The position numbers and the translations under genes were made by a program. 64,000 bases of DNA from Tetracentron sinense (taxonomy: Eukaryota > Streptophyta > Magnoliopsida > Trochodendrales > Trochodendraceae), in NCBI GenBank assembly GCA_015143295.1, contig CM026551.1:45434034-45498033 (forward strand), written 5' to 3'. A model generated the notes under the pieces. The model worked only from the letters and a program-made list of their open reading frames with translations, searched no databases and was not told the DNA's origin. Below, in pieces: positions 1 to 64,000 of the stretch. Position 1 is the first letter of the stretch. Each line of letters begins with the position of its first letter.

Positions 1-299
1 TGCACAAGGACATAACTCTGACTGACTGAATTGACACGACAGAAAAATGTCTTGATGATAGACTAACAGATTGAAAAATTGACATAAGTAACTTGAAAGA
101 TGTCCGAGATTGCCTGTTGATGGGAAGCCTAGCTGAGATTCCTTTGCCTTAGAAAGGAATTGAATAAGTCTGGGTTGAATGCTTCTGAGATAGATAGGTA
201 AATCTACTCCTAGATGTCCTCACCATATGCCTGACGCATAAGATAGTGCTTGACTATACTAGCTGATTGTTGTTGATGGCGCTAGATTGTATGTTGTTG

Positions 300-660
300 A
301 AAGCTTGTACTTTATGATTTTCCCTTTTTTGCCCCTAGACCTTAACATGTTTCACCAGGACTGGGTTCACATTATTTTTGTACTCTAGCAGGATTGATAA
401 TTCCATACTAAGCCCGTGAAATTAGAAATTTGTCTCTATCCCTTTTTTGCCCTTGGAATGACCAATTCTTGGGGTTGCATAATTTTTGCGTAAGGAGGCC
501 ATTTCCGATTTTCACTCATGCCTGCATAATTGATTAATTTGTTCCATTTTTTGCCCCTGATAACAATGTGAGGGCCAGCTCACATAATTTTTGGGCCTAA
601 GTGCCATTTCTGGTTTTCACTAGGCCTATAATTTTTGATAAACTAATTTACCTTTTCCCG
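300..660 (-). repeat. Three spaced repeats in the Tat/Ogre internal region
   Basis: A motif TTTTTTGCCC followed by variable sequence and an ATAATTTTTG box recurs about every 105-120 bp (near 324, 444 and 550). The reverse complement of the motif also appears near 61556 in the plus-strand Tat/Ogre element, which supports a shared family. Confidence 0.55.
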
Positions 661-1712
661 TCATTACGTGATAAAATAATAGAGATTAATGCTTCTGACC
701 ACTGTTGCTCAAGAACTTTCAAAGATCAAAGAGGGCTTAGTTACTAGGACGAAACGTAGTAGGGATAAAAATGATTGAGGCTTAAAATTGGCTTGTTGGG
801 TTAGGACACCCTAAAATGTTTGTTTGATGTTGAATACAGAGACAGAACCAGTTAGCTTCTCTTCATCATTTTGGAGATTTGTTAGTTTTGCTCTCTTTCT
901 TTTCCTTTGCTTTTTTTTTGCTCTGTTTAAAGACAGTTGTCTGGTATTGATGAAAAGCTATCATAATGTGACCGAATCTATTTTTAGGTTACCTACGTAT
1001 CCACCATTAGTTGAATCAGGTCATGCTGTAGTTCAAAATAAGCTTCGCTTTTGATTGGTTGGATTCTGCTCTGTTGATTTATCATTCATAGGGTACTCCA
1101 GTGTATGGGTTTAAAAAGAAAGGATATTAGGCTCAATGGGCTAACTAGCATATGTTATTGCATGGGTACGAATGAGATTTTAAGGGTTAACCAAGGATGA
1201 CCTCCTATCCTTTCTTTGATTGGTTAAGAACATGTGTGGTCATTATATTATCCTTGTTCAAATATGTTTGATGCTTGATAGCTAGGGGAGGTCTTCGTCT
1301 CTCCTTTGCTTCTTGTCTTCTGATGGATTGGTAGCTCACCTTGAAATCTTTGGAGAGCAGAGTACCTTTCTAATTCATGTAAGGCTCGTGATTTTTTAGA
1401 TTACTCACCCGATCAATTGCCCTCTACGGGCTTAGAATCTAGTTCAGTTTCCAAAACTAAGCATCTCAGAGTAATAAGCAAGACAGATTTAACAAAAGTG
1501 AAAATTTCATTAGAGTATGAAATGATGTACAAACTCAATTGCGGAAAATAAAGACAAGTGACCACTGACTAATATGTTAACTGATTGGGAAGACTTCGAT
1601 TTGGGCCATCATGACCATTTGCAAAAAGAGAAATTATGGAATAAACCAAAGAGACAAAAAAACTAGTGAGATTGCTTAAAGTAGGCTATAGAGTGGCTCA
1701 GGCTGGGGTGCC

Positions 1713-3125
1713 TCAGTTTCCTATTGCTGCATGATTAGGGAGAGGGGCCTGGTTGATGTCGGTGGTCCCTGGTTCAAACTGGATCTTTCCTGTTTCAAGT
1801 AGGTCTTGGATTGTATGCTTTAGATCAAAACACATATCAGTGGAATGCCTCAGGGCTTGATGATACCCACAATGTTGGTCGCCCTGTATATCCTTGGCAG
1901 TGTGATTGGTGGCGGATTTGGTTCCCTCAGCGTAATCAATTGCTTATCTAGTAAATAAGGGAGGAGTTACATCATGGTATATGGCATGGGTGAGAAGATT
2001 CTTTTCTTTTTCTGCTCAAATGTTATCTACTACGAGGAAAGCTGTTACTGACTTAGCTCGGGTTATCCGGGTCGCTGGGATAAATGGGGAATATGGATAG
2101 GCGTTACTGTCACCATTTGCACCTCATCATCTCTTCTCCATGTATCTCTTCGCGGTGATTGAGGATGACTAGAGGATGACGCCTCTTTGGATTATGAGAA
2201 CATGTCAATTGCTTCCAGATCTCCCATTGTAGCCTCAATCTTGGCCCTACATTTGGCCATAGTGCTGAAACTGGAAATAGGTTGGGCTGCTAGCAGAGTC
2301 TTAAATGGATGCTTGAGTGTGCGGGGGAACGTTGTCACCAACTCATCCTCAGGCAGAGGGGTGTTTATTTTTCCAGCATTTCCTTCCATCGAATAGAATA
2401 TTCAATGAAGGATTCATTCCCTCTCGGAGTCATTATCTCCAGATTCGCTCTCTGTGGGACCAAGTCAATGTTGTAGGAGTATTGAGCAACAAATGCCTCA
2501 CAGAGGCCTTCTCATGTGCGGACCCTGGCTAGGTCAACCTTGGTGAACCATTGTAGGGCTGGTCCCTTCAAACTTCTCTGAAATAGCTGCACCAGCAACT
2601 TGTCACCGTGCTCTAGCTGGAACAACTCTCCGCAGTAAACTTTTAGGTGTGTCTTCGGGTATTTCCGTTGTATTTCTTAAATTCGGATATTTTGAAGTCA
2701 CGAGGCAATTGAATCCCCGGATGCAGGCATATATCTCGGAAGTCAGTGGATACTAAGTTGTAGGACCCCTGGACCCTCTTCACCAATTGTTCTAACCTCT
2801 CAATCCTGTCCTTGTAGAAGTCTGGGGTGTGGGCCAAGCTGGTTGATATGTCTGGCTGCTCTGTATTCTAAGCAATCCTTGCATCCTCTTCCTCATAATG
2901 GTCAATGTGTGGTGTCAGGATGTTGAAGGATGGTTGGTTCAACGGTAATGGATTGTGAGATGGTCGGTTTGGAGGTGATGGCTTGTGAGATGGTGGATTT
3001 GGAGGTGGTGAATCGTTAGATGGTTGGTTTGATCGGTTTAAGGCGAGTGGTTCGATGATCGCAATAGAAGAGGACGGTTGTTCCCTATTTACGACATTCA
3101 AGATATTCTGCATGATCCTTTTCAA
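1713..3125 (-). pseudogene. Tat/Ogre-type gag remnant
   Basis: Minus-strand fragments match the gag of this lineage. There is a proline-rich N-terminal tract with three about 10-residue repeats (near 2920-3025). After one in-frame stop, it continues in the same frame into a segment holding FYKDRIERLEQLVKR and ISEFKKYNG. A gag core fragment ending in LPEDELVTTF...MGDLEAIDM lies at about 2389-2192. The C-terminal part, with a Cys/His-rich CGYHQALRHSTDMC segment (about 1879-1727), ends with a stop at 1713-1715. Several stops and frame changes separate these blocks, so no functional protein is expected. Gag would form the retroelement particle core. Confidence 0.7.
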
Positions 3126-4516
3126 CTCTAGATGCCTTGTTACATTCCAAATACCCTTGCCTCTAAATTTGGCATTTGCTGTAGTACATGTTGAGGTGAT
3201 ACTAGGCTATCAGGGTCGGTTTCCACACATTCTATAATTTGTTCTTCTCTATCAGTCAATCTCGTACTCATCGGAGTCAGCTCAAAGAGGGCAAATAGCT
3301 TAGTACTGCTTTCGATCAGAGTGCAATAAACTGGGTGGTAATAAGAGGTATGTATAGATGGGTCAGATGACGATCAAGATGCTGAATGAAGAATGAATTA
3401 AGACAATGATGAAAGTAGTGATGCTACACAGATATGATCTAATGGATGACTTTTTGACGTGAGACGTTGTCCCTTGTCTGGTCATGAATATAAGTATGCA
3501 TAAAAATGATGGACGTAGAAAGTCCTAAGAGTAATGAATGTGATTTGAAAATACGACGATGGTATAAACAAGATGAATGAAGTTGAATTGAATTAAATTG
3601 AGTCTAATTAAATGACTTAAGCAAGTATACTTAGATAAGGGATGAGTCAGCTCTACGTGTATGATCCAATAAGGTGAGTGGATAGAGATCCATTTCACTT
3701 ATCTGAGCTGTAGGGAACCAGAGCTTATTAGGTTAAGATCAAAATGAATCAATGGGTTAACCATGTGATTCGTTTAGAGTTTAGGGTTTTAACCCTCACA
3801 ACGTCTTGTTGACTTAGAAAAGAATAGGGTTAGACCTATCTAAAAATCAAGGCTCACATAAGCTCTGAAAAAGGTCAAATATAGGGATAAGATTGTCCCT
3901 ATACCTGAACAAATGAGGCAGGAACGGCTTAAACCAGTAGCAGAATAGGAAGAAGGTAGTCCCTCCTGACGGATGCACTTGGTTTATGCCCAAACAAAGA
4001 CCTACAGTCTATATGCTTATGCTGGTGTATGCAAGGTTTCGTCTAAAAGGTTGAGGATCACTTGACCGTATATGCGACATCCCGGCACGGGGTAATTAAA
4101 CCATGTGCCTTGAGGATCGATTGGTGCAAGTGGGAGAGACCAACCGTATTTACCAGGGATGACTATCCCTCGGTCCTACAGCCAGTACTTTCCATAGATC
4201 TTTAGGCTCCATCATCGGGGATAAATATCCCTCGATTTTAAGCTTACCAGATCTAACTAAATAAATGAAAGGGTTCTTATTCTGGTATGCAATGAATATG
4301 AATGTGAATGCAATAATCAAAATCAAGCAATGAATAAAAATGGAATCTTAGGCATGTTGCTAAGTTGGCACACAAATGTCCGAGATTTGATTAATGATAA
4401 CAAAATGAATAAGCATATGTACGGATTAGTAGAAATTAGCATCATATAAATGCAATTTAAAGTTTCTGATGTGATTTCCCATGTATAGTTCAGATGTAGG
4501 TTTTGGCTCGAATCGC
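3126..4516 (-). other. Leader between PBS and gag of the Tat/Ogre element
   Basis: It is non-coding on both strands. By position it is the untranslated leader of the minus-strand element. No tandem hairpin array like the one at 47423-47725 was seen here. Confidence 0.4.
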
Positions 4517-4534
4517 TCCCTAGCAGAATCACCA
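4517..4534 (-). other. Primer-binding site of the Tat/Ogre element
   Basis: On the minus strand it reads TGGTGATTCTGCTAGGGA, three bases different from the better-preserved PBS at 46743-46760 and of the tRNA-Arg-type used by Ogre/Tat elements. It lies 3 nt inside the LTR edge at 4538. Confidence 0.65.
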
Positions 4535-5239
4535 AGCTGTAACCCCTCCCCCAATTAGGATTGAACCTGATGAGGAATAACCCTAAAATTACAGAAAAGA
4601 GAGAGTCGCCACCTATTTAGATTGTGAGAGAAAATAAGGTCCCAGAAAAGGTTGGATAAGGCTTTGGTCTAGAAATAGAGTTCAAGGTAAGAATTCATTT
4701 GAGTTAGGGGAAGGTGCTAGTGTAGAGACCTGAATCTTTTTCATGCCTTTAATGCAAGCATTAGGGGTATAATAGTCATTGTGATGTTTCAATGCTTATT
4801 TAATTATATTTAATTAGTGTAGTGTGATCAAGGTTTAATCAAGTTATAAAGAAGAGGGATGCCATAACATACCCTCAAATTTAGGAAGCTCTAGTTTTGT
4901 CACTGGTTATCGGAATTGAGTGATTCTTAAACCATTAGAAAGGTATTGGAACCCTCTTCGAGGTTTATGTTTAATGTTTTTCTAGATTTTGAGTCTAAGC
5001 TAAGTCAAAAGTGGGTTTTCCAATGTTTTGTTTGATGAAATTGCAGACTAGTCAGCTTTAAAGCCCATTTAGACCTTTAAAAACTAAAAATTAGGATTTA
5101 TCTATTAAAAAAAAAATTGTTCCCTTTTGAAAGATGAATCCAACGCAAGTTGAATCGTCAAAATCTGATAAGCTAGTCAAACGTTATGGTCAAAATACTA
5201 AAACAAGATAAAAATCAGTCGGAATCCGGAAAGGGGACT

Positions 5240-5362
5240 GCGATCTATCGCAAACCAAGTGCGATCGATCGCAAATTAGTGCTATCTATCGCAAAATTCT
5301 ACGATCGATCACATTCAGGTGAGTTTTTTTTATTTCCTTTCGGGTCTAAGTGCGATCGATCG
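5240..5362 (+). promoter_or_regulatory. Phased palindrome cluster in U3 of the 2.7-kb LTR
   Basis: Five motifs, two of them with the perfect GCGATCGATCG core and the others one- or two-base variants, start at about 5240, 5261, 5281, 5301 and 5352. The first four are 20-21 bp apart. The cluster sits 60-180 bp upstream of TATAAATA at 5423. Confidence 0.75.
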
Positions 5363-5422
5363 TACTCGCGCCCAGATTTTTTTTAAAAAGTGTGTTTTTG
5401 GGTTATTTTAACCCTTGGGGGC

Positions 5423-5430
5423 TATAAATA
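5423..5430 (+). promoter_or_regulatory. TATA box of the 2.7-kb LTR
   Basis: TATAAATA follows a G-rich stretch and precedes an AAGAAGAAGAGG-rich region typical of an early transcribed region. The same box exists at the homologous place in the copy at 14863-14870. Confidence 0.7.
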
Positions 5431-7010
5431 GGGGTTCTAAACCATTTTTAACCTAATTTGGCAAAGAAGAAGAGGAAACCTAAGGTTCTAAGTAGCTTAG
5501 AGGAGAAAGGTTTTGCTTAGAGAGGAAGAGGATTAGCTTGGAGATCTTCCCCAAAGTCTTCTTGAGCGATTTGGATCAAAGGAAAGGATCCCTAAGGTCG
5601 ATATCCCTTTTAACTCAACCCTATTTAGGTGTTTTGTATGCTTAAACTACAATATGTATGGATTATTAAGAGATCTACATGAATATGTATGAACTAAAGA
5701 ATGGAAATATGAATTAAGTCAATATCCTCTCTAATTTAACTCTTGTATTATTATTATTATTATTATTATTGAATTAGTATGAGAAATGATGGATTAGTGT
5801 TGGATTTGCATGATAAGTAAGGATATGGATGGATTTATATTTTAGAAGCTTAAATTGGATTATGGATTATGAATGAATGAAAATGATGGTGGATGGGCTA
5901 AAATAGAGAATGGATGAATGTATGGATTGATGTTGGGTTTGAAATGGATGAATGTGGTTTATGAATGAGTAATGATATGGTTTTGGAATGTGAAAATAGA
6001 AAGGACATTGTATGCATAATTAATGCATCGTATGTGTTTGCTGAAATGCCTAAGAACACTAAGTATGAAAAGTGATGATATTGAAAGACTTGTATGAGTA
6101 TAATAAGATATGCTATGATAAATTATGCTTAGATGTGATGTTAAAAATGTTAGCATGAATATGTCAAGGTATAAAGTATGTTTTGATCAATTGTGCTTAT
6201 TCAAGTTGCATAGTGATTGATATTCGGGTAGGCCAATGCTTAGAGGAAGTCCTTTATGTCGGGAATTCTCTAACTAGGGAGATGTAACCTATCAAAGTTT
6301 CTTGACGGAAGATGGAATCTAAGTGATGACTGAATTCGGATGTTAATCACGACACGCAAGCACAAGTGCACATGCATGGTAGTTATCAAGTCTCACGGGT
6401 ACATAGATATTGCATGGACATGGACATTGCATAGACACGGACATTGCACGAACACTGAATACTGAAATACAAGTACAAGGACTCTGAACACTGAAATACA
6501 AGTACAAGGACAAGGACACTGCATGATTTTTACAAGGACCCTGAAAATCAAGTAGCTCCGGTATTCGTTGATACTCTCCATGGATAAGATTTCAAGTCCT
6601 GAATAATTATCATGGACATTTGAGATCCAAGAGCTCTAGGGGCTTACACTTTTGTCGATGCACCTCCATGGATCTAAATACAAAGACCTCGATAACTATT
6701 TTTATGGGAAAATAAGCATGCATTGCATTCATGATACAAGTTCAAGAGTTACAAGTCCAAGAGTCACAAGTTCAAGAGTCACACAAGTACACGAGTCAAG
6801 TTAAGTCATGACGTTCACATGTTTCCGTACTCTGATTATATTCATGTTATAATTAAACTGCTATTGACTTTACAATTGCTACATGATTTGGATATTGGAT
6901 ATATACATGTGCTATTGTTGGTTTGTTTGGATATCCACTGAGTATTCAATACTCAGTTGACCTGTTATTGTTGTACAGGTATAGCGCAGGATCAGGCGGC
7001 AACTCCTCGG

Positions 7011-7094
7011 ATGGAAGAGGAGTACTTTGAAGAAGGAGAAATAGGTGAGCTTCTAGATGAGGGAGGCAGGGAATTTGAGAGTTATCCATGCTAG
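7011..7094 (+). CDS. Small acidic ORF in the 3' part of the 2.7-kb LTR
   Basis: A 27-residue frame starts MEEEYFEEGEIGE and ends with a conserved Tyr-Pro near its C-terminus. The homologous place in the inverted LTR copy (13527-13610, minus strand) keeps the frame, the acidic character and the Tyr-Pro end in spite of strong nucleotide divergence and a codon-sized length change. A splice-acceptor-like TTGTTGTACAG lies about 34 nt upstream. No function is known to me, and it may be part of a spliced N-terminal extension of gag. Confidence 0.4.
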   Translation: MEEEYFEEGEIGELLDEGGREFESYPC

Positions 7095-9016
7095 TAGATC
7101 GTAGTTTACTTTCTAAGTTGTTTTGTTTTAGACTTATGTTACTCCAGGATGTTACTTAGATTGTCTACCGTTATTTGATGACTTTACTTTACCCGATCAT
7201 GGTGGGTTATGTTGGGCTCATTTCAGTTTATATTTGTGGATTTGGATTACTATCGATTTATCATATATCAGATGAGAGGTTTTTATGGAAAGAATTTTAT
7301 TGTTGCTATTTGGGGAGAATTATCTTTTAGTTTGCCTTATTGTTATGAAGATCAAGCAGGGATAAGTAATGTGGCGGACCCAAAGTCCCATTATGACCAA
7401 GGTGGGGTTTTTGGGTTGTTACAGTTAGGCACCCCTAAAATCTCATCCGGAGATGGTTACCTACTCCCTAAGTCTGAATTAAAGTAGGGGAAACCATAAG
7501 AGAAGCTTGCATTTCATCTATATGCTTGATAGATATTATATGAACAATAATGTACATGTTGAAATAAGTAGGGACATGATAGGAGCTCTATCCTAGGTGA
7601 GCTGAACCCGATCAGGGTTGCCTACGTATCCACTATTAGTGGAATCAAGTCACAAGTAGTTTCAAAGGGTAGTTGATGGTTTGATTTGATTTGTTTGGAT
7701 TGGGGGTGTTTGGTAGGTTGAGATTTGTCTTCGGATGTTAGGGTGTTTTTGAATGGTTTAAGCTCATATTCAAGAGCGTTTGAGCCTTTTAGGCTCTTGC
7801 CGAGGAGCACTTGGGGTGTGACTAGGGATTTGATAGGATTTGAACCAAGGTTCGGATAGAGGTTCAACTAGGTTGTTAGGTTTTGAACCAAGATTTGAAC
7901 CGAGGTTCGGCAAGGTTGGGCTAAGTTTGAAACGAGATTTGGGCAGAAGTTCGACTAGGTTAGGCTAAGTTTGAACCAAGATTTAGGTAGAGGTTCGACA
8001 AGGCAAGGCTAGTTTTGAACTGGGATTTGGGCAGAGGTTTGACTAGCAGTCTAAGCAATTAAAGTAATTTAAAAAGTAATTAAAAATCTAATTAAATTAT
8101 TAAAAGACAAAGCAAGATAGGATTTTGGAGAAAAGTTACCTTCCGAGAAATCTGAAAAGATTTCTGAAAAGGGGTCCTGAGAATCGACCCTTCACAATCG
8201 ACTTTCTCGGGAATCTAGGCACTAAAGAAAAGTTTTGAAATCGGAAAGGGAGAGAGAGAGAAGTGAATTGGTGAGAAATGAATGAAGAGAATGGGGGTAT
8301 TTATAGTGTTTCGGAATAGTGTTTGCGCCGTTTTAAAGGGCGAAATTAATATTAAAAAAATGAATAGTAAAGCAGTGTGAATAGTAGGGGCAGGAGGCAA
8401 TACAGATAAAATTGAAATCGTGCAGTTTTAAAAGACGTAATTTACTAATATTTTATTAAAAACAATAAAAAATGAAGTGCACATTGCCGGTGGGGCCCAC
8501 ATGGGCTTGCACCTTTTAAAACGGCGAAATTGCCCTAGGGCCCTGTTTGGCCCCTCAAAAAACTAGTTTCTTTTTTGTTTTTCTGGTTTATTTGTTGCGC
8601 TCCGATTTGACGAAAATTGATTTTTGCATTTTACGCCCGTTTTGACTCTGAAAATAGCCAAGATTGAACCAAAAAAATTGTAAAATTATTTTGGACAAAA
8701 TGACAACTTTTGAGCACTTTTCTAGGGGTATTTTGGTCATTCTAACCTCGAGGACATTTTTGGTCATTTCCTCGCTTTAGGCCCAATTTGATCCAAAACG
8801 CAGCTGAAATTGAACTGGTAAAATCCAGAAAAATATTTTAGATAAAATGAGAGTTTTTCAGAACTTTTCAGAGGTATTTTAATAATTTTGCACTCCAGGA
8901 GCATTTTGGTCTTTTTTTGTTTTACCTCGGGCATTTCTGAAAATCGAAGCACGGGAAAAGAGGGTTTTTAAAGGTGTGGAAAGAGAAAAAAATGGTACAA
9001 AATTGGGGTGTTTACA

Positions 9017-10525
9017 AATAGAAAACATGGTACCAACTATTTACAATCATATAAAGTCATCATTCAATAAAATAAGTGCAATTATATAGTCTTCAAAATA
9101 TCATCATTCACCATTTAACCATTTTAACAAACGGATATCATCATTCACCATCAAAAGAAAATATAATACCATCATTCTCTAAAGTAGAACTTCATAATAT
9201 CCAAACCCTCAAGTAAGCTTCAAACCAACACACATGAGCTTCAAAGTTCAAATCTCAACATAAAATTCAATAATATCTTTATAAAAATAAACATTATCAT
9301 AAGATTCAAATAGGTAAAATGAGAATAAGAGATAAGCTAAAAAAATTTTAAATTTTAATATCTAAATGATTAAAATAATGGGTCGCCAATTAAATGACAA
9401 CTTTATAAAAATATATATATATATATATGACTTTTGTACACGTATTATACTAGTTTCATATAAAAAGGCGTTCAATACGAGTTTTATAAGGATATCAGCA
9501 TTTTAAACTTAATACAACATAATTATGCCATTTAAAATGACAACTCTCAAAAAAGTTTAATACACATTTTAAACTTGTATAAAATACGTTTTTGGTGATG
9601 GAGGGCAAGGGGCCAGATGCCAAGGGTGGAGCTAGAGTGGTAGTTGTCCACTAAATATTGGAAATATATATATAATATATTATTTAATTATTTAATAGGG
9701 CAAAGCAATAGGATGAGGGGAAAATTGCCCACTAAATTTTAAAAAATAAATACAACTTTTATACTATTTTATTTAGTTATTTAACAAGACATTGTCATGG
9801 GGCAAAAGAACACTTGTCCCATACATAAGGAGAAACAATATACATAAGACATGTACAAAATGTACGAACAAGATGACCCACAAACTTGGTCTTCAAAAAA
9901 TACATTTGCATATTCGCATCACTACATGGACTACCCCTATGTCACACCGCAAACTAAAGGGCGTGTGATGAAACTTAAAATAAGAGCTCATTGACTTATT
10001 CTACTAAATTAAACTCTTGTTTAGTAATAAGACTGTTTGATAATATTTCAGTAATGTCTAAATATTTTAACAATAAACTTAAAACAAGCTCTTATTTCAA
10101 AGCTACTTTTGGAAAAAGAACTTATTTCACTTGTACAGTCAATGTAGATTTGTGGACAATTCCATCGTTATAAATAACTCTTAATTTTTAGAGCTTAATT
10201 AGATAGCACTAATTAGATAAGTTATATCAAACACACTATAAGTATCTATTTATCCAAACCCCAAATTCAAGAATGTGCAGCCATAATGAAACGCTCATAC
10301 CCTTAGCAATTACTTAGGGCTAAACTTCGGGTTACGAGGTATTTAATGACCTAATCGCACTAAGGAAACCATTTGTGAAGCTTACCTAGGTGAGAATTAA
10401 TTTTCATGCATATGATCAAACTAGGTGTCTCTTATTAACCGTGAATTGCACTCACACTAGCAAACCCAAGGTTTTTAGATTACGGGTACAACACCCTTGC
10501 TAACTAAAGATTCTACGTTGGATAC
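9017..10525. other. AT-rich intergenic DNA without recognised gene
   Basis: It contains an AT microsatellite (about 9412-9428) and two tandem copies of an about 90-bp unit (about 9648-9815, each starting TTGTCCACTAAAT or TTGCCCACTAAAT). Nothing coding is supported. Confidence 0.6.
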
Positions 10526-10719
10526 TACATGAGTCGAGATCCTTTGGGGAGACCTCCACAAAGAATCCTTGAAGACTCTTTCTTTATGAAATGCGTACCC
10601 ACTAATGAGTCAAAAACTCTTTTTCACCAAGTCTGTTTTGGGTTTTATGATTAATGATAACTAGTGGGCCGCACGAGAGAGAGAGAGAGGGGAGGAAGAG
10701 AGAGTTTGAAAAGAGGGAC

Positions 10720-11110
10720 CCTAGTGAGAGAGTATTTTGGGAAAATATTTTAAAAAATTGAGTATATAAACTAGAGGGAAATTTTAGGTAAAAAAATTGT
10801 GAGAGATACATTGGGTATAGAAACACGACATAGAGATCTTTTGAGAACCAAAAAGCATTAGGGGCATTTTGAGTATAGGAACAATTGAAGGCATTTTTGG
10901 TATATAAACTGGAGGGACATTTTAAAAATAAAGAAAATGAAATAGGGACAAACTTGAGGAGCATTTTAGGTTAAAAAAAAATATGATGGGTATTTTGGGT
11001 GTAGAAATTTAACTAAGGGGCATTTTGAAAACTAAAAATTATTCGGAAATTTTGACTATAGAAAAAAAATAGAGGGCATTTTGGGTATAGAAACCTGACA
11101 TAAGGGAATT
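10720..11110 (+). repeat. Minisatellite GGGCATTTTGGGTATAG
   Basis: About nine diverged units of 30-50 bp each hold a variant of GGGGCATTTTGGGTATAGAA. The only long open frame here (minus strand, 10602-10964) is a by-product of this low-complexity repeat. The same family occurs inverted in MATE intron 2. Confidence 0.7.
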
Positions 11111-11234
11111 TTAAGAATAATTTTTTTAGAGACTTGTGACTAAGAAAATAAATAAAAAAATTCAATAATAACATAACATGATCCAACTAGACCGGTCGAA
11201 TTGGTCACCCAACTGGTCTCATTATGAAAACTTT

Positions 11235-11760
11235 GCTTTATATATTAATAAATGACAATTTTAGAGCTAAATTAAATTTCAATCAACTTTTTAAGTCCAC
11301 TTTTTTTTTTGGTGAAAAAGTTTCCTATATTAATAAAAATAAAAATTATAAATGATAATTTTGGAATTAAGTTAAAATTCAATCAACTTTTTTAAGTAGC
11401 ATTCTCTTTATATTATTAGCAAAGGGGTAGTTTTAAAATTAAAGTAAAATTCAATCAAATTTTTAAATATCATTATCTTTATATATGAGTAAAGAGTAGT
11501 TTTGAAATTAAGTAAAATTCAGTCAAATGTTTTGAACTCATATGTATAAAAGATAGTTTTAGAATTAAATAAAATTCATTAACATTTTGAACCTATTTGA
11601 GGAAAGGGAAAATTTGGAATTAACCAAAATTCATTATATTTGAACCCATATGAGTAAGTGTAGTTTTGGAATTAAATAAAACTCCAATCAATGTTTTGAT
11701 CATGCTCATCCTTTTTTTATTAGTAAAGACAATTTTAATTGCATTTCAATCACTCCTTTT
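11235..11760 (+). repeat. Tandem repeat, about 8 units of 50-105 bp
   Basis: Units share a core like AGTTTTGAAATTAAGTAAAA followed by TTCAATCAA and a TTTT-rich end. Starts lie near 11245, 11350, 11416, 11487, 11546, 11603, 11653 and 11722. The last unit is also the first part of the inverted-repeat arm. Confidence 0.65.
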
Positions 11761-12346
11761 TTTCCCTCTCTCGTAAAGAATATTTTTATTAATTAGTTTC
11801 ATACCCCTCTTGTACTCGCCACACTCTTTCCCTCTCTCTAATCTCTTTTCTCAAGTACAAGTCACCTCACCTCTCTCCATTCTTTTTTTTTATCAAGTAC
11901 AAGCCACTCACTCTCTGTAACGGTACACTCTCTCTCTCTAATGCCACTCTCTTTTGTTTCAACATGTGAGAGGGATTGGATTTAGTCCATACTCGCCAGA
12001 CGAAAGTTGTCTCACCCACTCCAAGAGCCTCTTTAACTGCCATTTTAACATTATTTAAGAAATTTTGACTTTAATGGTTATTTTTTAAAATGTTTTTTAA
12101 AAAAAACCAAAGGTTACATGGCTGAACCCTAAGAGCTTAGGAGTAAAGGGACAAATGGTTACCTATGGGATGAGGGCTAGAAAAAATCCCATCCCCGTGT
12201 AGACTAAATCCAATTCCTCTCACATGTTAGAACAAAAGAGAGTGGCATGTGAGAGAGAGAGAGAGAGTTTGTGTCTTGTACTTGAGAAAAAGATATTGGA
12301 GAGGGAGGGAGAGAAACGTGAGAGGGAAAGAGTGGTGTGTGAGAGA

Positions 12347-12347
<1 letters not shown>

Positions 12348-12378
<31 letters not shown>
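12348..12378 (+). repeat. (G)31 homopolymer
   Basis: Thirty-one consecutive G bases in the right fold-back arm. The left arm has no matching C run, so it arose after arm formation or is an assembly artefact. Confidence 0.9.
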
Positions 12379-12379
<1 letters not shown>

Positions 12380-12744
12380 ACTAATTAACAAAAATATTCT
12401 TTATGAGAGGGAAACATAGTAGGGACTGAAATGAAATTAAAATTTTTATCATTAATTAATAAATCCGAAACAGACTCAGTGAAAAACAATTGAGTTTTTT
12501 TTACTTATTAGTGGGGTATGTATTTGATTAAGAAAGAGTTCACAAGGACTTTTTGTGGAGGTCTCCACAAAGGATCTCGACTCATACTGTGTCGCGCCTC
12601 AAAACCCCACATTGGTCATAATTGGACTTTAGACCCATGACACTGCTCATCTCTGCTTAACTTAATAGCATACAAGGTAATACTAGAGTGAGAGCCTAAA
12701 ATTTTCTTTTAACATAGAAGAACTTTTATCTCTCATGTCAAGTG

Positions 12745-13379
12745 GCTTAGACCTCCCTAAGGTAGAATTAAATTGAATGTGGATGGTACTTCTAAAGGCA
12801 ATCCAGGTTTAGCAGGAGGAGGTAGTATTATTCAAGATCATTCTGGAGTAATGATTGCTTGCTTCTATTCATTTTATGATAATTGCTCGAATTATGTTGC
12901 TGAGACTAGAGCTCTTCTTGATGGCCTTAATCTTTGTCAAAGTCTAGGTTATCTTCAGGTAGATGTTGAATCTGATGCTAAAACCCTTGTGGAAGCTTGG
13001 AAGGGTTCTTTAAGTCATCATTGAAATGTTTGGTGTTGGAATAAAAATCTTATCCAAGTGGTGGATATTTGCTCTTCTATTACTCATATTTATAGGGAAG
13101 CTAAAATGGTTGCTGACTTTCTTGCTAATCATGGATGTAACACTCAGCTCTCAGGTCAATTTTTTTCTACTCAGGATGGTTCCTCTCACCTTATATGATA
13201 AAGTAGGTTTGGGTAATGTTAGAATAGTTAATAATATTTGATTGTATTTTTTGTTATTCTTTTGTGTAAGGGTAAGGTTTTATGTCCCCCCCCCCCCCCC
13301 TCCCCCGAATTTTTATTCTATTAATAAACTGGTAGGGGTCCGCCAAACCCCTCACTCCCTTTGAGTGGTTAAAAAAAAA
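12745..13379 (+). pseudogene. 3' fragment of a LINE: RNase H domain and poly-A
   Basis: The frame from 12773 begins NVDGTSKGNPG and continues through GGSIIQD, VAETRALLDGL and VESDAKTLV. This matches the RVT_3-type RNase H at the C-terminus of many plant non-LTR retrotransposons, which removes RNA from the RNA-DNA hybrid. An in-frame TGA at 13022-13024 interrupts it. The same frame continues to HIYREAKMVADFLANHG near 13090-13140. A C-rich tract (13286-13306) and an A run at 13371-13379 follow. It is 5'-truncated, as usual for target-primed insertions. Not a host gene. Confidence 0.75.
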
Positions 13380-13526
13380 CCATTGAAATATAATCCTGTG
13401 ACCAATGTAAACATATCATAATTTGGATCATTCATCATAATCCCCATATAAAACCAAGTCTAAGCAACATCAACTAAAAGTATAAAGTATCTATTACAAC
13501 TCTTCAATGTAAAGAAAGTCTAGATG

Positions 13527-13672
13527 TCAATAATAAGGATAACGGTCCAAGTTTCGCTCTCCCTCCTCAATGGAATCACCTTCTGGTTCTTCTAGGTATT
13601 CCTCTTCAATCCATTGCTCAGCGGGTACAACACAGATGTCAAAGCCTACACCGGCCAATTACATCAAAAGTA
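13527..13672 (-). CDS. Acidic ORF in the inverted 2.7-kb LTR copy
   Basis: The minus-strand frame is open from about 13672 to a TGA at 13527-13529 and includes IEEEYLEEPEGDSIEEGE, aligning with the acidic ORF at 7011-7094. The Met of the other copy is Ile here, so the start may lie elsewhere or be spliced on. Confidence 0.35.
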
Positions 13673-13884
13673 TAATTGAGCAACGAATAGCTCAATGGAC
13701 ACAAAGTGTAAAATAACAACGTAATAGCACATACACATAATCAATATCATAATTCATGGCATATTTATATGAACAGAGTGCGGAAAACATGTGAACATGT
13801 CATATCATCACCTTAACTTGTGTACTTATATGACACTTGAACTTGTACTGTGAACTACATGCATGCTTGAATCCATGAGATGGT

Positions 13885-14010
13885 GTCTAGAACTTGGAAC
13901 ATGTTGGTAACCATGAGATAATATCCAGAACTTGGAACATGTAGGTAGCCGTGAAATTATATCCAGAACTTGGAACATGTAGGTAACCATAAAATGATAT
14001 CCATAACTTG
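13885..14010 (-). repeat. 38-bp tandem repeat in the LTR
   Basis: About 3.5 copies contain CTTGGAACATGTAGGTAACC. The other family member has a different short tandem block at the matching place (about 6395-6530), so this LTR region expands repeatedly. Confidence 0.7.
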
Positions 14011-14928
14011 TATTCATGAGGTGCGTGTACTCGTGAGACTTGTAACCTACCACACATGTAAACTTGTACTTGAGTGTCGTGATTAACATTCGTTTAGGTT
14101 ATCCATTAGATTTCGACCTTCTACCATAGAAGCTCTGCTATAGTGTCTTATTCCACCCTAGTTAGAGAATTCCGAGTTAGAAAGATTTTCTATAAGTCTT
14201 GACCTATCCGAATTCCAACCACCATGCAATTTATATAATTCATAATTTAACATGGAGTTCATGCATAGTACTTGACCATAAATTCACAATTCAATAACAT
14301 GACTCATATTCAACAATAATCACCATTTATTTTTATTATATACATTTTTCTTGCACTCATGCATAAAATGCCCTTCCTCTAATATACACAACCATTTTCC
14401 ATTCACATTTATGATCAAACCCTATCAAATTCATCCAATACCTCTACAATCACTTCCCATCCCCCATTTCACACATCCATATAATTAAACATCAAAATCA
14501 ACACCATAATAATTAAATCATGCTCAATATAACTCATAAACACATGCAAAACTCCTTTAATGCTAAAAATTTATAAATCCAAACATAATCATGCAATCAC
14601 TTGATATCCACTCTCATTCTTGTCTATACATGCAAAAACATCATAATAGGGTTAGGTTAGACAATATATCGACCTTTGGGACTACGGATATCCAATCGCT
14701 AGAGAATGATCCTCGTGGCGATCTCCGAGCCAAATCTCCCTTCTCCAAGCAAAATCGTTATTCTTCAAGAAAATCTCCCTTGAAACCCTAGGTTTTCTTC
14801 ATTCCTTAGCCAAAATTAGGTTTAAACCATTTGAGACTCTAAAACCCTCAAATTAGAATGCCTATTTATAGTTTGGGGGGTTTAAAACCCTAAAATTCTG
14901 AAGTTCTATAAAATCCTATGCGTGTATT

Positions 14929-15080
14929 CCAATCAATCGGAACTTATGTTCGATCGATCGAAGCTTTACTGCTTTGTTCGATCGATCAGAGTTTACAGTG
15001 CAATCAATCGGAGCTTGCACAATATTTATGGTAATTTTCCTGTTCATACCGATCGATCAGAGGTTACAATGCGATCGATT
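14929..15080 (-). promoter_or_regulatory. Phased palindrome cluster, inverted LTR copy
   Basis: Six GATCGATC-type motifs start at about 14931, 14952, 14980, 15002, 15051 and 15073. Intervals are 21, 28, 22, 49 and 22 bp. TTCGATCGATCGAA (14949-14962) is a perfect 14-bp palindrome. The cluster is 60-210 bp upstream (minus strand) of TATAAATA at 14863-14870. Confidence 0.75.
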
Positions 15081-15304
15081 GGAGCTTCTGTTTAACCATT
15101 TAAACATTTCAAATACTTCGAGCCCTTCGATTTACACCAAGCACATATGAAAACACAAAAGTAACAATTTACTCTTTTCAATCGTAACAATGGTGCAAAA
15201 GTAAATTTGGGTCTCTACGTACTGCATTTGTGACGGAAATAATATAAGGTCACTTTACAGGACATAAGTGGATTTGAGTTAGTAGAAGCCTATTAAACCA
15301 CTAG

Positions 15305-15488
15305 GGTTGGTGTGTTGGCCAAGATCACGCCTTAAGAAGAAAAAGTTTTGAGTTCGATTTCATTCTCTATGTTGGCTATTCTTAGGGACTTATCCCCATT
15401 TGCTCGGTGTGTGTGGATGGAGGGGTCTGCACGTGCCCCAAGGATTAGTGGGGGTGCTCTAAGATGCCTGAAAACCCTCGTTAAAAAA
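15305..15488 (+). mobile_element. SINE-like retroposon
   Basis: A tRNA-like head shows an A-box-like GGTTGGTGTGTTGGCC and a B-box-like GAGTTCGATTTC about 35-40 bp later. An unrelated body ends AAAACCCTCGTTAAAAAAA. The size (about 185 bp) and layout match plant tRNA-derived SINEs transcribed by RNA polymerase III. The target duplication was not resolved. Confidence 0.6.
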
Positions 15489-16363
15489 AGGTTATTTAGA
15501 TCCGAAGACCAAATCGTGATGGCTCAAAATTTAGTTGAATCTAATTTTAAGTTAGTTTAAAATTTAGTTCATTTAGTTTTCATTATTATGTTTTCATCCC
15601 TAAAACATGCCTGTTTTATTTCAAAAGGATCCCTATTTAAATCCAAATAAATGCCTTGTTTTCTATTTGGGGTGACTTGAATCTTGGTCTCTTTAACGAG
15701 ACAAGCTCATTTTACTTGTGGGTTTTTCCCTTGGTAAGTTTAGTCCCATATCGGAAAGATAAATTTTTTTTTTAACTTAATATACTCTTTCAAACTTTAG
15801 CAGAGTGTAATCTTGTGGTGTAGGAATAGTCCCTTTGCAAAGAGACGGGTAGGGGCCAGACTGAGGTCAACAAGGACCCTTACTTATAAGAGTAGGGCCT
15901 TAGCCTTTCAAGGGCCGGGGTTGATTGGGCCCTAACCCTGCCCTCAAGGGTCAGGGCCAGGCTTGAAGAAAGAGAGAGAACTTTTTTGTCATCTGAGATG
16001 ACGATGTTTTTTTTCTACACCGATTGTCAACCTAACATGGAAATGGATACCCTCCTCCTTTATCCGTGCTTGGGACCAGTATTGCAACAAAAAGAACAAT
16101 GAAAAAGTTAATTTTTTTTTCTTGTCAGAATATTTAAATAAAACTAAGTAAAAGAAGGCTAAACCAACAAAAAATCACTTACAAAAAACTTGTTAAACCC
16201 CTTAATATGTATCAAATCTTAGGCCAACAAAAAGTAGTTAGAAAAGCAAGTTAAACCCCATTAACATACAAGGCTTTTGTCAAGCAACATAAAAAAAATC
16301 AAATCAAAACAACAGTCATACTTTAATCACCAAGCAGCATGGCTAATTGTATTTCAATCACTA
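15489..16363. other. Intergenic; one snRNA-USE-like box
   Basis: No gene is seen. GTCCCATATCG at 15743-15753 followed 27 bp later by TATA at 15781 resembles the promoter arrangement at 35598-35640, with one mismatch. A GC-rich inverted repeat lies near 15925-15955. Confidence 0.4.
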
Positions 16364-17302
16364 AGGGAGCGTTTGGTATCGTTCTCGTGGAACGATTTTG
16401 CGTTCCAGAACAGAGAAACGCATTTAATTTGGGTTGTATCTTTCGACTGAAGAGTGGAACAGAATGAAACAAAGCGACTTTTGCAAAACAAAAAAATAAA
16501 GCTTCTCGAAACAAATCGAAACGTAATAGCAACAGACCTTCAACGTCGGTAACGACTCCGGACGACGATGAGATTCTCTCTCTCTCTCTCCCTCTCTCTC
16601 ATATTCTGAAAAATATATGTGAGCATGGATGTCCCCATCTATTTCTTCCCCTCCACTTTCGTGCTTCTTCAGTTATCTCTCTCTATTCGTCTCTAGAAAT
16701 CGACGGTACTGATATCCAGATAGAGTCCGATATCTTAAAGTTATCTCTTCTCCCAACCCTAGTCGATTAGATAAAGTTCTTCTGATTTTCCCCATTTTCG
16801 ATTAGATTAAGTGTCGATTAACTTAAGTTAAGGTTGAATTGATTGGAAATAGCATCAGGATCTTTGTTCTTGTTCCTTTTTGGGTTTAGTATTCAACGAT
16901 CATCGGGTAATCTTCTTTTATTTCATCTTTTTTACATTTTCTCTGTTTCTTCATTTGAATTCCTTAAACAATGAGATTTTCTTTTCTTTTATTCTGTTTT
17001 ATTAAAATCTTTGTGGAAAATTTGTTTGTTAATAAGCATCAGTATAGAATACCCGGAAAGATATCAGTTTTTAGCGTCCATAGCTAATTCTTTGTTTGTG
17101 ATGAAATAGCTTCCTCACAAAGTCCATTCCGGTGTTAAGGACATGAATTCCTCATTTTTAGAAATTGGGTTCAAATAATTCGACTTTTTTTTGGGCTGAA
17201 CTAGAACATGAAACCCAGTTTATCTGATGCATCTATATTTGTTTTATAATTTTTGAAAAACATGACATTTCTGGTGGAATTCTAACTTTCAATAAGAACT
17301 TA

Positions 17303-17700
17303 GAGCATCTCCAATGGTGTGCTATATGGTGTTTCAATGCTATATTATAGAGATGCAAAAAGTGGTCTCAAACGGTCGATTATGGCGGTACCAAATTATG
17401 ACATATGCCATAATTTGGTACACTCTTTTACTCATTGATTTTTGTTGGGTATTTTCTATTTTGCCCTCCAATTACTAATTTTTTTTTTACCCTCTAACGG
17501 TTATATTTGATTTTTTTTTTAAAAATCAAAAGGGACATATGGCGACCTCAAGAGTTGTGATTGTGAAAAAAAATGGAACTGGTATAACCAATTTGGCACA
17601 AACTATTAAAGCTATCATGTGTCAAATATGACATTTTGGCACTGTAAGTTGCTAAATTTGGAAGTGACATCCAATATAACACACAACGTTGGAGATGCTC
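17303..17700. mobile_element. Tourist/Harbinger-type MITE, 398 bp
   Basis: TIRs GAGCATCTCCAA (17303) and TTGGAGATGCTC (ending 17700) are exact complements, with further imperfect pairing inward. They are flanked by TTA at 17300-17302 and 17701-17703, the 3-bp target duplication of PIF/Harbinger elements. It is non-coding. Confidence 0.85.
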
Positions 17701-18044
17701 TTACATGATCTTTTTCATTCGTATAGCTTCAGCTCCTCTCTTAATTAATACTCCATATGGACACTTCTACAGCAAGGATGTTCCAGTGTTGCATCTGAGT
17801 TTTTGCGTTGGCATTTCTAACATAATGAAATTACCGATATTGACTCTTTATTGACCATAGGTAAGTGATTTAAAAGACTTTATAGTAATAGTAGGTACTT
17901 TCGAGATTAAATCACTTGTCGATTGGGAAAGTGATACTAAACAAATATAGAGAGCAAAGGTCAACACGGTTGAAAAATCAATCAACCGTGACAAGAATTA
18001 AATGAGCGCATGAGATGGCGGGCCCACTTAATGGTTGGCACAGT

Positions 18045-18300
18045 AGGATATTGTTCATGGCTGCGGATTACTCTGGTGGATGTCCGAGGTGGGCGCTCAA
18101 GCATTCACAAATAATGGGACTAGTGGCATTTTAAAAGCAGAGAGATATCAAGTGGGGAGAAGTCAAAATCATGGGGAAAAAAATGAAATGACTTCTCCCC
18201 TAAATTATCACTAGGTGTCCCATCATTTGTGGATGCCTGAGCACGGAACGTCCACCTCAGGCATCCACCAGAGGTAATCCGGAGCCATTCTTCGATCATA
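18045..18300. mobile_element. Fold-back MITE, family with GGATTACTCTGGTGG arms
   Basis: Left CGGATTACTCTGGTGGATG pairs with right CATCCACCAGAGGTAATCC. The interior AGAGATATCAAGTGGGGAG continuing into AAGTCAAAATCATGG matches, inverted, the interior of the element at 37980-38270. It is non-coding. Confidence 0.7.
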
Positions 18301-19487
18301 CGGCCTTGCTCTCGAAAGTATCTATTATAGAGAGTTTTCTATCACTTCCATTTACAATAATCTAACACTTGGTAGATAAATAAGGATGCAGCTTTGCCAT
18401 TAACACAAAATTTATTTACCAATATCATGTACCTACTATGGTCCAGCACGGGATATGAGTCGAATATGCACGTGATTGAACCAGAAAAAAAGAAAAGAAG
18501 GTATGCACGTGATAAGGTGTGTTTGGCTAGGCCGCTGGTGTGTTACAATGGTTAAGATTTTGATAATACCAAAAAAACAAAATATAAGACAGACATTTGC
18601 TTTAGCAAATGAAATTCCTGTGACTTCAATAGCTTGACATGGGTTCTTTGCTCGGATGACTAGTACATGGCCACAAACGTATACCTCGACATGGTTGGAT
18701 TCTTTGTAACTTAACATGGTTGAAAGTGACTATTCAGGGGCACTGTTTACCAAAAAAAAAAAAAAGACTATTAAGGGGCACTTGTTGGGTGACCATGTGG
18801 CCAGTACTTTTTTATTTTTATTTTTTATTTTGTGTGGAAGTTCAAGTACTTATTTTGCAATACTGTTTCTTGTTCTTTTTACGAGGTGAAGAAAAGTGTA
18901 TGTACGTATCTTTTGGTTAGAGAGATTTTATGCAATTGTGGATTTTGTTTCTTTTTTTTTTTAGGGTTCCAATTTGTTCCTTTCTAATTTGGAAATTTCT
19001 AAGTACTTCATAGCAACTCAACTCTACATTTACTATGGCTTTTGTGTCCTAATCATCAAAGTACTTCGTCTGCAAGTAGGGGTTTTTTTTTTTTGACATC
19101 TTGGACTCCTTGCGTCAGTTCAACAAAGCTCACAACTATTATACAAATCGTAAGATTTGAATGACAAATCACAAGAATTAAATAATCATGATAGAGAGTG
19201 AAGGATTCCAAATTAATTGTTATGTTATCTAAAAAGGGTGAGAATAGAGATTGAGAGAATGCTCATTATTTGTCTATTATTTAATCAACTTATAGTATAT
19301 ATAAGTGATTTAAAAAAAAAAAAAAAATTATTCTTCATCCAAACGGGATTTCATCGTTTCTACTCTCCAAAACAGACTTTGGCTCACTACATCTAAACGA
19401 GTTCTACGAATAGAACCGTTCCAAAAATCCAGACTTTTCCATTCTCAGAATTGGTTTCTGATCTTGAACGATACCAAACTCCCCCTT

Positions 19488-20250
19488 AAAGTTATATATT
19501 TCCCAAATTTTAATAAGTGAAGAAATAGAGATCAGGACAGTCATTATAATAATTTTAAGGTTCAGTATGGGTCATAAATTGGTGGTCATTCTAGTACAGA
19601 GCAAGGTCCTAGAATTAGGGCACTGCACCCAATGGATATCAATGGAATACCCTATTTCTCTTTGGATTCTCACTAATGACTTAGCTCTTCATTAGCTAGA
19701 TGGCAAGTCTTGCCCCTCTCATGAAGATGGCCGTCTTGGAGTGGTTGCTTGGACTTACCCTTATAGCAACTTAGTGGCTACCTTAGGTCTAGTTGTGTGT
19801 GAGTTTAGATTGTGTGTTAGTTACATGATAACATTTCTACCAAAAAAAAAGTCCACATGGCCCCCACCCTATCTCTTAATCCGTGTTTGCGTATGCTAAA
19901 TTATTCCCTAGAAAACGAGGAAAGGTTAACATTCTTTGGAGCTTTTGAAGGCGGGTGTATCTAGGGCATCAGATATTCATTGGATTCTAATTTACCCAAT
20001 TTGAATTCAGATTTGAACGGAATCCGATCCGACGTCCATTAAATTCTAATTTGGAATTTACCCAATTTGAATTCAGATTTGAACGGAATCCGATCCAACA
20101 TCCATTAAATTCTAATTTTCCAAATTAGAATTCAAAATTCAATCCGATGCCCGTTGAATTCTAATTAATTTGCCAAATCTGAATTCAATCCTAATATGAT
20201 CTGATTAATGTTAATATCTTTAAAAATTAATATTTCATCTAGAATATTAA
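19488..20250. other. Intergenic with a 58-bp tandem duplication
   Basis: Two copies of a unit containing CAATTTGAATTCAGATTTG followed by AACGGAATCCGATCC occur at about 19990-20110, with diverged relatives at 20110-20190. An A-rich-tailed segment at about 19690-19855 could be a retroposon end. No gene. Confidence 0.5.
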
Positions 20251-20251
20251 A

Positions 20252-20478
20252 TCCACTCCTCATACGACGAGGGGAGTGAGCCGTCTCACCCCTTACATTT
20301 GTCACATGTCCTCCTTTAACTCCCTTTAACTATGGTTAAGATTCACAAACCTTTAGGTGTAAGGCATCTATCCTTGGTTTTAATTACATGGGTTAAAACT
20401 TTTTAATCTGAGTTCAAGGGGGGCTTTGTGAGTCCAAGATGGCTCACTCCTGTCCTCGTACGAGGAGGGGTTATCCCT
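20252..20478. mobile_element. MITE with CTCATACGACGAGGGGAGTG ends
   Basis: The right end (about 20445-20478) read as complement matches CTCGTACGAGGACAGGAGTG. The interior CACATGTCCTCCTTTAACTC recurs at 38420-38450, so these belong to one MITE family. Confidence 0.65.
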
Positions 20479-20544
20479 CTTGAAAAAATTATGCAGGTAG
20501 TACTAATATATATTTACTGTTTACATAGTTTTTTTATTATTATT

Positions 20545-20640
20545 ATGTAGGCATCGGATAACCTCTTATGGACGCCCGAATGTTGGATGAAGTGTGGATG
20601 CCTGAGCGCATGCCTCGAGCGTCCACCAGAGGTAATCTAA
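20545..20640. mobile_element. Short fold-back element
   Basis: GGATAACCTCTTATGGACGC and the complement of GCGTCCACCAGAGGTAATC pair over about 20 bp. This is a short relative of the 18045-18300 family. Confidence 0.5.
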
Positions 20641-21341
20641 TGCCTATTATGTAATTGAATTTGATTTTAATTGGAACAAATCATTATTGATCTGAATTTG
20701 ATCCGATTGTAATTAAAAAAAAATCGCTTCAATTAGATCTTGATCCTATCCATTGAATACCCTAGGTGTCCGAGTCCCACTTCAAATAATTGGATTCATA
20801 ATTCATCTTCTATGGGAGTGGAAGTTGCACATATACCCATTTTTAAAAAAAAATAAACAAAATTAAAGATGAAGCGGAGGATGTCAATGAGTCATGCTGG
20901 ACCAATTTAATTAGGGGTCTTAATGAGCCGGGCTGGCTCAGTCCGGCCCGAAAATTAATTTAATGATTAGTGTCTCCTTATCTTATATGCTTCTGTATCT
21001 AAATTGGTTCATCTCGATACATTGTGTCCACTTATACCTGATAACTAATGAGTAACTCTGTCTTTCGTAAGCGTTTGTGTCCCGTTTAAAACACTGCTCG
21101 GTGTGTTGAGCTGTTTACCCAAAAAAAAAGAAAAAAAATTGTATGCAGAAAGAAAGTTTGTAAATATTATTTAATTACCAATGATGGTGGCATTTCTCCA
21201 ACACTTGTAACTTTTTTTTTTTTTGGATAGGGTATATAGTACGCAAACACACACACTGATGCAGCCGCTGACACTAGTAAGTTACATTGCTTGAAGATGC
21301 CAGTAGAATGTAGTTGTTGACATAGATAGATAAATTTTTTT

Positions 21342-23405
21342 TACCATAACTACCATAGAATGCTTTGAATTGAAATTAAACACCAAAACGAACGTAAACT
21401 TATGATATTTACCATGTAGGGTTCAAACGGTAGAAACGTAAATAAAATGTAATACGAAAAGTCTATTATAGCCTTGGAATGGTGCAATGGTAATTTTGTT
21501 ATAATAATGTAAAAGATAATTATACCCTTATGAAACAAAATATCTAAGGGGTTGTTTTGTAAGAATGAAATTATAGAATACGAAAAGATCATTATAAGCT
21601 TGGAATGACATAACGGTAATTACGGGAAGATAATGAAAAGACATTTATACCTCTTATATAGAAAATATCTTGAGAGCATTTTTGTAACAAATTTTATTAT
21701 GCAAAGACAATTATACCCTTAAAATAGAAGTTGAAAAGTCAAATATACTCTATATATATATATATATATCATTTAATCATTGCTTATCTTCATTTTAGAA
21801 TTTCTATGGATATATGTTAGGGCTGAAATGAACCCAAACGTTGGCTCCTCGACGTAAGTTACTCTCCGGCAAGCTGAATTCCAGCGATATTTACTATTTT
21901 TTTTATGCATTACAATAAAAGTGGAGGTCTCCAAGAGCCTTTACAGGAATTAGGGATTTCATCTTCAAAGCATCGAATCTCCTTCAATGGTGGCTCCTAA
22001 TCTCTTATAAATCCGAATGATGATTGTTTGAAATCTGAACTCTTTTGTAGTAATTTTTAGAGAATCAGATCAAATATTATGAACCTCAAACCGTGACTGT
22101 AGCTCTCAGATCCAATGGATAAAATTTTTTTGACAATGCTATTGCAACATGAGATCTTTATGCAAGATGTTCAGAAATCTGTTGTGGATCCTTTTTGTGG
22201 GGATAGCATTGTGATGCGTGGAATGAAGGAGATTTTGTCACCCACATTCTAGTCGTTGAATAAATTATCCAGTCAGCACTGTGCAGTGAATCTTTTTGAA
22301 TATAAAACATTATTAAATAAATATATCAACAACAATGAGCACATAAAATGTTATTAAGTGTTATTTAGAACGTCGTCATATATTTTAGAAGATTGAACGT
22401 TGTAGAGTAAGTATATTAGCAACATTGGGCTGCACAGAACGCTCATAATTCTTCTATGGAACGCTCTCTCATATTTTAATCTTGAAAAGATAGGATGTTA
22501 TGATATAGGTATAACAACAACATTGGGTTCTATTGAACGCTCTTAAATATTTAACAGAACGCCCTCTTATATTTATTCTCTGGAGAATATAGAATACCAT
22601 ACCGTAGTTATAAGAAGACGTTCTATATAAGAACTAAAAGTGTTCTATGTGATAGAGTATTGTTGATATAACTATTTGATAGCATTTTATATTTATAAGA
22701 TTCAAACACATAAGAAGACATTCTACAGAACTATTAAAAACGTAATTTGAAACCAGATGGACAAAGTGTCCACTACAATCCCACCATTTTTCAGATTTCC
22801 AGTCATCAATATCGGTATTATGTGTACCAATTCTCCAAGCTGTGCAAACCACATAACAAAGGAAAAGGTAATCAACCAAAACCGTTTAAACCTCAAAAAT
22901 GAAAGAGAAAGAAACACCATAGCATGACCCCAAAAACTGGAGAGAGTTTGATGAATTCCCAAATCCAAGAGAATGAGAAAAGTGATTTGAATAAATACAT
23001 TGAAAACCTACCCAAATTTTTTTAAAACATAGATTTCAATTGATGGTGGGCGTTAACTGTCATTTTTTTGGGACGAGTTCGTCAGACGAGAGAGAAAATT
23101 GATTTGTTCTGATGAGATTGGAGAAATGGAGGTCACCGCGGGTGTCCAAAGGCCGGTTGTCGATGTGGAGCTGGAGTCGGAAGCAATTTCACAAGAGTTC
23201 TCTCACAACTCTAAAGTTGGGAAAAACTGATACAGTGAAATGAAAAATATCTTATATACTAGGATAAAATAGTCTTTTTACATATAAGGGTAAAATTGTA
23301 TTTTTATGTTTCACATTTTTTACGGAAATGCCATTCAAGAAATATTTTGAAAATAAGCCCAAAATGATTAATAAGATCGTTACAGAGCATTGCATGGTCA
23401 ATCGC
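21342..23405. other. 2.06-kb segment present in copy A only
   Basis: Copy B runs directly across this point (about 35915). The segment contains tandem repeats at 21445-21700 (about 122-bp unit, 2 copies and a bit) and 22327-22610 (about 95-bp unit, 3 copies). No long coding frame is convincing. It could be an insertion in A or a deletion from B; no target duplication was found. Confidence 0.55.
22327..22610. repeat. Three tandem about 95-bp units
   Basis: Each unit starts AACA(A/T)TGGG or AACAATGAGC, contains GAACG(C/T) boxes and ends near a GGTATAACAAC or AGTATATTAGC stretch. The units are diverged. Confidence 0.6.
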
Positions 23406-24072
23406 CCTTTTTTTTATTGGTCACTTGACCAATTTATAACTAACAATAAATCCTGGGTTGGTAGATGATGGTCTATCAATCAGTCTTCTTGGACTTATTA
23501 GGTGTTAGTTTGTCCAATTAATCTAGTTCAGCTATGTAATTGTTTTTCTTCTATGTTCCAAACAATATGTAATTAAAATTATTTTTTTAATTACTAACAA
23601 AATCAATTAATTTCTTTAATTGCTAATGGATAAATTTTTTATTGCTAATAAGATTAAAAAATTACATCAAGCACAGATTTGATCCAAGCCTGGTCCAGTA
23701 GTGCTAGGGGTTTCTGGCCTTCCCTTGACCGGACCTTACGAACCCATGCCACTCAATTACATCTATATTAGGCTGACTATAGATAAATTTTTTATTGCTA
23801 ATAGATTAAAAAAATTACATCAAGCTCAGATTTGATCCGAGCCCGGTCTTGTCATTCTAGGGGTTGACTCATCCAGGCGCAACTGAGCTTTGGGCAGGGC
23901 TTGAACTAATAGGTTCTTATACAGACAGGGTCTAGACTCTAGACAGTCCTTGATCGGCCCATAGTTAGTAAATCTGCATATTATATGCGAATTATATATG
24001 AATAAAATATATAATTCATTATCCGTATAATTCATTTGTATTATTCAAAGATGCGGAAACATTCGCAGATTT

Positions 24073-27000
24073 TGTGACGCCCCGTATCCGCGCCTTAGGG
24101 AATCATGTTCCGAGACATGCGCCCAGTCGTCATTACCACACATGCGGAACAATTTACCCACGAAAATACGAGAATTTTTAACTTTTCTTATGAGCTTATA
24201 TAAGAAATAACAACTGGTCATCACAATAACTCATCATAAGCAAATGTGTTATCTCACTTGCTACAGTAGCCTTTACTTTTGGCGCCACTAATGTGCCGGT
24301 ACACTTTCCAAAATCTATCAATCGTAGTTCCTTGCCAATTGGCAACCGCTTTAGAATCTAAGGACATAATATGAGGGGTGAGCTATAGAGCCCAGCAAAA
24401 TTCACAGTCCATTTAGATTATTTTTCACATAGTAACATTCATCTTTAATGATCTAATAGTATAGTTCAATCCTCATATTATAATAATATGCAGAATAATA
24501 AAATCGTAAGTCATGACCCAAGATCACTCAGGGCTATTTCACCCTATTCCGAGGTTCCTGACCTCTAATTTCAAGTTCATCCAATCATCGTCCACGACAC
24601 CAGGTTACCGTTCCAAATAGCCATTCACATTTTATTCTTGAGTTCGCAGACTCGATCGACTGAGCCTTTGCCCAAGTACAACCTTTACCCTGGAGTCTAT
24701 AAACTCAATATTCAATTTAGAGTCCGTAGACTTGTTATCCATTTCAGAATCCGTTATCATCCAAAAATCATGTTACCATGTCGTCCCATACCACCATGAT
24801 AACTATCGAGATCAACCAGACTTACACCCAATGAAATCAAACCTTGAGTCTTTAGATTCCGTATAACCTTTAGTCCTTAGACTCCTTACAATCTTGAGTC
24901 CTTAGACTCAGCACACAATCAACAAATTGTACCATCTCAAGATATACCTAAGTACAGTGATCCTCATTTCTCAACCTTTCTTGGGACATACCTAAGTACA
25001 GCGATCCCCATTCCTCAACCTGTCTTGAGATATACATCTCTCAAAGTCTTATTGAAACATACCGAAGTACAGAGATCTCTACCCCTAAAAGTATTATTGG
25101 AACATACCAATGTAAATAAGTCACCATCCTTTATGGTATAATATCATATTCAATATTTACCAGGGAATACCTGAGTACAAGGTCACTGTCCCCACGGGAC
25201 ATACCTAGATATAGAGATCACCACCCTATTAGGGTATTCATCACCCTCAACCAAGCTCTATTGGGACATACCTAAGTAAAACGATCCCCACTCCTCAACC
25301 TGTCTTGGGACATACCTAAGTACAACGATCCTCATTCCTCAACCTGTCTTGTGACATAATTCTCTCAAAATATTGTTAGAACATACCGAAGTATAGAGGT
25401 TCCCACCTCTCAAAGTATTATTGGAACATACCGAAGTACAGAGGTCCCCACCCCTCAATCCAATATTTATTTATTCAAACTCTATTGGGACATACCTGCC
25501 ACCATAGATTACCATCCCTCAAGGAAAACCTCTATAGGGACATACCTACTGTATAAAGGTCACCATAGACATACCTACTATACAAAGGTCACTAACCCAC
25601 AATGAAAACATACGAATCATTGGGCCTTCACCCATAGGGGTCATCACCCAGAGTCCATTGACTCGATACAACCTTGGGTCCATAGACCCGATGTCTTCCT
25701 AACTCTTTCGACTATCAGTCACAGAGGAACCCCGACTCTTAGCAGACTCATATCTTCAGACCTAGTCAAAGAGGAGCCACAGATAGCTTTAAATCAGGTT
25801 AGGTTTTCTAATCATAAGAAATCTCCAATTATCTCAAGCCTCGCTTCAATAATTGAACCCGTTGGGCCTTGCACCCATGGACCAAATTCGAAGGTATATC
25901 GTCCAAATATGGAACATTACCTGGCCGATGAACCCTTTCATCGCCTCACAAGTGTCTAAATATCATCACAATATATAAGATTGTATGGCTAGGGAACTAA
26001 TTTAGGCCGATGGGTCCGACCATTTACAACATCAAAACAACATAATATCATACAAGATCGTCTCGCTGGGGAACATATTCGGGCCGATGGGTTCGTACAT
26101 CGCCCCAAATAAATTCCAATAATCATCACCTTGTACACACATGCCATTTCAATTCAACAAATCGCGTACCGATCGGTTGTCGAGCCTAAATTCTGAGCTG
26201 TTTAGCCTAAAACGAGGTCTACGCACATCTGCTCATATTTCACGCATCCCCATCTATTCCATACACATAATAGCGGGTCTCCGACCCTTTTTCATTCACA
26301 TCTCATCACAAATTATTCTATGTGAGCCAAAATTTTGAGCTATTCAACCCGAAACCAAGGGTTATGCCCCTCTGCTCAATTTCCACACATCCCCATCCAT
26401 TCCATGCATCACATGTCGGGTCTCCAACTCTTTTTTCATCCACACATCATCACACATACCATTCCATGTACAAAAAACATATTTAATAGAAAAATTAGAA
26501 GAGAAGGAAATGGAATTTACCTCCTACTCTCACAAGAAAGCCCTGGATGGTAAAATAGACGTCGCTAATGCGTCCAGAATGTCGATGAATCTTAAGGTAG
26601 ATCTTCTCTCTCTACCCTCTATCCTCTCTCTAATCTCTCTCCTATATAGGTAAGAGGGTGCCTACATGGCACACGATGTGGCGATGTCATGTGCTAAGCA
26701 CATGACCTAGCGAGGTGGCAGTTTGACTGGTTTTTCACTTTTTTATACATACGGCCTTCGTAACTCCACGAAACGACTTGCGATGGTGACAAAACAACAG
26801 GTGACCGTACAAGGAGCAGTCTGACACCCATTGTACGGATTTCGAGGAAAAATATTAAATTTTGATAGTTAAAGGTAAGTCCGGAAGAAAACTACAAAAC
26901 ACACTAATTTTTTGGTTTTGGACACTAAACACGCTGCGGTTTGAGTTGTTAAACAGCCGAGATGACAGACAGTCGTCTAGACGTCTGACCAACACGCGGT

Positions 27001-27366
27001 GTGTGATTTTTGAAGAATTCTATTTGGAAACTTGGTAAATATTGAGTACCGACTGAATTTTGAAACCTGCAGATTTCCTGGTTTTATTACGTACAAGGCC
27101 CCCGCAAATTACGTATAAGGCCCCCGCAAATCGATGCATAACGAAGCCGTCACGATAGGTAATCGTCCAAGTAGTAGACCGACACATAGTTCGAGAATAC
27201 CAAGTGGGTATCTCTCAGTTTTACCGGTAATTTTATGAGGTTTTACAGATTCCGATTAGAGGATATTGACACACTAATATTTATAAATATTATTCTTAAA
27301 TTAATTATATTCAATTAAAGGTCATCCTGGCCTCAAGATTTTCTTTCAAGAATCTGGGTCATTACA
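24073..27366 (-). repeat. 3' LTR of the gag-only element (3.29 kb)
   Basis: On the minus strand it starts TGTAATGACCC and ends GGCGTCACA. It carries an internal tandem array (24940-25610) with the phrase GGGACATACCTAAGTACA about every 45-60 bp. Confidence 0.85.
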
Positions 27367-27379
27367 ATCTCCCCTCCTT
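27367..27379 (-). other. Polypurine tract of the gag-only element
   Basis: Minus-strand AAGGAGGGGAGAT directly precedes the 3' LTR start, as needed for plus-strand DNA priming. Confidence 0.8.
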
Positions 27380-27699
27380 ACAAAAATTTCGTCCTTGAAA
27401 TTTGATTAATCTATATCTGCAATCGGGGGTATTCATAAATATTTTAACTTTCTCATCTTGTCATCCTTACCGCATGAGTTCATAAACAATAGTAATTATA
27501 ATTGCCATTAGATCACCATTCATATCAAAAAATGCCATATGTCATTCATTTTGTCGGTCAGTACACAAAATAGGCATTCATTTAGTCTTCTTAAACATTC
27601 GTATTAGCGAATTCCCAGCTACATACTATTACCTTAACTCATCATACATACAAAATTAGCCATAAAGAAGGAAAATTAACTAAGTCATTCAATGAGATC

Positions 27700-28601
27700 T
27701 TTTCTTGCTTTTTTTATTCTTCTTTGTTTTTCCCTTCTTTGACGATTTCTATCATTACGGTCTTTTTGTGCAATGGCAAAGGCTTGTCCTTTTTTGCCTT
27801 CGGTTACATGTTGCCTTAATTCTGGGCAGAACTTCTTGATGTGTCCCAGTTTGTCACACTGAAAGCAAGATGCAATTTTACAGTCTATAGTGCAATGATT
27901 TTAACCGCAATGCCCACAACTCCAAGATTTAGTTTCCTATGTAGCATGAACCTCATTAAAATCTTCAATTTTAGCATTATCTTCTGCTTCACTCTCTTCC
28001 CCATAAAATTTTTGCATTTCTTTATGCATATTTTCTATCATCAGTGCCCTATCTAAAACTTCAGAAAATGAAGTAAATCTCTAAGCTGCTAACTTTCCCT
28101 TGATACCAGGCCTCAATCCTTCCTCGAACTTTTCCACCCTCCATTGTTCGTCCTCTACGAACTTAGCAGCAAACCTGAAAAGTTGATTGAATTTCTGCTC
28201 GTACTTGCTAGCGGGCAGGTTCTCTTGGGTCAGCTGTAGAAATTTCATCTCTTTCTTCTTCTTTATAGATGCCAAAATGTATCGCTCGTAGAACAATTCT
28301 GTAAACTTCGTCCAACCCACTGGCTTCCGACTTTCAAGGATTGTTCACTCGACGATAGTCCACCAATGCTCTACTTCTCATTCGAGCTTAAAATGGCGAA
28401 CTGTGGCTTGGCATTCTCCGGGCAAGACATAGCCCAAAATGTTTTCTCCGATCCTTTGATCCAGTTCTCCGCCTTTAATGGATCTGCAATCCCCGTAAAG
28501 GCTGACGATCCAAGCCTTTGAAGCTTTTCTAACCTATTCTCATTCCCGTGTTCCAGGATTGTAACGATAGGGATACGACTACCATTTTGGTTCACATTTT
28601 G
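27700..28601 (-). pseudogene. Chromovirus-type gag remnant with zinc knuckles
   Basis: Minus-strand blocks in order: a segment with LEKLQRLGSSAFTGIADPL (28595-28371); a capsid segment with WTKFTELFYERY and YEQKFNQLFRFA (28320-28081); and two zinc knuckles near 27920-27835, the second an intact CFQCDKLGHIKKFC (CX2CX4HX4C), the first with a stop in it. Stops separate the blocks. The order and wording fit the Tekay/Del gag, the structural and RNA-binding protein of the retroelement particle. No protease follows. Confidence 0.75.
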
Positions 28602-29016
28602 GGCTTGTTGCTATTGAATCAAGTTGGTTGGGGCAAATATAGCCTCAAAAGCTCCAGCCAACGTATTCTCGGGTGCTCGACAAAGTGGCATCGTTCTCCC
28701 TATTATGAAAACAACAACATTTTACTATCTCGCGACAGGGACATAAAAATTCTATTTCATAAAAAGATCATCCAAAATATCTCACCCATCTATCCTACTT
28801 AGTCTAATCATGCTTAATCCCTTTTAGGCATAATAAGTCTACCTCTTAGACTCTCCTGGAGATGATCTATATCTCACGCGTTCACTCCTAACGCATACAC
28901 AAGGTTTTAAATCGTTATTTGATTTGAAACTGACAATGTATGATAGTCCTAATTGTGTCTAATATTCTATTAAATACTATATCAGATTCGATTTGTTATG
29001 ATGATTATTGCTTTTG

Positions 29017-29028
29017 GCTCTGATACCA
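29017..29028 (-). other. Primer-binding site, initiator tRNA-Met
   Basis: Minus-strand TGGTATCAGAGC, the classic complement of the tRNA-iMet 3' end, two bases after the 5' LTR end at 29031. Confidence 0.9.
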
Positions 29029-30231
29029 ACTGTGACGCCCCGTATCTGAGCCTTAGGGAATCATGTTCCGAGATGCGCGCTCGATTGTAATTACCACGCA
29101 TGCGGAAGACTTTACCCACGAAAATATGGGAATTTTCAACTTTTCTTATGAGTTTATATAAGCAATAACAACTGGTCATCACAATAACCCATCATAAGCA
29201 AATGTGTTACCTCACTTGCTACAGTAGCCTTTAATTTTGGCACCACTAATCGGTATACTTTCAAAAATCTATCAAGCGTAACTTCTTGACAATCGGCAAC
29301 CGCTTCAGAATCTGAGGACATAAAATGAGGGGTGAGCTATAGAGCCCAGCAAAATCCACAGTCCATCTAGACTATTTTTCACATAGTAACATCCATCTAT
29401 AATGATATAATAGAACAGTTCAATCCTCATATTATAATAATATGCAAAATAATAATATCTTAAGTCATGACCCGAGGTCACTCAGGGCTATTTCACCTTA
29501 TTCCAAGGTTCCCCACATCTAATTGTCAAGTTCATCCAATCATCATCCACGACATGAGGTTACCGTTCTAAATAACCGCTCACATTCTATTCTTGAGTCC
29601 ACAGACTCGATCGACTGGGCCTTTGCCCAAGTACAACCTTTACCCTGGAGTCCGTAGACTCAATATCCAATTTAGAATCTGTAGACTCGTTATCCAATTT
29701 CAGAATCCGTTATCATCGAAATATCCTGTTACCATGTCGTCTCATACCACCATGATAACTAACGAGATCAATCGGGCTTACACCCAATGAAATCAAACCT
29801 TGAGTCCTTAGACTCCGTACAACCTTTAGTCCTTAGACTCCTTACAATCTTGAGTCCTTAGACTCAATACACAATCAATAAATTGTACCATCTCAGGACA
29901 TACCTAAGTACAGTGATCTCCATTCCTCAACCTGTCTTGGGACATACCTAAGTACAACGATTCTCATTCCTCAACCTATCTTGGGACATACTTCTCTCAA
30001 AGTCTTGTTGGAACATATCGAAGTACAGAGGTCCCCACCCCTGAAATATTGTTGGAACATACCCAAGTAAATAAGTCACCATCCTTTATGGTATAATATC
30101 ATATTCAATCTTTACTAAGGCATGCCTGAGTACGTGGTCACCGCCCCCATGAGACATACCTAGATACAAAGATCACCACTCTATTAGGGTATTCGTCACC
30201 CTCAACCAAGCTCTATGGGAACATACCTAAG

Positions 30232-31614
30232 TGTTAGCCTATAGGTTTTCACCTTAGGTCTCCATATTGATTTTGATGATAACACAATAATAGAATGAGA
30301 TTTTGTTACTAATGTCTCTCTTGAGCTTTTATTGAAAAACAGTCTACTAAGAGCATTAGCAAACCATTTAGTGAAAAAGCATGAAAGAGACTCCATCTAT
30401 AAAGAAGATTCATCACCAAGTCAAGCCAAGTCATTGGATCTTGTTGGATCACATTGAAGATAATCAAAGATCATATCAAAAGCCAAAGTCCAAGTCGGAT
30501 CATCAATAAGATTGAAGATTTGATCATGAAGCTAAAGTCAAATCATCTCAAGAATTGTAGATGAAGACTCTCAAGAAGGTTTTATAGTCTGCAAGAGTAC
30601 TTAGGATTTATGTAAGAAATCCTCAAAGTTTGGTCGGTTGAATTGCTTAATACTTAGATTTACCATAAGTGCCTTAAGACCCAATTGAATATCAATCTAA
30701 GGACCTAAAACATGATAAATATCTTGTTAAAGATAAGGTATAAGACCAAGAAAATCATGTCCATCATATTGGTTAAGCAAAGATGAGTTTTCTGAGAAAA
30801 ATCAGAAGACTCGTCGACGAGTGGGTTTGAGTAACTCATACTCGTTGACGAGTGAAGTAGCAGAAGCTACTGTTCTTTTTTACCATCTGACTCGGTGATG
30901 ACTGAGAAGTGTAGCTGTGCACTCGTCGACGACTGTTACGGGAAACCTCTCTAACGGCTAGTTTTTTAACGATCATATTTTCTCAATGAGCCTTCAACGA
31001 CTATATATTTGCAAAGCTATAAATTGAGATGATTAATGAAGAAAAAAATAACTCTAATAATTCCAATCACTCATTCAATCACTCCAAAGCTTAGAACTCC
31101 AAATCTATTAAGTTTACCCTAGAAATCCCAAAACCAAGTTCTTGAGCTATTCAACTCCTATCTTTGAGGGATTCATAGAAGATCTTAATTGTAATCTATT
31201 AGCTCGTTCTAGGAGCATTTCAAGATTGTAAACACTTATTCCAAGTGTGTTGAAATCAAGACATTCGTGGGAGTCTTATCCATTAAGCCGGGAGCTTTGT
31301 AAGGTATGATCTTTACCCGTAAAGAGATTGTATCGGTTTGATCTTCACCCGAAAGAAGATCATGTGATTAGGTATAAATCATGGTAAATCCTCTAATTGG
31401 TATAGCCTGGGGCGGGGATGTAGGCATGTCAACTTGTGTTTGCATTCTCTCTAACTCTATTATTTATTTATTGTTTTGAATGCTTGTGTAGAATTGAATA
31501 ATTCTTTTCCCTTTTAATTTTTTTAATTGAAATTCGGCTTAAGGGAATAAGTAAGAAATTTTAAATTGCCTTAGACCCTATTCACCCCCTCTAGGGTCCA
31601 ATCCTTGGACAACA
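30232..31614 (+). mobile_element. Ty1/copia solo LTR (SIRE/Maximus-like), 1383 bp
   Basis: It starts TGTTAGCC and ends GGACAACA, with a perfect CTAAG duplication at 30227-30231 and 31615-31619. The end segment TATTCACCCCCTCTAGGGTC resembles SIRE/Maximus LTR ends. A palindrome cluster (30809-30934) lies upstream of TATAAATT at 31018. Confidence 0.85.
30809..30934 (+). promoter_or_regulatory. Phased ACTCGTCGACGAGT palindromes in the Copia LTR
   Basis: Perfect 14-bp palindrome ACTCGTCGACGAGT at 30809-30822, one-base variant at 30840-30853, weak copy near 30890, near-perfect copy at 30921-30934. Intervals are 31, 50 and 31 bp. The TATA box follows at 31018. Confidence 0.75.
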
Positions 31615-33968
31615 CTAAGTATAACGATCCCCACTTCTTAATCTGTTTTGGGACATACTTAAGTACAACGATCTTCATTACTCAACCTATCTTGGGACAG
31701 AATTCCCACAAAGTATTGTTGAAACATACCGAAGTATTGAGGTCCCCACCCCTCAAAGTATTATTGGAATATACCGAAGTATAGAAGTCCTTACCCCTTA
31801 AGCCAACATTCATTTATGCAACCTCTATTGGGACATACCTGCCATCATATATCACCATCCCTCAAGGAAAACCTCTATAGGGACATACCTACTGTATAAA
31901 GGTCACCATCCCCACGGGACATACTTACTATACAAAGGTCACCACCCCGCAAAGAAAACATGTGAATCACTGGGCATTCACCCATAGGGACCATCGCCCA
32001 GAGTCCATTGACTTGATACAACCTTAGGTCCATAGACCTGGTGTCATCCTAACTCTCCCGACTATCAGTCACGAAGGAACCCCGACACTTAGTAGACCCA
32101 CCTCTCCAGACCTAGTCAAAGAGGGACCATGGATAGCGTTTAACTTAGGTTAGGTTTTCTAACCATAAGAAATCTCTAATTATCCCAAGCCTCCTTGGAA
32201 AATTGAACCCGTTGGGCCTCTCACCTGTGGACCAAATCTGAAGTATACCATCTCAATGTGGAACATTACTCGGTCGATAAACCCTTTCATCCCCTTACAA
32301 GTGTCCAAATATCATCACAATAAACAAGATTGTCCCGTTAGGGAACTAATTTAGGCTGATGGGTCCGTCCATCGCCTTACAACATCCAAACAACATCATA
32401 TCTTACAAGATTGTCCTGCTAGGGAACATATCCGGGCTGATGAGTCCGTCCTTCGCCCCTAAAAAATTCCATTAATCATCACATTGTACAAACACGTCAT
32501 TCCAAGTCAACAAATCACGTACCAATCAATCGCCCGATCAGTAGCCGAGTCTAAATTCTGAGCTGTTTAGCCCAAAACCGAGGTCTACGCACCTCTGCTC
32601 AATTTTCACGCATCCTCATCCATTCCGTACACATAATATCGGATCTCCAACCCTTTTTATTCACACATTGTCACAAATTATTCTATGTGAGCCAAACTTT
32701 TGAGCAATTCAACCCGAAACTGATGGCTACGCCCCTCTGTTCAATTTCCACACATCCCCATCTATTCCATGCATCACATGTTCTGTCTCCGACCCTTTTT
32801 TCATCCACACATCATCACATATGCCATTCCATGTACAAAAAACATATTTATTAGAAAAAATAGAAGAGAGAGAAATAGATTTTACCTCCTACATTCACAA
32901 AGAAGCCCCGAATGGTAAAATAGACATCGTCAATGCGTCCAGGACATCAAAGAACCTTAGGGTAGACCTTCTTTCTCTCTACCCCCTCTCTAATCTCTCT
33001 CTACACGTAAATCAAGGCTCCAGGTGGTTAAACGGATGTCGCAACATGTCAGGAACATCAAAAAACCCCAAGGTGGACCTCCTCTTCCTTTCTCTCTCTT
33101 CTTTCTCTCTCTAGAACCATCCGGGCAAAGCTTCCACCCAGGGAGAGAATGAGAGAAATGAGGGGTGATCGCCTCCTTATATAGGTAAGAGGGTGTCTAC
33201 GTGGCACACAATGTGGCAATGCCATGTGCTAAGCACATGACTTAGCGAGGTGGCGGTTTTACCGCTTTGACCGTTTTTCTACTTTTCCATGCATACGGCC
33301 TCCTTAAATCCATGAAACGACCTGCGATTGTGACAAAACGACAAGTGACCCTACATGGGGAAGTCCGACACCCACTGTATGAATTTCGAGGAAAAATATT
33401 GAATTTTGATAGCAAAAATAAGTCCGGAAGAAAACTGCAAAACCTACTAATTTTCTAGTTTAATTTGAACACTAAACAAGCCGTGGTTTCACGGTTTGAG
33501 TTGTTAAACAGCCGAGACGACAGAAAGTCGTCCAGATGGCCAACCGACACGTAGTGTGTGAGTTTCGAAGATTTCTATTGGGAAACTTGGTAAATATTTA
33601 GTATCGACTGAATTTTGAAACCCACGGATTTCCTAGTTTTCTTAGGTATGAGGCCCCCTCAAATTACGTACGCGGCTTCACAAATCGATGCGTGATGAAG
33701 CTGGCATGACAGGTAATCATCTAGATAGTAGACCAACACGTAGTACGAGAATACTGGGTTGGTATCTCTCAGTTTTAACGGTAATTATCAGATACCGAAT
33801 TTGATAACCAGAACCCGCGGTTAAACCCAAACACTTTTCCGAGGTTTTACGGATCTGATTAGAAGACAATGACACCCTAATATTTATAAATATTATTTTT
33901 AATTAATTATACTCAATTAAAGGTCATCCTGGCCTCAGGATTTTCTTCAAAAAATCCGGATCGTTACA

Positions 33969-34965
33969 GGTTTTTTTTAAGTAAGCCGAATTGTTCATGA
34001 CTTATTCGCGAATAATACCTATAAGATTAAAAAAAACTATACCCGTCAGGTAAGTTCTTAAATCGTCCTTATTCTTTTTCACATTCACACATAGTTCATT
34101 TTCTTTTGATTTATTTCCCTCACTCAATTCATAATCTTAAATCTCTATATCATTGGCCACATCGTCACTGAAAGCCGTCTGCCACCAGTTTTGAAATACT
34201 CATCGGCCATTAGTCAATCTTCTCATTTTTTCTAACCCTAACTATTTTACAGTCATCACTTATCACAACGACATCGTAGCAGACAATAATCAAGGATTAA
34301 GTATCCGATTGTACAACCTTTTCAACGCTGGCAACCGTCACATCTCAGTCTCATTTCCAAATGCAAATCTCTTTCTCAATCTATGTCTATATTTTTTTAT
34401 TCATTTTCTATAATATAAAGTTAAAGATTTGAAGTCATTTCTTATAAATTTTATATATGTAAGTTTATATATTTACTTGAATTTTTTAACGAATTATTGA
34501 GTTATTAAGTGTTTGTCCGAATTATACTCAAATTATTTATGTACCTCACTTTTGACATTATGTGGTTTTTTGCTAATTTTTTTATCAAACTGTTGAAGGA
34601 CTAAACTGAATTATACTCAGAATAATTTTTGTATCAAATTTGTAATGCCAAATAGTAACAATGGACCGGCCATTCACATCCCTAGTTTTCATATCATACA
34701 GATATGGTGTCAGTCTTGTAAATATTGAGAACAAATATTTGTTGGAAAATCACTTTGTTTTTTATTATTTAGAAGCCGGGTACCATATTTAGAAGCCGGG
34801 TGCCATATGTTTGCATCGAGTCAGGGACCTCAATAAAATTAATTAATTACTTAAAAAAACGACACCTAACTTTTCAATCCCTATGTCTGAGAAGGTTTGT
34901 GTACATGAATATACATATCATAACGACCTACAGACAAAGACATGAGTAGTACAGGAATTAGCAAA
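33969..34965. repeat. Segmental duplication copy A, right part
   Basis: Continues the match to copy B (for example GGCCACATCGTCACTGAAAG vs GGCCACATCGTCACAGAAAG, and the end GTACATGAATATAC), up to about 37965 in B. It includes a 21-bp direct duplication (about 34767-34810, TTTAGAAGCCGGGT). Confidence 0.7.
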
Positions 34966-35510
34966 ATGGCAACAGATTACCGCTGGCAGATGCCGAGATC
35001 CTATCTCGGAACCACTCTCCGGTTGGCCTTACAAGGCATTTAACTGGGGGGAGTGATAACATACATTGCACATTTCGTTGATTAGCACACGCACACCTCA
35101 AGCTAGCCATGTTTGCTCTTTGACACCTATTAATTGTGATTAAAATTCACTCATAGGGTTAAATAATTTACTCTTAGTTTTTAAAAAAAAAAAAAATTAA
35201 CCTTGGTTAACCACATGAATAAGTGCAATCATAACCAAGGATAATTTTTTTAAAAAAATATTTTTTAAAAACCCACACATTATCCATGTATTAAGGGCTA
35301 GGACCAAACTCGATTTCTTAGGTGCATTTAAAAGTGGGCTGCGGTGTTAGGACTAGGCTCTTAAGCTTTTTTTTCTTTTTTCTTTTTTGTGAAGTTTTTT
35401 TAAATACATACTACTCTCACACATAGACCAAGTCTCAACCTAAGCCACAACGAGACAAACCTCTCTAGGCTCTTAAGCTTGAACCGCCCAGCCAGCATAA
35501 TTTAAGTATT
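34966..35510. other. Spacer between duplication copies
   Basis: It starts with a short fold-back-like segment (34975-35040, ATTACCGCTGGCAGATGCC) related to the 18045 family, then AT-rich non-coding DNA with an A/T run at 35180-35270. Confidence 0.4.
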
Positions 35511-35570
35511 TAGATATATAATATTATTTAATTACCGGTGGCATTTCTCCGATACTAATAACTTACCATG

Positions 35571-35850
35571 CTTTTTTTTTTTTTAGGTGAGTGTTTAGTC
35601 CCACATCGGGTTCCTACCCGAGCATGTTGTCCCATATAAGTTCCTTGGCGCCTCAAACGGTTGGTACCCGTTTTGAGGAGCTCTAGGGTGAAGCTTACAT
35701 GGGCTGCATGTGTGTGGTGTGTGTGTGTGAGTTTGCATGTGGTGTGTGTGTGTGTTTTTTTGCTTGGGTGGTGTGAGTATTCCCTTGTCTTTGCCTTCAG
35801 TCTTTGCCTTGTGGTATGATTGAGTTTTACCAAAAACAAAAATAATAATA
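35571..35850 (+). mobile_element. Retroposon with snRNA-type promoter and long target duplication
   Basis: Flanked by ATAACTTACCATGC on both sides (about 35562-35575 and 35850-35863), a 14-bp duplication typical of LINE-mobilised inserts. Inside: GTCCCACATCG (35598-35608), the plant snRNA upstream sequence element, then TATAAG at 35635 with 26 bp between, then a hairpin CCTCAAACGG/CCCGTTTTGAGG (35651-35680), a TG-rich tract and an A-rich end. This looks like a SINE-like retroposon carrying an snRNA-class RNA polymerase III promoter. No coding frame is meaningful. Confidence 0.55.
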
Positions 35851-36825
35851 ACTTACCATGCTTAAAGATGCTAACAAAATTAGCAGTAGAAGGTACTTGT
35901 TAACATAGATAGATAATTTTTTTTAATAGTCACTTGACCTAACAGCTGGTAATTATTAATTAATATGAATTGTCATAAATATTAATTTACAATTAATAAT
36001 GAATCCGAGGGTGGTAGATGATGATCAATCAATCAGTCTTCTTGAATTTATTAGGTGTTAGTTTATCCAATTAATCTAGCGCTGAGTGAGAAAAAATTTA
36101 TTGATAATAAATTTGAAAAAATTACATCCAGCTTAGATTTGACCCCAGCCCAGCCCGTCTCATGCTAGGGCTTGACTCATCGAGGCCCAACTGAGCTTGG
36201 GCTGGGCTTAAACTCAATAGGTTCTTATACATGCAGGGTCTAGACAACCCTGACCGGCCCATATATAGTTGATAAATTCATGTTTTATATCTAAATTATA
36301 CACGAATAAAATATATAATTTATTGTTTGTATAATTCATTCGTACTATTCAAAGATACAGAAACATTCGTGACTTTTTTAAGGCAAATCGTTCGTGATTT
36401 ATTTGTAAATCATTCGCGACTTATTCACGTCTAATACCTATAAGATTAAAAAAAAATCTAAACCTGTAAGGGCCACATCGTCACAGAAAGTTGCCAGTCA
36501 CCAGTCTTGAAGTACTCATCAGCCAACACTTAATTATCTTCTTTTTTTTTTCTCTCAGTTTCTTCCTAAATCTCTAATCATAACTATTTCACAGTCGTCA
36601 CTTATCACAACGGCACCATAGTTGACAATAATTGAGGATTGGGTCTCCGATTGTACAACTTTTTCAATGCCGGCAACCGTCACATCTCAATCTCATTTCC
36701 ATATGTGACTCTCTTTCTCTCTCTCTCAATCTCCCACTGCACTTTTTTTCCTTCATTTTCTACAATGTAAAGTTAAAGATTTAACGTCATTTCTTAAAAA
36801 ATTTATATATACAAGTTTATACATG

Positions 36826-37395
36826 TAAGAGGAAAAAAGTAAAGACAACGAGCCTGGCTAGCCCGATCAGAAAAGTGCAGAAAACCCTGGTTAATAATCT
36901 GACTAGAGTTGTGTGCTTGGGAGCACCTCAGATCGGGAAATCATAGAATCGACCAAAAGCTGAGCTGAATAGTGAACCTTACATGATATGACTATGAGCT
37001 ATGATGGCAGTTCAGCCGTACCAGAGGATATCATGTCAAATCAAGTACGGTTTTAACAAGGTAAAATGACCAAGTAAAGATAACTAGCATTCCCTGACGA
37101 AAGATGGATGAACGACTGATAGTTGATAAGACTAGAATCGAAAGGTAGAAAGAGGGATATACAATCGGAGAAGCGCAAAAGGAGGGAGGTAAGCACTAAC
37201 TTATAATAATAAAAAAAGACTAGTGTGGGATAGCAACTAACTAGGGCGTCAGAGTGTCCTCTGAAGATGGAGGACAACCTCATGGATACTCAAGTATGCT
37301 GAGAGACAGAGAAGGAAGTGTACGTGGAACCCCACAGCTCGGGGCGCATGTGCTGACCATCTAAGGTATGATCCAAACCCACCACAATATGTTTA
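36826..37395. other. Unidentified about 570-bp insert in copy B
   Basis: Copy A is continuous across this point (near 34465). The insert is purine-rich at its left and non-coding. It may be a retroelement fragment, but no terminal signature was recognised. Confidence 0.4.
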
Positions 37396-37436
37396 GCTGA
37401 ATTTTTCAACGAATTACTAAGTTATCAAATTTTTAA

Positions 37437-37600
37437 GAATTCTGATTAGAGGACCCTAAGATCTTCTTCTAAGCTGACCACACCAATCAAATTTAACACA
37501 TTGGGTTAGAGAAATAAAATTAAAATAAAATAATAGTTTCACTACCACGTGTCACATTGCAATTGGGTGGTTAGCTTAGAAGAGGAGCATGTGATCCGTT
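37437..37600. mobile_element. Fold-back MITE, about 160 bp
   Basis: TTCTTCTAAGCTGACCACAC at the left pairs with GTGGTTAGCTTAGAAGAGG at the right. It is absent from copy A at the homologous place. Confidence 0.6.
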
Positions 37601-37979
37601 TTCCGATTTCCATTTTTTAACGTATGTCAAATTACCAACTATGGACAGCCGCCATAGCCTTTTAATGTAGATACGGTGTTAGTCTTGTAAGTATTTTTTA
37701 TTATTTATTAATTTTTTTGGGTTCAAGATATACGCTTAGGCCACAATGCTAGTTAGGTGGTAAGTATTGAGAACAAATATTTTGCCCGACAATCTCTTTG
37801 TTTTTTTATTATTTAGAAGGCGGCTACCAGATGTTTTGCACTGAAACGGGGACCTCAATCTTACGGCACCTAACTATTCAACATCATGTCTAGAGAGGTT
37901 TGTATACATGAATATACAAACATATCAATTATCATCACAACGACTTCCGGAGAAAGACATGGTAGTACTGATACAGTAG

Positions 37980-38270
37980 AAAGGCCTCGGATTGTCTCTG
38001 GCGAAGCCAGAAACCCCTCTCGGGGTTCCATACATTGTGCGACAGTTGGTGTAAAATGGGGAGATTTATTTTCTCCCCATGATTTTGACTTCTCCCAATT
38101 TGATATCTCTCTCTTATCCTCACACACTTACCGCCACATGTTTCATTATGTGTGGGAAAGTCAAAATCATGAGCCTCATGATTTTGATTTCTCCACCACT
38201 TGTCCGCTATTCTATGGAACCCGAGACAAGCCCTTTCTGGCTTTGCCAGAGACAATTCAAAGCCCAATAG
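37980..38270. mobile_element. Fold-back MITE of the 18045 family
   Basis: GGATTGTCTCTGGCGAAGCC at the left pairs with GGCTTTGCCAGAGACAATT at the right. The interior has AAAATCATG/CATGATTTT pairs and GATATCTCTC shared in inverse orientation with 18130-18200. The 147-residue plus-strand frame across it is incidental. Confidence 0.65.
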
Positions 38271-38379
38271 AAAATACAGAAATGGTGAAATGGTTAGTTG
38301 TACGGGGAATATTCCTCTCTCCGTATTAGGCAGAATTCTTGGAAGATGCCTAAAAGGAAAATAATCACCTTCTCGGTCA

Positions 38380-38590
38380 TTTACGCGAGGGGGTGTCTCG
38401 GCTCCCCTTTTCTTGCCACATGTCCCCCTGTTAACTCTCTTTAACTGCTATTAAGATTCATTCAAGTTCACTCATCTACCCTTGATTTTCCTTTTATAAA
38501 AAAATATTTAACAAATTTAACCTGAGTTCATGACAGTTGAAGGGCCGCTTTGTGAGAGTGAGGAGCAACAGTTGGCTCCACTTAAGTCCT
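38380..38590. mobile_element. MITE related to 20252-20478
   Basis: It shares the interior CCACATGTCC, TTAACT and TTTGTGAG blocks with 20252-20478 in the same order. Ends are degraded. Confidence 0.45.
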
Positions 38591-38604
38591 AAAATTTCAA
38601 ACCT

Positions 38605-38965
38605 TACAAAAAGAGATTGACAGCCAATCACGATTGAATTTAAGGAGAGTTCAATCGCTCTCACATGTTAACACGTGTCCTGTTAATCCCTATTAACCAT
38701 GGTTAAGATTCTATAACTATTGTTTAATAATCTAACATTAAATTTTTGAAAAAAATTATTACAAAAGTATTAACCTTAAGAGTTAAAAACTCTTAACTAG
38801 AATTAAATATATTTATTTTTTCGAAAAACTAAAGTTAGATTATCAAACACTAAGGGTTAAAGAATCTTAACCATTATTAATAGGGGTTAAAAAGGACATG
38901 TGTTAACCTGGGGAACGATTGAACTATCCCTAAATTCAATCGCGATTGGCTGTGGTTCGATCACC
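38605..38965. mobile_element. Fold-back MITE in the MATE promoter
   Basis: Left ACAGCCAATCACGATTGAAT and right ATTCAATCGCGATTGGCTGT are near-exact complements, with further pairing of CACATGTTAACACGTGTCC to its partner at about 38900. It abuts the candidate TATA box of the MATE gene. Confidence 0.75.
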
Positions 38966-39155
38966 TTTATAAAAACAAATAAAAAAAGGTGTTAGGTGTC
39001 AACGGAATTTCAAACAAAATTTTGAACCCCAAAACTGGTTGGTACACCCAAGATGAAATCTATCTAGAAATGTGGAATGGCAGATATAGACTAGTCTTCT
39101 TAAGCTCTTGATCGACCATGTAAGAGAGATACGTGTCCCAAAACTTCCCTAAATC
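38960..39155 (+). promoter_or_regulatory. Candidate core promoter and 5' UTR of the MATE gene
   Basis: A TATA-like TTTATAAAAA lies near 38966, about 185 bp before the start codon and just past the right end of a fold-back MITE. No other good TATA box is nearer. The transcription start is not determinable from sequence, so this is inferred from position only. Confidence 0.35.
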
Positions 39156-42100
39156 ATGGGCTTGAACCCAGCTACCGAACCGTTACTGTCCCGTCTCGAC
39201 TCCCGGGCTCGGATTGCCGACTGGTCTTCCGATGCAGTCGAAGAATTTTTGTCACAGGAGACTGTAACTTTCCGATGGTGGCACCGGCTCGTCGGTTGGG
39301 AGTCCAGACTCCTCTGGATTCTTTCTGGGTCTTCCATCATCATTTCGATTTTCAATTTCATGCTCAGTTTGGCCACCCAGATGTTTACTGGCCATCTCGG
39401 AGCTTTAGAGCTTGCTGGAGCATCCATTGCCAATGTGGGAATTCAAGGCCTTGCTTATGGGATTATGGTATGTCTTTACTCTTTTTTCTTTTTTTTTAAA
39501 ACAACCCCGGTCAATCCCTTTATTTTTGAAACAATTAATGATTCTTTTTTTTTAATATTAATTATTATTTTTTAAATTAAAAAACTGTTGTTTTTTAATT
39601 TAAAAAATAATAATTAATCAAGGATGGATGAGTAAACCCATGGGGTGGGTGAACTTTACCCATGGTTAAAGGGTGTCAAAGGAGACATATGGCGACCTCT
39701 AGGATTTCAAATAAAACGATGTACATTTCAACCATCACATCAATTAGCGGAATCAATCTTAATCTTGGCTACCTAATTTGGGGAAACACGACGGGGTGAG
39801 CTACCGAATTTTGTTTTGAGGACAAAGTACATGGGCATCTCGTTTGTTTGTGTTGGTCTAGGAAGCACGGATACTTTGAAAATGAAAATGTATCTGTATC
39901 GTCTTACTCGTATCGTTGTATTGGATACGATACTTTTAGGTAAAATTTAATTGTTTTTTATAATTTTTGTCATATCACTGTATTCATATCATATTGCTGT
40001 ATTTAAGTATCTCCATACCCGTGCTTCCTAAGTGTTGGTATGTAAAATGGACATCTTAAATTAAATAATATAATGTAAAATTTAATTTTTTATAAGTTGA
40101 CAATTACCAACCAACTTAAATTAAATAATATTAATATAAATCTAATTTTTTTTCTTAGAAGTTTGGGCCGGCTCTGCCCTAAGTCCACATATACCTCCAA
40201 ACGGTTGGTACCAGTTTTGGAGTGTGGCGTGGGTTGATTATTTCAGTCAAGTGCGTGTGAGAGTTGTGTGTTGTGTTGTGTTTGCATGTGTTGTATTCTA
40301 TCTTTCCTTTAAAAAGAAAAATAACTCTACTACTTTTTGCTAAAACAACCCTCTATTTTTTTTTGTGGAATACATGCTCAATGTTTGTTGGCAGGGGCAG
40401 AGCCACATGGGGCCACGGGGGCTGAAACCCCTTGGAATTTTGAAAAAACAAAATCTTATAGTGTTCATAGGGTTGTAGTCTGGGAGAGCAGGGGTCTAGC
40501 CCCCCTAACCTTTTGGAATAATTTTTTTTTTCTTGGCACTCAATTTTTTTTTTGGGGCTACGCCCCAAACCCCTATTGTTAGTCCCACTGCAAGAGAATC
40601 CTGTCTCTGCCCTAGTTTTTTGGATATGCTCACGTGATTAGTGCCTGTTATAGGGTAGCAAGTAGCAACACCACGTGTTGCATCCCCACCGCGTCTGTAG
40701 AAAAAAATTGAACCAATCTCCAGGCGCAAAACAATTAGTTTCTAATCATTTAAATTTGAAACTAGTAACCAAAATATGCATAATAATGGCTAGCCTAGTC
40801 TCTCTAACATCTCCACATTTCTCTATTTTCTCCAGTTGGGTATGGCTAGTGCTGTGCAGACTGTTTGTGGGCAAGCTTATGGAGCAAAGAAATATTCCTC
40901 CCTCGGTATAATATGCCAGAGAGCCATTGTGTTGCACTTAGGAGCAGCAGTCCCCCTTTCATTCCTCTACTGGTACTCCGGAGCAGTCCTTCGAGCGATC
41001 GGCCAGTCGGAGAGCATTTCCGAACAAGGCCAAATTTTCGCTCGAGGATTGCTCCCTCAAATTTACGCATTTGCACTCAATTGTCCAATGCAGAGGTTCC
41101 TTCAAGCGCAGAACATCGTAAATCCCTTAGCTTACATAGCTGTTGGGGTCTTCCTCCTGCACGTACTGCTCACATGGGTGACTGTGTTTGTGTTGGATTA
41201 TGGGCTCTTGGGAGCAGCTCTTACATTGAGTTTCTCTTGGTGGATTCTGGTCATCCTAACTGCGCTTTATATACTTTTGAGCCCATCTTGCAAGGAAACT
41301 TGGACAGGCTTCTCCATGAAGGCTTTTAAGGGTCTATGGCCTTACTTCAAGCTAACAATTGCATCTGCTGTTATGTTATGGTATGTGCAAAATCTCTCTC
41401 TCTCTCTCTATAGTATAATCCCACACATTCAATACATAAATACATAGATATACTATTATATAAAGAGGAGTGTTAGTGTCAGATGCACTAGGTCAATTTT
41501 TTTTTCCACATATGCACCAAGTCAATTTCTTTTCACAGACGCAATGTGGGTGCACATGGTGTTGCTACCCTATGACAGGGAGATGTGTTAACACTTGTTG
41601 CCACCACCTAGCATTTCTGATATATAAAAGAGAAATCACAAAAAGACAAAAAATTTCCCCCTAAAATTTATACTGAAAAGACCCCTCATCCTTTTTTTTT
41701 TTTTTTTTTTTTATATCCAACACGTTCATCAAGTTTTATACCTAAAATGCCCTTATGCCTTTTTTTTTCCCCAACATATCCATCAAGTTCTATATTTCAA
41801 AATGCCCCTATATTATTTTCTATTCCCAAAATAACCTATTTTTAAAATTTCCTAACATTTCCATCAAGTTCTATTCTCAAAATGTCCCCTTAATTTTTTC
41901 TAATAACCAAAACGCCCTAAAAAAATTTAGTTCTCAAAATACCCCTTAAGTCAAGTTCTATACCCAAAATATAATTTATTTTTGTAATAAAAATACATTA
42001 TTTTATTATAATAAAATAGAGGATCTATGCATGTGCATGTCCAACTAGTAGTTATAAATATGGACTACCAAGCCCGAACAAGGCGCTTGGGCTCGGACGC

Positions 42101-43109
42101 TCTTGGTCTGGTTAAGTCCATGTGTACTAGTCTTACATTCTTTGACAAAGTAGCAATTTAATTTTGTCTTTATCATTTGCTAATGCAGCTTAGAGATATG
42201 GTATAGCCAAGGACTTGTGCTCGTATCAGGCCTCCTCCCCAATCCCACAATCTCACTGGACTCTATTTCTATTTGGTATGTTATATATGTCTCTCTCAAT
42301 CTTTTCCCAATGATTCATTTGGTATTTACTAATATTTTCTTTCTTCCTTTCTTATATGTTGTGAAAATTTGTAGCATGAATTACTTGAATTGGGATATGA
42401 TGTTTATGTTGGGCCTGAGTGCAGCAACCAGGTTAGTGAAAATAGATTCAAACTCTAAATTAAGTCACATTTCAATAGTTTGATTCAACTTGAAAATTTA
42501 TTTACACTTCAATTAATTTGTTTTAATGGATTTGGAACTTACAGCGTTCGAGTGGGCAACGAGCTCGGGGGCGCTCACCCAAAGGTTGCAAAGCTCTCAG
42601 TGATAGTTGTTAACACAACCAGCATCATCATCAGTTTAGTTTTTGGTGCACTTGTCATGATATGTCGTACCCCATTAACGAAGCTTTTTACCAGTGATAA
42701 AGAGGTTACAGAAGCAGTTTCTAATTTGACTCCATTGCTTGCCATCTCAGTTTTATTAAATGGAATCCAACCCATACTCTCAGGTAATTAGATATATGTT
42801 TTCCATTTAATGTAGCATGGCTCATGGTCAGCCCTGGTTCTGGCGCCAATGATCCAGCCCCGGGCTTGACCACAGTCCATGATTTGTTGCCCATGCCAAG
42901 CTGGGAAGCTCACAGGGCCAGTTTGTCCCACAGACAGCACTAGTGTTGCCATGGATCATCATTCATCAATATTTGTGGATTTCAGGTGTGGCCATTGGGA
43001 GTGGATGGCAAGCCCTTGTGGCTTATGTTAACCTAACTACTTACTATGTGATTGGTCTTCCAATTGGATGTCTTCTAGGCTTCAAAACAAATCTAGGAGT
43101 AGCAGTAAG

Positions 43110-43155
<46 letters not shown>

Positions 43156-43446
43156 ATATTCTTCATTAATGAAATGGATTTGATGTTGGTTATATTCAGG
43201 GGATTTGGTGGGGGATGATATGTGGAGTTTTCTTACAGACAGTTACCCTTATTATCTTAACTGCAAGAACAAATTGGAATATGGAGGTAAACTTATATAT
43301 TGATTTTCTCATTTGATCTCTTGTATCGTAAAACTGCATTATGCGACTTAATCCTAATTGATGATACTTTGTAGGTGGATAAAGCTGCAGATCGCATAAA
43401 GAAATCCACAGATACAGAGGCTCTAGACTTGGTTGATATTGCATGA
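39156..43446 (+). CDS. DTX40: MATE-family efflux transporter, DETOXIFICATION 40-like, 8 exons
   Basis: A multi-pass membrane antiporter of the MATE/DTX family, expected to export organic toxins or secondary metabolites (flavonoids, alkaloids) from the cytosol across the plasma membrane or tonoplast using a proton gradient. Exons: 39156-39467, 40836-41380, 42189-42275, 42375-42431, 42545-42783, 42986-43104, 43200-43286, 43375-43446. Every intron is GT-AG and the phases join to one 1518-nt frame (505 residues), a normal length for plant MATEs. Two MatE domains are visible, roughly residues 50-215 and 270-440. Seen motifs are GIMLGMASAVQTVCGQAYGA around residue 102-121, RVGNELGG at about 336-343, and GSGWQ at 418-422. 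The N-terminal about 45 residues are hydrophilic. The start is the first ATG of the frame and precedes a typical N-terminus. No lesion is seen although introns 1 and 2 hold repeats. The family is certain; assignment to the DTX40 branch is by recall of its wording. Confidence 0.93.
39557..39618. repeat. Perfect 29-bp inverted repeat, 4-nt loop
   Basis: Arms 39557-39585 and 39590-39618 are exact reverse complements, all A/T except one terminal G:C pair, separated by TGTT. It starts 90 nt after the exon 1 splice donor, so the pre-mRNA could form a long hairpin there. Confidence 0.9.
40180..40310 (+). repeat. Degenerate copy of the snRNA-promoter retroposon
   Basis: It shares the hairpin core CAAACGGTTGGTACC, the following TG-rich tract and an A-rich 3' end with the element at 35571-35850. 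The upstream sequence element is reduced to AGTCCACATA directly abutting the TATA-like part, as if the spacer had been deleted. Confidence 0.5.
40394..40613. mobile_element. MITE with GGCAGAG termini in MATE intron 1
   Basis: The termini read GGGGCAGAGCCA on the left and, as reverse complement, GGGCAGAGACAGG on the right, about 220 bp apart. The interior is rich in short inverted stretches (GGGGCTACGCCCC at the right). It is non-coding and non-autonomous. The superfamily is not assigned because the target duplication is unclear. Confidence 0.55.
41660..41970 (-). repeat. Diverged minisatellite in MATE intron 2
   Basis: Repeating units of about 40-60 bp contain variants of GTTCTATACCCAAAATGCCC. 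Read on the minus strand they match the array at 10720-11110. Intron 2 (41381-42188) owes much of its length to this block and to a short repeat at 41500-41590 shared with intron 1 (40635-40710). Confidence 0.65.
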
Positions 43447-44422
43447 TAATTCCATCTTATGAGAAATTTTTGGTGATTTGAAGCTCTTGTAATCTATATA
43501 AATATAGGAGGAAAAAAATTAGCTCGAAAAAATAAGTAGATCTCTCTAAACGCAGCGTTTAGGTTTTGCTATTTATATGTTGCACCCTTTTATTGTATGA
43601 GAAGATGAATCAAAGAAATGCAACTTATTTTGAGGATCAACTTCTAGACTTCGCATCTCCTGTAAAAACATCACCTTCTTCATCAATACTTAAATTTCAT
43701 ATTATATGATCTCACGAAAGCATTCGTGCTTGGACGAAGATTACGAGTGTGCTCTTCTTGTAAAGAGGGAAGAATTCCCATAATTTCTTAGACTAAGGAA
43801 AACACATTTTATGAGAAAATAGCTTATTCATTAAAAAGAGGCCTAATTCTTCCAGTTCCACGATCCTCAGTGTAATTCTAGTCCCAAGCATGAATAAAGG
43901 AGGAGGTTATGTCAAGTTATAGCCACCATAAATTAAAACTTCTTAAATTCTATGGAATAAATCATGGTCATCATTTCTACCTTTATGCTAAGGAATTTCC
44001 CAGAATTGAATGATCTACAATGAGGCCTAGTTGCAGTGAGAATGGAACATTGGTAGAAATCAACTTAGAAGTTTATCCAAACATAACCTTAGCTAGCCAA
44101 CTAAATGAAAGCGTTAAGGCCTGTTTGGATAAACTTTCTAAGAAAGGACTTCTCTGGAAGCAACAAGCTACATTGACACCCATTTGCAGAAAAAAACAAA
44201 AAAAAAGAGACATGTGCTCTCATCTCAAGCCGGGACAGATGCGAGCAAAGACCATGATAGAATAAATTCTCGCAATTTAGTAAGAGTGGACTTGACAGGT
44301 GAGACATCAAATTTGGTGAGATTTCTATTTTGATACTCAATAAAGAGCGACAAATAGAAACAGAGTAGGAAAAATTGTATTTGAGGATGTCAAAGATATG
44401 TAGGGATTAAGAGAGTAAGAGA
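43447..44422. other. MATE 3' flank
   Basis: It contains the presumed 3' UTR and non-coding sequence. Two facing motifs resembling the TIR of Tourist/Harbinger MITEs, each holding TTTGGATAAACTT (or its complement), occur at about 44066-44089 and 44118-44140, but no second terminus was found for either. Nothing else is recognised. Confidence 0.4.
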
Positions 44423-44961
44423 TGTTGGGGATTTAACAATAATAAGGTTAATCTAAGCAATATCATTTAAATCCGAGATCTAGACCATGCAATTAATTTT
44501 CTAGAATTCATAATCAAATCAAATAGGGATGGAAAATAGAAGAGATGATTACATACCAATCGCTGGAATTTCCCTATTTCCTTCACGGTGTGATGCTGGG
44601 TTTCTCGGCGCTTGAGAGGATGAGAGGAGTCTTCTCTTTTCTCCTTAGGTCTGATTCAATGGGGCTTCTAAATGACGTAAGAGACAAGAGAGACTTCTCA
44701 TTTCTTTATATATCCTTGGAATCCTACCCATCATAAGATCCGAGGACTGAAAGGAATCACATCAAAGATCTAACTGTCGCCAACCCTGACTATCTTGTTA
44801 GCTTTAATAACACTTAAGGGTCCTTGTTTGTTCACTTTTCTTTAGTGGGACCTCTTAACCTTATTATTCTCTATTGATAGCAATACAATCCGAGTTTTTG
44901 AAAACTAAGGATTGCGCCGGACCACATGAGTTTTTATTTAATAATAAGAAAAACCCTAATA
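44423..44961 (-). repeat. Copia-like LTR remnant
   Basis: On the plus strand it starts TGTTGGGGATTTAAC and ends ACCCTAATA, followed by ATCTCCCACTTGATCC. On the minus strand that is a polypurine-like tract next to an LTR start, as in many Copia elements. The internal part (44962-45307) is short and cut off by the Tat/Ogre LTR. Confidence 0.4.
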
Positions 44962-45307
44962 ATCTCCCACTTGATCCAAGCAATCCTTAAATAAAATAAA
45001 AGGACTCTTCGAATTGAACAACCTTAAAAACATGAGTGGTCACTCTTTTATTTTGAAAAACATTGCTGTCGAGAATTAAGTATTCTTTAACTTTCACTTT
45101 GATTCAAAAGTACCACTAACGGTGATCATGGAAGCATTTAGCATCTACTAGTGTTCATTACTATGATGCAAGCCACTCAATGGTCAAATAGCTAGTAATA
45201 CTAATATTTCAGAGCGGTTCTTTATGGTGGCTCAGTATGGTGTGATATGGACCGTATACAACCTTATGTGATCAAAATGTGTACGTCCAAAAATTGTCCA
45301 CGCTACA

Positions 45308-46740
45308 TGTAGACACCCAATTTTGCTCGTCCCAATGCCATTTTTAGCTCCAAATATCGAATGGTGAACTCAAGGAAGAGATCCGGACTCCAAATAACCT
45401 GAGGTCGAAGCCAAAAACAAGCCCAACCCAACCCGAGTTTGAACCAGCCAAAGCCCAAGGGCCTATTTTAAAAATATAAAATGTCTAGCGCACTTTTAAA
45501 GGGCGCGGTTCCTTTTTTTGTCCAAAATCCTTCCGGTGGCTTTTGAAACAGCTCGGTCCCGTTTTTAGTGAAAATTTGATCTCGCGGCTTTTGAAACAGC
45601 TCGGTTCCGTTTTTAGTACAAATTTGATCCCCGCTGCTTTTAAAACAGCTTGGACCTGTTTTTTAGTGAAAATTTGATCCCGCGGCTTTTAAAAATGCGC
45701 GATTACGGAAAACTTTAAATCTGACCTCGTTTTGCGTGCCAACGTACTTTTGGATTATTTTTAGTCCCACATCGGCCAGAAAGCGAGAAAACCCTACTTT
45801 TCACCTTATAAAATGAGCCTCACCTCAACCCATTCCTCAACTTTGAACTTTGGAACCTTTGAAGAACTTCGAACCTTGGAAAGAACTTTTGAACCTTTGA
45901 AAACCCCTAGCCTTTGGAGGTCTTAGACTTAGAGAGCAAGTCCAGAAAATCCAGAATCCTTCAAAGCCTTAGAATGTTCAAGGAGCTTCTTCGAGTTTGT
46001 CGATCTGGGCTCCCTTTAGTTCTTCTTCAACACCTACTTTAGGGAAAAGGGGGCCTAGTTCATTCGAGTCTGGTTTTTATCATCGTGGAAGGACATTCTT
46101 GGATGCTTGGAAAGCCAAATAAAAGGGAAAAGGTATGCTACATCCCTCATCTTCTACTTCTACCCATCCAAGTCTTTTCTTCCCTCACTTTCCCTTAGTA
46201 TCTCGGTGATTTCCCTCTACATGGTCGTGGGGAAGAGAAAATCCGGGTGAAGGAAAGGACTAGAAGACTAGATCTTCGATTTCTTTATTTCATTTTTTTG
46301 TTAGTAGTTTTTGTCCCTTTTGCACCCAAACGTAGGCGGTAACTTGGTCGAGGAGAGACTGTGACCATTCGTTGATTTAGGGAAAAAGGGTTTTTGCCAC
46401 GCAAGTAGAAAGAAAATCACCCTAACTCAGTCGAGGAGGGGTGAGTTTCCAATCTTGAAATAATAAAAAAAATAATAATAATAATTTTAAATTAAATTAA
46501 TGGAGAAAATTCAGAGGTAACCGTCGTTTGACGGATGAGGTGGGGTGCCTAACACCTTCCCCAACTCATAAGAGAATCCCCGGACCCAATCTCGATTTTT
46601 ATTTAAATCAAGGGTTTTCATTGTGGGTGACCAGCCACACTCGGATTTTTGGTTGGTGGCGACTCTAAAAGATCTCGACTTCTCATCAGTTGAAAAACAC
46701 TGATGTGGGGGGGAAATCGACCCGAGCCGGCTATCGCACA
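45308..46740 (+). repeat. 5' LTR of the Tat/Ogre-like element
   Basis: Starts TGTAGACACCCAATTTTG and ends CGCACA, 1433 bp. U3 holds three tandem about 49-bp units (45537-45700, GGCTTTTGAAACAGCTCGG) directly before the USE/TATA promoter. Confidence 0.75.
45764..45814 (+). promoter_or_regulatory. USE-like box plus TATA in the Tat/Ogre LTR
   Basis: GTCCCACATCG at 45764-45774 is an exact plant snRNA upstream sequence element; TATAAAAT starts at 45807, with a 32-bp spacer. In snRNA genes this longer spacing specifies RNA polymerase II. The 3' LTR repeats the layout (63241-63251, 63285, 33-bp spacer) with one base changed. Confidence 0.6.
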
Positions 46741-46742
46741 AC

Positions 46743-46760
46743 TGGCAACTCTGCTGGGGA
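46743..46760 (+). other. Primer-binding site of the Tat/Ogre-like element
   Basis: TGGCAACTCTGCTGGGGA two bases after the LTR end, the tRNA-Arg-type site seen in Ogre/Tat elements. Confidence 0.7.
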
Positions 46761-47866
46761 CTTAGAGGATTCAAGCCTCGATTTAATTTTCTCCATTAAA
46801 TTAATTTTCTGTTATTTTCATTTATTGTTTGTCATTTATTGTTTACTTCTTTCTGTTTTATTTTTTGCACAATTTGTACACGACATTCACTTCCCACCCA
46901 TATTGTCAGAATCTGGACTTACCTCCCGTCTTTGGAACTAAGTAGTTGAACGACCGTGGATAGCATCCCGAAAACGGCGACGAAACATTCTAACCCATAT
47001 CATTTTGAATAAAAGAAGTGCACGAGTCGTGCACGGATATTTTATGATTGTGGGACCCTTTTTAGATGAAATTTAGAACCATGTGAACCCCATATAGAAA
47101 TATTTGTGAGGATATGTTGACTTGCATGATTTTTTTTTATAACAATATTGAATGATAGAAATGTTTAGAATAGTCATCTACACAATGTTCAACTGAGTGG
47201 TGCCATAAGTCTATGGTATCCGCACTGGATATTACAGAGCAACTACCCAACAAGCTCAGGCATTAGAACATTCCTTGTTCACTATTTGATAATCTCCATG
47301 CTTTGTTCTATTATGATGACTCGAAATTCTTAGGTCTTTGTTGATGGATACTAATTTGAAAGGAACTTCTCTTTAGCTAAAACTTCGGACTTCGAAAAAA
47401 AAAAATTTGAGTCATTGTTTTTCCCTGAGTCCTACGGGCACCCTTGTTAGAGGACAATCCTCTATCTTGCCTTTGTGTTAAATCCCCTAAGTCCTACGGG
47501 CACCCTTGTTAGAGGTCATACCTCTATCCCGCCTTTGTGATAAATCGCCTAAGTCCTACGTGGTACCCTTGTTAGAGGTTGTACCTCTATCCCGCCTTTG
47601 TGATAAAATCTCCTAAGTCCTACGAGCACCCTTGTTAGTGGATCATCCTCTATCCCGCCATTTGTGATTTTTTTCCCTAAGTCCTACGAGCACCCAAGTT
47701 AGAGGATTACACCTCTTTCTCATTTTATTTTTACCCCTTCCCCTAGACTTTACAGGTTAGCTTTCACTCACTTTTGAAAAAAAAAAAAATCGATTCGAAT
47801 CGAAATTTTAGCTAGAGGAAAGTTTCCCACCAACAGAAGTGTCCATCATCAGGGATTTTTCTATAT
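46761..47866 (+). other. Leader of the Tat/Ogre-like element
   Basis: Non-coding sequence between PBS and gag. Its notable content is the hairpin array at 47423-47725. Confidence 0.6.
47423..47725 (+). repeat. Five tandem 62-64-bp hairpin units in the leader
   Basis: Units start GTCCTACG at 47429, 47491, 47553, 47617 and 47681. Each contains AGAGG-N5/6-CCTCT (one has AGTGG), so the 5-bp stem is kept while the loop changes in every unit (ACAAT, TCATA, TTGTA, ATCAT, ATTACA). Confidence 0.8.
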
Positions 47867-50119
47867 TTGATCTTTTTGGTTTTCAAGTTATTCATAACAG
47901 CTTCAAGGAAGGAAGTATCATCTGCATTGACTCAGCTTATCAGGAGCCCCTATTTACTAAGGTCTAGACAAAATATACTCAAGATGGAAGAAGGCAATGG
48001 TCTCGTCCGAGCAAAATTTAAGCAAGAAACCAAAGCTGGTTTACAAGAAACTAAGGCTGAATTAGCCGAGGTAAAAAACAACATTCAGAACTTAACACTC
48101 ATGATGCAATGACTCTTGGCTCAAATGGACCAGAATGAGGGACCAGAGAACCTTGGAACATCTAAAGTACTTCTCCCAACTTCCCCAAAGCAAACGCGGA
48201 CAGATGCTCCGCCACCGCCTCCACCACATGAGGATCAAGTAAATCCGGTCTACCTTGAAAAAAAAGAAGAATGACGTCATGACAAACCCAGAAGCATGCT
48301 AGCCACACAGGCAGAAAAACTATCAAAAGATCTGAAATCAGTCAAAGGCTCTGACCCATTTTCCAAGATTGGTATTGACGATCTCTGCCTATATTCTGTA
48401 TCAAGTCTCCCGCCAAATTTCGAGGTCCCCGAGTTCAACAAGTACAATGGCCAGGGCTGTCCCATGTCACATTTAAAACTCTAGGGAGGTTCCTTGGGAG
48501 TGTATGGGAAGAACGAGCAATTGATGTTGCAGTTCTTTCAAATGAGTCTATCGGGAGGAGCCCTTCAATGGTTTTCTCAAATTGATCACACCAGAATCAA
48601 GTGTTGGATGGATTTGGCAAAAATGTCTGTAGCTCAATATCAGTACAATACAGAGGTAACTCCCACCCGGTTAGATCTCCTTAAAATGGAGAAGAAGGAA
48701 TCAAAGTCTTTTAGGGAACATGCATACCGGTGGCGCGATACAGCCGCCAAGGTCAAACCCCCTATGATGGAAGAGGAGATGGTCAGTATTTTCATTTCAA
48801 TGTTAAAGGCCCCGTATTACGAGCTCGTAGTGACACAAACAAAGTCAAGCTTCGCAACTATTGTCCTGTATGGGGATGACATTGATAAAGGGGTCAGGAC
48901 CGGGAGAATCATGGACTATACAACTTTTTAGAAGGTAATGTACTATCATGGTAGTGAGAACTCTGTCCCAACAAAAGCATATAAGGGGAACTCTCAACCA
49001 TTTCAGATATACTATCAGCCTCAATCATCAGTAACATCGTAAGGGTACATGCAACTCACTCAAGCAGAAATGCCTCAACATGAGCAACAATGCATAAATC
49101 AAAGTCAAAATTCGCTCTCGATGTATGATGAGGACATCATAACTACCTCTCGGGCAATCAATGTCATAGATATGGAAGGATGCAATGTTGGCCCGTCTCC
49201 ATCTCAAGCCCAATTTCAAGCTCATTTGAACAAGAGTCAAGTCTCCCCTATCTCTAATACCATGTCCAAACAGCAACCACCAGTTCAACGATAGCCCATC
49301 ATCTTGAACTGGCCCTCCCCCATCCTCACCTCATCTAATCCCACACCACGACCAGTCGTTCTTGATTGGCCTACCCCTCCACCTAACCAAACTCCAACCC
49401 CACGACCAGTTATTCTTGATTGGCCTATCCCTCCATCCAAACGAACTCCCGTCCCACAACCTATCGTATTGAGTTGGCCTACTCCACAAATCCCAACAAA
49501 CTTGAAAAGGGTTCCCTTCAATTGCAATCATATTCAACCAATAAATAATGAAGTCCCAAGAGAGGTAGTTGTCGAGGTCGAAAATTTCAGGGAGTGTAGA
49601 CAGACTTGTAAATCAGACTTGACCAAGGAAAATGAGAAAATCAGAGAAGATGAGGAAGAAAGAGAAAAAGAAGGTGAGAAAGAAAAAGAGGCTGAGGGAG
49701 AGAAGAAAGAAATAGAGGATGAGAGAGAAGAAGAAAGAGATGATTGGAGAGAAAAAAGAGAAAGAAAAAGAGAAGATGAAAGAAAAGAATCTGAAAAGGC
49801 CAAAGGGTACAAAATCTTCAATGGATCTATGCAGGACATCTTTGTGCAGGTTAAGAAAACAGAACATTTCTTCTTTGAGCAAATGGGTCCACAAGGAAAA
49901 GCATCTGAAGAAGACTGGGATGAAGGTCAGAAAGAAGGTTCAGACCGATCAGCTATTTTCTCTTGTGCAGGTAATAAAAATTCAAACTACCCTTTGAGGG
50001 CAAATGAAAAGGTGATGAATTGGGAGGTGACTCCTATCTTGTGGTGCAAGCTTGACCATACCTCAATAGTCCCTGGAAAGCAAGGTTTTATTAGATGTTT
50101 GGTTACCACCCGAGGATAG
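47867..50119 (+). pseudogene. Tat/Ogre gag with in-frame stops only
   Basis: One frame of 751 codons runs without any frameshift but with six in-frame stops (near 48110, 48272, 48482, 48929, 49040 and 49292). Recognisable parts: EVPEFNKYNGQGCPMSHLKL and a capsid-like segment with ALQWFSQID, FREHAYRWRD and MEEEMVSIF. Three tandem about 20-residue Pro-rich repeats (49330-49490, PRPVILDWP) and a Lys/Glu-rich tract (49625-49805) follow. It encodes the particle protein of the lineage and cannot be translated in full now. Confidence 0.75.
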
Positions 50120-50762
50120 GCCTTCAGCCTCGGGTGGTGCTAATTTAGAAGGCAACTTTTAAAATAAAAAAAAAAAAAACAAACAAAGAAACAAAAAACA
50201 AAAAAAAAATGGAAAATTAAAAATGAAAAAAAATTGTGTTTTTTTACTAGGCTATTTCAAAAAAAACAAATGATTTTTATTTACTAGTATTTTTTTTTGT
50301 GTGTGCATTCTCATTTAGTAGTTGTTGTGTTTCGGTTCATGTCCTCGTGAACCATGTTTTCTTTGTTTCATTTTCTTTTGTATTGTTCCCCTTTTTTCTG
50401 ATTTATATTATGCTTGGATTACCAATCAAAAAAAAGTATTTTGTTTTTGTTTTGAAAAAAAAAAAAAAACTTTGGAAGAATATGATGAAAAGAATTTGAC
50501 TGAAATAAATGAAAATGGGTAAAATGGATCCTCTAAAGAAATCTTGGATTTTTGGATCATCATGAGAAAGGCATTAAGAGTTAAGACCAATGTAGGAGAA
50601 TCTGAATCCAAAAGCCTAGGTTCACAGGAGAGACCCAAGATGGTGACCATCAAAGTCCAACTCACTTCTAGACAACAAGCTAATGTGATTGATATTTTGT
50701 TTGGTCATGTGAAGACATGCAGATATGAGATCCTGAATGAAATAACTTCAAGAACAAACAAA

Positions 50763-50860
50763 TGAAAGCACTATGTGAGCAGCTCAATATCACCCATCAC
50801 ATTCCTTCCAGATACAGACCAAAGGTGAATGGTAAACCTGAAGCAGAGAATTGAAAGATG
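50763..50860 (+). pseudogene. Integrase trace
   Basis: A short frame containing LCEQLNITHHIPSRYRPKVN and then GKPEAEN matches the end of the integrase catalytic core, where a conserved YRP.(M/V)NG...E motif occurs. Nothing of the preceding pol domains remains between gag and this point; 50120-50762 is A/T-rich and non-coding apart from a short unassigned frame (50544-50765). Confidence 0.55.
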
Positions 50861-51146
50861 TTCAAGTAGGTGCAACTCCATGACGAAAGCCAAATTATGA
50901 TGACACGAGCTTAAAGAAGATGATGATGCTTCCACACAAATGATTCACTTCGAGAATCTAAGGCAAATCATCCCAACATAATCAGAATGGTTTTTTCTGG
51001 GGAAGCTCTCATCATGACAGACAAAGAAGATCTTCCTAAGCCAATTAATTTCGACTCTATCAAAAATTCAAAAGGTACTATGCATAGTTCAATCTTGAGT
51101 TACATGGTTAAAATTGAAAGGAAGAGAGACCATCCTTGTATTTCTC

Positions 51147-52363
51147 TGATGTCGCTCAAAGATACGCGGTACTTTGCAGTACAGTAAAGGGGGTTGTCGA
51201 ACCACAGAGAGCAGTGAAAATAAGGAACAATAATGGAGAAGAGGGTTGTCGGATCTTTGGTAGGGAATGTTTAACTAAATTAAGGAAAATATCAGTGAGA
51301 AAAACCAACAAGGCATCAAGTTTCCTCCCCTTAATGGTGCAATGTCAATTTGATTGTCCAAGGTATAACTCAATTGGGGGTTTCACATCCCAAACCCTCA
51401 ATCGGAAGATTTTAGAAATTTAGATTATAATAAAAAGTTAAAATAGATTTCTAGTCAATTGTTCAAAACGAATTTTAACCCAAGCCCGCACTTTATCGGA
51501 AAAACTCGAGGACGACGATATACCCGGAGGCAATACCGCAGCAAAGAATAATGTCCGTTAAGATGAAGGTTTTTCGTTTGAGAAATCAAGAATTGTCACT
51601 TAACTATGAGAAAAGCCTGACTGAACTCGTGAAAAGGTTTAAATCCTAGAGATTCAATTAAAAGAGATCAAACAAGAAGAACAACCAACATAGAAATCAT
51701 AGACGTTAAAAACACTACTTGGATTAACTCAAACTAACATTACCTCATCAAGAGAATTCCACCCTAGCCAAGGCTAGGGATTTAGTAATCCATACAAAGA
51801 GAAAAACTAAAACAATAAGGGAAGAGAGATGATTCAAGGGTCAGAGGTTCAGAGCCCTTTTTCAATACTTCTCCATGAGTTTAAATAACTAAAAGGGAAG
51901 GAGAAGAATGAAACTAAGTAAAAAGGGAAAGTTTCCAATAAAAAAATCTCGCTCAAAATAGTCAATTCGCGGCCAAAAATGCTAGTCCAGCAACCACCGA
52001 TCGATCGGGCCTTCAATCGTAAAAATCCGGAAAAAATCCCCGCCTTCCGATCGATCGGCGATTCTGGCTGATCGATTCGGCGATCCGATTGATCGCCGGA
52101 GATCGCCGATCGATCGTCCAGATCGCTGATTCGCCATTTTGCCTATTTTTTCATCCTTTTTCGGCTTTTCTTTTTGTTGATTACCATGAGGCTTCTTTAC
52201 TCGAATTCCCTACATAAAATATCATAGAAGATGATTAGAATTTGCAATCAATAATTGGGGAAACAAGTTTAGAATATAGGCTTTAAATCAAGGATTCAGA
52301 CTAAAAGGGGCTCTAAAGGGTTATAAAATAACTGGTTTTGAGTGTACTTTTGCACACTCATCA
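51147..52363 (-). repeat. 3' LTR of the Athila-type element
   Basis: 1217 bp. Carries GATCGATC motifs at about 51999, 52049, 52070, 52087 and 52108, with 21-bp spacing between 52049/52070 and 52087/52108. It lacks the first about 21-bp unit present in the other LTR. Confidence 0.95.
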
Positions 52364-52376
52364 CACCCCCCAACCT
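52364..52376 (-). other. Polypurine tract of the Athila-type element
   Basis: Minus-strand GGTTGGGGGGTG abuts the 3' LTR. A similar AGGTTGGGG...G tract with 18 G occurs internally at 53706-53727, a possible second priming site. Confidence 0.75.
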
Positions 52377-53853
52377 GAATATTGATCGTCCCTAGCAATA
52401 AATCAACTCTCAAGCAAATCACTTAACCAATCGATCTTCATGAATATAGGCTACAACATTCAAATCATTCAAACAGGGGTTTTGCAAGAAATTCACCACA
52501 ACATCCAAGTTTCTCCATCAATAAGCAAACTCAGAATTTGTATGTGTGTGCTAAGCTCATAACCATTCTTGCCAACAAACCCAAAACACATACGAATAAG
52601 ATAGACATCTAGATAAAAGCTTTGACAACAAATCTCACAAGGATTTTAAATCACTCAGAGTAATGCACTCAGAGATTTATGGGTCTTCTCTCAATCATAT
52701 GAAAAATAAAATGCAAGACCAAAACACAAACCTACCTAAGATCAAAAGGTCAGTAACAGGGATTATAATGGGGCTAAATGGTAGGGTTTATAAGAATGAA
52801 GGAATAAGGATAATCAACAAAACCAGGTATATGCTAGGAATATTGATACATCTTCATTGTGAAACAAACATCCATAAATTCCTTCTTCTTTTCCAATTCA
52901 GAGTTTCCTTCTTTATTCTTCTCTTTTTTTGATTTTTCCCAATGTAGAACAAAACTTGTACTTCTACTTTTTTCAACACTTTTTTTTTGAACATTATCCC
53001 CACGAAATGTTTTTGAACGGCATTATCCCAATTGAATTTTCCATGACCTGAATTTGCAGTCCCCTTTTTTTTTTTCGAATTTCCAGTTTACCACTTGAAT
53101 TTCCAATACCACAAAACTATCATCCCTAGCATAAACTCTGGTTTAAAGGGTAATGGAATGTATAAAATGGGTTGAACTCCAATGAGGAGTCGGTAGGATC
53201 ATGTGGTTTTCTCAAGAAAGGCTTCTTTTAGGCTCAAAGTGGCTCTTATTGTTAATGATAAGGGTTGGCTTGAAAGGCTCAAACTTTCTACACTGACCTT
53301 TATCATTTCTTAGGTAATTCAACCAAACTAACCATGACCCATGTAATGACATTTCCAATGGACAACCAAGTGAAGAAAATAATGAGATCCAACAAGGGAA
53401 TAATGCCGCATGAATAAAAACACCGAATAATAATAATAATCGCTCCCAAAGATGAGAAGGGTTCAAAAACTCACAGGTGTTATAGGTCTTAGCTGAAATC
53501 TGAGATGTCTTCTTAAAGTATGAGTTTAACAACCAACATCCACTATGGCTTACGTGCATAAGAAAAATTTGAGTTTGCTCATAACAGATGACAAGAATAG
53601 TCTAGATGACTCAATTAAAACACCCTATTTTCATGCTCAACAGCCAATCCACAATTCATGCAAAAAGATATGACAAAGATATTTGATTGAGATTTGACTA
53701 TCATTCCCCCCCCCCCCCCCCCCAACCTAAATCAGACATTGTCCTCAATGTTCCATAAATGAAATAAAAGATAAGGAAAAGGAACACAAGGAAGGGTAGA
53801 TAGCACCTGAGAATATAAGTGAACTTCTAATAGTGGGAACCTGCAAGGTGAGC
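52377..53853 (-). other. Region between integrase and 3' LTR, Athila-type element
   Basis: In Athila elements this is where an envelope-like ORF can lie. Only a 115-residue minus-strand frame (53559-53212) is present, with a hydrophobic stretch but no motif I recognise, so no envelope-like gene is called. It contains an 18-base C run (53706-53723). Confidence 0.5.
53706..53723 (+). repeat. (C)18 homopolymer
   Basis: Eighteen consecutive C bases followed by AACCTAAATCAG. On the minus strand this is a G run after GGTT, resembling an expanded internal polypurine tract. Confidence 0.9.
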
Positions 53854-56709
53854 TCAAACAAACAAAAAAAACTCATATACAAAGAGGCGGAGACTCACAA
53901 AGGTAAGTCCATCCCGGTAAACGGGATCCGCAAGAGGGGTAATTACTTTTTCGGGTAGAAGCCTCTCGAGAGCGGGCTTGAGTTTGTGGCCATTGACTTT
54001 AAAAATTCTGCCGTCTCGAGGGTCTTCTACCTCAACAACCCCGTGATCAAATACTTTTAACCACGACGGGCCCATACCATCTAGACCTTAGTTTTCCCGG
54101 ATGCTTATAGAGTCTAGAATCATACAAGTACACTTTTTGATTCGGTTCAAAATATTTTCGCAAAATTCTTTTATCATGAAAAACCTTTATCTTGTGTTTG
54201 TAGATTATAGAGCTCTCATAAGAGTCATTTCTAAGCTCCTCCAACTCAGTTAATTGGAATTTTCGTAACTTTCCGGCCTCACTCAATTCAAAATTGAAGG
54301 CTTTAATAGCCCAAAAAGCTTTATGTTCAAGTTCCACAGGCAAGTGGCAAGGCTTTCCAAAAACAAGCCTATAGGGGGACATACCAATGAGAGACTTATA
54401 AGCAGTACGGTACGCCCAAAGGGCGTCGGTTAGTCGTAAAGACCAATCCTTACGGTCGGGGTTAACCATCTTTTCAAGAATTTGTTTGATCTCCCTATTG
54501 CAAGTTCTACTTGGCCACTTGTCTGGGGATGGTAAGCGGTGGAAACCTTATGAACAATTTCATACTTTTTCATTAAGGTCTCAAAAGGTCTATTACAAAA
54601 GTTGGTGCCTTGATCACTAATGATGGCACGTGGCATCCCAAATCTAGACAAAATATGTTCTTTTAAGAATTTAATAACAGTCCTATTATCATTGGATTTG
54701 CGAGCCACGGCTTCAACCCACTTGGACACATATTCCACACCAACCAAAATATACAGGTAACCAAAAGATGGGGGGAAAGGGCCCATAAAGTCAATACCCT
54801 AACAATCAAAAATTTCAATTACTAGAATGGGGTTTAGGGGCATCATATTCCGGCGAGAAATTACTCCCAACTTCTGGAATCTATCACAAGAACGACAGAA
54901 TTTATTAGTGTCTTTAAAGAGGGTGGGCCAATAAAATCCACACTGTAGAATTTTGGCAGCAGTCTTTTTCATAGAAAAGTGTCCACCACATGCCTCGGAA
55001 TGACAAAAGTTTAAGACACTCATAAATTCGTCATTAGGAACACACCTCCTCATAATATGGTCAGGGCAATATTTGAACAAATAGGGATCATCCCAATAAA
55101 AATTGCGTACCTCAACCAAAAATTTGCGTTTATCCTGGGTGTTCTAATTCAATGGGATCCATCCTGTAGCAAGATAATTAACAATATCAGCGTACCATGG
55201 CAGTTCAGATATAGAAAATAAATGTTCATCTGGAATATCATCATGAATAGGCATTGTTTCCGGATTATTTTCACAAACAAGTCTTGATAGGTGATCAGCC
55301 ACTACATTCTCCACGCCATTTTTATCCTTAATTGTGATATCAAATTCTTACAATAATAAAATCCACCTAATGAGTCGTGCTTTAGCATCCTTCTTTGTAA
55401 GAAGGTACTTAAGTGCCGCATGGTCCGTAAAGATACAAATAGGCGAACCAATCAAATAGGCACGAAATTTATCTAAAGCAAATACTACAGCTAGCAACTC
55501 CTTTTCAGTTGTTGTATAATTCATTTGAGCACTGTTAAGGGTTCTACTAGCATAGTAGATCACACATGGTTTCTTATCTCTCCGCTGTCCTAGAACTGCT
55601 CCCACAGCATAATCACTAGCATCACACATAATTTCAAAGGGGAGATTCCAATCTGGTGGTTGCATGATGGGAGCGGACGTAAGTTTACCAATTAACTTTG
55701 TAAAGGCTTCTTGGCATGCTTTAGTCCAATCAAAGGGAGCATCCTTGAGAAGGAGACTATATAAAGGTCTAGAAATAAGACTGAAGTCCTGTATAAATCT
55801 CCTGTAAAAACCAGCATGACCAAGAAAAGATCTCACATCTTTCACAGTCTTGGGGGTGGGTAAATTTTGTATTAATTCAATTTTTGATTTGTCTACTTCT
55901 ATCCCCTTAGAAGAGACAATGTGGCCTAAAACAATTCCAGAAGATACCATAAAATAGCACTTCTCCCAATTAAGCACAAGATTCTTTTCTTCACACCTCA
56001 TCAATACCCTTTTTAAATTAAGTAGACAAGCATCAAAAGAATCTCCAAAAACTGTAAGGTCATCCATGAAGACTTCTATACAATCTTCAACCATATCACT
56101 AAACATGCTCATCATGCATCTTTGAAAAGTGGCTGGGGCATTGCATAGTCCAAATGGCATCCTTCGAAATGCATAAGTGCCAAAAGGATAAGCAAAAGTG
56201 GTCTTATCCTGGTCCTCTAAGGCAATTTCAATTTGATAATAACCAGAATAGTCATCTAAAAAGTAATAGAAGGAATGTCCAACCACCCTCTCCAATATTT
56301 GGTCAATGAAGGGTAAAGGAAAGTGATCTTTTCGGGATGCAGCATTTAATTTTCTATAGTTAATGTACATTCGCCACCCGGTCACTAATTTAGTGGGGAC
56401 TAGCTCTCCAAGCTCATTCTGCACAACAGTGACTTCTGACTTTTTAGGTACCACCTGCGTAGGACTAACCCATTTACTATCGGCAATTGGGTAAATAATA
56501 CCCGCATCCAATAGTTTTAAAACTTCAGATTTTACAACTTCTTTCATAGTTGGGTTTAGTCTGCGCTGAGGGTCTCTAGAAGCCTTAGCCTCTTCTTCAA
56601 GATTTATCTTGTGGGTGCATACTAAAGGGCTTATTCCCTTAATATCTGCTATAGTCCACCCAATAGCAGATTTATGGTCATTTAAAATTTTCAGCAATTT
56701 ACCTACCTG
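53854..56709 (-). pseudogene. Athila pol: reverse transcriptase, RNase H, integrase (disabled)
   Basis: Reverse transcriptase-RNase H is open from 56697 to 55348 (449 codons). It has MPFGLCNAPATFQ and the catalytic FMDD at about residue 209, then CDASDYAVGAVLGQ, TTEKELLAV and TDHAALKYLL of RNase H. The integrase follows with an HX-type zinc region (about 55000-54890), SDQGTNF and [10 protein letters not shown] of the catalytic core (about 54610-54510), and a C-terminal segment (54469-53854) with GRIFKVNGHKLKP. Lesions: in-frame stops at 55348-55350, 55144-55146 and 54799-54801; single-base frameshifts near 54500 and 54055; and one at the gag-pol junction near 56755. These enzymes copy and insert the element; this copy cannot make them intact. 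Confidence 0.9.
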
Positions 56710-56732
56710 AAATTCAAATAATACAGAAGAAA

Positions 56733-59345
56733 TTACAACAGGGAAGGTATCACCTGGGCTAAAAAAGCATGTTTCAAACCATTTGGCAGTTTCTTAAGCT
56801 CTAGATTTGGCACTTCAACACTGGAGGGTAGAGACTTTGGCTTTTCCTTAGGTAACTCCTTGAATTGTGGTTGCCAACCTTTTGTCCCTGGAACCTGTGC
56901 ATTAAATAAAACACAAATTTCAGCAAGCTCATTTTTATCGAAAGAATTAATATCAATTTGAGAATTAGCAAGAAGAGTTTTAAGAGAGTTAGACGAATTT
57001 GGTGATTCGAATTCTTCTTGCACAACTACTTCGATCCAATTTGTAGTTTCGCACTCATCATGTCTTGGCAATTGTTTACCAATATTGAAAATATTAACCT
57101 CTAGGGTCATATTTCCAAAAGATAATTTCATTAATCCATTCCTGCAATTAATTAAAGCATTAGATGTAGCAAGGAAAGGTCTACCCAGAATAATTGGGAT
57201 TTTAGAGTCAGCATTCACCACAGATTGTGTGTCCAAGATAAGAAAATCAACAGGGTAATAAAATTTATCTATCTGGACTAAAACATCCTCCACTACCCCC
57301 CTCAGTTTCCTTACAGATCGGTCAGCCAATTGTAACACCACAGTAGTGGGTTGTATTTCTCCTAGGTCAAGCTGTAAATAAACTGAGTAGGGCATTAAGT
57401 TAACACTTGCCCCAAGATCAAGCAAAGCTTGTTCAAAGTCATGGTCCCCAATAATACAAGAAATTGTAGGGCACCCAGGGTCTTTATATTTGAGAGGAAT
57501 CCTGTGTTGAATTAGAGCACTTACCTGTTCTGTGAGAAAAGCAGTTTTCTTCACATGATGCTTCCTTTTGATGGTGCACAAATCTATTAAAACCTTGGCA
57601 TAAGTGGGCACTTGTTTGATAACATGCAAAAGTGAGAGATTTATTTTCACTTGCCTAAGATTTTCTAAGATTTCAGTATGACAATCCGACTTTCTTGATG
57701 ATTTTAAGGCTTGAGGAAATGGCACGGAGATAGGACTTCGAACTACCTCACTGATTTTGGGCACATTAACATCATCATTATTACTCGTGTCATCGGTTTC
57801 ATCCTCTAATTCTTGGGTAGAGTTAGGGATGTCTTTAGCTTTTCCACTACGAGTAGTAATGACATTAATTTGCTCAAATTCTTTCTTCTCGATGGTAGAG
57901 TCTTGTACCATGTGTTGACCTTGAGGGTTTTGTTGAGTTTGGGAAGGAAATCTCCCTTTCTCATTAAAACTCAAAGAATTTGTCAATTTAGATACATGAC
58001 TTTTAACTTCCTTAAATTCCTCAGCCATTTGAGTGAACAATGCTTCAAATTTTTGATTGGTTTTACCTTGAACATTTATGAAAGCATGCAATGTCTCCTC
58101 AAGAGGACTCCTAGATGGTAATGATGTATTAGGTGCAGAAAATTGAGGTGCAGTGAAATTTCTAAGGGGCATCTGTTGTTGAGGGGTTTGAGAATTATTA
58201 CTCCAGCTAAAGTTAGGATGATTTTTCCAAGCTGAGTTATAAGTCTCAAAGTAAGGTGAATAGGGCTTCCTGTAATTGCCCATAGCATTACAATGTTCCT
58301 CATACACCCCCCTCATCTCCTGGAGTGTTGGACACTCTTTGGTAGGATGCTCAGTCTCATGGCAAATCTCACAATTCCATCTGGTCTCTCCCTGATAAAC
58401 AGTAGTAGTTGTCATTTTCTCTTTCACACGTAGAGCCTCAACTTCCTTAGTTAAGCTCTCCAATCTGGCCTTTAGATTATCTTCTTCTCTTAGGTGAAAA
58501 ATCCCTCCACTAGAAGGAGTGGAGGTGGGTGTCAACCTACTAGTGCTTTCAGTAGCACTAGGTCCTGTCCAAGTATGGGCTTTTTCAGCCAACTCACTCA
58601 AATAATCCATGGCCTCATCGGGGTCTTTTTGAAAAAATTCCCCATTGCACATCATCTCAATAAATTGGCGTTCTCTAGGAGTAAGTCCTTCATAGAAGTA
58701 AGTCACTAGGCGCCAACTTTCATACCCATGATGTGGGCACAAACTCAGAAGATCCTTATATCTTTCCCAGGCCTGATACAAGGTTTCACTCTCTTTTTGA
58801 GTGAATGTAGAAATTTGCCTCTTCAAAGCATTCGTCTTATGATTAGGAAAATATTTATGGAAGAATGCTTGAGTCATCTCCGCCCATGACCCAATCGACC
58901 TAGGCCTCAAAGAATACAGCCAACTCTTTGCTCTATCTTTCAGAGAGAATGTAAAAAAGTTGAGCCTGGCAACATCGATGGTGCCTAGTTGATTGTGAAA
59001 CGTGGCTACCACCTCTTCAAATTCTCTACTGTGCACATATGGGTTTTCATTATCTAAACCATGAAAAGTGGGGAGGAGTTGAATCATCCCTGGTTTAAAA
59101 TCAAAATTTTGCACATTAGGAGGAAATATAATGCAAGAAGGTGTGGCAACCCGTGTAGGGTGTAAATGCTCATGAAGAGTTTTAACTTGATGATCCCTGT
59201 GTTCACTCATTGTGCTATGTGTAGAGTCAAGTGAAACAGAATCAGATTCCGGGGGTGTATCAAATAAATTTGTAAAGAGAGTTTCAGATTCTTCCGGTCT
59301 CTTCGCAAATCTACCTAATTCGTTCCGGTATCGATGCATGCACAA
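56733..59345 (-). CDS. Athila gag and aspartic protease polyprotein
   Basis: An 870-residue open frame on the minus strand. The N-terminal capsid region includes MIQLLPTFHGLDNENPYVH (about residue 88-106) and SWLYSLRPRSIGSW. A zinc knuckle CEICHETEHPTKEC (CX2CX4HX4C) lies at about residue 323-336. The protease active-site motif LLDLGASVNLMP lies at about residue 638-650, with IILGRPFLA downstream. Gag builds the particle and protease processes the polyprotein. It is the only long undisturbed retroelement frame in the window. The frame ends early just before reverse transcriptase, apparently from a single-base shift, since the other frame continues collinearly. The upstream leader is only about 140 bp from the primer site. 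Confidence 0.92.
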   Translation of the reverse strand: MCMHRYRNELGRFAKRPEESETLFTNLFDTPPESDSVSLDSTHSTMSEHRDHQVKTLHEHLHPTRVATPSCIIFPPNVQNFDFKPGMIQLLPTFHGLDNENPYVHSREFEEVVATFHNQLGTIDVARLNFFTFSLKDRAKSWLYSLRPRSIGSWAEMTQAFFHKYFPNHKTNALKRQISTFTQKESETLYQAWERYKDLLSLCPHHGYESWRLVTYFYEGLTPRERQFIEMMCNGEFFQKDPDEAMDYLSELAEKAHTWTGPSATESTSRLTPTSTPSSGGIFHLREEDNLKARLESLTKEVEALRVKEKMTTTTVYQGETRWNCEICHETEHPTKECPTLQEMRGVYEEHCNAMGNYRKPYSPYFETYNSAWKNHPNFSWSNNSQTPQQQMPLRNFTAPQFSAPNTSLPSRSPLEETLHAFINVQGKTNQKFEALFTQMAEEFKEVKSHVSKLTNSLSFNEKGRFPSQTQQNPQGQHMVQDSTIEKKEFEQINVITTRSGKAKDIPNSTQELEDETDDTSNNDDVNVPKISEVVRSPISVPFPQALKSSRKSDCHTEILENLRQVKINLSLLHVIKQVPTYAKVLIDLCTIKRKHHVKKTAFLTEQVSALIQHRIPLKYKDPGCPTISCIIGDHDFEQALLDLGASVNLMPYSVYLQLDLGEIQPTTVVLQLADRSVRKLRGVVEDVLVQIDKFYYPVDFLILDTQSVVNADSKIPIILGRPFLATSNALINCRNGLMKLSFGNMTLEVNIFNIGKQLPRHDECETTNWIEVVVQEEFESPNSSNSLKTLLANSQIDINSFDKNELAEICVLFNAQVPGTKGWQPQFKELPKEKPKSLPSSVEVPNLELKKLPNGLKHAFLAQVIPSLL

Positions 59346-59484
59346 AGCAAAAATAAGAGAATCAATTAAACTACTAAATCAAAAAGGAAAAAGGAACGAG
59401 ATTACCGCTTCGACGAATCAATTTAGCAAACCTCCTCCAAAATTAAAAGAAAAAATAATATATGCTCCTTAGCTTTCGCCTTGC

Positions 59485-59502
59485 TCCCCGGCAACGGCGC
59501 CA
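59485..59502 (-). other. Primer-binding site, tRNA-Asp
   Basis: Minus-strand TGGCGCCGTTGCCGGGGA, the complement of the plant tRNA-Asp 3' end, 5 bases after the 5' LTR; the standard primer of the Athila lineage. Confidence 0.92.
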
Positions 59503-59507
59503 AAATT

Positions 59508-60734
59508 TGATGTCGCTCAAAGATACGCGGTACTTTGCAGTACAGTAAAGGGGGTTGTCGAACCACAGAGAGCAGTGAAGATAAGGAACAATAATGAAGA
59601 AGAGGGTTGTAGGATCTTTGGTAGGGAATGTTTAACTAAATTAAGGAAAATATCAGTGAGAAAAACCAACAAGGCGTCAGGTTTCCTCCCCTTAATGGTG
59701 TAATGTCAATTTGATTGTCCAAGGTATAACTCAATTGGGGGTTTCACATCCCAAACCCTCAATCGGAAGATTTTAGAAATTCAGATTATAATAAAAAGTT
59801 AAAATAGATTTCTAGTCAATTGTTCAAAACGAATTTTAACCCAAGCCCGCACTTTATCGAAAAAACTCGAGGACAACGATATACCCGGAGGCAATACCGC
59901 AGCAAAGAATAATGTCCGTTAAGATTAAGGTTTTTCGTTTGAGAAATCAAGAATTGTCACTTAACTACGAGAAAAGCCTGACTGAACTCTGAAAAAGGTT
60001 TAAATCCTAGAGATTCAATTGAAAGAGATCAAACAAGAAGAACAACCAACATAGAAATCATAGACGTTAAAAACACTACTTGGATTAACTCAAACTAACA
60101 TTACCTCATCAAGAGAATTCCACCCTAGCCAAGGTTAGGGATTTAGCAATCCATAAAAAGAGAAAAACTAAAACAATAAGGGAAGAGAGATGATTCAAGG
60201 GTCAGAGGTTCAGAGCCCTTTTTTAATACTTCTCCATGAGTTTAAATAACTAAAAGGGAAGGAGAAGAATGAAACTAAGCAAAAAGGAAAAGTTCCCAAT
60301 AAAAAAATCTCGCTCAAAATAGTCAATTCGCGGCCAAAAACGCTAGTCCCGCAACCACCAATCGATCGGGCAAGGGTGCCGATTGATCGGGCCTTCAATC
60401 GTAAAAATCCGGAAAAAATCACCGCCTTCCGATCGATCGGAGATTCTAGCCGATCGATCAGCGATCCGATCGATCGCCGATCAATCATCCAAATCGTTGA
60501 TTCGCCATTTTGCCTGTTTTTTCATCTTTTTTCGTCTTTTCTTTTTGTTGATTACCATGAGGCTTCTTTACTTGAATTCCCTACATAAAATGTCATAAAA
60601 GATTATTAGAATTTGCAATCAATAATTGGGGAAACAAGTTTAGAATGCAGGCTTTAAATCAAGGATTCAGACTAAAAGGAGCTCTAAAGGGTTATAAAAT
60701 AACTGGTTTTGAGTGTACTTTTGCACACTCATCA
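59508..60734 (-). repeat. 5' LTR of the Athila-type element
   Basis: 1227 bp, starting TGATGAGTGTGC on the minus strand. Its U3 carries the palindrome cluster at 60360-60486. Confidence 0.95.
60360..60486 (-). promoter_or_regulatory. Phased GATCGATC cluster in the Athila LTR
   Basis: Motif cores start at 60360, 60381, 60431, 60452, 60468 and 60479. Intervals of 21 bp occur twice (60360/60381 and 60431/60452). A TATA-like TATTTAAA lies about 110 bp downstream on the minus strand (near 60240). Confidence 0.75.
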
Positions 60735-62967
60735 TTCTCTCATCAACATTATATGTCATCTAGTCAGCACCTTTGAGCCTTAACATTCGTTTCACAACCA
60801 AAATGAGACATTTTGCACCCACACTGGGGCATTTTGGGTACAACCGAATAAAGCCGAAAGTTCAAGGTACCCCAGTGTTCATAAACTGGGGCAATTTTTT
60901 TGTGATCATATGATCAATTATGAAAGAAAAAAAAAAAGGTCAATTGCTTCCGCCAAAATTCAAGGTATCCCAGTATCCATACACTGGGGCAGTTTTTTTG
61001 TCTCCCATGAAAAAAAAAAAAAAAAAAAATCAAAGCAGTACAAGTGGGTAAAAGCTAAAAGTTAGAGATACCCCAGTGTCCATACACTGGGGCATTTTTT
61101 TATGCTATGGGAAAAAGTTAGGAAAGGAAAAGCAAGACAAGCAAGAAAACCACCTAAAGAGAAAATGAACAAAACCCAAAAGCAAGCAAATGTCTCAGTT
61201 CTTCCCAATTATCAAAATCTTTGAGCCTTCGTCATTTCTTTCAAAAACCCTAACCATAGCCTACGTTTCGTCCTACCATTAAAGTCCTCTCAGATCAATG
61301 ATAACCATGGAATCTTACAATTGGATTACGCATATGCATACATGAGTTCAAGCGATGACGAATTAGAGTGACTTAGAGAAAATTATAAAGAAAAGCATGG
61401 CTTGAAAGGGCACAATGAAAACCCGAAAGGGCGTTGCGAGTAAAAACGTGAAGTCATGGCAAAATCAAATTACTGCGAACATGATGAAAACCCCTTAGGG
61501 GCGTCAATGCGCAAAAATTACGCAAGCCAGACCTATTGAAAACCATAACTAGCATCAGGGGCAAAAAATGCACAAAAAGGGGGAAAAAGAAACCAGCTGC
61601 GACAGTCAATTTTACATCATAACCAAGTCTCAATGCTCAGGATGAAAATAGAAGCAGTTACAGTATCATATAGTTGTTGCACCATTGAGGGTTAATCCAA
61701 AGGACTTAGGCACATGTGATAAAGTGGATACTATGTTGGTCTAAACATTCTGAAAGTGGTCTGAATCATGCCCATCAATTTTAATCTTATCATAATTCTC
61801 ATCATCATATTTTTCAAAAAAAAAAAAAAAGTGTGATTGCTTGGATGTTTTTGAACTACGCTGGTCTGATTCTCTTTTCAAGGGATACGTAGGCAACCTT
61901 CATAGGTGCGACCCCACTAATGGAAAGTTTTCTGGTTTGTTTGTTTCTTTTTTCTCTCTAAAAAAAAAAAGTTTGTGACCCCACTTCAACTGGACTCTGC
62001 AATGATTCTCAATAATATTCTTTATTTGTTTATTACAAATTACATACAAAATCAGAAATGCATAAAATGTAATCTCTAGATCTCTTCCAATGATTCTCGG
62101 ATCAGTACAGTTGACTTCAGCGGCACCACCCCCATCAGCAGCCTCTGGCCCTGTCCTTGTTTTGCCCACCTGCAAAGGCACAAATACAGGGAGTAAAGTG
62201 CATTTTTTCCTTTTGATATAATAATACTGCATAAACTGATAACTTTCAGGGAATCAAATGGCCAATGTCAAGATATAAACATGCATGTTTTGAAAGAAAT
62301 ATCAACTAACTAGTATTTACCTGTGCAGGACTAGGAGCAATATCGAAGTTCATATCCGAGTCGAAAAAGTACTTTCAGCAAGAGCTCTACGCTGCAAAGA
62401 AATAAAAGAATCAACAATGGGTCACAAATAATTTATTTTTATTTTTTTTAAAAAAAGAAGATTTTTAAGCACGCTTACCTTGCTTACCTGCAATCAATCA
62501 ATGGTTGTACGGTTGGAAACCGTGCTACGTTAAACTTTAGGTTTGTTTTTCGAACTTAATATGCATACCAATCGACAGTCTGATTCATTCCATAATCATG
62601 ATTGTTTGACTATTGCTGCTATGAAAATGATGTAAGCATCCTCAAATTGAGTTAAAAATTTGAAAAAAAATTATTTTTGAAAAATTGTTTAAAAGCTTTC
62701 AAATCTACCTTATTTACTACCCCCTTTGACAGGTTCGGATCGAACCTGTGAGGGAGATTAAGGTCCATGATAGTGCCCACGTGCCGGATCCATCTCAGTT
62801 TTCCTTTACTTTTTCTTACCGAGCTTTTAAATTATTTTGAAAAATTGATTTGTGAAAAATGTTTGACTCAGTCAAGGAAGCACACATTAGTTTTCAAGTG
62901 CAAAAATGGGCCTATGTCTGTTCTTCTTTGCCGTTCTTTGCAAACAAATCCGGCAAAGAGGGGCAGC
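60735..62967 (+). other. 3' non-coding region of the Tat/Ogre-like element
   Basis: Continues the host element after the Athila insertion. It holds three hairpin-plus-T repeats (60870-61100), a GGATACGTAGGCAACC box (61882) that also occurs inverted near 993-1010 and 7618-7633, a perfect 9-bp inverted repeat around 62729-62749, and a purine stretch AAAGAGGGG just before the 3' LTR. No coding frame is supported. Confidence 0.6.
60870..61100 (+). repeat. Three hairpin-plus-T-run units, about 100-bp period
   Basis: Stem-loops CCCCAGTG(T)...(A)CACTGGGG at 60870-60892, 60969-60989 and 61071-61092, each followed by CA or CAG and 7-8 T. The intervening sequence varies much more than the hairpins. 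Confidence 0.8.
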
Positions 62968-64000
62968 TATAGACACCCCATTTTTGCGCGCCCCAATGAT
63001 TCGACTCCGAGTGACTAAAGGTGAACTTCAATGACGAGATCCGAGCTCCCGAAACAACTCCAAGCATGTCCCTATTCAAGGCCCAACTCAAGCCCAATCC
63101 AAACCCAAACCAACCCGAGCTCAAGAGGGGGGGGGGGGGCTACTTCAAGTAGCGCCCCCCCCCCCCCCCCCATTAATTCGGTTTAAACTCCGTTTTAGCC
63201 CAAAAAATCCTTTGTTAACACCTCATTAGGGAAAAGTTTAGTCCAACATCGGGGAAAAACAAGAAAATCCCTTCTTTTCACTATTATAAAAGGCCTCCAC
63301 TCCCACACTCTTGCTTCATCTGGAAAATCTTGAAAAATATAAGGAGAGCCTTTGGAGAAACCCTAGCCTTGGGAAAACTTTGCAAGCTTAGAGAAATCTT
63401 ACCAAACCTTTGGAAACCCTAGTGTAGAATAAAGCAAGAGCTTACACCCTAGCCCCGGAATCCAGATCTACCTCATTGTTTTCATCTCTAGGTGCTTGGA
63501 GCGCGGGATTATTGGAGCGCAATCAAAAGGTATGCAACATTCCCTATCTTCTACTTCTACCCATCCAAGTCTTTTCTTCCCTCACTTTCTCTTAGTAGCT
63601 TAGTGATTTCCCTCTACACGGTTGTAGGGAAGAGGAAATCCGGGTGAAGGAAATGGCTGGAAGACTAGATCTTCGATTTCTTTATTTCAGTTTTTTATTA
63701 TCATTAGTAATTTTCATCCCTTTTTCACCCAAACATAGGCGGGGCCCCTCTCGATTCAGTCGAGGAGAGAGTGTGGCCGTCACCAATTTAAGGAAAAAGG
63801 GGCCTTTCACCGCGCAAGTAGAGAGGATTCTTCCCGATTCAGTCGAGGAGGGGGAATTCCAATCTCGAAATAAAAAATAATAAAAAGGAAAAATAATTTT
63901 AAATTAAATTAATGGAGAAAATTAAGAGCTAACCGTCGTTTGACAGATGAGGTGGGGTGCCTAACACCTTCCCCAACTCATAAGAGAATCCCCGGACCCA
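62968..64000 (+). repeat. 3' LTR of the Tat/Ogre-like element, cut by the window end
   Basis: Starts TATAGACACCCC (canonical TG mutated to TA). The U5-side sequence from 63530 matches 46129-46560 closely. The USE-like box is at 63241 and TATAAAAGG at 63285. The tandem units of the 5' LTR U3 are absent. Confidence 0.7.
63127..63171 (+). repeat. G-run/C-run hairpin
   Basis: A run of about 13 G, then GCTACTTCAAGTAGC, then about 17 C. The whole block folds as one long stem with a one-base centre. It sits in U3 of the 3' LTR. Confidence 0.85.

What the first reader, a model, noticed from the sequence alone, without database searches (positions are those of the whole stretch)
5240..60486. Helically phased CpG palindromes upstream of TATA in unrelated LTR families
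Four LTR loci from three families (5240-5362 and 14929-15080 in the 2.7-kb family; 60360-60486 and 51999-52115 in Athila; 30809-30934 in a Copia LTR) each carry several short palindromes centred on TC|GA. In the first two families the motif is GATCGATC, in Copia ACTCGTCGACGAGT. Counted centre spacings are 20, 20-21, 21 and 22 bp in the GATC families and 31 bp (twice) in Copia, close to two or three turns of B-DNA, so sites would face the same side. All clusters lie 60-240 bp before the candidate TATA box. Families sharing neither sequence nor lineage seem to have converged on the same promoter architecture. I infer binding by a cooperating dimeric protein, or a target of CpG methylation control.
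Basis: partly seen in the sequence, partly recalled or inferred. Interest (0 to 1): 0.88.

Follow-up and report, generated by a model that had tools for sequence, protein, structure and literature searches.

The report
CpG palindrome arrays before LTR promoters
Several plant retrotransposon families in this stretch carry a row of short mirror-symmetric CpG motifs just before their promoter; rows of this kind are already described for some plant retrotransposons, but here two different families use the same core motif at similar distances from the start box.

Summary
All 12 GATCGATC copies in the window (0.6 expected) lie in four LTR loci of two families; a fifth LTR (Copia) carries ACTCGTCGACGAGT copies. 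A blind scan for palindrome arrays returns these five loci plus two ordinary tandem repeats, and nothing in 40 shuffles. The LTRs are two solo long LTRs, one solo probable-Sirevirus LTR, and the LTR pair of an Athila-like Gypsy element.

The design is largely known: Sirevirus LTRs carry CpG palindrome arrays upstream of TATA (PMC2829016), and Del LTRs have 5' CpG islands (PMC4029996). New here is one core, CGATCGATCG, in a Gypsy element and in a long-LTR family of unproven superfamily.

Cores are conserved (0.81-0.85) while spacers are near chance in three of four families; family B is partly a plain tandem repeat. In three arrays 13 of 16 core deviations are CpG transitions.

The helical claim is half right.

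Best reading: promoter-proximal binding-site arrays open to CpG-methylation control, with unknown protein. The genome-wide test could not be run.

The parts
4721..7423 (+). Family A solo LTR (2703 bp, TGTAGAGACC...GTTACA); superfamily not established
   Evidence: TSD GCTAG/GTTAG with one mismatch; ends; 63-64% identical to B downstream of TATA
5239..5364 (+). Family A array: 5 sites, consensus TGCGATCGATCGCA, centres 5245.5, 5266.5, 5286.5, 5306.5, 5357.5
   Evidence: 12 CpG, observed/expected 2.24 against 0.49 in the rest of the LTR
5422..5431 (+). Family A TATA region CTATAAATAG
12590..15219 (-). Family B solo LTR (2630 bp; begins CG where A has TG); same family as A
   Evidence: perfect TSD CAGTA
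14930..15081 (-). Family B array: 6 sites, core CGATCGATCG, partly a 22-bp whole-unit repeat
   Evidence: CpG o/e 1.80 against 0.43
14862..14871 (-). Family B TATA region CTATAAATAG
30232..31614 (+). Solo Copia LTR, probable Sirevirus (1383 bp)
   Evidence: TSD CTAAG; C-rich stretch CCTATTCACCCCCTCTAGGG at 31577-31596, 18 bp from the LTR end
30809..30934 (+). Copia array: ACTCGTCGACGAGT, 3 good sites and 1 weak (30890)
   Evidence: CpG o/e 1.28 against 0.39
31002..31008 (+). Copia TATA region TATATAT
51147..60734 (-). Athila-like Gypsy element with TSD GAGAA
   Evidence: gag PF03732, protease match below its cut-off, RT PF00078, RNase H; LTRs 93.8% identical
59508..60734 (-). 5' LTR of the Athila-like element
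60357..60488 (-). Array in the 5' LTR: 6 sites, core CGATCGATCG
   Evidence: CpG o/e 1.96 against 0.71
60241..60248 (-). 5' LTR candidate TATA TATTTAAA (picked by eye)
51147..52363 (-). 3' LTR of the Athila-like element
51996..52118 (-). Array in the 3' LTR: 5 sites; aligned with the 5' LTR array there are gaps of 21 bp (one site), 10 bp and 1 bp
   Evidence: CpG o/e 2.14 against 0.70

Best explanation
Each array is a promoter-proximal enhancer of its LTR: several copies of one dyad-symmetric binding site for a host DNA-binding protein that works as a dimer, placed about 60-235 bp upstream of TATA in U3. Copies are gained and lost by slippage or recombination, which makes the 20-22 bp units, while selection in active elements keeps the palindromes and lets the spacers drift. 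Because every site holds CpGs, the array is also where CpG methylation can switch the promoter off. Shown here: position, copy number, conserved core, drifting spacers (three of four), CpG enrichment and CpG decay. Inferred: protein binding, dimer, activation, selection, methylation switch.
For: Core identity 0.84 (A), 0.81 (B), 0.85 (Athila 60 kb), 0.83 (Copia) against flanking 0.25, 0.40/0.65, 0.33/0.34, 0.25/0.29; in A the outer bases TG..CA, not used to pick sites, fit in 18 of 20 cases (counted by eye). A and B are one family by their downstream sequence, yet outside the cores their array regions align no better than shuffles (p 0.395-0.64). CpG o/e 1.28-2.24 in arrays against 0.39-0.71 in the rest of the LTRs. 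Of core mismatches, 7 of 7 in B, 5 of 5 in Athila (60 kb) and 1 of 4 in A are CpG transitions. In the Athila LTR pair 11 of 49 CpG sites changed against 30 of 1108 other sites, p 3e-7. Similar layout in Sireviruses.
Against: Sites were chosen by likeness to the core, which inflates core identity. B's flank is also repeated (0.65), so part of the pattern is plain tandem duplication. No binding, expression, methylation or chromatin data were available. PMC2829016 found no single factor for the Sirevirus boxes. CpG change in the array (6 of 20) does not differ from the rest of the LTR (5 of 29, p 0.32), nor does other change (2 of 71 against 28 of 1037), so the LTR pair itself shows neither protection from methylation nor slower change in the array.
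Confidence: 0.6

Rival explanations
1. Tandem-repeat turnover only: a 20-22 bp unit was duplicated by slippage, and the palindromes are what is left of it, without selected binding.
For: Tandem Repeats Finder calls periods of 20-21 bp at 5239-5295, 52049-52095 and 52085-52131, and of 16 bp at 60450-60482; B repeats flank as well as core (0.65); the two Athila arrays differ by a 21-bp one-site gap; substitution in the Athila array is no slower than elsewhere in the LTR.
Against: Spacers near chance identity in A, Athila and Copia while cores stay at 0.83-0.85; gaps of 28, 31 and 49-51 bp are not multiples of 20-22; the same core recurs in A/B and in the Athila-like element, and B and Athila share nothing else detectable (p 0.94-0.99).
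Confidence: 0.2
2. RNA-level feature: U3 is transcribed at the 3' end of the genomic RNA, and the palindromes form hairpins that act as a small-RNA source or packaging signal; the DNA symmetry is secondary.
For: The four arrays folded (A, B, Athila 60 kb, Copia) fold better than shuffles, z -3.05 to -3.95. In sliding folds, windows over the array give the lowest z in A, B and Copia and the lowest energy in B, both Athila LTRs and Copia. In maize Sireviruses palindrome clusters are small-RNA hotspots (passages).
Against: Any set of palindromes folds well. The position just upstream of TATA points to transcription. PMC10760457 (passage) sees the small-RNA response as a host consequence of cis-regulatory palindromes. 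Compensatory change was not tested.
Confidence: 0.1
3. Strict helical phasing: cooperating dimers must sit on one face of the DNA.
For: Adjacent gaps in the four arrays A, B, Athila (60-kb LTR) and Copia cluster: best period 10.1 bp, p 0.00025 over a 6-16 bp scan, or 10.05 bp and p 0.011 with each gap size counted once per array. At fixed 10.5 bp p is 0.00035 for all gaps and 0.012 for distinct sizes. Sites with at most 1 mismatch give p 0.0001 at 10.2 and 0.035 at 10.5.
Against: With a single 20-22 bp gap kept for all arrays p is 0.012 at 10.2 and 0.18 at 10.5. Gaps of 16-17 and 28 bp are out of phase. Neither Athila array is coherent (p 0.12-0.89). The nulls are uniform gaps, chosen by me after seeing the data; tandem duplicates are not independent.
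Confidence: 0.3
4. Shared U3 module by recombination: the families exchanged a promoter piece, so the common core is homology, not convergence.
For: The same 10-bp core in A/B and the Athila-like element; B and Athila share the order 22-49-22 / 21-50-21 at nearly the same distance from TATA; A against Athila scores above shuffles outside the sites (p 0.005-0.018).
Against: B and Athila, the best match in spacing, show no likeness outside the sites (p 0.94-0.99); the A-Athila score rests on A- and T-rich runs and is uncorrected for six comparisons; B against the Copia LTR scores as high (p 0.003-0.013). No A/B-Athila hit of 60 bases or more in the self-comparison.
Confidence: 0.1

Closest known systems
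Sirevirus repeated-motif (RM) boxes (PMC2829016; passages and section 9 read)
   Same: [quoted passage not shown] Vitis CGGTCGACCG and Tnd-1 ACAATCGATTGT share the TC|GA centre.
   Different: The Copia array here lacks the CGG-CCG signature and has 4 copies where the paper's elements have at least 8; the GATC arrays sit in an Athila-like Gypsy element and in a long-LTR family of unproven superfamily, whereas the paper surveyed Ty1/copia.
Plastic 5' CpG islands of Del (Gypsy) LTRs (PMC4029996; abstract and passages read)
   Same: CpG-rich, fast-changing stretch in the 5' part of long LTRs; [quoted passage not shown]
   Different: The word palindrome does not occur in it, and eudicot Del had no island; here 126-152 bp arrays (A, B) of one dyad motif at 40-41% GC, in LTRs not proven to be Del.
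Tnt1, Tto1 and similar plant LTR enhancer repeats (named in PMC2829016 passages and in the PMC10794571 reference list; details recalled)
   Same: Repeated, sometimes symmetric cis elements in the LTR tied to stress-induced transcription.
   Different: Different motifs; activity was shown there, not here.

Membership tests
Sirevirus (the Copia LTR 30232-31614) | C-rich integrase signal of about 19 bp, on average 21 bp from the LTR end | tested here: met
   C-rich CCTATTCACCCCCTCTAGGG, 18 bp from the LTR end; criterion, where the published letters were not shown, so only C-richness, length and place were compared
Sirevirus (the Copia LTR 30232-31614) | TATA box near mid-LTR shortly after the motif cluster | tested here: met
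   TATA 769 bp into 1383 bp, 67 bp after the array; [quoted passage not shown]
Sirevirus (the Copia LTR 30232-31614) | gag-pol phylogeny, multiple PPT, PBS TATCAGAGC | not testable with these tools
   Solo LTR: no internal region
Sirevirus RM boxes | CGG-CCG core signature | tested here: not met
   ACTCGTCGACGAGT; the paper's own Tnd-1 is also an exception
Sirevirus RM boxes | At least 8 copies per element | tested here: not met
   3 good plus 1 weak copy in the LTR; the internal region is absent
Sirevirus RM boxes | Cluster forms a CpG island | tested here: inconclusive
   o/e 1.28 in the array; best 200-bp window o/e 1.41 but GC 0.43; island thresholds recalled, cpgplot not run
Athila lineage (element 51147-60734) | Gypsy gag-pol with RT | tested here: met
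   PF03732, PF00078, PF17917, PF17919; the 120 listed of 7977 protein hits are 52-83% identical over 48-99% of the query, and those with a species name are plants
Athila lineage (element 51147-60734) | RT clade placement | not tested
Del/Tekay lineage (A, B) | Long LTR (1.2-3.7 kb in the eudicot groups) and U5 att with GGG at -8 to -10 (type A, the eudicot type) | tested here: inconclusive
   Lengths 2703 and 2630 fit; A has GGG at -9 to -11, B has no GGG there (criterion)
Del/Tekay lineage (A, B) | Chromovirus gag-pol | not testable with these tools
   Solo LTRs; no coding region, so even the superfamily is unproven

The most novel reading that the evidence does not exclude
Unrelated LTR families in one plant genome share a promoter grammar read by one class of host protein: dyad CpG sites in a common register to TATA (sites near -114 and -135 in A, B and Athila; near -185 in B, Athila and Copia; a 49-51 bp step in all four arrays if weak sites count), so the host factor and its spacing, not descent, set U3 architecture.
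Probability: 0.18. Interest if true: 0.75.

Novelty: new variant of a known kind. Interest (0 to 1): 0.4.

Why it matters
If the arrays bind one host protein, they would show that Copia and Gypsy LTRs arrive separately at the same methylation-sensitive promoter design, and would give a concrete motif (CGATCGATCG) with which to find that protein. Even without it, they extend palindromic LTR boxes, described as a Sirevirus feature among Ty1/copia elements, to an Athila-like Gypsy LTR and to a second long-LTR family, and offer one reason why such LTRs can have a CpG-rich, fast-changing patch before TATA.

Tried and rejected

Relatives: a viral-contig search with the RT frame found none. The DNA pattern ACTCGTCGACGAGT hit 82 stretches (80 listed) and the spaced CGATCGATCG pair 2 stretches; I opened none of these and cannot say what they are. 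Protein searches with open frames across the Athila and A arrays, meant to read spacing from mis-annotated proteins, found nothing (75 candidates, none scored E 10 or better; no candidate).

Papers: GATCGATC with retrotransposon gave 17 papers, none on LTR motifs by title. CGATCGATCG / TCGTCGACGA with plant and motif gave 12, none on LTRs by title; one of the 12 was opened and uses the string in a synthetic example. Athila with palindrom and LTR: 24 papers, 15 listed, 6 of these opened in passages; none of the passages seen describes palindrome arrays in Athila U3. PMC11656987 on plant LTR motifs has no mention of palindromes (passages). PMC4963935 (passages) gave no letters to test A and B with. 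Bousios 2016 (Genome Res) is not held, so I cite it only through.

Sites: dropped before counting gaps were the 3-mismatch sites centred at 52014.5 and 60396.5; kept were 52073.5 (3 mismatches, ATCGAT intact) and Copia 30896.5 (4 mismatches). In the tests over four arrays Athila is represented by its 60-kb LTR. Core mismatch classes were not counted for the 52-kb Athila array or the Copia array. Searches used LTR ends up to 9 bp off the final ones; the LTR lengths, ends and flanks printed are superseded.

Palindromes as integration targets (PMC6911290) was considered: that paper reports a weak preference at insertion sites (passages), which does not explain arrays inside LTRs.
Full report
What is there. 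The window looks like plant DNA rich in retrotransposons: of the 120 listed (of 7977) protein hits to the pol frame at 55351-56793, those with a species name are plants. The five loci of the finding are LTRs. A (4721-7423, plus) and B (12590-15219, minus) are solo LTRs of one family, 63-64% identical downstream of TATA, with target-site duplications GCTAG/GTTAG and CAGTA/CAGTA; they have no coding region, and their superfamily is not established (Del/Tekay is possible by length only). The Copia LTR (30232-31614) is solo, with CTAAG on both sides, and has a C-rich stretch where Sireviruses have their integrase signal. The Athila-like element (51147-60734, minus) has LTRs 51147-52363 and 59508-60734 flanked by GAGAA.

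Is it more than chance. GATCGATC: 12 copies, 0.6 expected (60 shuffles), all in four loci. CGATCGATCG: 8 of 8 exact copies and 9 of 10 one-mismatch copies lie in the arrays. A scan over 10-bp palindromes for three copies within 130 bp returned 19 hits: 11 in the five LTRs, 8 in two ordinary tandem repeats (66-bp and 44-bp units); 6 more from A/T-only or two-letter palindromes were set aside. Forty shuffles returned none.

Anatomy. Arrays are 123-152 bp and begin 138-577 bp into the LTR; their near ends are 58-108 bp from the TATA box. CpG observed/expected is 1.28-2.24 in the arrays and 0.39-0.71 in the rest of the LTRs (LTR ends there up to 9 bp off the final ones). The dyad differs between families in its outer bases (A TGCGATCGATCGCA, Athila often CCGATCGATCGG, Copia ACTCGTCGACGAGT), but all centre on TC|GA, as do two of the 13 published Sirevirus boxes (Vitis and Tnd-1).

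Palindrome or plain tandem repeat. Pairwise identity among copies is 0.84, 0.81, 0.85 and 0.83 for the core in A, B, Athila (60 kb) and Copia. For flanks it is 0.25 in A, 0.40 left and 0.65 right in B, 0.33 and 0.34 in Athila, 0.25 and 0.29 in Copia. Sites were picked by the core, so the core figures are inflated; in A the outer TG..CA pair, not used for picking, still fits in 18 of 20 bases. So in three of the four arrays the palindrome, not the unit, is what lasts. In B a 22-bp unit is partly repeated as a whole. A and B, one family, are not alike in the array region outside the cores (p 0.395-0.64). Against this, the Athila LTR pair shows no slower change in the array than elsewhere (next paragraph).

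Methylation. In the Athila LTR pair 11 of 49 CpG sites changed against 30 of 1108 other sites (p 3e-7). Within the array the figures are 6 of 20 CpG and 2 of 71 other; elsewhere 5 of 29 and 28 of 1037; neither class differs between array and rest (p 0.32 and 1.0). Core mismatches are CpG transitions in 7 of 7 (B), 5 of 5 (Athila 60 kb) and 1 of 4 (A). This is the mark of methylated CpG, and it suggests that the six B and six 60-kb Athila sites were all perfect once. It is inference from mutation pattern, not measured methylation.

Spacing. Adjacent gaps: A 21,20,20,51; B 21,28,22,49,22; Athila 60 kb 21,50,21,16,11; Athila 52 kb 50,21,17,21; Copia 31,50,31. In four arrays (Athila by its 60-kb LTR) the best common period is 10.1 bp (p 0.00025 over a 6-16 bp scan), or 10.05 bp and p 0.011 when each gap size counts once per array. 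At fixed 10.5 bp p is 0.00035 for all gaps and 0.012 for distinct sizes, but 0.18 when a single 20-22 bp gap is kept (0.012 at 10.2 bp). By locus, phase coherence at 10.2 bp beats random placement in A, B and Copia (p 0.004, 0.037, 0.029) and not in the Athila LTRs (0.117, 0.215); at 10.5 bp only A does (0.029).

Two leads I had not been told to look for, both post hoc. First, each array has one gap of 49-51 bp (p 0.00015 under random placement of four arrays); but the Copia one rests on its weak site and B's on a two-mismatch site, and with sites of at most one mismatch only A (51) and Athila (50) keep it. Second, site distances upstream of TATA coincide between arrays more than chance: 11 pairs within 2 bp against 4.5 (random placement, p 0.003) and 3.8 (rigid shift, p 0.008). 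This survives dropping the weak Copia site (11 pairs, p 0.0017 and 0.0013) and using only sites of at most one mismatch (7 pairs, p 0.013 and 0.013), and is weaker with the 52-kb Athila LTR instead (8 pairs, p 0.041 and 0.043). A and B are one family, so they are not fully independent. B and Athila match best (112.5, 134.5, 183.5, 205.5 against 114.5, 135.5, 185.5, 206.5), though for that pair alone the rigid-shift p is 0.07. The Athila TATA was picked by eye.

Shared descent of the U3s. With the sites masked, B and Athila show no likeness (p 0.94-0.99), nor do A-Copia or Athila-Copia; A-Athila (p 0.005-0.018) and B-Copia (p 0.003-0.013) score above shuffles. Those two alignments run through masked stretches and A/T-rich runs and are uncorrected; I read them as weak, but common descent of part of the A and Athila U3 is not excluded.

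Structure. The four arrays folded (A, B, Athila 60 kb, Copia) fold better than shuffles (z -3.05 to -3.95). In sliding windows, array windows have the lowest z in A, B and Copia and the lowest energy in B, both Athila LTRs and Copia; in A the lowest-energy window lies elsewhere (6890), and in the Athila LTRs the lowest-z window only partly covers the array. Palindromes must do this, so it does not by itself argue for an RNA role.

What is known. PMC2829016 (passages and section 9 read) describes palindromic repeated motifs in Sirevirus LTRs that form CpG islands upstream of TATA, calls them Sirevirus-specific against the classic Ty1/copia elements studied, and could not name a binding factor. 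PMC4029996 (abstract and passages) describes variable 5' CpG islands in Gypsy Del LTRs of monocots, absent in eudicots, and speculates about escape from host control. PMC5311732 and PMC10760457 (passages) report that maize Sirevirus palindrome clusters attract small RNAs, and the second calls palindromic repeats a frequent cis-regulatory layout. So the Copia case is a variant of a known thing. Arrays with the core CGATCGATCG in Gypsy or long-LTR families I did not find in print in the searches, which cover open-access papers only; I opened 12 papers, all in part.

Verdict. Real, ordered, and largely a known design in a new place. The most likely function is a promoter-proximal, dimer-type binding array that CpG methylation can silence. 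The helical-phase claim is suggestive but not settled, and the genome-wide test that would settle it could not be run because the genome search did not complete.

Noticed in passing
58723-58830 (+): Rfam snoR71 (RF00097) match, 42.8 bits against a cut-off of 40, lying antisense inside the gag-protease frame of the Athila-like element. Either a chance match or a hint that the family model overlaps retrotransposon sequence.
   Followed up: no
51996-52118 and 60357-60488: The two LTRs of the Athila-like element differ by gaps of 21 bp (one site), 10 bp and 1 bp inside the array, while the rest of the LTR alignment has no gap: the array changes copy number faster than its surroundings.
   Followed up: partly
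24073-27366 and 29031-33968: A segment of about 3.3 kb is present twice at 77-89% identity; the second copy is split by the solo Copia LTR.
   Followed up: no
46128-46588 and 63525-64000: A direct repeat at 83% identity lies on either side of the Athila-like element; it may belong to an older element into which the Athila-like one inserted (letters seen).
   Followed up: no
40794-41444 (+): Frame with a MatE domain (PF01554, 1.4e-24), the one host-gene-like frame among the ten scanned.
   Followed up: no
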